A DNA stretch of 38,254 bases, from positions 1-38,254 of the forward strand of contig CANQBK010000013.1 in assembly GCA_947589485.1 (NCBI GenBank). The letters are read 5' to 3'. This stretch comes from an uncultured Clostridia bacterium (lineage in GTDB: Bacteria; Bacillota; Clostridia; Oscillospirales; Acutalibacteraceae). The notes below the pieces were generated by a model that made no database searches, had not been told where the DNA came from, and was given only the letters and a program-made list of their open reading frames with translations. The position numbers and the translations under genes were made by a program. How positions within the stretch are numbered: the stretch's first letter is position 1; every line of letters starts with the position of its first letter. Below are positions 1 through 38,254 of the stretch, piece by piece.

Positions 1-245
1 TGCGACAAGGGACTCTGTCCCTTGACCCTGCCGCCTTTTAAAAAAGGCGGGCGAAAATGCGCCGAGCCGGCGCAGGCAATTCGCGTTGTCGCTCACTCCG
101 TTCGCTCGTACTGCAAGAGATAAGTATGTTCGCGCGCAATAAAGTTAATGCATCCATAGTTAAAAGTTTCGCTCAAGCCTTTTCAAAGGCTTGCGGATTC
201 CAAAGGCGGAGCCTTTGGCGGGTTTTTAAGGGCGGAGCCCTTAAC
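1..245 (-). repeat. Dispersed modular hairpin repeat, copy R1
   Basis: This is the first of five copies of an intergenic repeat family. I define polarity as running from the AAGGGC hairpin towards the core unit, so this copy points to the minus strand, away from the 3' end of gpmI. Hairpins visible from right to left are AAGGGC/GCCCTT (228-242), CCAAAGGC/GCCTTTGG (200-218), AAGCCTTT/AAAGGCTT (175-192), then the core unit with two 9-base words GAGYGARCG, then GCGCCG/CGGCGC (59-73). Further hairpins are CCGCCTTTT (31-50) and CAAGGGAC-TCT-GTCCCTTG (6-24). Most loops are three bases. No convincing gene lies in 1-320; the reading frame from 57 is repeat sequence. The copy may continue beyond the window edge. 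Confidence 0.85.
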
Positions 246-256
246 ATTCATTTTTT

Positions 257-302
257 AATAAAAACAAACGGCAGTATATTTACACTGCCGTTTGTTTTTT
301 AT
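257..302 (-). terminator. Terminator of the glycolytic cluster
   Basis: A 16-base perfect stem (260-275 with 284-299) around an 8-base loop is flanked by A-runs and T-runs, so it can act on both strands. It lies 19 bases beyond the gpmI stop codon. It probably ends the pgk-tpiA-gpmI transcript and insulates it from the repeat at 1-245. Confidence 0.85.
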
Positions 303-320
303 ATAGTTTTATTTTTTGAT

Positions 321-1832
321 TTACTTAATTAAACTCTTTCCGTCCATCTCATTTGGAATTTCAAGACCGAGAATTTGGAGCATTGTCGGGGCAATGTCCG
401 CAAGTCTGCCGTTGTCACGAATTACACAGGGATAGTTTACAACACAGAACGGTACAAGGTTTGTTGTGTGTGCGGTAAAGGGCTTTCCGTCCTCGTCAAG
501 CATTTTGTCCGCATTTCCGTGGTCGGCGGTAATAAGAGCAATACCTCCGGCTTCGGTTATGGAATCAACTATTTTTCCCACACATTCGTCAACGGTTTCA
601 ACAGCCTTTACGGCGGCTTCAAATATACCCGTATGACCAACCATATCGCAGTTTGCAAAATTGAGAATAATTACATCGTACTTTCCGCTTTCAATTCTTT
701 CAATAACATTCTTGGTAACTTCATAGGCGCTCATTTCGGGCTGTAAATCATAGGTTGCAACCTTTGGAGAGGGAATAAGACATCTGTCCTCTCCTTCGTT
801 TACCTTTTCAACGCCGCCGTTAAAGAAAAATGTTACATGAGCGTATTTTTCCGTTTCGGCAATTCTCAACTGTGTAAGACCCTTTGAAGAAATATAATCG
901 CCAAATGTGTTTACAAGCGATTGAGGCTTAAACGCAACCTGTACATTAGGCATAGTTGCATCGTATTGCGTCATACAAACGTATGTAAGCGGAAAGAATC
1001 CTTTCTTTCTTTCAAATCCGTCAAATGACGGGTCAACAAGAGTACGGGTAATCTCCCTTGCACGGTCGGGACGGAAGTTAAAGAATATAACCGAATCTCC
1101 GCTTTTAATCTCCGCATTTTCCTCACATACCACCGGAATTACAAATTCATCGGTTACTCCCTCCGAATAGGATTTTGCAACAGCCTCCGCAGGGTCGGAA
1201 GCCTTAGGTCCTTCACCGTAAACCATTGCGGCATACGCCTTTTCCACACGGTCCCAGTTTGTGTCACGGTCCATTGCGTAGTAACGTCCCATAACCGTAG
1301 CTATTTTGCCCGTTCCTATTTCGTCAAGACGTTTTTTACATTCTTCTATATATCCCTTTGCGCTTGAGGGCGGAACGTCACGTCCGTCAAGAAAAGCGTG
1401 AATATATACATTTTTAACGCCTGACTTTTTCGCCATTTCTACAAGACCGTACAGGTGTGTAATATGGCTGTGAACTCCGCCGGGCGAAAGCAAGCCCATA
1501 AGATGCAGTGATTTACCGTCCTCTTTGGCATTGTTCATAGCGTTGACAATTGCGTCATTTTCTAAAATAGTGCCGTCTTTAATAGACTTGGTAATTCGTG
1601 TAAGTTCCTGATAAACAACACGACCTGCGCCGATATTTGTATGACCAACCTCACTGTTGCCCATTTGACCGTCAGGCAGTCCCACGTCCATACCCGAAGC
1701 CGCAATAAGACCTACGGGATTTTTTGAAAATATGCGTTCAAGGTTCGGCTTATTTGCCGTTCTGACAGCGTTGCCATAGTTTGTGCCAATGCCAAAGCCG
1801 TCAAGAATCATAAGTATTAATGGTTTTTTCAT
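321..1832 (-). CDS. gpmI: 2,3-bisphosphoglycerate-independent phosphoglycerate mutase
   Basis: The 503-residue protein has the usual length for cofactor-independent phosphoglycerate mutase, which interconverts 3- and 2-phosphoglycerate in the cytosol using a phosphoserine intermediate and two metal ions. The N-terminus shows MILDGFGIG with metal-binding D11. The catalytic serine is S60 in GQMGNSEVGHTNIG. DGRDVPPSS and the C-terminal metal motif TADHGNADKM are also present, so all phosphatase-domain and transferase-domain signatures are intact. The start has a GGGGGAC ribosome binding site five bases upstream. It is the last gene of a minus-strand cluster, 14 bases after tpiA, and is followed by a strong terminator. 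Family assignment is secure. Confidence 0.97.
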   Translation of the reverse strand: MKKPLILMILDGFGIGTNYGNAVRTANKPNLERIFSKNPVGLIAASGMDVGLPDGQMGNSEVGHTNIGAGRVVYQELTRITKSIKDGTILENDAIVNAMNNAKEDGKSLHLMGLLSPGGVHSHITHLYGLVEMAKKSGVKNVYIHAFLDGRDVPPSSAKGYIEECKKRLDEIGTGKIATVMGRYYAMDRDTNWDRVEKAYAAMVYGEGPKASDPAEAVAKSYSEGVTDEFVIPVVCEENAEIKSGDSVIFFNFRPDRAREITRTLVDPSFDGFERKKGFFPLTYVCMTQYDATMPNVQVAFKPQSLVNTFGDYISSKGLTQLRIAETEKYAHVTFFFNGGVEKVNEGEDRCLIPSPKVATYDLQPEMSAYEVTKNVIERIESGKYDVIILNFANCDMVGHTGIFEAAVKAVETVDECVGKIVDSITEAGGIALITADHGNADKMLDEDGKPFTAHTTNLVPFCVVNYPCVIRDNGRLADIAPTMLQILGLEIPNEMDGKSLIK

Positions 1833-1846
1833 TTTATGTCCCCCAA

Positions 1847-2617
1847 TCAGCCGTTTGAAGCGGCATCAAGAAGAACACCGAAATCCTTGGCTTTTAACGA
1901 TGCTCCGCCAATAAGACCTCCGTCAACATTCGGCTGAGCGAGGAGTCCGGCGCAGTTTGTGGGGTTCATAGAACCGCCGTATTGAATCGTTACAGCATCG
2001 GCAACGTCTTTTCCGTAAAGTTTTGCGAGCTGTTCACGGATAAAGCCGCAGACCTCTTCAGCCTGTTCTGCTGTTGCCGTTTCACCTGTTCCTATTGCCC
2101 ATACGGGTTCGTAAGCAATAATAGTCTTTTTTACATCTTCGGCAGATACATCATAAAGGTCCAGTTTTATCTGTCTTGCAATAACCTCTTCGGTAATGTT
2201 GCACTTGCGCTCCCAAAGAAGTTCTCCAACGCAAACAATAGGTTTCAAGCCTGCCGCAAGAGCCGCCTTTGTTCTTTTGTTTACTGTTTCGTCGGTTTCA
2301 CCGAAATACTGTCTTCTTTCGCTATGACCTACAATAACGTATTCAACGCCTATTTCCGTAAGCATATCTGCGGAAATTTCGCCCGTATATGCGCCGCTCT
2401 TTTCAAAGTGTACATTTTCCGCACCAACCTTAATGTTTGTGCCTTTTGTAAGTTCAACGGCTGTTTCAAGATTTGTAAAGGGTACGCATATAACAACACC
2501 ACATTCAGCCTTTTCCGCAATCGGCTTAAGCTCCTCAATAAGAGCTTTTGCTTCGGGACGTGTCTTATTCATTTTCCAGTTTCCGGCAATAACTGCCTGT
2601 CTAAGTTCTTTGTTCAT
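1847..2617 (-). CDS. tpiA: Triosephosphate isomerase
   Basis: This 256-residue TIM-barrel enzyme interconverts dihydroxyacetone phosphate and glyceraldehyde 3-phosphate. Substrate-binding N13 and K15 lie in AGNWKMNK, the electrophile H98 in VGHSERR, and the catalytic base E170 in AYEPVWAIGTG, which also carries the mobile loop 6. The phosphate-binding GGS motif appears near the C-terminus as YGGSMNP. The start has AAAGGAG eleven bases upstream. It sits between pgk (107 bases upstream, with a terminator-like hairpin between them) and gpmI (14 bases downstream), which suggests shared transcription with partial attenuation. Nothing is truncated. Confidence 0.97.
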   Translation of the reverse strand: MNKELRQAVIAGNWKMNKTRPEAKALIEELKPIAEKAECGVVICVPFTNLETAVELTKGTNIKVGAENVHFEKSGAYTGEISADMLTEIGVEYVIVGHSERRQYFGETDETVNKRTKAALAAGLKPIVCVGELLWERKCNITEEVIARQIKLDLYDVSAEDVKKTIIAYEPVWAIGTGETATAEQAEEVCGFIREQLAKLYGKDVADAVTIQYGGSMNPTNCAGLLAQPNVDGGLIGGASLKAKDFGVLLDAASNG

Positions 2618-2651
2618 TTGTTATTTTACTCCTTTAACTTTTTAATAATTT

Positions 2652-2687
2652 AAAAACAAACGGAGCAGGGCAATGCCCTACCCCGTT
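2652..2687 (-). terminator. Intercistronic terminator or attenuator between pgk and tpiA
   Basis: Read on the minus strand, AACGG..AGGGC-ATT-GCCCT..CCGTT forms a stem with two small internal loops, followed at once by TGTTTTTAAA. It lies 37 bases after the pgk stop and 35 bases before the tpiA start. No strong promoter is evident in the remaining gap, so partial read-through to tpiA is the likely outcome. Confidence 0.6.
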
Positions 2688-2724
2688 AAAAACCGATGTT
2701 AAATTATGTGTCTGTGAACAGGAA

Positions 2725-3921
2725 TTAATCCTTGTCGTTAAGGCACGCAATACCCGGAAGTACCTTGCCCTCAAGAAATTCAAGAGATGCGCCGCCGCCT
2801 GTGGAGATATGAGTCATTCTGTCGGCATAACCGAGTTTTTCTACCGCAGCAGCCGAATCGCCGCCGCCTATAATGGAAATTGCGCCGCTTTCGGCAACAG
2901 CCTTTGCAACAGCGATTGTTCCCTGTGCAAAGTTTTCCCATTCAGAAACGCCCATAGGACCGTTCCATACAACCGTGCCGGCACCGTTCAAAGCGTTTGC
3001 AAATTTTTCTCTTGTTTTAGGTCCTATGTCAAGACCCATCCATTCGCCCTCGATTTTATCCGAAGGAACAATTTTATACTCGGCGTCCGCCTTATATTCC
3101 TTTGATACAACAGTGTCTTCGGGGATAAGGAAGTTTACGCCCTTGTCTTTTGCTTTAGCCATAATATCCTTTGCAAGCTCAACCTTGTCAAGCTCACATA
3201 TTGATGTTCCCGTAGAATAGCCCAAGGCTTTCATAAAGGTATATGCCATACCGCCGCCGATAATAAGCGTATCAACCTTATCGAGGAGGTTTGTTATAAC
3301 GCCGATTTTATCGGATACCTTTGCACCGCCGAGAATAGCGACAAAAGGTCTTTTCGGGTCTGAAAGTGCGCCGCCCATAACGGTTATCTCTTTTTGAATG
3401 AGGTAGCCGCAAACAGCGGGCAGATAATCAGCAACGCCTGCGGTCGAAGCGTGTGCTCTGTGAGCTGTGCCGAATGCGTCGTTTACATAAATTTCAGCAA
3501 GAGAAGCAAGCTGTTTTGCAAATTCGGGGTCGTTCTTTTCCTCTTCTTTATGGAAACGAACATTTTCGATTAACTCAACTTCACCGTCATTGAGAGAATC
3601 GGCGATTGATTTTGCACTTTCGCCTACAACGTCCTTTGCCATTTTTACTTCAAAGCCGAGAGCCTTTGAAAGATAAGCGGCAACAGGAGCAAGTGAGAAT
3701 TTCATATTAAATTCGCCCTTAGGACGACCAAGATGTGAACAAAGAATAACCTTTGCTTTATGCTCTATAAGATATTTAATTGTTTTGAGAGCCTCGTCTA
3801 TACGTTTCGGGTCCGAGATGTTGCCCTCGCCGTCAAAGGGTACGTTAAAATCGCAACGCACAAGAACCTTTTTGCCGGCTACGTCGATGTCTTCGACAGT
3901 TTTCTTGTTAAGATAATTCAT
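2725..3921 (-). CDS. pgk: Phosphoglycerate kinase
   Basis: Phosphoglycerate kinase makes ATP from 1,3-bisphosphoglycerate and ADP in glycolysis. The preferred start is the ATG at 3921, giving 398 residues. It begins [13 protein letters not shown] like family members and has AAGGA eleven bases upstream; an in-frame ATG at 3957 would add 12 atypical residues. The signature RCDFNVPF (R22, D24, N26), the LGRPKG substrate loop, [17 protein letters not shown] and the C-terminal [11 protein letters not shown] nucleotide motif are all visible. It is the first gene of the pgk-tpiA-gpmI cluster. A glyceraldehyde-3-phosphate dehydrogenase gene, often directly upstream of pgk, is not present in this window. 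Confidence 0.97.
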
Positions 3922-3998
3922 TGTGACTGACATCCTTTCAGATATTTTTAGCTGCATACAAAACTGCTTTTATGCAATATTAACGGTAATTAAAACAA

Positions 3999-4070
3999 TA
4001 CGGACGATTCTTTCCGTATATGTAATGTCCGATACAAAATCATTATAAGCAGCCATTAGTATTTTATAAC
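3999..4070 (-). promoter_or_regulatory. Probable pgk promoter and leader hairpin
   Basis: On the minus strand a perfect TATAAT lies at 4047-4042; the matching -35 region near 4070-4065 (GTTATA) is weak. The resulting leader would be roughly 110-120 bases and contains a 6-base stem TACGGA/TCCGTA (3999-4018). The remainder of the 3922-4142 gap is AT-rich and shows no gene. Confidence 0.4.
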
Positions 4071-4142
4071 ATTTGAGGTAATTTTTCAATAGAAAAAATA
4101 AAATTTTTGTAACATACTTGTATTTTCAACCTACAAGCGGCT

Positions 4143-5921
4143 TTATTTGCTTTCGGTCTTTTTGACGGGTTTCTTTGACGGAGCTTTTTCAGTTTTTACT
4201 GTTTCCTGCGTTTTGGCTTCGTCCGCAGCCGTTACTGCTTTCTCGTCATTTTTACTTTTCTTTTCGGTCGTGCCTTTAGCGGCGGTTTTTGCCGCAGATG
4301 CAGGGGCTTTTGCCGCCTCAGTTTTTGTTGTTTTCTTTGCGGTCGATTTTGTTGCGGTTGATTTTGTTGCAGTTAATTTTGCGGACGGTTTGGAAGTTGA
4401 TTTTTTAGCCGTCGGTTTGTAAGTGTCAAGCCCCTCGCAGCTTTCAAGGAAAGGCTTTAATTTTTTGTAAATCGTGTCGGTACCGCCCTCGCTGTCGCTT
4501 TCGATATTAAGCGGCATAATGGGATCGTGTACACTGAGTCTGAGCAAGAACCAACCGTTGCCGTTTCTTTTGTCAAACGATACTCGGATACCCTCGTGAT
4601 TGTCGTCGGCAATTTTAAATGTTTTTTGCTTTTCCGCATAAGCGTACAGGTCGGAAATAACCTTTTCACCGTAAGTACGGAAATCCTTTTCGTTGATTTT
4701 TATACGAATTTCTTTGCTTTCAACTGCTTCGTTTAAGCCGGCTGTAAGGTCTTGGAGCTTTTTGCCCTCTTTTCGGAGCTGTGCCATTTTAATTATTATT
4801 TTTGTGACAAGGTAAGCACCGTCATCTAAAAAATAGTTCTCTCTCATTGCGGCATGTCCCGATGTTTCGATTGCAAGAGGACAGTTTACACCGTTTCTGT
4901 TTTGTTTTATCGCCTCGTCTATAACATTTTTATAGCCGCGTTTAAAACGGAGATGTTTGCCGCCCAAATCGTTTTCTATAAAATCCTTTAAACCGCTTGA
5001 TGTAATCGAGTCGGTAACTATAAGACCGCCGGCATTGTTTTCAAGCGCAATGGCTGAGGCAAGCGCAACAAGGCGGCTTCGGTTGATTTCTTTTCCGGAA
5101 GCATATACCACGGCGGCACGGTCAACGTCCGTATCAAATATTACGCCCAAATCCGCGTTTGATTTTTTAACGGCGTCGCATATTGATTCCATTGCGGCGG
5201 GATCTTCGGGGTTCGGAACGTGGTTCGGGAATGTGCCGTCCGGATTGAGGAACCTGCTTCCCCTTATATCGGCTCCAAGAGCTTCAAGTACGTCGGACGC
5301 GTAAAAACCGCCGACTCCGTTACCGGCGTCTGTAACTATGCGGAAACCTTTAAGCGGGTGATTGTAGTCATCCTCCGAATTAACGGCTTCTTTTATCATT
5401 TCCCTCAGGTTGAACGCGTATTGACTCATATAGTCGCAGTCTGTCAATTTTCCGTTATCGCTCTCGGAAAATCTCTTGCCCTCTTGTGCATATTCCAGAA
5501 TTGATACAATATTTTCGCCCTCAAGACCTCCCTCACGGGTAAAGAACTTAAATCCGTTGCGGTAATACGGGTGGTGGCTTGCTGTTATTTGAACGGCGCC
5601 GTCACATTCAAGATCTATTGTTGTCATAAACATCGACGGGGTAGAGGCAAGACCGCAGTCAATGACCGAAACGCCGGCGTTGAGCATTTCGTCTATTGAA
5701 AGTCCGACAATGTGCGCGCCGGAAATTCTTGAATCGCGTCCTATTGAAATTTTAAGCTCATCGGGATTTTTTCCGGTTTTGCCGCTGAGCCACTTTACAA
5801 AGCCGTTTGCAACCGCTTTGACTGTTTCGTCGGTAAGGTTTACTTCGTAACCTGCTCCGTCAACGGCAACTCCTCTTATATCCGTACCGCTTTTAAGTTG
5901 TTTCCAAAAATCATTTAACAT
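4143..5921 (-). CDS. Phosphomannomutase/phosphoglucomutase family protein with basic C-terminal tail
   Basis: This 592-residue protein belongs to the alpha-D-phosphohexomutase superfamily. The phosphoserine loop reads TASHHP (S115), the metal loop DTDVDR (263-268), and the sugar-specificity loop ETSGH. The phosphate-binding region reads RLSVHDP instead of the common RPSGTEP, keeping R, S and P. Substrate (mannose or glucose phosphate) cannot be fixed from sequence. Residues 500-592 form a low-complexity tail rich in Lys (about 25 of 93), Ala, Thr and Ser, beyond the end of the usual enzyme fold. The start ATG at 5921 has GGAGG seven bases upstream. It lies 13 bases after the gene at 5935-6864 and is presumably co-transcribed with it. 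Confidence 0.9.
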   Translation of the reverse strand: MLNDFWKQLKSGTDIRGVAVDGAGYEVNLTDETVKAVANGFVKWLSGKTGKNPDELKISIGRDSRISGAHIVGLSIDEMLNAGVSVIDCGLASTPSMFMTTIDLECDGAVQITASHHPYYRNGFKFFTREGGLEGENIVSILEYAQEGKRFSESDNGKLTDCDYMSQYAFNLREMIKEAVNSEDDYNHPLKGFRIVTDAGNGVGGFYASDVLEALGADIRGSRFLNPDGTFPNHVPNPEDPAAMESICDAVKKSNADLGVIFDTDVDRAAVVYASGKEINRSRLVALASAIALENNAGGLIVTDSITSSGLKDFIENDLGGKHLRFKRGYKNVIDEAIKQNRNGVNCPLAIETSGHAAMRENYFLDDGAYLVTKIIIKMAQLRKEGKKLQDLTAGLNEAVESKEIRIKINEKDFRTYGEKVISDLYAYAEKQKTFKIADDNHEGIRVSFDKRNGNGWFLLRLSVHDPIMPLNIESDSEGGTDTIYKKLKPFLESCEGLDTYKPTAKKSTSKPSAKLTATKSTATKSTAKKTTKTEAAKAPASAAKTAAKGTTEKKSKNDEKAVTAADEAKTQETVKTEKAPSKKPVKKTESK

Positions 5922-5934
5922 AATAATTCCTCCG

Positions 5935-6864
5935 TTATTTAATCTCTGATTTATATGCGTATTTATCATCTGTTTTTGTCAGCTTGAAATCATCATCTAT
6001 TGTAAGCGTCTTTCCGTTTACCGAATATTTAAAATCGAAGTCAGCGGTTGTTCCTCCGGCGGCAACAAAATTATAGGTGCATTTGCCGTCTTTGGGATTG
6101 TATCCGCCGATCATATCCATTTCCGAGGACAATTGCTCAAGGACTCCGTCTTTACTGAATGTAAAAGTATATGAATATCCCGTTGCCTCATCTTTGTACA
6201 GCCACGTTCCCACCAGCTTGTCATCGGCTTTGAAGTCGTCGTATTTTTTAATTTCGGGTTCGGTGGCGTAGTTTTCAAAGGTCAGCTTGTAATATCTTAT
6301 ACCGTCCTCTTCAGAGCTTTTTGCAAATTTCTTTTTAAGTTTTACCAAGTCCTGTTCATCGGTTTCGGAATTTATTTCGTCGGGAGGAAAAATCAAACCG
6401 GTTCTGTCCGTAAGAGTAAGATGTTTTCCCGTAAAAATATTTCCCGAAATTTCATAGTCAAAATATGCGTCAATGAATGTTTGCCCAAGGTTTGACGCGT
6501 AAATATGTATCTGCGGAGCTTTATCGACAAAATTGTATTTGCCTATAAATGTTCTGCCCCCGTAATTGAAACGCATAACATTGTCGTCCTCAAATGTGAA
6601 ATTATATGTGTACTTGCGTTCCGTTTGGTCTATTTTGAAAGTCCAGCTCCCTATAATTCCGGTGTCGAAAAAGCATTTCCAAACCCCGAAAAAAATGAGC
6701 GTTGCAATAAAAATAATCGTTGCAATCAAAAGCGGAGTTCCGATAGGTTTGTTCTTTGAACGCTTGCGCTTTTGCTTGCCGTTTTTATTTTTATCGGCAG
6801 ACGCATCGCCGTTGTTTTGGACGGTATCCGTTTCGGGATTACCGACATTTGTTTCAGATGGCAT
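5935..6864 (-). CDS. Membrane-anchored protein with two lipocalin-like repeats, function unknown
   Basis: The preferred start is the ATG at 6864 (GGGGAGG seven bases upstream), giving 309 residues. Residues 1-42 are charged and basic, ending in KQKRKRSKNKP. One hydrophobic segment follows at about 45-65, and the remainder should lie outside the membrane. That part holds two related modules. The first begins GSWTFKIDQTERKYTYNFTF and the second GTWLYKDEATGYSYTFTF. Both share the pattern G-x-W, Y-x-(Y/F)-T-F-T-F and a later G-x-Y. The pattern resembles small beta-barrel domains such as DUF5640, but I cannot confirm the family. It is the first gene of a two-gene unit with the phosphohexomutase at 4143-5921. 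Confidence 0.75.
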   Translation of the reverse strand: MPSETNVGNPETDTVQNNGDASADKNKNGKQKRKRSKNKPIGTPLLIATIIFIATLIFFGVWKCFFDTGIIGSWTFKIDQTERKYTYNFTFEDDNVMRFNYGGRTFIGKYNFVDKAPQIHIYASNLGQTFIDAYFDYEISGNIFTGKHLTLTDRTGLIFPPDEINSETDEQDLVKLKKKFAKSSEEDGIRYYKLTFENYATEPEIKKYDDFKADDKLVGTWLYKDEATGYSYTFTFSKDGVLEQLSSEMDMIGGYNPKDGKCTYNFVAAGGTTADFDFKYSVNGKTLTIDDDFKLTKTDDKYAYKSEIK

Positions 6865-6885
6865 AAAATTTCCTCCCCGTTTGTT

Positions 6886-6952
6886 TTTTTGCCGACGTCG
6901 GCAAAAAGAAAAAACCGACCCCGTTCCGAGGCGCTGTCCCTGTGAGGAACGG
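6886..6952 (-). promoter_or_regulatory. Palindrome and second stem in the leader of the 5935-6864 gene
   Basis: A perfect 22-base palindrome with no loop spans 6886-6907, centred on GCCGACGTCGGC (6891-6902). Next to it, CCGTTCC (6921-6927) and GGAACGG (6946-6952) form a 7-base stem with an 18-base loop. Both lie between the promoter at 6987-7015 and the ribosome binding site. A protein operator or an RNA leader element is possible. Confidence 0.5.
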
Positions 6953-6986
6953 AGCAAATCCAAAATTTTCCTTTTCGCTTTGTTCT

Positions 6987-7015
6987 AATATATTTTAACT
7001 TAAATTTACTGTCAA
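6987..7015 (-). promoter_or_regulatory. Vegetative promoter for the 6864-4143 unit
   Basis: On the minus strand TTGACA (7015-7010) is separated by 17 bases from TATATT (6992-6987). This is a near-consensus SigA-type promoter, about 125 bases before the ATG at 6864. Confidence 0.8.
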
Positions 7016-7136
7016 TACAAGCCAAAAATCAATTTATTTTTCGGATTTTTCACCTTCACATACGTTAAGAGATGTTAATATTATGTTTTAGGCGCTCTTT
7101 TTATTGGCAAAAAAATATTATATGGAAAACTAATTG

Positions 7137-7165
7137 TTGAAACGTGAAGAAAAATATGATATTAT
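7137..7165 (+). promoter_or_regulatory. Promoter of the plus-strand phosphoglucomutase gene
   Basis: TTGAAA (7137-7142), a 17-base spacer and TATTAT (7160-7165) precede the ATG at 7225 by 59 bases. It is divergent from the promoter at 6987-7015, with 121 bases between the two -35 boxes. Confidence 0.7.
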
Positions 7166-7224
7166 ATATATATCTATTTTGGTATTTATTTAGGTTAAAA
7201 CCGTAATATTAGGGGGACTTTAAC

Positions 7225-8943
7225 ATGGAATCAAAGGCGCTTTATGATTTATGGCTCGACAATGCAAACGATGATAAGGATCTTATTGAAGAGCTGAGGA
7301 GTATAAAGGATAACGAAAACGAAATTTACGAACGCTTTTACCGTGAGCTTAAATTCGGTACGGCAGGATTAAGAGGAATTATCGGTGCAGGTACAAATCG
7401 TATGAACGTATACACCGTTCGCCGTGCAACACAGGGACTTGCAAATTTCCTGAATCGGAAATGTAAGGCTCCGTCCGTTGCAATATCCTATGATTCAAGG
7501 ATAAAGGCCGACCTTTTTGCAAAAGAGGCTGCGAGGGTCCTTGCCGCAAACGGAATAAAGGCTTATATATCATCGGAACTTCAACCCACTCCGGTTGTTT
7601 CATACGCTGTTCGCACACTGAAAACCGATGCCGGAATTATGGTGACGGCAAGCCATAATCCTGCAAAATACAACGGCTACAAGTGCTACGGCAGTGACGG
7701 CTGTCAAATGACCGATGTTTCGGCGGACGCCGTGTTTGAAGAAATAGAAAATGTCGATTACTTCAACGGCGATATAAGACTTATGGATTTTGACGAAGGT
7801 TTAAATAAAGGAATGATAGAGTGGATTGACGACAGCATATACGAAAGTTATCTTGATAACGTTCAAAAGCAGTCCGTAAATCCGGGAATATGTAAAAATT
7901 CCGGTCTTAAAGTGGTATTTACGCCGCTTAACGGAGCGGGCAACAAACCCGTAAGGAAAATTCTTGAACGGATAGGCGTTAAAGATGTTATCGTGGTTCC
8001 GGAACAGGAAAAACCGGACGGTAATTTTACAACGTGTCCTTATCCGAATCCGGAGATAAAAGAGGCGTTGACACTCGGTCTTGAATTATGTGCCAAGGAA
8101 AATCCCGATCTTCTCCTTGCAACGGATCCCGACAGCGACCGTGTCGGAATCGCCGTTAAGGTGAAAGACGGCTATCGTCTTATGTCAGGCAACGAAACGG
8201 GTATTATGCTTATGAACTATGTCCTTTCAAGCAGGAAAAACAACGGAACTCTTCCCGAAAAGCCCGTTGCGGTAAAAACAATCGTAACGAGCAAGCTCGT
8301 TGAGAAAATTTGCGAAAAATACGGCTGTGAACTGAAAAATGTTCTTACAGGCTTCAAATATATCGGTGAGCAAATACTCCTTTTGGAGCAGAAAAACGAG
8401 GAATACAGATATGTGTTCGGCTTTGAAGAAAGCTATGGTTATCTTGCGGGTACTTATGTAAGGGATAAGGACGCAGTTGTGGCGTCAATGCTTATCTGCG
8501 AAATGGCAGCTTTTTATCGTCAGCAGGGAAAAACACTTGACGATGTTATGAACTCCATTTACGATGAATACGGATACTATATAAACAAAACCGAAAGCTA
8601 TGAGTTTGAGGGTTCCGTAGGAATGAAAAAAATGTCTGATATTATGTCGTCTTTACGCAGTTTGCATCCCGTTGAAATTGCCGGCAGCAAAATAACAGAT
8701 GTTGCGGACTATCTTAACTCAAGTGCGAAGTCGCTCTTGACCGGCAAAGAAGAAAAAATCAATCTTCCAAAGTCAAACGTGCTTTCATATTCTCTTGATA
8801 ACGGCGGAGCCGTAATAGTAAGACCCTCCGGTACGGAACCGAAAATCAAGCTGTACATTACCGCTGTCGGCAAAACAAAGGAAGAGTCGGCCGCATCGGC
8901 TGATGAAATGCTCAATGCCATGAAAGCGGAAATGGGTATATAA
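7225..8943 (+). CDS. pgcA: Phosphoglucomutase (phospho-sugar mutase)
   Basis: The 572-residue protein matches the length and signatures of the Firmicutes alpha-phosphoglucomutase group, which interconverts glucose 1- and 6-phosphate for glycogen, cell-wall glycolipid and UDP-glucose supply. Visible motifs are the phosphoserine loop TASHNPAKYNGYK (S143), the metal loop DPDSDR (301-306), the sugar loop GFEESYGYL, and the phosphate-binding RPSGTEPK (533 onwards). All catalytic elements are canonical, in contrast to the divergent paralogue at 4143-5921. The ATG has AGGGGG ten bases upstream. It has its own promoter and terminator, so it is a single-gene transcript. Some members act on mannose or other hexose phosphates; exact substrate is inferred. 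Confidence 0.93.
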   Translation: MESKALYDLWLDNANDDKDLIEELRSIKDNENEIYERFYRELKFGTAGLRGIIGAGTNRMNVYTVRRATQGLANFLNRKCKAPSVAISYDSRIKADLFAKEAARVLAANGIKAYISSELQPTPVVSYAVRTLKTDAGIMVTASHNPAKYNGYKCYGSDGCQMTDVSADAVFEEIENVDYFNGDIRLMDFDEGLNKGMIEWIDDSIYESYLDNVQKQSVNPGICKNSGLKVVFTPLNGAGNKPVRKILERIGVKDVIVVPEQEKPDGNFTTCPYPNPEIKEALTLGLELCAKENPDLLLATDPDSDRVGIAVKVKDGYRLMSGNETGIMLMNYVLSSRKNNGTLPEKPVAVKTIVTSKLVEKICEKYGCELKNVLTGFKYIGEQILLLEQKNEEYRYVFGFEESYGYLAGTYVRDKDAVVASMLICEMAAFYRQQGKTLDDVMNSIYDEYGYYINKTESYEFEGSVGMKKMSDIMSSLRSLHPVEIAGSKITDVADYLNSSAKSLLTGKEEKINLPKSNVLSYSLDNGGAVIVRPSGTEPKIKLYITAVGKTKEESAASADEMLNAMKAEMGI

Positions 8944-8969
8944 TCCCGTTACAATAAAACATACACCTG

Positions 8970-9010
8970 CAAACGGCAAGAACCAAGTTGTTTTTGTCGT
9001 TTGTTTTTTT
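8970..9010 (+). terminator. Terminator after the phosphoglucomutase gene
   Basis: CAAACGGCAAG (8970-8980) pairs with the segment 8993-9003, with G-T wobbles, followed by seven T residues. It lies 27 bases after the stop codon. Confidence 0.7.
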
Positions 9011-9108
9011 ATTTTCATACGGTTTTTGTTTGTTCCGTATCTTTGAATAACAATAAATAAAATTCAACATATCATATTATTAAACAAGAATATGAATGGA
9101 GAACTTAT

Positions 9109-9378
9109 ATGAATAATATTGATATATGCAGTCTTGACGAATTAAAAATAGGCGAGAGCGGTTTTGTTTGTACTTTGCCGGAGGATATTGAAAAGCGCCG
9201 ACGCCTTATGGCTTTGGGGCTTATAAAGGGAACCGAGATTACCGCAGTAAATGAAAGTCCGCTCGGAGACCCGAAAGCGTATTTTTTCAGAGGGGCGGTC
9301 ATTGCGTTAAGACACAATGACGCAAAAAATATAATTATAAAAACAAACGGTGACAGGTGGGATAGACTTGAGCAATGA
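9109..9378 (+). CDS. feoA: FeoA family ferrous iron transport accessory protein
   Basis: This 89-residue protein has the FeoA SH3-like pattern: a Leu/Gly start (LDELKIGESGFV), the central RRRLMALGLIKGTEI segment, and GDPKAYFFRGAVIALR. FeoA supports FeoB during ferrous iron uptake at the cytoplasmic membrane. The ATG has GGAGAA upstream. Its 3' end overlaps feoB, so the two are translationally coupled. No clear Fur-type operator or strong promoter is recognisable in the AT-rich 9011-9108 leader. Confidence 0.93.
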   Translation: MNNIDICSLDELKIGESGFVCTLPEDIEKRRRLMALGLIKGTEITAVNESPLGDPKAYFFRGAVIALRHNDAKNIIIKTNGDRWDRLEQ

Positions 9379-11419
9379 TAAACATACGTTTAACGTTTTG
9401 CTTGCGGGAAACCCAAATGTCGGCAAAAGTACGGTCTTTAACGCATTGACGGGCTTGAAACAGCACACCGGAAACTGGAGCGGAAAAACCGTTGTTACCG
9501 CAAAAGGCTCTTATATGTATAACAACAGCGAATTTGTTATAACCGATTTACCGGGTACATATTCGCTGAATGCAAATTCTCCCGATGAAGCCGCCGCAAG
9601 CAATGCGATTATGAACTTTTCTTATGATGTTGTTATTATAGTTGTTGATGCTTCCTGCATAGAACGCAATTTAAGCCTTGTACTTCAGATACTGGAAATA
9701 ACAAAAAAGGCTGTTTTGTGCTTGAATCTTATTGACGAGGCGAAAAAAAAGCACATAAGTATTGATATTGACGAGTTATCGCTTCAGCTCGGTATTCCTG
9801 TTGTTGCGACAGCGGCAAGGTCGGGCAAGGGGCTTCGTGAATTAAAAAAAACTGCTTTTGCCGTGGCAGACGAAGAAATAAAGACTTTTTATGTAAAAAC
9901 AGTTTATGACGAAAAAACCGAACAGGCGATTTCAATAACGGAAAAAGCGTTAACGGAGAATGATAATATAAAAAAAAGACGGCTTGCTGTCGATTTGCTT
10001 GACAAAAGCAAACGTGACGATGTATCGAAAAATCAAAAATCGGTTATTTCCGATGATTTAAAAAAAGCATTGTCCGAAGCCGATAAGATTATGGACGGCG
10101 AAAATATAAGTGATATTATCTCCGAAAATACCGTTAAAAGAAGTGAAAGGATATACAGCTTATGCGTTAAGTCGAACGGAAATTATGCGGAGCGTGACAG
10201 AAAAATTGACAGGCTTTTAACTTCAAAGGCAACGGGAATACCCATTATGATGCTTTTGCTTGCGCTGATTTTTTATATAACGATAATAGGCGCAAATTAT
10301 CCGTCCGAATGGCTCGGTGCGGGCTTTTCTTATATACAGGAACTTCTTTACGGTCTTGCCGACAAACTTAACTGTCCGCCTTTTTTGCGCGGACTGCTTA
10401 TTGACGGTATGTACGGTACTCTTGCGAATGTAATTTCGGTTATGCTGCCGCCTATGGCTATATTTTTTCCGTTATTTACATTGCTTGAAGATTTGGGTTA
10501 TCTTCCGAGAATAGCTTTTAATCTTGACAAATGCTTTTACTGTGCAGGAACGCACGGCAAACAAGCCCTGACAATGATGATGGGATTTGGCTGTAATGCC
10601 TGCGGCGTAACAGGTTGCAGAATAATAGAATCCGAAAGGGAAAGAAAAATTGCAATCGCAACAAATAATTTTTCTCCGTGTAACGGTCGTTTCCCGACGC
10701 TTATTGCCGTAATTTCAATGTTTGTTGTTGGAAGTGTACCGACTGCGGTAAAATCTTTATCATGTACTTTAATTCTTGTTGCCGCAGTTTTTTTGAGCAT
10801 ATCGGTTTCGCTTGGCGTTTCTAAACTGCTTTCGGTCACATTGCTGAAAGATAAACAGAGCGAGTTTATATTTGAACTGCCTCCTTACCGCCGACCGCAA
10901 ATAATAAAAACCATTGTGCGTTCTTTGTGTGACAGAACGGTATTTGTGCTTGGCAGAGCTGTACTTGTGGCAATACCGGCGGGATTAATAATTTGGCTTT
11001 TGGCAAATTTGAGCATAAACGACAAGTCAATAATTATGAGCATAACCGAATTTTTTGACCCGTTTGCACGGCTTATGGGACTTGACGGTGTAATACTCAC
11101 GGCATTTATACTCGGATTTCCCGCAAATGAAATAGTTTTGCCTATTGCAATTATGATATATTTATCAAACAGCAGTATGACCGGATATGACAGCTTGGCT
11201 CAGCTACAAGGCATACTTACGGCAAACGGTTGGACTATTGTTACGGCAATTTGTGCAATACTGTTTTCACTTATGCACTTCCCGTGTTCGACTACCTGTA
11301 TCACAATCTACAAAGAAACAAAAAGTATAAAATGGACATTGTTGTCCTTTATAATTCCCACATTATGCGGTATAGTCTGCTGTATGATTGTAAACGCAAT
11401 ATCGTTTTTGCTTATTTAG
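9368..11419 (+). CDS. feoB: Ferrous iron transporter FeoB
   Basis: FeoB carries an N-terminal GTPase domain and a membrane domain for ferrous iron import. From a TTG start at 9368 it has 683 residues. This start has AGGTGG seven bases upstream; the earlier GTG at 9350 lacks a binding site. The G1 loop GNPNVGKST is at 14-22, G3 DLPG at 60-63, and the NLID motif fits G4. The membrane part contains two gate-like regions, including GFGCNACGVTGCR followed by SERERKIAIATNNFSPCNGRFP, typical of clostridial FeoB. Several hydrophobic helices follow up to the C-terminus. It overlaps feoA by 11 bases. A strong terminator follows. No feoC gene is visible. Confidence 0.95.
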   Translation: MSNDKHTFNVLLAGNPNVGKSTVFNALTGLKQHTGNWSGKTVVTAKGSYMYNNSEFVITDLPGTYSLNANSPDEAAASNAIMNFSYDVVIIVVDASCIERNLSLVLQILEITKKAVLCLNLIDEAKKKHISIDIDELSLQLGIPVVATAARSGKGLRELKKTAFAVADEEIKTFYVKTVYDEKTEQAISITEKALTENDNIKKRRLAVDLLDKSKRDDVSKNQKSVISDDLKKALSEADKIMDGENISDIISENTVKRSERIYSLCVKSNGNYAERDRKIDRLLTSKATGIPIMMLLLALIFYITIIGANYPSEWLGAGFSYIQELLYGLADKLNCPPFLRGLLIDGMYGTLANVISVMLPPMAIFFPLFTLLEDLGYLPRIAFNLDKCFYCAGTHGKQALTMMMGFGCNACGVTGCRIIESERERKIAIATNNFSPCNGRFPTLIAVISMFVVGSVPTAVKSLSCTLILVAAVFLSISVSLGVSKLLSVTLLKDKQSEFIFELPPYRRPQIIKTIVRSLCDRTVFVLGRAVLVAIPAGLIIWLLANLSINDKSIIMSITEFFDPFARLMGLDGVILTAFILGFPANEIVLPIAIMIYLSNSSMTGYDSLAQLQGILTANGWTIVTAICAILFSLMHFPCSTTCITIYKETKSIKWTLLSFIIPTLCGIVCCMIVNAISFLLI

Positions 11420-11463
11420 CGCAGTAACTCCTACAAAACTGCGGAATACAGAGGATAATATTT

Positions 11464-11495
11464 GGCGGCGTGTTTGCGCCGCCTATGTTTTTGTT
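11464..11495 (+). terminator. Terminator of feoA-feoB
   Basis: GGCGGCG-TGTTTG-CGCCGCC (11464-11483) forms a perfect 7-base GC stem followed by a T-rich tail. It lies 45 bases after the feoB stop codon. Confidence 0.85.
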
Positions 11496-11539
11496 ATGAG
11501 GTATGAAGAAACACAAAATTGTATGTTCCTTTTTTCCCG

Positions 11540-11568
11540 TTGCTTTTTTATTTTTCATACGTTAAAAT
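11540..11568 (+). promoter_or_regulatory. Possible promoter of the M3 peptidase gene
   Basis: TTGCTT (11540-11545), a 17-base spacer and TAAAAT (11563-11568) lie 53 bases before the ATG at 11622. The -35 match is only partial. A 6-base stem CGGCAA/TTGCCG follows in the leader at about 11575-11599. Confidence 0.35.
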
Positions 11569-11621
11569 TATATACGGCAATATACGGTAATTTTGCCGAT
11601 TAAAATTATGGGGGCAGTAAA

Positions 11622-13316
11622 ATGAAATTTTCAGATATGAAATACGAACGTCCTGAACTTGAAAAAATACAGGATTTGGCGGAAAAGATTAAATCCGATT
11701 TTAAAAATGCGGATAAATTTGAAGATGCCGACAAGGCGTTTACGGAATGGGAGGATTTTACTTCCCATATTGATACAATGATAAGCTTGGCGTATATTCG
11801 TCACACGATAGATACTGCGGACGAATATTACGATAAGGAAGTTGAATATGCCGATGAGATTTCACCCGAATTTACGAATATACAGCAGAGCTTTACAAAA
11901 CTTCTTGTAGAGAGCAAATTTCGTCCGCAACTTGAAGAAAAGTACGGTAAATTGCTTTTTATCAACTCGGATATATTCTTGAAAGCGTTTTCTCCCGAAA
12001 TCATTCCCGAAACGCAGGAAACAAATAAACTCGAAACGGCTTATCAAAAGATAATTGCGTCCGCTCAGATAGACTTTGACGGTGATAAAAAGACCATATC
12101 TCAAATGCAGCCGTATAAGGAGTCGGCGGACGATAAAATCAGACGAGATGCGTGGCTTGCCGAAGCTCGGTTCTATGAAAGCCACGGAAAAGAGCTTGAC
12201 GAAATATATGATAAAATGGTTCATCTTCGAGATAAAATGGCGCGTAAGCTCGGCTTTAAAAATTTTGTTGAGCTTGGTTATCTTCAAATGAACCGTAACT
12301 GTTACAATTCTGAAGATATAAAGAAATTTCGCAGTTCTGTCATTGAATATATTGTACCTATTGCAGACAGACTTTACAGGGAACAGGCAGAACGCACAAA
12401 TTTGAATTACCCGTTTACATTTGCCGATTCGGCATTAAAGTTTCGTGACGGCAATCCCATACCGCAGGGCAGTTCTGAGGATATTCTTTCCGTGGGGAAA
12501 AAGCTGTATCATTCTTTGTCTGACGAAAGCGGAAAATTTATTGATATGATGTATTCGGACGGGCTTATGGACGTTTTGAGCAAAAAGGGAAAAGCAAGCG
12601 GAGGCTATTGTTCACAGCTTTCCGACTATAAGGTTCCGTTTATTTTTGCGAATTTCAACGGAACAGCAGATGACGTTGAAGTTATAACTCATGAAGCGGG
12701 ACACGCATTTGCATTTTATATGGCACGGGATATAAAACCGTCCGAAAACCAAAGTCCGACACTTGAAGCCTGCGAGATACACTCAATGACTATGGAATTT
12801 TTCGGTTGGAGATACAGTGACGAATTTTTCGGTAAAAACAGCGGCAAATTCCGTTACAGTCATCTTTCAAACGCAGTCACATTTATTCCTTACGGTACAA
12901 TGGTAGACCATTTTCAGCATATTGTTTATGAAAATCCGCAAATGCCGCCTATTGAGCGTCACAATGTATGGAAAGAGCTTTTAAATGTATATATGCCGTG
13001 GATGAAATTAGACGGTTCACCTTTTTATGGAGAGGGAAAAGGTTGGCAAAGACAGATTCATATTTATGAAAATCCTTTTTATTATATTGATTATTGTCTT
13101 GCACAGACTGTTGCGCTTGAATTTTGGGATATTATGCAAAAAAGCCACGATGAAGCATGGGAACGTTATATGCGTCTTGTAAAGAGGGGAGGTACTCAGA
13201 CATTTAACGAGCTTGTTGAAACAGCAGGGTTAAAATCTCCATTTGACGGGGAAGCCTTGAAAGAAATTGCACAGACAGCGGAAAAGTGGCTTGATACAAA
13301 TTACAACATAAGTTAA
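11622..13316 (+). CDS. M3 family oligoendopeptidase
   Basis: The 564-residue protein is a zinc metallopeptidase of family M3 (thimet/PepF-like), expected to cut oligopeptides in the cytosol; no signal peptide is visible. The zinc site is H357-EAGH-H361, with E385 in CEIHSMTME as the third ligand and E358 as the catalytic base. The start MKFSDMKYERPELEKI and the KLGFKNFVELGYLQMNR segment fit the M3 subgroup distinct from true PepF. The ATG has GGGGGC seven bases upstream. It is transcribed alone; the repeat locus begins about ten bases after the stop codon. Length is normal and no defect is seen. Confidence 0.94.
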   Translation: MKFSDMKYERPELEKIQDLAEKIKSDFKNADKFEDADKAFTEWEDFTSHIDTMISLAYIRHTIDTADEYYDKEVEYADEISPEFTNIQQSFTKLLVESKFRPQLEEKYGKLLFINSDIFLKAFSPEIIPETQETNKLETAYQKIIASAQIDFDGDKKTISQMQPYKESADDKIRRDAWLAEARFYESHGKELDEIYDKMVHLRDKMARKLGFKNFVELGYLQMNRNCYNSEDIKKFRSSVIEYIVPIADRLYREQAERTNLNYPFTFADSALKFRDGNPIPQGSSEDILSVGKKLYHSLSDESGKFIDMMYSDGLMDVLSKKGKASGGYCSQLSDYKVPFIFANFNGTADDVEVITHEAGHAFAFYMARDIKPSENQSPTLEACEIHSMTMEFFGWRYSDEFFGKNSGKFRYSHLSNAVTFIPYGTMVDHFQHIVYENPQMPPIERHNVWKELLNVYMPWMKLDGSPFYGEGKGWQRQIHIYENPFYYIDYCLAQTVALEFWDIMQKSHDEAWERYMRLVKRGGTQTFNELVETAGLKSPFDGEALKEIAQTAEKWLDTNYNIS

Positions 13317-13326
13317 TGTAGCCATA

Positions 13327-13780
13327 TAAGTTAATGTATCCATAGTTAAAAGTTTCGGTCAAGGCGCAGTGCCTGCGCTGTCGATTCGCGTTGTCGCTCA
13401 CTCCGTTCGCTCTTACTGCAAGAGATAGGTACAGTCGCGCGGCGTAAGTTAATGTATCCATAATTAAAAGTTTCGGTCAAGGCGCAGTGCCGGCGCGGGC
13501 GATTCGCGTTGTCGTTCGCTCCGCTCACTCGTACTGCAAGAGATAGGTACAATCGCGCGGCGTAAGTTATTTTAGCCATAGTTAAAAGTTTCGCTCAAGC
13601 CTTTTTAAAGGCTTGCGGATTCCAAAGGCAGAGCCTTTGGCGGGTTTTTAAGGGCGGAGCCCTTAACTGCACCGAGCCGGCGCGGGCAATTCGCGTTGTC
13701 GCTCACTCCGTTCGCTCGTACTGCAAGAGATAGGTACATTCGCGCGGCATTAGCTAATATATCCATAGTTAAAAGTTTAT
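13327..13780 (-). repeat. Tandem 118-bp units of the dispersed repeat, copy R2
   Basis: Three successive units start at 13327, 13445 and 13563, a period of exactly 118 bases; a fourth partial start appears at 13751. The third unit is 188 bases because it holds the three-hairpin cassette (AAGCCTTT, CCAAAGGC and AAGGGC stems). Unit content includes GCGCAG-TGC-CTGCGC, the 9-base words GAGYGARCG, and the block around ATCCATAGTTAAAAG. Polarity is the minus strand in the sense used for R1. The locus lies between the convergent 3' ends of the M3 peptidase and mecA genes, with no supported gene in 13317-13929. Short frames in it are not counted as genes because the period is not a multiple of three. 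Confidence 0.9.
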
Positions 13781-13798
13781 TGATGCGGAGAAATAACC

Positions 13799-13863
13799 GT
13801 GTCCTCGTCAACGCACAGCCGGAAGTATTTTTAAATCCGGTTGAAAGTAGTCGGCGAGGACAC
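13799..13863. repeat. Inverted repeat with nested hairpin
   Basis: GTGTCCTCG (13799-13807) and CGAGGACAC (13855-13863) form a 9-base outer stem. Inside, GCCGGA and TCCGGT can form a second stem. There is no T-run on either side, so it is not a standard terminator. It lies 66 bases beyond the mecA stop codon and directly beside repeat R2. Confidence 0.55.
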
Positions 13864-13929
13864 AGTGCATTTTTAAGGGTCTGTACCGAAATGCAGTTGT
13901 TTTATTGTTTTCTTAAATTGAGCGTTCTT

Positions 13930-14496
13930 TTACAGAAGCCGTCCAATCTCTTCAACGGCGTTGCGCTCGGAAATAAGGGTTGCATGCTCCTTTAGCACTG
14001 CGGCAAACATTCCGCCGTGTCTTTTCTCTTCCGAAAATTCGTAAACGGTATTTATATATTTATTTCTCAATATTGAGGTGCAGCCGATAACAAGATAATA
14101 TTTTTCGTTTATCGTATAAGCTGAGCTTATTATTCTGCCTCCGCTTATTGAATAAAGAGCTTTTATACAGGCAAGAAAGCTCTCTGCGGAATCGAACACA
14201 AAAATATATGGGTCAATGCAGCTTTTAATTCTGTATATTTTTCGTTTATCTTTCTTCTTCAGAACGGTGAGCAGCAAAATACAGCCATGCTCATATTTCA
14301 GAGCTTCGATAATGACTCTTTTGTCGGTAAAGCTCATACCTGTTTTTATTGAAGCGCTGTTTAAAAGTTCTTTCAATACCTTGCGGGAATTTATTTCGGC
14401 AAGGCTAAGAGTTTCAAATGTTAAGGAATAATTTTCCATATCTTTGTCCGACAAGGAAATTAAAATTCTTTTTGTGTCAATCTGTTCGATATTCAT
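13930..14496 (-). CDS. mecA: MecA-like adaptor protein for ClpC
   Basis: The preferred start, ATG at 14496, gives 188 residues beginning MNIEQIDTKRILISLSDKDM. This matches the N-terminal domain of MecA adaptors, followed by the typical FTDKRVIIEALKYEHGCILLLTV block. The C-terminal domain contains YIFVFDSAESFLACIKAL and ends with an LKEHATLISERNAVEEI segment like that of MecA. MecA delivers substrates to the ClpC/ClpP protease in the cytosol. The protein is somewhat shorter than the roughly 215-220 residues of Bacillus MecA, mainly in the linker. The likely binding site GGGGTGA lies close to the start. It is a single gene with its own promoter. Confidence 0.85.
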   Translation of the reverse strand: MNIEQIDTKRILISLSDKDMENYSLTFETLSLAEINSRKVLKELLNSASIKTGMSFTDKRVIIEALKYEHGCILLLTVLKKKDKRKIYRIKSCIDPYIFVFDSAESFLACIKALYSISGGRIISSAYTINEKYYLVIGCTSILRNKYINTVYEFSEEKRHGGMFAAVLKEHATLISERNAVEEIGRLL

Positions 14497-14546
14497 AGGG
14501 TCACCCCGAAACAAAGAAATTAAAGAAAAATAAATCTCTCCATTAC

Positions 14547-14575
14547 ATAATATTAAAGACAAAGCCGTTTTGCAA
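14547..14575 (-). promoter_or_regulatory. Promoter of mecA
   Basis: On the minus strand TTGCAA (14575-14570), a 17-base spacer and TATTAT (14552-14547) lie about 50 bases before the ATG. It is divergent from the promoter at 14625-14653. Confidence 0.7.
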
Positions 14576-14624
14576 TTGATTATTGTTGGATGTTAAAATG
14601 CTCCTTTTGTAACTTCATTAACCA

Positions 14625-14653
14625 TTGAAACAGTTGTGAAAATATGCTATTAT
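14625..14653 (+). promoter_or_regulatory. Promoter of the DUF3810 gene
   Basis: TTGAAA (14625-14630), a 17-base spacer and TATTAT (14648-14653) lie 58 bases before the ATG at 14712. Confidence 0.75.
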
Positions 14654-14711
14654 TTTGTCGGAACGGTTGTGAAACGAATTAAAATTGCTTTGGTTTTCGG
14701 GGACTGATTTT

Positions 14712-15890
14712 ATGAATATAATATTTGGCTTAAAAAAATTTTTTGCCCGTTGTTCTGATTCTGTACGCGGCATATTCAAAAATAAAGAGCCGCACGCGGT
14801 TTCTAAAATGCTGCGTTCGGTACGTTTTTGGCTTGTTATGCTTTTGCCGCTTTCTTTTATTCTAAGATTTTTGTTCGGCTCATTTCGGCAGCTTGCCGAT
14901 TTTTATTGTGATAACATATATCGGTACGTTTCCGTGGCGTTTAATTTTTTATCGGGTCTGGTTCCGTTTTCCGTTGCGGAAATTATTTTGCTTTGTGTTG
15001 TACCGCTGTTTTTGATATATGTTATTTGGGTTACCGTCAAAATCGTCAAAAGAAAAGGAAAACGCTCAAAAACATTTTTAAACGCCGTACTGAATGTTGT
15101 TTGTTTGGTTTCGGTTGTATTCTTTCTGTTCAATACAAACTGCGGATTCAATTATATGCGAAGCGATTTTGAAAGTCTTAGCGGTCTTGAAACGACACCG
15201 GTTTCCGTTGACCGCTTGTATGATACCTGCGTTTACCTTGCGGAAAATGCGGCGGTCTGCGGCAAAAATGTTAAACGTGACGGCAACAATGTTATGAAAC
15301 TGTCGGGAAATACAAGAGCTGCTGCCGCCGAAGCGGTAAATTCCCTCCATTCAGAATATGATTTTATATACGACGGTTACGGTATGCCGAAGAATGTTAT
15401 GCTTTCAAGGGGAATGAGCTTTTTGGAAATTACCGGTGTTTATTTCCCGTTTACGTTTGAGGCAAATGTAAATAACGATGTGCCTGATTATTCCGTTCCC
15501 TCTACAATGTGCCACGAGCTTTCGCACGTTCGCGGATTTATGAGAGAGGAGGAAGCAAACTTCGTGTCATTCCTTGCGTGCATAATGTCCGAAAACGATG
15601 ATTTTAAATATTCCGGATATATGATGGCCCTTACCTATGCCGGAAATGCGTTGTATTCTGCCGATAAGGAAAAGTACAGCGAGCTTGTACGGAACTTTTA
15701 TACCGAAGAAATGAATGCGGACATAAGAGCGTCCGCTGAATATTGGGAACAGTTTGAAACTCCTGCTGCCGAAGCGGCAACAAAAATAAATGACGGATAT
15801 TTAAAGTCAAATTCTCAGAATGACGGGGTAAAAAGTTACGGAAAAATGACGGATCTTGTAATTGCGTATTTGACGTCTGAAAATATATAA
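14712..15890 (+). CDS. DUF3810 family membrane protein with zincin motif
   Basis: The preferred ATG at 14712 (GGGG about nine bases upstream) gives 392 residues. An upstream TTG at 14685 is possible but lacks a binding site. Three hydrophobic segments are visible near residues 40-60, 80-105 and 125-145. The large C-terminal part carries H268-ELSH-H272 followed by REEEAN (278-283), the pattern of zinc metalloproteases with a Glu third ligand. DUF3810 proteins have this layout; substrate and role are unknown. The active site would probably face outside, which is inference. It has its own promoter, and the next gene starts 130 bases downstream behind a separate promoter. Confidence 0.85.
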   Translation: MNIIFGLKKFFARCSDSVRGIFKNKEPHAVSKMLRSVRFWLVMLLPLSFILRFLFGSFRQLADFYCDNIYRYVSVAFNFLSGLVPFSVAEIILLCVVPLFLIYVIWVTVKIVKRKGKRSKTFLNAVLNVVCLVSVVFFLFNTNCGFNYMRSDFESLSGLETTPVSVDRLYDTCVYLAENAAVCGKNVKRDGNNVMKLSGNTRAAAAEAVNSLHSEYDFIYDGYGMPKNVMLSRGMSFLEITGVYFPFTFEANVNNDVPDYSVPSTMCHELSHVRGFMREEEANFVSFLACIMSENDDFKYSGYMMALTYAGNALYSADKEKYSELVRNFYTEEMNADIRASAEYWEQFETPAAEAATKINDGYLKSNSQNDGVKSYGKMTDLVIAYLTSENI

Positions 15891-15908
15891 ATAATATTAA
15901 AAAATATC

Positions 15909-15937
15909 TGTACAAAATAAAAAAAATTGTGTATAAT
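15909..15937 (+). promoter_or_regulatory. Promoter of the large HD-GYP gene
   Basis: TGTACA (15909-15914), a 17-base spacer and consensus TATAAT (15932-15937) with an upstream TGTG lie 83 bases before the ATG at 16021. Confidence 0.6.
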
Positions 15938-16020
15938 ATTCTATAATAACTAAACAGGTGTTAATGAACAAATAATTATTTTTAAAATGGCCCTTGACCT
16001 TAAAAGGAGTGTAAAAATAA

Positions 16021-19000
16021 ATGAAAAAAATGCTTGTTGCCGACAATACGGAAATGAATCAATCTATTCTTTATGAAATATTCAGCAACGAATACGAATA
16101 CATTCAAACCGACAGCAGTGAGGCTTTTTTTCGGTTGCTTATACAGTATAAAGACGAGATTTCCGTTGTGATTATAAACGAGAGCATTGCCGTAAATATT
16201 TCCGAAAAAAGCGTTAGGACGCTTTCGGACTTAAAAATCTTTGACAATATTCCCGTGATAATTATATTAAACGGCGAAGAATATAATGTCAGAGGGCGTA
16301 ACATTAATTTGAGGTGCAGCGATTTTATAAATTCACCGGTAAACCCGTACATAGCCAAGAGGCGTGTTGCAAATATAGTTGAATTGTTTTCTCACAAAAC
16401 AAAGCTGGAAAAGCTGGTGAAGCAGCAAACACGCAAAATCCTTGAACAAAACAGGGCACTGAAAATCCAACAAAAAAAGATAAATACAATAAATAACGAT
16501 ATGCTTGACACACTCAGTACAATTATAGAATACCGTGATGTGGAATCGGGCAGACATATCCACAGAATACGCAAATTTACGGAAGTTCTGTTAAATGTCC
16601 TTGAACAGTATTATCCAAAGTATAATCTTACAGCAGAAAAAATATCGCTCATTACATCGGCGTCTTCACTGCACGACATAGGAAAAATAACAATTCCCGA
16701 TGCGATACTCCTTAGCCCGAGAAGATTGACATACGATGAGTTCCGTGTTATGAAGATGCACACTGTCCGAGGGTGTGAAATACTCGAACAGCTTGAATCG
16801 GTAGAAAAGAACGACTATTATATGTATTGTTACGATATATGCCGTTATCACCACGAAAAATACGACGGTTTAGGATACCCCGACGGTTTAGTTGGTGACG
16901 AAATACCTATTTGGGCGCAAGTTGTATCACTTGCCGACTGTTATGATGCGCTTACAAGCGAAAGACCGTACAAGGCGGCGTTTTCTCACGAACAGGCCGT
17001 TGAAATGATACGCAGCGGCGCTTGCGGAGCATTTTCCGACGAAATGATGGACTGTTTCAGCAAGGTTCTCCCTCAGTTTAAGGCGCTGGCAAAAGAATAT
17101 GCCGATGTAAACAATGCCGACAGGAGCGTTTCGGACAAGAACTTTAAGAAAATAGTACAGGAAAACGCTGTCGACCACACAATGGACATATATCTTAAAA
17201 TGGACAGGGAAGAGCTTATTTCAAAAATCGAGCATCAAAAAGCGGTTATGGCTGAAACGCATAAACGTGACTGTGATGTTATGTATAATATAGCGGATTA
17301 TGCTTTTGAATTTGATTTGATAAGAGGTACATTTCACGAGCGTAAGGGAGATTTTACCAAGTGTTTCGGATATTCTCCAAAAAATTATGAGGAAGCCGTA
17401 AATCTTTTTTCACAGCTTTGCTCCGAGGATTACAGAAAAAAGTTTATACGCACGTTCCGAACACATAATATAAAATCGGAAATAGGAATCGGTCACAACA
17501 GAATAAGCCTTGAATGTCCTATGAAGCTGAGAAAAGACGAATACTCTCCGGTATACTGCTCGGCGGTGCCGATAGTCAGAGATAACAAACCCGTATCCGT
17601 GTTTGTTTACGCAATAGTGCTGAAAAATGCAGTCCTGCCGGAAAATGTAGAAGAAATATCACAAAATAGGGACGCTGTTACGGGACTGTTGAATTTTGAC
17701 GGGTTCAAAAAGGAAGCTCAGGACTTTTTGGAGCATAGCGGAAGAAACGGATACCATATACTTGCCGTTATAGATATTGATAATTTCCATGCGCTTAACC
17801 GCAAGACAAATTACAGTTACGGAAACGATATTTTAAAGGATATTTCGGGCATATTAAAAATGGAATCCTCGGACGGCACGCTGATAGGCAGAGTCGAGGA
17901 CGATAACTTCATTTTATTCATAAACGACTGTCAAAAGGACGATGACGGTATAGGAATAATAGATAATATTTTTAAATCTCTGCATAAAACATATACGTTT
18001 AACGGAAGAACATATCCCGAACTTTCGGCTTGTATAGGTGTTGCAGGCTATCCCTATGACGGGCGAAGCATTGATGAGTTGTTTTCAAACGCATCGAGGG
18101 CTGTTGACATTGCAAAAATTAACGGCAAAAATATGTACCTTTTCTATAACGAGCGTATGAAAAAAAGCTGGGAAATAGAAACCTATAATGTTGTTCCTAA
18201 TATTTCGGACGCTGAAAGGACAGAGCTTGCGGAGTTTGAAAAGTGTTTTGTACCTGTTACCGACAGCGGCAGCGGTCTTATAAGATATTATGACTTTTTG
18301 GAAATAAACAGGCAGTATGGTCTTGACTTTGACGAAATAAACGATTCGGTATATTACGGAAGCAATATAACGGCTCTAAGCCTTAACAGTATAAAAAGGT
18401 TGATTGCGGATATATATTCTTTAAGTCAAGAGGGTATAGCACTGCCAAAGCTGGCTTTGCCGACGCTGTTTGATGGACGTGATTGTGATACAATATTAAA
18501 GGCGTTTGACGAAATACTTGAACAGTATCCCGTTATGACATCAAATATATGTATTATGCTGTCGCAAAATATGCTGGAATCAATGAGTATAAAACAGTTG
18601 GCGGCATTTAACTCCTCTTTAAGGGCTTTCGGATTTAAAGTCGGTGTTTATAATGCCGGAGCAAATAATTTCAATATAAAATGTTTTACCGAAAATATGT
18701 TTGACAGAATCGTTTTTGCCAAATCATTTTTAAAGAATATAGACGACGGTATTTATCCCGTAGAGCTTTTAGTGTATTTTATCGGATATTTTACGGAACT
18801 CGGTGCCGAAACTGCGCTGCCGGAGGGTACGGACGAATCGTTGATTTCCGTTTTAAAGGAAAAAACACATTTATCATTCGGCATATATAAAAGCGAATTT
18901 ATTATGCTTGAAGATTTTAAAAAGCAAATGCAGATTTCGTCTGTTGTAAACGAATATCCGGTTCTCAGCCATGAAAGAACATCGCTTGTATTGAGCGAAA

Positions 19001-19908
19001 AAATGTATGATGAGATTTTGGAGCAGACAAATTCGTTTATTGCCGAATGGACGCCCAGAAGTGATGTTATAAAGCTGTCGGGTTCGTTTTCCAAAATATA
19101 CGGTTATGTTCTTGAACGTGATAACTTTATGAGAAATATAAGGTATCGAAAATTTTTGCATCCTGACGATATACGCAAGTTTACGGAAAAACTGACTATA
19201 TCTCGTTCCGAAAGCGAAACGCCGGATTGTTTTGTAAGAGTTTACAGAAAAAGCGATGACAGTTATGTGTGGAACAAGGTCAGCTTTGTTTCGGCAAGAA
19301 ATTTATCGGGTGTACCGATAAAAATTATTTCCGTTTTTTCCTCCGTATCCGACGAGCGAAGCAACCATATTGATGAGCGCAGAAAAGACAGAACAGATTT
19401 TATAACCAGTCTGTACAATAAGCAGGCGACCGAAAACAAAATAAAAAGCTATCTTTATGATGACGGTATTATGGGTAACCATGCTCTTATTATAGTTGAA
19501 GTTTGCGGTTTGGATAATGTTGTAAGCTCGCTCGGACAGATTTTTGCCAATGCTGTTTTGAAAGAGGCTGCTCAAAATATACGAGAACTTTTCAGGGATT
19601 CGGACATTATAGGACGCAGCAGCGGAAAGCATTTTACGATATTTGTCAAAAATATCAGGAACCGTGAAAAGCTGATTGAAAAGGCGGAGCAGGTGTGTTC
19701 TGCCGTAAAGAACCAATATCAGTCGGAGAACGGTAATATTAACATATTCGGAAAAGCGGGGATAAGTCTGTTTCCGGATAACGGGCAAACCTATGACGAG
19801 CTTTATTCCGCCGCTTTGAATGCGTTGTATTTTGCAAAGCATAACGTAAGCAGCAATATTTCTTTTTGCTCCGATTCGGAAAAGAAAGTAAAACTGTTGC
19901 ACGATTAA
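16021..19908 (+). CDS. Multidomain cyclic di-GMP signalling protein (pseudo-REC, HD-GYP, PAS, degenerate GGDEF and EAL, PAS, degenerate GGDEF)
   Basis: This 1295-residue cytosolic protein has no membrane segment. Residues 1-125 resemble a receiver domain, but N53 sits at the phosphoacceptor position and S105-P106 replaces the usual Lys-Pro. A coiled coil (125-165) leads to an HD-GYP domain (165-355) with HDIGK (218-222) and HHEKYDGLGYP (277-287), both intact, so cyclic di-GMP hydrolysis is expected. A PAS-like domain (415-545) precedes a GGDEF-like domain whose signature reads EDDNF (626-630). An EAL-like domain (735-985) has DFL (758-760) for EAL and YNAG (877-880) for DDFG. A second PAS (1000-1120) and GGDEF-like domain with SGKHF (1201-1205) follow. 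AAGGAG lies upstream of the ATG. Domain limits are approximate. Confidence 0.9.
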   Translation: MKKMLVADNTEMNQSILYEIFSNEYEYIQTDSSEAFFRLLIQYKDEISVVIINESIAVNISEKSVRTLSDLKIFDNIPVIIILNGEEYNVRGRNINLRCSDFINSPVNPYIAKRRVANIVELFSHKTKLEKLVKQQTRKILEQNRALKIQQKKINTINNDMLDTLSTIIEYRDVESGRHIHRIRKFTEVLLNVLEQYYPKYNLTAEKISLITSASSLHDIGKITIPDAILLSPRRLTYDEFRVMKMHTVRGCEILEQLESVEKNDYYMYCYDICRYHHEKYDGLGYPDGLVGDEIPIWAQVVSLADCYDALTSERPYKAAFSHEQAVEMIRSGACGAFSDEMMDCFSKVLPQFKALAKEYADVNNADRSVSDKNFKKIVQENAVDHTMDIYLKMDREELISKIEHQKAVMAETHKRDCDVMYNIADYAFEFDLIRGTFHERKGDFTKCFGYSPKNYEEAVNLFSQLCSEDYRKKFIRTFRTHNIKSEIGIGHNRISLECPMKLRKDEYSPVYCSAVPIVRDNKPVSVFVYAIVLKNAVLPENVEEISQNRDAVTGLLNFDGFKKEAQDFLEHSGRNGYHILAVIDIDNFHALNRKTNYSYGNDILKDISGILKMESSDGTLIGRVEDDNFILFINDCQKDDDGIGIIDNIFKSLHKTYTFNGRTYPELSACIGVAGYPYDGRSIDELFSNASRAVDIAKINGKNMYLFYNERMKKSWEIETYNVVPNISDAERTELAEFEKCFVPVTDSGSGLIRYYDFLEINRQYGLDFDEINDSVYYGSNITALSLNSIKRLIADIYSLSQEGIALPKLALPTLFDGRDCDTILKAFDEILEQYPVMTSNICIMLSQNMLESMSIKQLAAFNSSLRAFGFKVGVYNAGANNFNIKCFTENMFDRIVFAKSFLKNIDDGIYPVELLVYFIGYFTELGAETALPEGTDESLISVLKEKTHLSFGIYKSEFIMLEDFKKQMQISSVVNEYPVLSHERTSLVLSEKMYDEILEQTNSFIAEWTPRSDVIKLSGSFSKIYGYVLERDNFMRNIRYRKFLHPDDIRKFTEKLTISRSESETPDCFVRVYRKSDDSYVWNKVSFVSARNLSGVPIKIISVFSSVSDERSNHIDERRKDRTDFITSLYNKQATENKIKSYLYDDGIMGNHALIIVEVCGLDNVVSSLGQIFANAVLKEAAQNIRELFRDSDIIGRSSGKHFTIFVKNIRNREKLIEKAEQVCSAVKNQYQSENGNINIFGKAGISLFPDNGQTYDELYSAALNALYFAKHNVSSNISFCSDSEKKVKLLHD

Positions 19909-19960
19909 TTTTATAAGATGTAAGAACAGTCTTACGCAAATGTACTAACAAATAAAAATG

Positions 19961-20010
19961 CGGCAGTCGTGCTGAAGTTTTTAAGGAAAACTTTTCAGTC
20001 CCGACTGCCG
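19961..20010 (-). terminator. Long stem-loop between convergent genes
   Basis: CGGCAGTCG (19961-19969) pairs with CGACTGCCG (20002-20010), with an inner CTGAA/TTCAG-type stem. On the minus strand the stem is followed by CATTTTTATTTG, so it best serves the DUF368 gene as terminator. Confidence 0.55.
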
Positions 20011-20023
20011 TATAAATTAAAGC

Positions 20024-20051
20024 AAAAAAGACTTCAATGAGAAGCCTTTTT
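20024..20051 (+). terminator. Terminator between the HD-GYP gene and the DUF368 gene
   Basis: An AAAAAG-x-CTTC arm pairs with GAAG-x-CTTTTT around the loop AATGA. A-rich and T-rich flanks mean that it can work in both directions. It lies 116 bases after the HD-GYP gene stop and 13 bases beyond the DUF368 stop. Confidence 0.6.
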
Positions 20052-20063
20052 ATTTGCTTATAT

Positions 20064-20945
20064 TTATGCTGTAATTTTTTTATTATTTTTCTTACTCTCG
20101 ATTTTTGCTTTTAGTTTTTCACTGCCAAACATAAATGAAATTCCAAAACCCACAATAAGTGCGGCAATTGCGATTATGCCCTGAAGTCCGAAAGAAAATT
20201 GTGAATTGTTGTAAAGAGATAAAAGCGAGCCCACCATAAGTCCCATTATAGCAAAAAATGTCATTTGCGGAAAATGCTTTATACACAAATCTATTAGTTT
20301 TGCGCCTCCGAGAATACCGAGAATAACTCCGAGTATAACCGGAATAAGGATTATACAGCTATTCCAAAAATTTTCGGTAATATCGGCTATTGCACCGAGG
20401 ACTGTTGCGTAAAGTCCGAGAATCATAAGTATCATTGAACCGCTTACGCCCGGAATTATCATACACATTGCGGCAAGCGCAGACCCGAAAAAGAGAAACG
20501 CCAAAATTCCGAAGTTGATTTCTCCCTGAGCAAAAATTGTATTGCTTTCGGAGGGATTAACAAACGAAAGCACAATCATTATTCCGAAAAAAACTACAAA
20601 AGGTATTATTGATACCGGTTTAAATTTAGTTTGGAGCGACTTACGCAGTATCATAGGGATACTGCCGATTATTAATCCGCCGAAAAAGAAGAACGTCGGC
20701 ATAGGGAAGGATGCAAGCAAATATTTAAGCAGTTTTGAAAATCCGACAATACCTATTACTCCTCCTATAACAAGCGGCAAAAGAAAAAGTACGCTGTCTT
20801 TAAAATGCTTTTTTATACCGGTTACGGAACTTATAATGCTGTCATAAATATTAAGTATTACAGCCATTGTGCCGCCGCTTACGCCCGGTATAATGTTTGC
20901 TATGCCTATTATACATCCGTATATTGCATTGACAATAAATTTCAT
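20064..20945 (-). CDS. DUF368 domain membrane protein (polyprenyl-phosphate transporter family)
   Basis: The 293-residue protein is strongly hydrophobic with about eight membrane segments. It has two copies of the family motif, IPGVSGGT (19-26) and IPGVSGS (164-170), an internal duplication consistent with an inverted-repeat transporter fold. DUF368 proteins (PopT) have been linked to recycling undecaprenyl phosphate across the cytoplasmic membrane for cell-wall synthesis; applying that here is inference from family. The C-terminus is Lys-rich (SKKNNKKITA). It lies 18 bases downstream of the 60-residue DUF6472 gene and is likely co-transcribed with it. The start has AAAGGAG upstream. Confidence 0.9.
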   Translation of the reverse strand: MKFIVNAIYGCIIGIANIIPGVSGGTMAVILNIYDSIISSVTGIKKHFKDSVLFLLPLVIGGVIGIVGFSKLLKYLLASFPMPTFFFFGGLIIGSIPMILRKSLQTKFKPVSIIPFVVFFGIMIVLSFVNPSESNTIFAQGEINFGILAFLFFGSALAAMCMIIPGVSGSMILMILGLYATVLGAIADITENFWNSCIILIPVILGVILGILGGAKLIDLCIKHFPQMTFFAIMGLMVGSLLSLYNNSQFSFGLQGIIAIAALIVGFGISFMFGSEKLKAKIESKKNNKKITA

Positions 20946-20963
20946 TTATTTATTCTCCTTTGT

Positions 20964-21146
20964 TTACATTTGTTTTTTTACGATTTTATATTCATCGTTA
21001 TGCCTGTAATAAGGACAGTTTTTTGCTGTACCGGAAATAAGTCTTGCAAATTCGTCCTCGTCCAAATCGGCAAAACATTCGTAACAGTCAAAATCTTCAT
21101 TATATACATATTCGGCGCAGGTTTCACATCCGGAAAATTCCGCCAT
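20964..21146 (-). CDS. DUF6472 family small cysteine-containing protein
   Basis: This 60-residue protein carries five cysteines: C7 and C10 (CETC), C21 and C24 (CYEC), and C44 in KNCPYYR. It has an acidic middle (DLDEDEF) and a basic end (YKIVKKQM). The layout fits DUF6472, a small clostridial family of unknown function; the cysteines could bind a metal ion. The start is supported by an excellent GGAGGG binding site. It lies 18 bases upstream of the DUF368 gene in the same direction. It is far too short to be enzymatic alone, and I propose no function. Confidence 0.8.
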   Translation of the reverse strand: MAEFSGCETCAEYVYNEDFDCYECFADLDEDEFARLISGTAKNCPYYRHNDEYKIVKKQM

Positions 21147-21179
21147 ATATTTCCCTCCTTAACAATAAATTAAAAAATC

Positions 21180-21198
21180 GGATTTTATATTAAAATCC
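21180..21198 (-). promoter_or_regulatory. Perfect palindrome upstream of the DUF6472-DUF368 pair
   Basis: GGATTTTA-TAT-TAAAATCC is a perfect 8-base inverted repeat with a 3-base centre, 34 bases upstream of the DUF6472 start. It could be an operator. The stretch 21147-21606 holds no gene; besides this palindrome it contains the tRNA promoter at 21512-21540, and the rest is AT-rich with nothing else recognisable. Confidence 0.4.
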
Positions 21199-21511
21199 TT
21201 GCAAAAACTTATGTCTTAGTTTTGTTTTCGTACAAACATTCGATACACATTACCGTAAATTTTATTGTCACGAATGAGATAATCACGGCATATTTTATAA
21301 TACAGTGTATTTTATAAATGGTGTTTTGAAATATAATATGTGTAACGCTTTTTATTCTATCATACATTTAAATTTTTAGCAACATTAAGTAATAATTCGG
21401 TTGCAGTCGGCATATTGTTTTTATGTAACATTAAAAAACATAGATAAAAACGGCTTAAATAACGTGATTTTCAGAAGTCAAAAAAAATTTTTGAAAATTT
21501 TAAAAAAATGC

Positions 21512-21540
21512 TTGACAATTTGGAAAAGATAGTGTATTAT
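21512..21540 (+). promoter_or_regulatory. Promoter of the tRNA cluster
   Basis: TTGACA (21512-21517), a 17-base spacer ending in GTG and TATTAT (21535-21540) form a near-consensus promoter. It lies 67 bases before tRNA-Val. The leader contains a GTAAAAC/GTTTTAC stem. Confidence 0.85.
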
Positions 21541-21606
21541 AATAAACGTCGCCGAGAGATGCGGTAAAACAAAGTTAGGTTTTACGCTGTTTCTTGAAGA
21601 TGATGT

Positions 21607-21682
21607 GGGAGCATAGCTCAGCTGGGAGAGCATCTGCCTTACAAGCAGAGGGTCACAGGTTCGAGCCCTGTTGTTCCCACCA
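21607..21682 (+). tRNA. tRNA-Val (anticodon TAC)
   Basis: The 76-base cloverleaf has acceptor arms GGGAGCA/TGTTCCC, the anticodon loop CTTACAA on a TCTGC/GCAGA stem, the T-loop TTCGAGC, and an encoded CCA end. Confidence 0.97.
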
Positions 21683-21686
21683 ACAC

Positions 21687-21763
21687 GGTCCGGTAGTTCA
21701 GCTGGTTAGAACGCTAGCCTGTCACGCTAGAGGTCGACGGTTCGATCCCGTTCCGGATCGCCA
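21687..21763 (+). tRNA. tRNA-Asp (anticodon GTC)
   Basis: The 77-base cloverleaf has acceptor arms GGTCCGG/CCGGATC, the anticodon loop CTGTCAC on a CTAGC/GCTAG stem, the T-loop TTCGATC, and an encoded CCA end. Four bases separate it from tRNA-Val. Confidence 0.97.
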
Positions 21764-21767
21764 TTAT

Positions 21768-21843
21768 GCCTTTGTAGCTCAGTCGGTAGAGCAGGGGACT
21801 GAAAATCCCCGTGTCGATGGTTCGATTCCGTCCGAAGGCACCA
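21768..21843 (+). tRNA. tRNA-Phe (anticodon GAA)
   Basis: The 76-base cloverleaf has acceptor arms GCCTTTG/CGAAGGC, the anticodon loop CTGAAAA on a GGGGA/TCCCC stem, and an encoded CCA end. Confidence 0.97.
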
Positions 21844-21849
21844 TAATAT

Positions 21850-21925
21850 GCGGATGTAGCTCATCTGGTAGAGCGCAACCTTGCCAAGGTTGAGGTAGCG
21901 AGTTCGAGCCTCGTCATCCGCTCCA
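21850..21925 (+). tRNA. tRNA-Gly (anticodon GCC)
   Basis: The 76-base cloverleaf starts GCGGATG and has the anticodon loop TTGCCAA on a CAACC/GGTTG stem, the T-loop TTCGAGC, and an encoded CCA end. Confidence 0.97.
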
Positions 21926-21960
21926 AAGAGCTTAGTACCTTATATTAAGCTCTTTTTTAT
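21925..21960 (+). terminator. Hairpin with T-run between tRNA-Gly and tRNA-Cys
   Basis: AAAGAGCTTA pairs with TAAGCTCTTT and is followed by a T-run. It may end part of the four-tRNA transcript, so tRNA-Cys would be made by read-through. Confidence 0.7.
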
Positions 21961-21962
21961 TA

Positions 21963-22037
21963 GGCGACATAGCCAAGCGGTAAGGCACGAGTCTGCAAAA
22001 CTCTGATTCCCCGGTTCAAATCCGGGTGTCGCCTCCA
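21963..22037 (+). tRNA. tRNA-Cys (anticodon GCA)
   Basis: The 75-base cloverleaf has acceptor arms GGCGACA/TGTCGCC, the anticodon loop CTGCAAA, a short D-loop and an encoded CCA end. The outermost anticodon-stem pair is a C-T mismatch. Confidence 0.96.
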
Positions 22038-22042
22038 TTTTT

Positions 22043-22091
22043 AAAGCAATAAGCTCAAGCGTATGCTTGAGCTTATTGCTTTTGCTTTTTT
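22043..22091 (+). terminator. Strong terminator after tRNA-Cys
   Basis: A perfect 18-base stem (22043-22060 with 22065-22082) around GTAT is followed by TGCTTTTTT. Confidence 0.92.
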
Positions 22092-22098
22092 GTGCGGC

Positions 22099-22329
22099 GG
22101 CGCCGAGCCGGCGCAATTAAGGGCTCCGCCCTTAAAAACCCGCCAAAGGCTCCGCCTTTGGAATCCGCAAGCCTTTGAAAAGGCTTGAGCGAAACTTTTA
22201 ATTATGGGTACATAAACTAACGCCGCGCGATTGTACTTATCGTTTGCAGTAAGAGCGAACGTAGTGAGCGATAACGCGAATCAACAGCGCAGGCACTGCG
22301 CCGCGAATCGCCCGCGCCGGCTCGGCGCC
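22099..22329 (+). repeat. Dispersed modular hairpin repeat, copy R3, with terminal inverted repeats
   Basis: This 231-base copy is bounded by GGCGCCGAGCCGGCGC (22099-22114) and its exact reverse complement (22314-22329). Inside, in order, are the hairpins AAGGGC-TCC-GCCCTT, CCAAAGGC-TCC-GCCTTTGG and AAGCCTTT-GA-AAAGGCTT. Then come GAGCGAAACTTTTAA, the 9-base words (GAGCGAACG and TAGTGAGCG) and GCGCAG-GCA-CTGCGC. The copy lies between the tRNA-Cys terminator and the 3' end of rnhA. The inverted-repeat ends make it resemble a miniature inverted-repeat element, although no target-site duplication is obvious. Confidence 0.88.
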
Positions 22330-22343
22330 AACGCCCTTAATTA

Positions 22344-22781
22344 TTATTTGACGGAACTTATCGCTTCACGAGCTAATTTGTCACAACGTTCATTTTCAAT
22401 GTGACCGGCGTGTCCTTTTACCCATACAAATTCTACTTTGTGCTTTTCAAGGAGGAGTAGCAGCTCGTTCCATAATTCCGGATTTTTGGCTTTTGTTTTG
22501 TCACTTTTTATCCAATTGTTTTTTTGCCATTTTTTTGCCCAACCTTTATTTACAGCGTTGCATACATATTGCGAATCGGTAGTCAATGTTACCTCGCACG
22601 GTTCCTTTAGTGCTGTTAGTGCTTGTATAACAGCAGTCATTTCCATACGATTGTTTGTTGTCATCGCCTCGCCGCCGGATAACTCTTTTTCGTGTCCGTT
22701 ATATTTAAGTACGGCTCCCCAGCCTCCCGCTCCCGGATTTCCGCTGCACGCTCCGTCTGTAAATATATCTATGTGCTTCAT
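22344..22781 (-). CDS. rnhA: Ribonuclease HI
   Basis: This 145-residue enzyme degrades the RNA strand of RNA-DNA hybrids. The catalytic carboxylates are D9 (TDGACSGNPG), E47 (NNRMEMTAV) and D69 (TTDSQYV). The late GHAGH and NERCDKLAREA segments supply the flexible His and fourth Asp. Length and domain match bacterial type 1 enzymes, including a basic helix region (KGWAKKWQKNNW). The start codon has AGGAGG upstream. It is a single gene on the minus strand, divergent from RNase J, and its stop lies 15 bases from repeat R3. Confidence 0.96.
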   Translation of the reverse strand: MKHIDIFTDGACSGNPGAGGWGAVLKYNGHEKELSGGEAMTTNNRMEMTAVIQALTALKEPCEVTLTTDSQYVCNAVNKGWAKKWQKNNWIKSDKTKAKNPELWNELLLLLEKHKVEFVWVKGHAGHIENERCDKLAREAISSVK

Positions 22782-22854
22782 ATATTAACCTCCTATGTAA
22801 AGATAAGTATTTGAAAATATACATCTTAATTTCATTTTTAATTATAACACATAA

Positions 22855-22882
22855 ATTATACATTGTATTTATTATTTATCAA
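22855..22882 (-). promoter_or_regulatory. Possible rnhA promoter
   Basis: On the minus strand TTGATA (22882-22877), a 16-base spacer and TATAAT (22860-22855) lie 74 bases before the rnhA start. The region is very AT-rich, so a chance match is possible. Confidence 0.45.
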
Positions 22883-22978
22883 TAAACAATTTATCCGAAT
22901 ATGAGCTGAAATATACGAACAACAATCTTCGCAAATATTTATATTTATTATATGGCAATTTAATTAGAATTAATGCTA

Positions 22979-23007
22979 TTGACAATGTTCGGGTTAAATA
23001 GTAAAAT
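22979..23007 (+). promoter_or_regulatory. Promoter of the RNase J operon
   Basis: TTGACA (22979-22984), a 17-base spacer and TAAAAT (23002-23007) lie 104 bases before the GTG start at 23111. The rest of the 22782-23110 gap is AT-rich with no gene. Confidence 0.65.
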
Positions 23008-23110
23008 ATCATATATAATTGTGTTCGGAAATGTATATATCATCAAAGATATTATAATAACTTTGAATATTTTTATTAAAAATAAACAATAAAATGGAGG
23101 TAATTTAATA

Positions 23111-25087
23111 GTGTTATCAGATTTTAACAGAAGAAATGTGCCTAAAAACGGCAGAAACAGAACCGTTAACGACGCAAAGCTGCAAAACGGAAGGGGACCG
23201 AAAAAAAGGTATGGTTCGGAACGTCAGGAACCAAAGCTGTTTGAACGTGTGGTCCCGCCTCAGCGTATATCGGACCAGCAAATAGGCGGAGAAAATATAA
23301 CGATAGGAAATGTGATTTCCTCTGAAAAAAACCGTCCCGCAATTCATCAAAACGATAAACCGTCACCGCAGCAGTACCGCAAACAGAACGGCTACCAACC
23401 AAAATATCAGCAGTATGTAAAAAATGAAAACCGTTCGCTGAAAATTACGTTTTTGGGCGGACTGAACGAGATAGGAAAAAATATTACACTTTTTGAGTGC
23501 AATGACGATATGTTTTTGTTGGACTGCGGTATGGCTTTCCCTGACGGAGATATGCTTGGCGTTGACCTTGTTATTCCCGATTTTACCTATATAGAGCGAA
23601 ACAAGGATAAAATAAAGGGCATTGTCCTTACACACGGGCATGAGGACCATATCGGCTCTTTGCCGTATTTGCTTAAGAATATGAACCTGCCTATTTACGG
23701 AACATCTTTAACGCTCGGTCTTGTGGGAAGCAAGCTCCGTGAGCATAACCTGCAAAGCAAGGCAAAGCTGAATGTCGTTAATCCCGGTCAAAGAATAAAA
23801 TTGGGCTGTATGTCAATAGAATTTATCCACGTTAATCATTCTATTCCGGACGCTGTTGCTCTTGCAATTCATACTCCTGCGGGAATCGTTGTCCATACCG
23901 GTGACTTTAAAATAGACTGTACGCCGACAACGGGCGGTATGATTGACCTTGCCCGTTTTGCCGAATTGGGTAAGCAGGGTGTTTTGGCACTTATGGCGGA
24001 TTCGACCAACGCAGAACGTCCGGGCTACACAATGACAGAACAAAAAGTGGCGCATACGTTTGATATGCTGTTTAAAGAGGCGGAAAAGAACCGCATTATA
24101 ATTGCAACATTTGCTTCAAATATAGGAAGAATACAGCAAATTCTTGACTGCGCGCAAAAGTACGGCAGGAAAGTTGCCTTTTCGGGACGCAGTATGATAA
24201 ACAATATGACTATTGCCTCGGAGCTGGGATATGTAAAAGTTCCTGACGGACTTATTATAGATATTGATATGCTCGGTCATTATACAAAGGAAGAAATAGT
24301 CCTTGTTACAACGGGAAGTCAGGGAGAACCTATGTCGGCGCTGTCCAGAATGGCATATTCCGACCACAGAAAGGTAGAAGTGGGTCCGGGCGATTATATA
24401 ATAATATCGGCAAACCCCATTCCCGGAAATGAAAAGACTGTAAGCACCGTTGTAAATGAGCTTATGAAACACGGGTGCAAGGTCGTTTACGAATCTATGT
24501 ACGAGGTTCACGTTTCCGGTCATGCCTGTCAGGAGGAACTGAAAATAATTCAGGGATTGGTAAAGCCTAAGTATTTTATACCTGTACACGGTGAGCAAAA
24601 ACATCTTGTAAAGCACGCCCAGCTTGCAATGGAAATGGGTATGGCTCGCTCAAATATATTTATAGGCGATATAGGAAATGTTATCGAAATTAATAAAGAA
24701 CATATAAAACAGATGCCCAGTGTTCCGGCAGGAAAAGTCCTTGTTGACGGTTTGGGTGTGGGTGATGTCGGCAGTATTGTTTTGCGTGACAGAAAACATT
24801 TGGGTCAGGACGGACTGATCGTTGTAGTAGTTACTCTTGACCGAGAGGACGGTCATATCATTGCCGGTCCCGATATTGTGTCAAGAGGATTTGTATATGT
24901 CCGTGAAAGCGAACCTTTAATGGAGAATGCACGAAAGTCTGTTATTAGTGTTCTTGAGGAATGTGAAAATGACGGTATACACGAATGGGGTGTAATTAAA
25001 AATACCGTGAAGGACGAGTTGTCAAAACTACTGTACGACAAAACAAGAAGAAGCCCTATGATACTTCCGATAATTATGGAAGTATGA
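23111..25087 (+). CDS. rnj: Ribonuclease J
   Basis: RNase J is a metallo-beta-lactamase/beta-CASP nuclease with 5'-exonuclease and endonuclease activity in mRNA decay and rRNA maturation. The zinc motif HGHEDH is at 175-180, with NHSIPDAVA and HTGDFKID as further signatures. The beta-CASP part includes GSQGEPMSAL and VHVSGHA, and the C-terminal domain is present. At 658 residues it is about 100 longer than typical. The excess is an N-terminal extension (1-109) rich in Asn, Gln, Arg and Lys; the core begins near LKITFLGGLNEIGKN. The GTG start has GGAGG ten bases upstream, which supports the extension being translated. It heads the 23111-33236 gene run. Confidence 0.95.
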   Translation: MLSDFNRRNVPKNGRNRTVNDAKLQNGRGPKKRYGSERQEPKLFERVVPPQRISDQQIGGENITIGNVISSEKNRPAIHQNDKPSPQQYRKQNGYQPKYQQYVKNENRSLKITFLGGLNEIGKNITLFECNDDMFLLDCGMAFPDGDMLGVDLVIPDFTYIERNKDKIKGIVLTHGHEDHIGSLPYLLKNMNLPIYGTSLTLGLVGSKLREHNLQSKAKLNVVNPGQRIKLGCMSIEFIHVNHSIPDAVALAIHTPAGIVVHTGDFKIDCTPTTGGMIDLARFAELGKQGVLALMADSTNAERPGYTMTEQKVAHTFDMLFKEAEKNRIIIATFASNIGRIQQILDCAQKYGRKVAFSGRSMINNMTIASELGYVKVPDGLIIDIDMLGHYTKEEIVLVTTGSQGEPMSALSRMAYSDHRKVEVGPGDYIIISANPIPGNEKTVSTVVNELMKHGCKVVYESMYEVHVSGHACQEELKIIQGLVKPKYFIPVHGEQKHLVKHAQLAMEMGMARSNIFIGDIGNVIEINKEHIKQMPSVPAGKVLVDGLGVGDVGSIVLRDRKHLGQDGLIVVVVTLDREDGHIIAGPDIVSRGFVYVRESEPLMENARKSVISVLEECENDGIHEWGVIKNTVKDELSKLLYDKTRRSPMILPIIMEV

Positions 25088-25268
25088 CGGCATAGAGTTG
25101 TTTCCGCCCGCAAGTCGGGGGCAAATTTCTTTGGTTCGGCGGTGTAAAATCATATCGCCGAACCTGATTGCTGAGCAGATTATCTGCCCGTTGAAAGCAG
25201 AGCTTTTGTTTTATGTGCGTATTTAGCCGTACAGAATTTTTGAGCGATTTTAAAGTGGGTGTATCAAT
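25088..25268 (+). promoter_or_regulatory. Structured spacer upstream of gdpP
   Basis: This 181-base gap has several stems: CCCG/CGGG near 25107-25120, GGTTCGGCG/CGCCGAACC (25133-25141 with 25156-25164), GCAGAT/ATCTGC, and AAAGC-AGA-GCTTT followed by TGTTTT (25194-25210). I do not recognise a known riboswitch. The last stem could be a weak terminator. Confidence 0.4.
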
Positions 25269-27245
25269 GTGAGAAAAATAAAAGTGAATAAAATAATTAT
25301 TCCGCTGTTTACGATTTTTATTGCCGCAATTCTTGTTGTTGCGTTGGTATCGTTATTCTTTAACGGATTTGTTTTTCTTGCCGAACTGGGTATGGCCATT
25401 GTTGCGCTTGCAATTGTTGCGGTTATTTATGCAGAATTTAAGCATTATGTTTTACGGGTTATAGGTGACGCCAAAAAATCTTTGAACGAAAACAGCAAAG
25501 ATGCTATAAGAAACAGTGCAACAGCAACGGTAATAATAGGGGAGCATAACGAAATAATTGCCGCAAATGAGCTTTTTTGCAAAAATATTTCCAACAGTGA
25601 AAAAGTGATATGCGATGATATTTCAAATTATTTGTCAAATAAAAATCCGTCGGCTCTTTATGATGAAAACGGAACGGATACATTTATTAACGGCAGATGG
25701 TACGTTGCGTTCGGAATAAAGAGCGGTATCTCGTCAATTGTTTATTTTTTGGATAACAATACCTATAAGGTCAATTCCGATGAATACATTAATTCCCGAC
25801 CCGTTGTCGCGATTGTTTCGTTTGACAACAGCGAAGAGCTTGAACGTGAACCGGAGGACGGAAAGGCGGCTCAAATTTCCGGAGCGGTTGAAAGAACCAT
25901 TGCAAAGTGGGTAACATCAACTACGGGATTTTATAAAAAAATAAGCGGGGATCGTTATCTTGTTATTATGGAGGAGCGGTTCCTGAAACAGTTTATAAAT
26001 GAAAAATTTAAAATTCTTGAAGAAATAAGATGTATAGAAGTAAATGACAGAATGAACGCAACAATTTCAATAGGTATCGGTCACGGAGGCAGTTCTTACA
26101 AGGAAAACGAACTTTGGGCAAGACAGGCACTTGATATGGCTCTTGGCAGAGGAGGTGACCAGGCGGTTGTAAAAAAACTTGAAACATACAAATTTTTCGG
26201 TGGAGTTTCCAACGGTGTTGAAAAGCGTGACAAGGTGCGTACAAGAGTTATTGCGGCAACGCTTTCAAACCATATAAGCAACAGCAGTAATGTTATTATT
26301 ATGGGGCATCGTTTTTCCGATCTTGATTCAGTAGGAGCATCAATAGGTATGTGGAGCGCAGTCGTTAAAGGACTTCATCGCAGTGCGTATGTTGTTATAA
26401 ACAAACAGCAAACGCTTGCAAAGCCGCTTGTTGCCAGCTTTGAAAAATCGGGATTTGAAAGTATTTTTAAAACCGAGAGTGAAGCGCTTGACATTATGGA
26501 CGAACACTCACTTTTGATTATTGTTGATACACATTCACCAAATTTTCTTGAATCGAAAACCATATATGAAAGGTGCAGCCGTGTTGTTGTTATAGACCAC
26601 CATAGAATGATGGTCAACCACATTGACAACGCATTAGTATTTTATCACGAACCTTATGCTTCATCGGCATCTGAAATGACTGCGGAAATCGTCCAGTATT
26701 TGGGAAAAGATTCTGTCAGCAGGCTTGAAAGCGAGGCTCTTCTTGCGGGTATAATGCTTGACACAAAGAATTTTGTATTAAGAACGGGTGTCCGCACTTT
26801 TGAAGCGGCGGCGTATCTTCGCAGCAAGGGCGCCGATACCGTTGAAGTTAAGCGGTTGTTTTCAAATTCGATAGATACCTATAAGGTGAAATGCAAACTT
26901 GTAAGCGAGGCAGAAATATTCAATTACTGCGCAATTGCGTTTGCGGACGAGGGCGTTCCCGACATACGCATTGCTTCGGCGCAAGCGGCGGACGAGCTTC
27001 TCGGCATTGAAAACGTAAAGGCATCGTTTGTTATGTACAAAACCGGAAAAACGATAAACATATCGGCAAGATCGCTTGGAGATTTAAATGTTCAGATTAT
27101 TATGGAAGCTCTTGGCGGCGGCGGACACCAAACAATGGCGGCGTGTCAGATGGACGACATAAGTATGGCGGAAGCCCGTGAACGGTTGGTATCCATAATA
27201 AACGACCTTGATCTTAACAAAAAAATTCAAACAAAACCAACATAA
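25269..27245 (+). CDS. gdpP: Cyclic di-AMP phosphodiesterase GdpP
   Basis: GdpP hydrolyses cyclic di-AMP and so controls potassium and osmotic balance. The 658-residue protein has two N-terminal membrane helices (about 10-30 and 33-55). A PAS-like domain, a degenerate GGDEF-like domain (about 175-310) and a DHH/DHHA1 phosphodiesterase follow. The DHH metal sites show GHRFSDLDSVG (H347, D351, D353), VDTHSP and the namesake DHH at 443-445. The DHHA1 motif GGGGHQ ends at about 621. The GTG start follows AGTGGGTG. It lies between RNase J and rplI, and the gdpP-rplI-dnaB order is classic for Firmicutes. Confidence 0.95.
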   Translation: MRKIKVNKIIIPLFTIFIAAILVVALVSLFFNGFVFLAELGMAIVALAIVAVIYAEFKHYVLRVIGDAKKSLNENSKDAIRNSATATVIIGEHNEIIAANELFCKNISNSEKVICDDISNYLSNKNPSALYDENGTDTFINGRWYVAFGIKSGISSIVYFLDNNTYKVNSDEYINSRPVVAIVSFDNSEELEREPEDGKAAQISGAVERTIAKWVTSTTGFYKKISGDRYLVIMEERFLKQFINEKFKILEEIRCIEVNDRMNATISIGIGHGGSSYKENELWARQALDMALGRGGDQAVVKKLETYKFFGGVSNGVEKRDKVRTRVIAATLSNHISNSSNVIIMGHRFSDLDSVGASIGMWSAVVKGLHRSAYVVINKQQTLAKPLVASFEKSGFESIFKTESEALDIMDEHSLLIIVDTHSPNFLESKTIYERCSRVVVIDHHRMMVNHIDNALVFYHEPYASSASEMTAEIVQYLGKDSVSRLESEALLAGIMLDTKNFVLRTGVRTFEAAAYLRSKGADTVEVKRLFSNSIDTYKVKCKLVSEAEIFNYCAIAFADEGVPDIRIASAQAADELLGIENVKASFVMYKTGKTINISARSLGDLNVQIIMEALGGGGHQTMAACQMDDISMAEARERLVSIINDLDLNKKIQTKPT

Positions 27246-27270
27246 TTAAAGAAAGGAAATGGGAAACACT

Positions 27271-27732
27271 ATGAAAGTTGTACTTTTACAAGATGTTAAA
27301 GGAACAGGGAAAAAGGGAGAGCTTGCGAATGTTTCGGACGGTTACGCAAGAAATTATCTTTTACCGCACAAGTTGGCAAAGGAAGCAGATGCACAGGCTC
27401 TTAACGAGCTGAAAAACGCAGAGCAGTCAAAGCAATACAAGATAGATACCGAAACCAAAGCTGCAAAAGCAAATGCCAAAAGACTTGAGGGACAGGTACT
27501 TATAATGAGTGCGAAAGCAGGCAAAGGCGGCAGGCTTTTCGGTTCGGTAACAAGCAAAGAAATCGCGTCCGAATTAAAAAAGAAATACAGTATTTCCATA
27601 GACAAGCGCAAGGTACTGCTTGAAAGTGACATAAAGGCATTTGGCACATACAATGCCGAGGTAAAGCTCTACACGGGAATTACTGCAAAAATCAAGATTA
27701 AAGTTATAGAAGCCGATGAGAATAAACAATGA
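27271..27732 (+). CDS. rplI: 50S ribosomal protein L9
   Basis: From the ATG at 27271 the protein has 153 residues and starts [23 protein letters not shown] in the standard way for L9. Its start region carries the family's rRNA-binding [13 protein letters not shown] motif, followed by a long helix and the C-terminal [21 protein letters not shown] domain. The in-frame ATG at 27259 would add four residues and has its AGGAA too close. L9 binds 23S rRNA domain V and helps keep the reading frame. It lies 25 bases after gdpP; a repeat copy begins directly at its stop codon. Confidence 0.96.
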
Positions 27733-27733
27733 T

Positions 27734-27960
27734 AGTTAAGGGCTCCGCCCTTAAAAACCCGCCAAAGGCTCTGCCTTTGGAATCCGGCAGCTTTTTTAAA
27801 AAAAAGCTGCGCAAAAAACTTGACTCCGGATTACATAAACCTATTGCGCGCGAATGTAGTTATTGTTTGCAGTAAGAGCGAGCGGAGCGAGCGACAACGC
27901 GAAATGCCCGTGCCGGCTCGGCACCGCGAATTGACAGCGCAGGCACTGCGCTGCGAGGCT
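27734..27960 (+). repeat. Dispersed modular hairpin repeat, copy R4, between rplI and dnaB
   Basis: The copy starts two bases after the rplI stop with AAGGGC-TCC-GCCCTT and CCAAAGGC-TCT-GCCTTTGG. In place of the usual third stem it has an alternative one, GCAGCTTTTTT/AAAAAAGCTGC (27787-27810), enclosed by AATCCGG/CCGGATT (27781-27832). The 9-base words are two identical GAGCGAGCG copies. It ends with a GTGCCGGCTCGGCAC stem and GCGCAG-GCA-CTGCGC (27937-27951). No promoter is visible between it and dnaB, so dnaB transcription probably runs through it. Confidence 0.88.
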
Positions 27961-27991
27961 ATAACCTAAAATAATAAAAGAGTGACAGTGA

Positions 27992-29359
27992 ATGAGTGAG
28001 AATAAAACTATAACATCGTTTGACGGTATGAACCTGCCGTTCAATGCAGAAGCCGAACAGTCGGTTCTTGGTGCGCTGCTGCTTGATTCTGAATGTCTTC
28101 CGGATATAATGGAAATAATTCCGTCGGAAGAATATTTTTATCTCGCAAGCAATAAAGCTATTTACCGAGCAATGATCGACTTGTTTACCGTCGGCAAACC
28201 GGTAGACCTTATAACTGTTTTGGAACAATTGAGAAATGACGGAGATTTTGACGAGGGCTCATCAAAAACATATCTTATGCAGCTTGCTAATATTGTACCG
28301 TCAATTTCCTCCGCAGATTACTATGCCAAAATTGTGCGCGATAAATTTCTTTTAAGAAACTTAATAGTTTCCTCACGGGAAATTATAGACGACGCTGCAC
28401 AGCCGGGCGATGATGTGTCAAAGCTGATAGATGCCGCCGAACAAAAAATTTTCGATATTCGTGACAACCGCAGCATAAAGGGACTGGAAAAAATAAGCGA
28501 TGTAATAATTCAAACTTTCGACAGACTTGATTTGCTTAATTCTCCGGAAAGCGATTCCATAAGAAGTATACCGACAGGTATAGGCGCTCTTGACAATACA
28601 ATAACCGGTCTTAACCGTTCGGATTTGATTCTTCTTGCTGCCCGCCCCGGTATGGGAAAAACTTCTTTTGCCCTTAATATCGCACGTCACGTTTCTGTTA
28701 AATGTAAAAAAAGAGTAGCCTTTTTTTCACTCGAAATGACAAAGGAACAGCTTTCTTCACGTCTGCTTTCCACTGAGGGACTTATTCAGGGAACAAAACT
28801 GCGAACGGGAAACCTTTCGGAGGAAGAATGGACACGTTTGATTGAAGCGGGCGATGTATTAAGTAAAGCAGAAATGTATATGGACGATACACCGGGTATA
28901 ACCGTTCCCGAAATAAAAGCAAAACTCAGACGTTTAAAAAATGTTGACCTTATAATAATAGACTACTTGCAGCTTATGTCAGCGTCAAGACGTATAGATA
29001 ACCGTGTACAGGAAATTTCCGAAATAACAAGAAACCTTAAAATACTTGCAAAGGAATTTAATGTGCCGGTAATAACGCTGTCACAGCTTTCTCGAGCGAG
29101 CGAACAGCGTACAGAACATAAACCGCAGCTTTCCGATTTGCGTGATTCGGGTTCAATTGAACAAGATGCCGATATTGTCCTGTTCCTTTACCGTGAGGAT
29201 TATTACAGAAACAGTTCCGATTCTGATGCCGACGTAAACAAAAACAGCGGAGAATGTATTGTGGCAAAAAACCGTCACGGTGAAACACGTTCCGTTCCGC
29301 TACACTGGCAGGGAGAATTTATGAGATTTACTTCACAGGAGTTTAATCGTGAGGAATAA
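27992..29359 (+). CDS. dnaB: Replicative DNA helicase DnaB
   Basis: This 455-residue RecA-fold helicase unwinds DNA at the replication fork (called DnaC in Bacillus). The N-terminal domain begins PFNAEAEQSVLGALLLD. Walker A is ARPGMGKTS with K223. The Walker B region is IIIDYLQLM, followed by RVQEISEITRNLKILAKEFN and the LSQLSRASEQR arginine-finger region. The C-terminus has the GETRSVPLHW end typical of the family. No intein or truncation is present. It follows rplI as in many Firmicutes, but with a repeat copy inserted between them. It overlaps tilS by 11 bases. The ribosome binding site is weak. Confidence 0.97.
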   Translation: MSENKTITSFDGMNLPFNAEAEQSVLGALLLDSECLPDIMEIIPSEEYFYLASNKAIYRAMIDLFTVGKPVDLITVLEQLRNDGDFDEGSSKTYLMQLANIVPSISSADYYAKIVRDKFLLRNLIVSSREIIDDAAQPGDDVSKLIDAAEQKIFDIRDNRSIKGLEKISDVIIQTFDRLDLLNSPESDSIRSIPTGIGALDNTITGLNRSDLILLAARPGMGKTSFALNIARHVSVKCKKRVAFFSLEMTKEQLSSRLLSTEGLIQGTKLRTGNLSEEEWTRLIEAGDVLSKAEMYMDDTPGITVPEIKAKLRRLKNVDLIIIDYLQLMSASRRIDNRVQEISEITRNLKILAKEFNVPVITLSQLSRASEQRTEHKPQLSDLRDSGSIEQDADIVLFLYREDYYRNSSDSDADVNKNSGECIVAKNRHGETRSVPLHWQGEFMRFTSQEFNREE

Positions 29360-30698
29360 AGCAATTGATACTGTAAAAAAATATAATATGCTTACCAAGG
29401 GTGACAGAGTTGTTGTCGGTTTGTCGGGAGGAGCGGATTCGTGCGCCCTTCTTCATTTTCTTGTGTCCCTAAAAAAGGATATGAACATTACCGTTTATGC
29501 GTGTCATATTAACCACCTTTTGAGAGGTGAGGAAGCGGAACGTGATGAACTTTTCGTCACGGAGCTTTGCAAAAGGTACGATGTGCGTCTTTTTAAGCTC
29601 CGAGCCGATGTCGGACTTGAAGCCCAAAAAAGAAAAATCGGCACGGAACAGTGCGGCAGAGATATTCGCTATGATTTTTTCCGAAAAACAGCAGAAAGCC
29701 TTGACGCAAAAATCGCAACTGCCCATACAGCTTCGGACAATGCCGAAACAGTAATATTTAATCTTACAAGAGGCAGTGGGATTGCAGGTTTGTGCGGTAT
29801 TCCTCCCGTAAGAAACGGTATTGTAAGACCCCTTATTGAGGTAACGCGTCAGGAAGTTGAAAAATACTGCACAGACAATAATATAAGCTATGTGACCGAC
29901 AGCACAAATCTTACGCACGACTATACACGAAATAAAATCAGGCTTGATGTCATACCGATATTGAAACAGATAAATCCTATGTTTGAAATGTCTGTTTCGG
30001 GAATGTCAGGCAGAATGAGAGAAACCGAACACTTTCTTTCACAAAGTGCGGAAACTGCGCTGAAAAAATCGGAGATAAACGGAGGATATGACGCAAAGGA
30101 ACTTTTAAAACTCGAAAATGCCGTATTTAATGAGGCTGTCAGGCTTATGCTTAAAAAAATAAACATTGTACCCGATTCAAAGCATATTGAACTTGTAAAA
30201 AAAATTGTGTATAATAATGGTGCCGTCGAAATTAAAAAAAATATATTTGCGGTGTCAAAACAGGGCATACTGCGTATATATGAAAAAAAGAATCAAGCTA
30301 TTGACAAAGAAGTCCCGTATAATAATCAGAAATCACTGTCAGTCAACCATAGAAATATTAAACTTGAGATATTAAATATGGAAGAAATAAACAACGGTAA
30401 AAAAAATAACGATTTTTTGTTTTACAATCTGATTGATTATGATACAATACCAGTAACGGCTGTATTCAGACTGAGGCGTTCGGGCGATGTGTTTTTTCCG
30501 TTAAACAGGAATGTCAGAAAGCCTTTAAGGAGGCTTATGTCCGAATTAAAAATTCCGTCGGAACGGCGGGACGGTCTTGTTTTGCTTGCGGAGGGCAGTA
30601 ATATAATATGGGCGGAGGACATAGGAGTTTCCGAACCGTATAAAATAACACAGTCCACCGAAAATGTTCTTTTTGTTTCAGCCGAAAAAGAAATTTAA
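29349..30698 (+). CDS. tilS: tRNA(Ile)-lysidine synthase
   Basis: TilS converts the wobble cytidine of tRNA-Ile(CAT) to lysidine, which changes its decoding to AUA. The 449-residue protein has the PP-loop ATP motif SGGADS (26-31), the HINHLLRGEEAERDE segment, HTASDNAETVIFNLTRGSG, and a C-terminal substrate-binding region with FRLRRSGDVFFP. Its GTG start has AGGAG eight bases upstream and lies inside the end of dnaB (11-base overlap), so translation is coupled. The tilS-hpt-ftsH order that follows is strongly conserved in Firmicutes. Length is normal. Confidence 0.95.
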   Translation: MRNKAIDTVKKYNMLTKGDRVVVGLSGGADSCALLHFLVSLKKDMNITVYACHINHLLRGEEAERDELFVTELCKRYDVRLFKLRADVGLEAQKRKIGTEQCGRDIRYDFFRKTAESLDAKIATAHTASDNAETVIFNLTRGSGIAGLCGIPPVRNGIVRPLIEVTRQEVEKYCTDNNISYVTDSTNLTHDYTRNKIRLDVIPILKQINPMFEMSVSGMSGRMRETEHFLSQSAETALKKSEINGGYDAKELLKLENAVFNEAVRLMLKKINIVPDSKHIELVKKIVYNNGAVEIKKNIFAVSKQGILRIYEKKNQAIDKEVPYNNQKSLSVNHRNIKLEILNMEEINNGKKNNDFLFYNLIDYDTIPVTAVFRLRRSGDVFFPLNRNVRKPLRRLMSELKIPSERRDGLVLLAEGSNIIWAEDIGVSEPYKITQSTENVLFVSAEKEI

Positions 30699-30718
30699 AA
30701 GGAGAGGAAAACAGAAAA

Positions 30719-31276
30719 GTGCATACGGATATAGCCGAAATCCTTTTTGACGAAGCACAGTTGGAGTGTATCGTCAACAGTCTTGCGGAACGCATTAACA
30801 AAGATTACAGCGGAAAAACACTTGAAATTATCGGTATACTTAAAGGCAGCGTTGTTTTTCTTGCAGATTTGATTCGCAAACTGGAGATTGATTGTACGCT
30901 TGATTTTATAACCGCTTCAAGCTACGGAGCAAAAACAGTGTCGTCGGGAAAAGTCAGGCTGGACGCAAATATGCTGCCCGACTTGAAAAACAAACATATT
31001 TTGCTTGTTGAGGATATTCTGGATACCGGAAGCACGCTTGCCGGTATAAAAAATATTGTATACGGAAAGGGGGCGTTTTCCGCTGCCGTTTGTACGTTGT
31101 TCAACAAGCCGTCAAGACGAAAAAAACCGATAAAAGCCGAATATGTCGGTACGGATATTCCCGATAAATTTGTAGTCGGGTACGGTCTTGATTATAACGA
31201 TCGTTACAGAAACTTGCCGTATGTCGGTGTACTGAAGCCCGAAATATATACGGGCATTAATAAAATAAAGGAGTGA
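30719..31276 (+). CDS. hpt: Hypoxanthine phosphoribosyltransferase
   Basis: This 185-residue purine salvage enzyme joins hypoxanthine or guanine to PRPP. The PRPP-binding motif [10 protein letters not shown] is at 97-106. [13 protein letters not shown] (39-51) and the flexible-loop region SSYG (67-70) are in place, and the C-terminal purine-binding segment reads [21 protein letters not shown]. The GTG start has AAGGAGAGGAAAAC upstream; 20 bases separate it from tilS. It stands between tilS and ftsH as in Bacillus. Confidence 0.95.
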
Positions 31277-31283
31277 CAAGCCC

Positions 31284-33236
31284 TTGGATAACAAGAAAAC
31301 CGTGCGTAATCTTTTAATTTATCTCGGAATACCCATAGTATTGATAATAGTAGTTTCTTTGGTTCTGTCAATGCAGCCCAAACAGGAATATTCAACATCG
31401 GAAATTATATACCTTTTCCAGGATCAAAAGGTTAAGGAATATACTCTTGACTTCGGTTCGGGCGATCTTTCCATTACCAAAACAAATGGTAAGAAGATTG
31501 AAACAAACGTTGCAAGCGTTACGCTGTTCTTGGAATCCGTCGATAAATATGTCGATGAGTATAACGAAAAGAACGACAAGCCGATGAAATTTACATGGAA
31601 ACAAGCAACCGACAATTCGTGGTGGCTCAGCTTGGTTCCGAACCTTATCCTTATTTTGCTTTTGGGCGTAGTATGGTGGTACTTTATGCGCAAGCTCTCA
31701 GGAAGTATGGGAGATGCGGGCAAGTCGATGAATTTCGGCAAGGCAAAAATAAAAAGTATAAGCGACGAAAAACGCAAAACAACATTTGCCGATGTTGCGG
31801 GAGCTGACGAAGAAAAAGAAGAACTGCGGGAAATAGTAGAGTTTCTTAAAGACCCCAAAAAGTACAACGAGCTTGGCGCAAGGATACCTAAGGGCGTTCT
31901 TTTGGTGGGCCCTCCCGGTACAGGTAAAACGCTTCTTGCGAGAGCTGTCGCAGGCGAAGCAGGAGTGCAGTTTTTCTCTATTTCGGGTTCTGACTTCGTT
32001 GAAATGTTTGTCGGCGTAGGTGCGTCGCGTGTAAGGGATTTGTTCGATCAGGCAAAGAAAAATTCACCTTGCATTATATTTATTGATGAAATAGACGCTG
32101 TCGGACGCCAAAGAGGAGCAGGACTTGGAGGAGGTCACGACGAAAGAGAGCAAACCCTTAACCAGCTTCTTGTTGAAATGGACGGATTCGGCGCGAATGA
32201 GGGCGTAATTATGATTGCGGCAACAAACCGTCCTGATATACTTGACCCCGCGCTTATGCGTCCCGGACGTTTTGACAGACAGGTTATTGTAGGCAGACCC
32301 GACATAAAGGGCCGTGAGGAAATACTGAAAGTTCACGCAAAGGGAAAGCCTCTTGCTCCCGATGTTGAGCTTAAAACAATAGCAAAATCCACGGCAGGAT
32401 TTACGGGCGCAGATCTTGAAAATCTTCTTAATGAGGCGGCACTGCTTGCGGCAAGAAGAAACTTAAAGGCAATAACAATGGCTGAAGTTGAGGAAGCTAC
32501 GGTTAAGGTTGTTGCAGGTACGGAAAAGAAATCGCGTGTAATGAGCGATAAGGAGAAAAAATTGACGGCATATCACGAGGCAGGTCACGCAATAGCGACT
32601 TATTTTTCACCGACTCAGGATCCCGTACACCAAATATCTATTATACCGAGAGGTATGGCAGGCGGATTTACAATGTCGCTGCCGTCTGAGGATAAATTTT
32701 ACCGTTCCCGCAATGAAATGCTTGAAGAAATTGTTGTACTTCTTGGAGGACGTGTTGCCGAAGCTCTTATACTGGGAGATATTTCAACGGGAGCGTCAAA
32801 CGATATTGAACGTGCCACGAATCTTGTGTTCTCTATGATTACAAAATACGGTATGAGCCAAAAGCTCGGTCCGATAACCTACGGCTCGTCTGACGGAGAA
32901 GTATTCCTTGGTAAGGAATTTGGACATAACAAGACATATTCCGAGGAAACTGCGGCGGAAATAGACGCCGAAATAAAGGACTATATTACAACAGGTTACA
33001 ATAAGACCGAAGAAATACTGAAAGAGCATACGGCTGAACTTCACAGGGTTGCAAAGTTCCTTTTTGTGAATGAAAAAATGACAGGTGAGCAGTTTGTGTG
33101 CGTGATGGAGGGTAAGGAGATCCCCGACACAGGTAACGATGAAGAAAATGATAACGATGACTCGGACGAATCGGATTCACAGGAAAAATCCGAAACAACC
33201 GAAACAGAGAATAATTTTTCATCGGACGATAAGTAA
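31284..33236 (+). CDS. ftsH: ATP-dependent zinc metalloprotease FtsH
   Basis: FtsH is a membrane-anchored AAA+ protease for quality control of membrane and regulatory proteins. The 650-residue protein has membrane helices at about 9-27 and 112-131 around an external domain. Walker A GPPGTGKT is at 209-216, Walker B is [10 protein letters not shown], and the second region of homology has [20 protein letters not shown]. The zinc site HEAGH is at 431-435. The C-terminal tail after about residue 610 is very acidic (Asp/Glu/Ser-rich). The TTG start has AAGGAG eleven bases upstream, overlapping the hpt stop; seven bases separate the two genes. Confidence 0.97.
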
Positions 33237-33240
33237 AAAA

Positions 33241-33300
33241 CCGGAGCTGTCGCACGGCGTTAAAATTGCGTCCGTGCGCCGGCTCTATTATTATATTTTG
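33241..33300 (+). terminator. Terminator after ftsH
   Basis: GAGC and CGCACGG (33244-33257) pair with CCGTGCG and GCTC (33272-33285) across a 14-base loop. The 3' side is rich in T and A (TATTATTATATTTTG). Confidence 0.65.
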
Positions 33301-33338
33301 TTTGTTCAGTTAAATTAAATGAGAAAATACAGGATATG

Positions 33339-33367
33339 TGCATAACCGCATATTGATTCGGTATAAT
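33339..33367 (+). promoter_or_regulatory. Probable uvrA promoter
   Basis: A consensus TATAAT lies at 33362-33367, 55 bases before the ATG. The -35 region (TGCATA, 33339-33344) is weak. Just before the -10 element an imperfect inverted repeat, ATATGTG/CGCATAT, occurs. I see no clear LexA box. Confidence 0.45.
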
Positions 33368-33422
33368 TTTGTATATGTCGGTCAAATTAATTTTGCAATA
33401 CAATAAAATGAAGGGATAAAAT

Positions 33423-36251
33423 ATGGCATTTAAAAAAATAACCGTAAAGGGCGCAAGAGAACATAATCTTAAAAATATAAATGTTGAAATCCCCCGTGAC
33501 AGTTTGGTCGTTATGACGGGTTTATCCGGCTCCGGAAAGTCATCTCTTGCATTTGACACGCTTTATGCGGAAGGACAAAGAAGGTATGTGGAGTCGCTGT
33601 CGTCTTATGCCAGAATGTTTTTGGGTCAAATGGATAAACCCGACGTTGACGGAATTGACGGGCTTTCTCCCGCAATTTCGATAGACCAGAAAACCACGTC
33701 AAAAAATCCCCGTTCAACGGTCGGCACCGTGACGGAAATATACGACTATCTGCGTCTTATGTACGCAAGAATAGGTATCCCTCATTGCCCGATATGCGGA
33801 AGGGAAATAAAACAGCAGACAGTCGACCAAATAGCCGACAAGATTTTGGAATTGCCGCAGGGAACAAAAATACAGGTTATGGCGCCCGTGGTACGTTCAA
33901 AAAAGGGCGAACATCAAAAGGAATTTGACGCGGCGGCAAAAAGCGGCTTTGTCCGTGTCCGTGTTGACGGTATAATATACGACCTTTCGGAAGAAATAAA
34001 ACCGGAAAAAAACAAAAAACACAATATAGAAATTATTGTGGACAGACTGGTTGTAAAGGAAGAAATACGTTCACGTCTGTCCGATTCAATAGAAACCGCC
34101 TCAAGGCTCGCAAAGGGGCTTGTGCTTGTTGCAGTCAATGACGGCGATGACATACTTTTTTCACAAAATTATGCTTGTCCTGAGCATGGGATAAGTATTG
34201 ATGAGCTTAGCCCGAGAATGTTTTCGTTTAACAATCCTTACGGTGCGTGCAAAAAGTGTACGGGTTTGGGCGTCTTTATGAAAATTGACGTAAACAGGAT
34301 TATTCCCGACACAAATCTGTCTATTAGCCAAGGAGGCATAAAAGGAAGCGGTTGGGCAATGGAGGGCAGTACCATTGCAAGAATGTATTTTGAGGCTCTT
34401 GCAAAGCATTACGGCTTTTCGCTCTATAAGCCGATAAAGGAACTTCCGAAGAATATTGTCGATATTATTCTTTACGGCACAAAGGGAGAGAAAATTACCG
34501 TTGAACGCACTAACGAGTACGGCAGTGGAAGCTATGAAACAGAATTTGAGGGTATAATAAATAATCTTGAGCGCCGTTTCCGTGAAACCCAAAGCACATG
34601 GATAAAAGCCGAGATTGAAAGCTATATGTCGGCGGTTCCGTGCGATGCCTGCAAGGGCAAAAGACTTTCGCCGGAAAGCCTTGCCGTTACCGTGGGGGGC
34701 ATAAATATAAGCGAATTTTGCGATATGTCCGTCGGAGAGGCAATCGAATTTACAAAAAACGCAAGGTTCTCCGAACGTGAAAAAGTGATTGCAAAATCCA
34801 TTACCAAGGAAATTGACAGCAGACTGAATTTTCTTAACAGCGTAGGTCTTTCGTATCTTACCCTGTCACGCTCGGCAGGTACGCTGTCGGGCGGGGAAAG
34901 CCAGCGTATACGGCTTGCCACGCAAATAGGCTCGTCGCTTTCGGGCGTACTTTATATTTTGGACGAACCGAGTATAGGACTGCACCAGCGTGACAATGAC
35001 CGCCTTATTGCAACGCTGAAAAATCTTCGGGACTTGGGCAATACCGTTATTGTGGTTGAACACGATGAGGATACAATGTATTCCGCCGACTGTATTATAG
35101 ACATAGGACCGGGAGCGGGTATTCACGGCGGTGAGCTTGTTTGTTCGGGAAATGTTGAAGATATAAAGTCCTGCGAGCGTTCAATAACGGGTCAGTATCT
35201 CAGCAAAAGAAAATTTATTCCCGTTCCCGAAAGCAGGAGGCAGGGCAGTGGAAAAAAGCTGAAAGTGTTTGGAGCCGCACAAAACAATCTTAAAAATATA
35301 AATGTAGAATTTCCTCTTGGAAAGTTTATTTGTGTTACCGGTGTTTCGGGTTCGGGCAAATCATCGCTTATAAATGAAATACTGTACAAAAAACTGGCGT
35401 CTGAACTGAACGGAGCAAGACCCCTGCCCGTAAACTGCAAGAAAATAACGGGAACTGAAAACCTCGATAAGGTTATTGATATAAATCAATCTCCTATCGG
35501 CAGGACTCCGCGCTCAAACCCTGCGACATATACGGGAGTATTTACCGATATAAGGGAACTGTTTGCACAGACAAACGAGGCAAAGATGCACGGTTTTTCG
35601 TCAAGCAGATTTTCTTTTAACGTAAAGGGAGGACGTTGTGAGGCGTGTAAGGGCGACGGCATAATAAAAATTGAAATGCACTTTTTGCCCGATGTATATG
35701 TTCCGTGCGATGTGTGCGGAGGCAAGCGTTATAACAGAGAAACGCTTTCGGTCAAATATAAGGGAAAATCAATTTATGATGTTTTGGAGATGACTGTTGA
35801 AGAGGGCTGTGAATTTTTTAAGAACCATAAAAAAATATACGGCAAATTAAAAACGCTTTTTGATGTGGGACTGGGATATATAAAAATCGGACAGCCCTCA
35901 ACAACGCTTTCCGGAGGCGAAGCACAGCGTATAAAGCTCGCCTCGGAGCTTTCAAAAAATTCAACGGGAAAAACCATATATATACTTGACGAGCCAACAA
36001 CAGGTCTGCATATTGCAGATGTTCACCGCCTTATTGACGTATTGCAAAAATTTGTTGACGGGGGAAATACCGTTGTTGTTATTGAGCATAACCTTGATTT
36101 GATAAAGACGGCGGACCATATTATAGATTTGGGTCCCGAGGGCGGAGATGCCGGCGGAATGGTTATAGCGGAGGGAACGCCCGAAGAAATTGTAAAATGC
36201 GAAAATTCTTATACCGGAAAATACTTGAAAAAATATTTGAATGATTTATAA
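33423..36251 (+). CDS. uvrA: UvrABC system protein A
   Basis: UvrA is the damage-recognition ATPase of nucleotide excision repair. The 942-residue length is normal. The first ABC domain has Walker A GLSGSGKS (33-40) and signature [14 protein letters not shown]; the second has GVSGSGKS (640-647) and [14 protein letters not shown]. Zinc-module cysteines are seen in CPICGREIK, in YACPEHG with CKKCTG, in CDACKGKR, and in the [16 protein letters not shown] finger. The ATG has AAGGGA upstream. It begins a new transcript after the ftsH terminator and is followed by its own terminator. No uvrB lies in the window. Confidence 0.97.
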
Positions 36252-36259
36252 AAAGATGT

Positions 36260-36294
36260 ACTCCCGCTTTTGTTTATCGGGCGGGAGTTTATTT
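36260..36294 (+). terminator. Terminator after uvrA
   Basis: ACTCCCGC (36260-36267) pairs with GCGGGAGT (36281-36288) and is followed by TTATTTT. It lies nine bases after the uvrA stop codon. Confidence 0.8.
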
Positions 36295-36332
36295 TCCGAT
36301 TGGCAAAAACTGTTCGATTGCGTGGTGATATT

Positions 36333-37220
36333 GTGTTCGGATACTTACAGCCCCGATACGAAGAACTTAAAATAAAGGATTTTAAGCTCTATAAAAGTGT
36401 TTACTGCGGATTGTGCAAAAGTTTGGGTAAAAATTACGGTGTAATTTCACGGTTCGTATTAAATTATGACTGCACATTGCTTGCAATGCTTTATATTTCA
36501 CTCCGCTCCGAAAATTGCGGTACGGAAAAGGGACATTGTGTTTTTAATCCGCTGAAAAAATGCCTTTTTTGTGCCGAGGCGGGGGAGGGTCTGCGCTTTG
36601 CGGGAGCCGTATCCGTAATTACGGCATATTTTAAGTTGTGTGACACGATACGCGATTCGGGTTTTTTAAAAAAGACCGTTGCCCATGTGTTCAGATTTTT
36701 TTTGCGGAGAAGCTATAAAAAAGCGATCAGACTTTATCCCGAAATAAACAACAGTGCTTTGAATATGACGGAATCTCAAATTAAAGCGGAACAAAAAGAA
36801 AGCAGTATTGACGAATCGGCTGAACCTACCGCAAAATTTGTGTCGGCATTGTGTGAAATTATTTCGTCCGATGATAAACAGCGCAGGATTTTAAGTATAT
36901 TCGGCTATTTTTTGGGAAGATGGATTTACATAATGGATGCCGCCGATGATTTGGAAAATGACATAAAACACAACAGATACAATCCGTTCAAGAAAAATTA
37001 CAATGGCGATATAAAAGAAACAATAGGGTACTGCTGTGACGTACTCAATATGACAGTTTCACAGCTTACAATGGCGTATGATTTGTTGGAAACCGATACA
37101 TACAAAGAGATTATTGACAATGTAATATATTATGGTTTATCATTTCGGCAGAGCTGCTGTTTAGTTAAAAAGTATGGCAGTGATTTAAATGACAAAAATG
37201 AAAAAGGAGAAAAGCAGTGA
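36333..37220 (+). CDS. DUF5685 family protein
   Basis: The preferred start is the GTG at 36333 (GGTGA upstream), giving 295 residues that begin [21 protein letters not shown], as family members do. A TTG at 36270 would add 21 residues but lies inside the uvrA terminator. Visible features are YCGLC (C25, C28), D46-C47, a cysteine group C62, C69, C77 and C80, and near residue 200 the acidic pattern DAADDLEND (202-210) followed by [11 protein letters not shown]5685 has no assigned function that I know. The helical, Asp-rich motif recalls isoprenoid synthases, but that is only an analogy. It overlaps the J-domain gene by four bases. Confidence 0.85.
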
Positions 37221-37891
37221 ACGATCCTTATAAAATTCTCGGAATTTTACCTAATGCTTCCGATGATGAAGTAAAGAAAGCATATCGCAGTCTTGCCAAG
37301 AAGTATCACCCCGACAGATATGTTGACAGTCCGCTTGCGAAAGAGGCTTCCGAAAAAATGAAAGAGATCAATGCCGCATACGAAGATGTGTTAAATCAGC
37401 GGAAAAACGGTTACAGCGCAAACAGCGGTACAAGCGGCGGTACAAATTACAACACAAACGGCAATTATACATATTATGATGATAACGAAACGGAATTTTG
37501 GCAAGCGCACAACTATAATACAAACCCTAAGGCAGAGTTTGCGAAAGTACGTTTAATGATAAATTCAGGACAATTCGGAAGTGCGGAATACATACTTAAT
37601 ATGATTCCTCCTACACAACGCAGTGCGGAGTGGTATTATCTTATGGGTGTTATTAAAAACAAAAAGGGCTGGTTTGACGAGGCGGCAAATTATTATGTTA
37701 CTGCTTACCGAATGGATCCGTCCGATCCTGAATACCAAGCTGCATATAACAGGATAAAAAATCAGCGTTCCAAAAATTATACGCCATACGAGAAATACGA
37801 CACAAAAAGTTACGATTACGGTAAATGCGGATTTTTAGATTTTTGCTGCGAAATTTGCGGTTTTTGCTGTCTTATGTTAGGCAGAAAATAA
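37217..37891 (+). CDS. J-domain protein with cysteine-rich C-terminus
   Basis: The 224-residue protein starts with a J domain (1-65) carrying HPD at 31-33, so it should stimulate a DnaK-type chaperone. A Gly/Asn/Thr/Tyr-rich linker (about 68-95) leads to a TPR-like helical region (about 105-185; [20 protein letters not shown]). The last 21 residues hold six cysteines (C204, C210, C211, C214, C217, C218) among hydrophobic residues. It is not a full DnaJ, because the central zinc-finger and substrate domains are missing. The GTG start overlaps the DUF5685 stop (GTGA) with AAGGAG upstream, so it is tightly coupled to that gene. Confidence 0.9.
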
Positions 37892-37898
37892 TTGTTTG

Positions 37899-38254
37899 TT
37901 GGAGGCTCTGCCTCCAAACCTCCGCCAGTTAAGGGCTTTGCCCTTAAAAACCCACCAAAGGCTCTGCCTTTGGAAACCGCAAGCCTTTGAAAAGGCTTGA
38001 GCGAAACTTTTAACTATGTGTACATAAACTTATTGCGCGCGAATGTAGTTTTGGCTTGCAGTACGAGTGAGCGGAGCGAACGACAACGCGAATTGAGAGC
38101 GCAGGCACTGCGCCTTGAGCGAAACTTTTAACTATGTGTTCATAAACTTATTGCGCGCGAATGTACTTGTCGCTTGTAGTACGAGCGAACGGAGTGAGCG
38201 ATAACGCGAATCGCCTGCGCCGGCTCGGCGCATTTTCGCCCGCCTTTTTTAAAA
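37899..38254 (+). repeat. Dispersed modular hairpin repeat, copy R5, with two tandem units
   Basis: After the J-domain gene come TTGGAGGC-TCT-GCCTCCAA (37899-37917), AAGGGC-TTT-GCCCTT, CCAAAGGC-TCT-GCCTTTGG and AAGCCTTT-GA-AAAGGCTT. Two tandem units follow, starting at 37999 and 38117, again 118 bases apart. The copy then shows a GCGCCGGCTCGGCGC stem and runs off the window in the middle of a CCGCC-type palindrome. The last 42 bases are the exact reverse complement of 36-77. There is no gene in 37892-38254. Confidence 0.9.

Follow-up and report, generated by a model that had tools for sequence, protein, structure and literature searches.

Arrays of Short Hairpins in the Window

The window considered here, corresponding to a whole contig (C13) of 38,254 bases from a gut bacterium, carries short hairpins in regions between its genes, raising the question of what kind of element these are and how they spread. 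Repeat copies had originally been noted in the sequence at five intergenic loci, and all five arrays were confirmed as described. Array 1 (1..244, minus strand), cut by the contig start, contains part of a flank module termed Z (1-58), together with E, K, M, D, C and B modules (59-244). Array 2 (13320..13780, minus strand), in which three M-K-E units are accompanied by a fragment of M and by D, C and B, separates a gene resembling those of oligopeptidases (identified by eye) from a MecA-like gene, these two being convergent. Array 3 (22100..22328, plus strand), beginning with an inverted E followed by B-C-D-M-K-E-E, is situated downstream of tRNA-Cys and 3' to a ribonuclease H-like gene, the latter identified by eye. 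Array 4 (27733..27951, plus strand), arranged as B-C-(M variant)-K-E-E, starts immediately after the stop codon of an rplI-like gene and precedes dnaB (both named by eye). Finally, array 5 (37899..38254, plus strand) includes a GGAGGC/GCCTCC hairpin, B, C, D, M-K-E twice and the start of Z, at which point it is cut by the contig end. Both ends of the contig thus fall inside arrays, such that the first and last copies, not previously recognized as incomplete, are truncated.

The stems listed earlier were likewise present, including the C hairpin CCAAAGGC/GCCTTTGG, seen with 3-base loops at five places (200-218, 13622..13640, 22143-22161, 27762-27780 and 37955-37973; no strand assigned). The K hairpin, presenting a GNA loop and tandem G·A mismatches, had been overlooked. 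It is found on the minus strand at 90..107 in array 1 (read by eye) and at 13395..13412, 13513..13530 and 13700..13717 in array 2, and on the plus strand at 22253..22270 in array 3, 27876..27893 in array 4, and 38065..38082 and 38183..38200 in array 5. The directional order of the units and the flank modules A' and Z had also gone unnoticed. In agreement with the original reading, no transposase was seen in the window, when ORF translations of at least 140 residues were inspected by eye and 10 window ORFs were compared with Pfam.

Copy Number and Modular Organization

When further genomic copies were sought, the C hairpin pattern CCAAAGGCnnnGCCTTTGG was detected at 179 sites in 2.39 Mb and the K hairpin pattern, GAGxGAyCGNAGzGAwCG, at 304 sites, with each reversed-pattern control yielding 0. 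A survey of 738,449 genomic bases yielded 53 arrays, only one of which fell within an ORF as defined by simple ORF calling. Among the 30 arrays for which orientation could be scored, 10 were sense and seven antisense in tandem contexts, while nine were found between convergent and four between divergent genes. The arrays are, as such, located between genes, with no clear orientation bias.

Read in its own direction, a unit consists of a B hairpin, a C hairpin, a D hairpin, spacer M, a K hairpin, the linker CGCGAAT and an E hairpin. Units are chained mostly head to tail, and past E an array either stops or resumes with E, M, D, C or B. Specifically, 81 of 123 E hairpins run into another module (E, 41; M, 24; C, 9; B, 6; D, 1), with nine of those remaining leading to Z and 33 to other sequence. 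Chimeric hairpins joined at the common loop GGCTC were also encountered, namely, eight combining B and E, and seven combining C and E. The family thus presents the ordered modules and variable number of internal units that characterize BOX-type elements. Modules were found no more than 300 nt from 21 of the 31 ends of contigs of this genome that were examined (14/22 starts and 7/9 ends); the arrays may hence be a cause of assembly breaks, and some assembly chimerism at the repeats is possible.

Conservation of the K and E Folds

In the genome from which the window derives, the positions predicted to pair in K formed Watson-Crick pairs almost without exception (x-w, 157/163; y-z, 161/163; 8-12, 162/163), as compared to the fractions of 0.53, 0.51 and 0.94, respectively, expected from composition. 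Moreover, K and E covaried strongly in an alignment of 42 sequences drawn from as many as 14 genomes, with K carrying the best covariation. In this cross-species alignment, 88.3% of cells were paired, as opposed to 71.0% upon shuffling, and the covariation score was 0.478, relative to 0.187 in shuffled alignments (0/500 shuffles reaching the observed value) and 0.06-0.10 in slid alignments. The number of further pair types was not above that in shuffles (13 vs. 14.8), and each outer K pair was broken in 8 of 41 rows, in part rows with an extra base in K. Covariation above background, the check initially proposed, was found in K and E, lending support to the earlier suggestion of selection on structure. 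The GNA triloop and the tandem G·A mismatches of K were also kept across the aligned genomes. Alternative folds of the whole unit varied among those copies that were folded. Base-pair intermediates, considered as a sign of the strand involved, comprised four G·T and one C·A in K, but three C·A in D.

Recombination Among Dispersed Copies

All 85 near-full units were distinct. In 77 units, with a mean identity of 82.8% and rare variants at 3-11 per 1,000 cells, all four allele combinations were observed in 532 of 595 biallelic column pairs, indicating that the copies recombine extensively. The same was true of 82 of 92 column pairs separated by only 6-15 nt. Units from the same array were little more alike (85.8% identity; 46 pairs) than were units from different arrays (82.4%; 2,957 pairs). 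Linkage was low yet not zero, with mutual information past 20 nt being 0.09-0.11, as compared to 0.041 in shuffles. Modules thus appear to be traded among copies almost freely, with their folds being retained. In a single genome containing some 300 K hairpins, shared alleles reassort with little linkage past some tens of bases, and each species has its own version.

Distribution in Related Genomes

Among 36 other genomes of the genus (Ruminococcus), 27 contained diverged, species-specific versions of the family, as opposed to none of 23 genomes of other families. Candidates from the genome considered here (n = 56) scored 158-168 bits, while those from other species scored at most 66 bits, and the M spacers of RUG14638 and G024, the other species aligned, differed from its own. 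At the site between rplI and dnaB, the array was absent in 16 of the 17 other genomes read, with the remaining genome carrying the version of its own species. For two of those 16 (G027 and G030), such absence says little, since neither contains, anywhere in its genome, any match to the model of the version found here. No insertion with an exact empty site was found upon comparison with G002, the closest relative as judged by DnaB, because the flanks read were too diverged; flanking proteins shared 79-84% identity and 11 of 84 could be matched within the 199,771 bases of G002 examined.

The Repeats as a Probable Modular DNA Family

The reading we lean toward, if by no means firmly, is that these sequences are intergenic DNA repeats forming a modular, non-autonomous family specific to the genus, spread and homogenized by hairpin-guided recombination or template switching. 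Dispersal, modularity, conservation of the K and E folds, species-specific versions and wide reassortment of alleles between dispersed copies were all directly observed. As to mechanism, the strand bearing the K pattern would fold in the K/E region, whether as single-stranded or as extruded DNA, with the K and E hairpins serving as sites where copying or recombination could start or switch template. Microhomology in the hairpin loops might then lead to RecA-type gene conversion, carried out by host enzymes or a putative trans-acting protein. No mobilizing enzyme was found among the families sought (Y1, Y2 and RVT_1).

GNA loops and tandem G·A motifs are stable in DNA. Together with the ratio of 10 sense to seven antisense arrays, this weakly suggests action as DNA rather than as RNA. 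That a transcribed, structured RNA family is instead involved, either as UTR elements or as small RNAs produced from a promoter in spacer M, with the folds acting in RNA, is unlikely, although the covariation of K and E speaks in its favor. Moreover, of 85 near-full units, 61 contain TTGAGC or TTGACC and 53 have -10-like hexamers (at least 4/6 matches), and three promoter-like hexamers were found in the M spacers of array 2, as compared to 0.3 in shuffles, these corresponding to three copies of one module. In array 3, however, there were none (0.3 in shuffles), and M spacers differ in the other species aligned. In Rfam searches of the window, tRNAs alone reached the gathering score, the best weak match in array 2 having an E value of 0.79. 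In the two arrays scanned, no T-run terminator was found 3' of the unit on its own strand; intrinsic terminators were seen only on the opposite strand, apart from that following tRNA-Cys. Finally, the constant orientation to the host transcript shown by structured cis-acting RNAs was not observed. The earlier proposal of a structured 3'-end RNA is thus weakened by the mixed orientation of the arrays relative to genes, including the four in divergent contexts, even as the conserved folds that it invoked were borne out.

The other earlier proposal, a non-autonomous mobile element, draws support from copy number, intergenic dispersal, and presence or absence at one orthologous site. In its classical form, namely, a MITE relying on the transposase of a full-length insertion sequence whose ends match its own, the proposal is very improbable. 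While the repeats are non-coding and possess a recurrent left end, ATGATAGTTAAGGGC, this motif (allowing up to three substitutions), the sole end motif considered, faced inward at both sides of only one of 53 arrays, 22 of which were cut by an edge. Nor was there any sign of target-site duplication in 36 arrays, the mean longest flank match being 5.6 nt within an array and 5.4 nt between arrays. Lacking such duplications and with the end motif unpaired, the family is unlike standard MITEs. That these are REP/BIME elements mobilized by a RAYT (Y1 HUH) transposase is likewise very improbable. A hairpin whose internal mismatch is conserved and which precedes CGCGAA, the mosaic arrays and the more than 100 copies are all reminiscent of such elements, and in G003 a K-E unit lies some 1.4 kb from a Y1 gene. 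Still, Y1_Tnp was detected in only 12 of 41 genomes of the genus and was absent from five of the 11 element-bearing genomes that are at least 90% complete. None of the five Y1 loci in the genome itself contained any element motif, and K was found at two of 25 such loci in relatives, both being that same place in G003. When the K-E alignment was inspected by eye, neither a GTAG nor a CGTC tag was noticed. RAYT/Y1 thus showed no consistent link to the elements. Among other candidate partners, an IS91-like Y2 transposase was represented in one of 41 genomes by a fragment of 21 positions, and reverse transcriptase (RVT_1), present in 21 of 41, was missing from the element-bearing G002 and G029, among others, and so was not supported. 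As for carriage by phage, four viral contigs matched the K pattern, yet in one scan none contained the kernel of CGCGAAT plus E within 60 nt.

Modular re-entry, loop-centered chimeras and a distribution unmatched by any enzyme family tried would also be consistent with neutral hairpins that owe their numbers to nothing more than replication slippage and gene conversion, folds being kept only since it is foldback sequences that get copied. This explanation is improbable, given that unpaired features, namely, the tandem G·A mismatches and the GNA loop, are conserved across the aligned genomes, which suggests recognition beyond pairing. One may conceive of a dedicated hairpin-recognizing recombination or transposition system, distinct from HUH Y1/Y2, that reads the K/E foldback, with its tandem G·A and GNA triloop, as single-stranded DNA and keeps hundreds of dispersed repeats in one recombining pool, although we consider this doubtful. 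Were such a system to exist, the repeats would behave much as a sexual population does, yet within a single genome.

Comparison With Known Repeat Families

The modular DNA repeats favored here seem to work like BIMEs, NIMEs and yeast mitochondrial GC clusters, yet could be assigned to none of these when compared largely by description. The GC clusters (GC42) are also short, mostly intergenic GC-rich hairpins of constrained structure and rapid turnover, in which palindromic units merge and shuffle; they are, however, mitochondrial and are assigned a putative AG target-site duplication, none having been found here, while the available part of their description contains neither the K hairpin nor the unit order (PMC4478555). 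Neisserial intergenic mosaic elements and dRS3 arrays are similarly made up of short repeats, present in the hundreds and inverted at their ends, that form intergenic mosaics and are proposed recombination sites, dRS3 being a 20-bp repeat (ATTCCC-N8-GGGAAT) used by a phage integrase (PMC3898611). The module sequences read here differ, and no phage link was found among the viral contigs scanned.

Pneumococcal BOX elements, modular (boxA-boxB(n)-boxC), variable in the number of internal modules and folded if transcribed, have terminal inverted repeats that have been likened to those of an insertion sequence (PMC3049150), in contrast to the several re-entry points and unpaired end motif seen here, with BOX having been compared by description. 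A role as UTR elements has been proposed for BOX. REP/BIME sequences associated with RAYT and bearing GTAG/CGTC palindromes are, as here, extragenic palindromes in mosaics at more than 100 copies (PMC3733652; PMC2817692), but the present family displays no consistent RAYT association, and inspection by eye brought no such tag to notice. A dedicated transposase is likewise described as lacking for the CGTC class (PMC3733652).

Searches of the open-licence literature brought up no description of the present family. It can be considered a bacterial equivalent of shuffling repeat families already described, adding one that is well defined and constrained in structure. With this, the old question of how modular hairpin repeats can disperse and yet remain uniform when no transposase is apparent is open to direct test.

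Hairpin Arrays Are Dispersed Through the Source Genome

All five hairpin loci originally claimed for the window were present as described. The window comprises contig C13 in its entirety, with the start and the end of the contig each falling within an array. When further copies were sought across the source genome (2,390,374 bases, 160 contigs), as had been proposed, hairpin CCAAAGGCnnnGCCTTTGG was found at 179 sites and the K hairpin (GAGYGARYGNARYGARCGA) at 304, as compared to none for the reversed pattern and the control, respectively. Within 738,449 bases of this genome, 103 units were identified by profile search and 53 arrays spanning 15,665 bases by motif clustering. A module lay within 300 nt of the contig end in 21 of the 31 own contig ends examined.

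Read in the unit direction, hairpins B (TTAAGGGC TCC GCCCTTAA), C (CCAAAGGC TCC GCCTTTGG) and D (CAAGCCTT TGAA AAGGCTTG) are followed by spacer M, K, the linker CGCGAAT and, as the last module, hairpin E (GCGCxG GCA/GCT CxGCGC). The sequence after 123 linker-E copies was another linker-E (41), M (24), C (9), B (6), D (1), flank module Z (9) or other sequence (33), the last including some inverted or chimeric modules. Fifteen chimeric hairpins were of the BxE (8) or CxE (7) type, with the common loop string GGCTC serving as the junction. Such loop-joined chimeras, together with re-entry, can explain how stems vary under a constant layout.

In own-species units, M contains a pair of promoter-like hexamers, TTGA(C/G)C and TACATT/TAAAAT, 18 nt apart, with -10 letters that differ between copies (e.g., window 13569-13598, 13451-13480 and 13333-13362, minus strand). 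Flank modules Z and A' form a further hairpin composite (CGCCTTTT..AAAAGGCG, AAGGGACnnnGTCCCTT, CGCAGTCCGCAGACTGCG, AAAAACAGTCCGGTGGACTGTTTTT, GGGGAACCC..GGGTTCCCC) that joins two arrays, as seen in stretches L023:3690-3990, L009:11590-11870 and L031:18980-19260, with cut pieces at window 1-58 and 38232-38254. A second unit type, in which K is inverted, the spacer differs and ATGATAGTTAAGGGC motifs recur mostly every 145 bases, is located at L031:19218-19670, L034:4137-4808 and L013:57-272.

According to simple ORF calling, one of the 53 arrays lies inside an ORF and 22 lie at a contig or stretch edge. The 30 arrays with both neighbours were found in tandem (17), convergent (9) and divergent (4) contexts, the corresponding background intergenic gaps between called genes numbering 472, 70 and 74. 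No sign of a fixed orientation relative to transcription was seen among these 30 arrays. As such, the suggestion of a structured 3'-end RNA lost ground, given that the constant orientation sought was not observed, with ten tandem arrays running along and seven against the genes. Pfam searches of 10 window ORFs revealed ordinary or uncharacterised genes.

The K and E Folds Show Covariation

The K stem closes on a GNA triloop and itself contains two conserved G.A mismatches. In single-stranded DNA, particularly high stability is a property of C(GNA)G loops and of tandem sheared G.A pairs. Three tested K pairs were Watson-Crick in 157, 161 and 162 of 163 sites, where composition alone predicts fractions of 0.53, 0.51 and 0.94; these sites were found without fixing the paired letters, with the G.A and GNA letters fixed by the pattern, and 49 of them came from records preselected by purine/pyrimidine letters at four of six positions, the remaining two positions being fixed. 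The reversed-sequence control yielded 2 matches in 1.16 Mb.

Alignment A2 comprised K-E kernels anchored on the 3' G.A and the linker. It retained 42 of 43 listed sequences, one having been removed for running into Ns, with at most seven per genome (own, 7/33; RUG14638, 6/16; G024, 7/8; G026, 7/12) from up to 14 genomes, some of which may be the same genome under two names; the identical row of L105 and L070 was counted once. The anchor detected no kernel in seven locus-bearing genomes (G003, G008, G018, G020, G021, G033 and G035), and G036 offered no locus to this search. The 5' G.A and the loop G and A, left free by the anchor, were invariant or at least 90% conserved. Covariation above background, as anticipated for a structured family, was indeed detected: the A2 score was 0.478, as compared to 0.187 in shuffles (reached in 0/500) and 0.06-0.10 when the structure was slid, a control that favours the structure because this was drawn from the same sequences. 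Paired cells amounted to 88.3% (n=410) versus 71.0% in shuffles, with the helices paired in 80.5, 97.6 and 87.8% of cells, and 9 of 10 pairs varied on both sides versus 6.0 in shuffles (3/500 equally high). The 13 further pair types in A2 did not exceed shuffles (14.8).

K-like foldbacks lacking the CGCGAAT-E kernel (e.g., GAGCGAGCGAAGCGAGCG) occur in unrelated viral contigs (L202-L205). Among the matches listed, a similar pattern was also found in records from a haloarchaeon, an actinomycete and Rokubacteria (L103, L114 and L119).

Alleles Are Reassorted Between Copies

All 85 near-full own units were distinct. The 77 main-type units were on average 82.8% identical in pairwise comparison, yet rare variants accounted for just 3-11 per 1000 cells, and all four combinations were present in 532 of 595 biallelic column pairs (27/45 at 1-5 nt, 82/92 at 6-15 nt, 203/212 at 16-40 nt and 220/246 beyond). 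The 63 exceptions include K pair 92-98 and adjacent K-stem columns. Normalised mutual information was 0.34 at 1-2 nt and dropped to 0.09-0.11 past 20 nt, which, as compared to 0.041 in shuffles, indicates that some linkage persists. Units of the same array were slightly more alike than those of different arrays (85.8% versus 82.4% identity). The simplest reading is that alleles are reassorted by gene conversion acting genome-wide, frequently and over short tracts; assembly chimerism is an unlikely source of allele pairs only a few bases apart.

The Family Is Concentrated in One Genus

The proposed covariance-model search, conducted with the own unit, returned matches in 28 of 60 genomes, namely the source genome, 27 of 36 congeners and 0 of 23 genomes from other families. 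With strict filters and a ceiling of 56 scored candidates per genome, this search gives minimum copy numbers and may have overlooked true matches. The 56 own candidates scored 158-168 bits, and those of other genomes at most 66. In 295 evenly drawn genomes of the order, K appeared once each in two others, as did the reversed control (2), and was absent from one further congener and 24 family genomes of other genera. Among the matches listed in a scan of named genomes, 38 of 41 rows with the kernel were uncultured Ruminococcus/Clostridia metagenome bins of the RUG and Lapin series, presumably of rumen and rabbit origin, and the other three were unrelated taxa.

Between rplI and dnaB, the own array was missing in 16 of 17 other genomes with a readable gene pair (29 other loci), as judged by eye in nine of the genomes and with G027 and G030 presenting zero covariance-model matches anywhere. 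Genome G019 bears its own array version there, again judged by eye; the G019 units read were without K. The two other species in the alignment have distinct M spacers of their own. In genome G002, a different tandem array (L200:8000-8350, by eye), with repeats of ~55-60 bases containing CCGAGCGGAGTG and CCTCCGCGG strings, sits 3' of an rnhA match, that is, beside the gene flanking window array 3.

Possible Origins of the Arrays

The arrays behave like yeast mitochondrial GC clusters, in which palindromes merge and shuffle (PMC4478555), neisserial NIME/dRS3 arrays (PMC3898611), BOX (PMC3049150) and REP/BIME (PMC3733652). Membership tests, relying on descriptions for BOX and dRS3, do not allow placement of the family in any of these.

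Target-site duplications were sought at 36 arrays and not found, and the sole end motif tested was paired in 1 of 53 arrays. Y1 transposases, considered as partners, are present in 12 of 41 genus genomes and missing from 5 of 11 element-bearing genomes at least 90% complete, with none of five own Y1 loci containing any element motif. Y2 transposase (1/41 genomes) and reverse transcriptase (21/41) likewise failed to match the distribution of the family. Together, these observations favour a DNA-level process, in which the repeats would fold back as DNA and template switching would occur at hairpins, accompanied by gene conversion; the agents could be host enzymes by themselves or, alternatively, a putative protein reading K/E. 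That the folds instead act in transcribed RNA retains some weight, because M of the own species bears promoter-like hexamers.

Of 25 Y1 loci of relatives, two contain K; both represent a single G003 site, where K is ~1.4 kb from the Y1 gene. There, a K-E unit (L145:2742; G003:C243) represents the sole such case among the Y1 loci examined. In the source genome (G000), the IS200-type Y1 is represented by an intact gene at C2:66375 and four truncated or broken matches (C108, C20, C11 and C74), that on C108 ending at the contig end.
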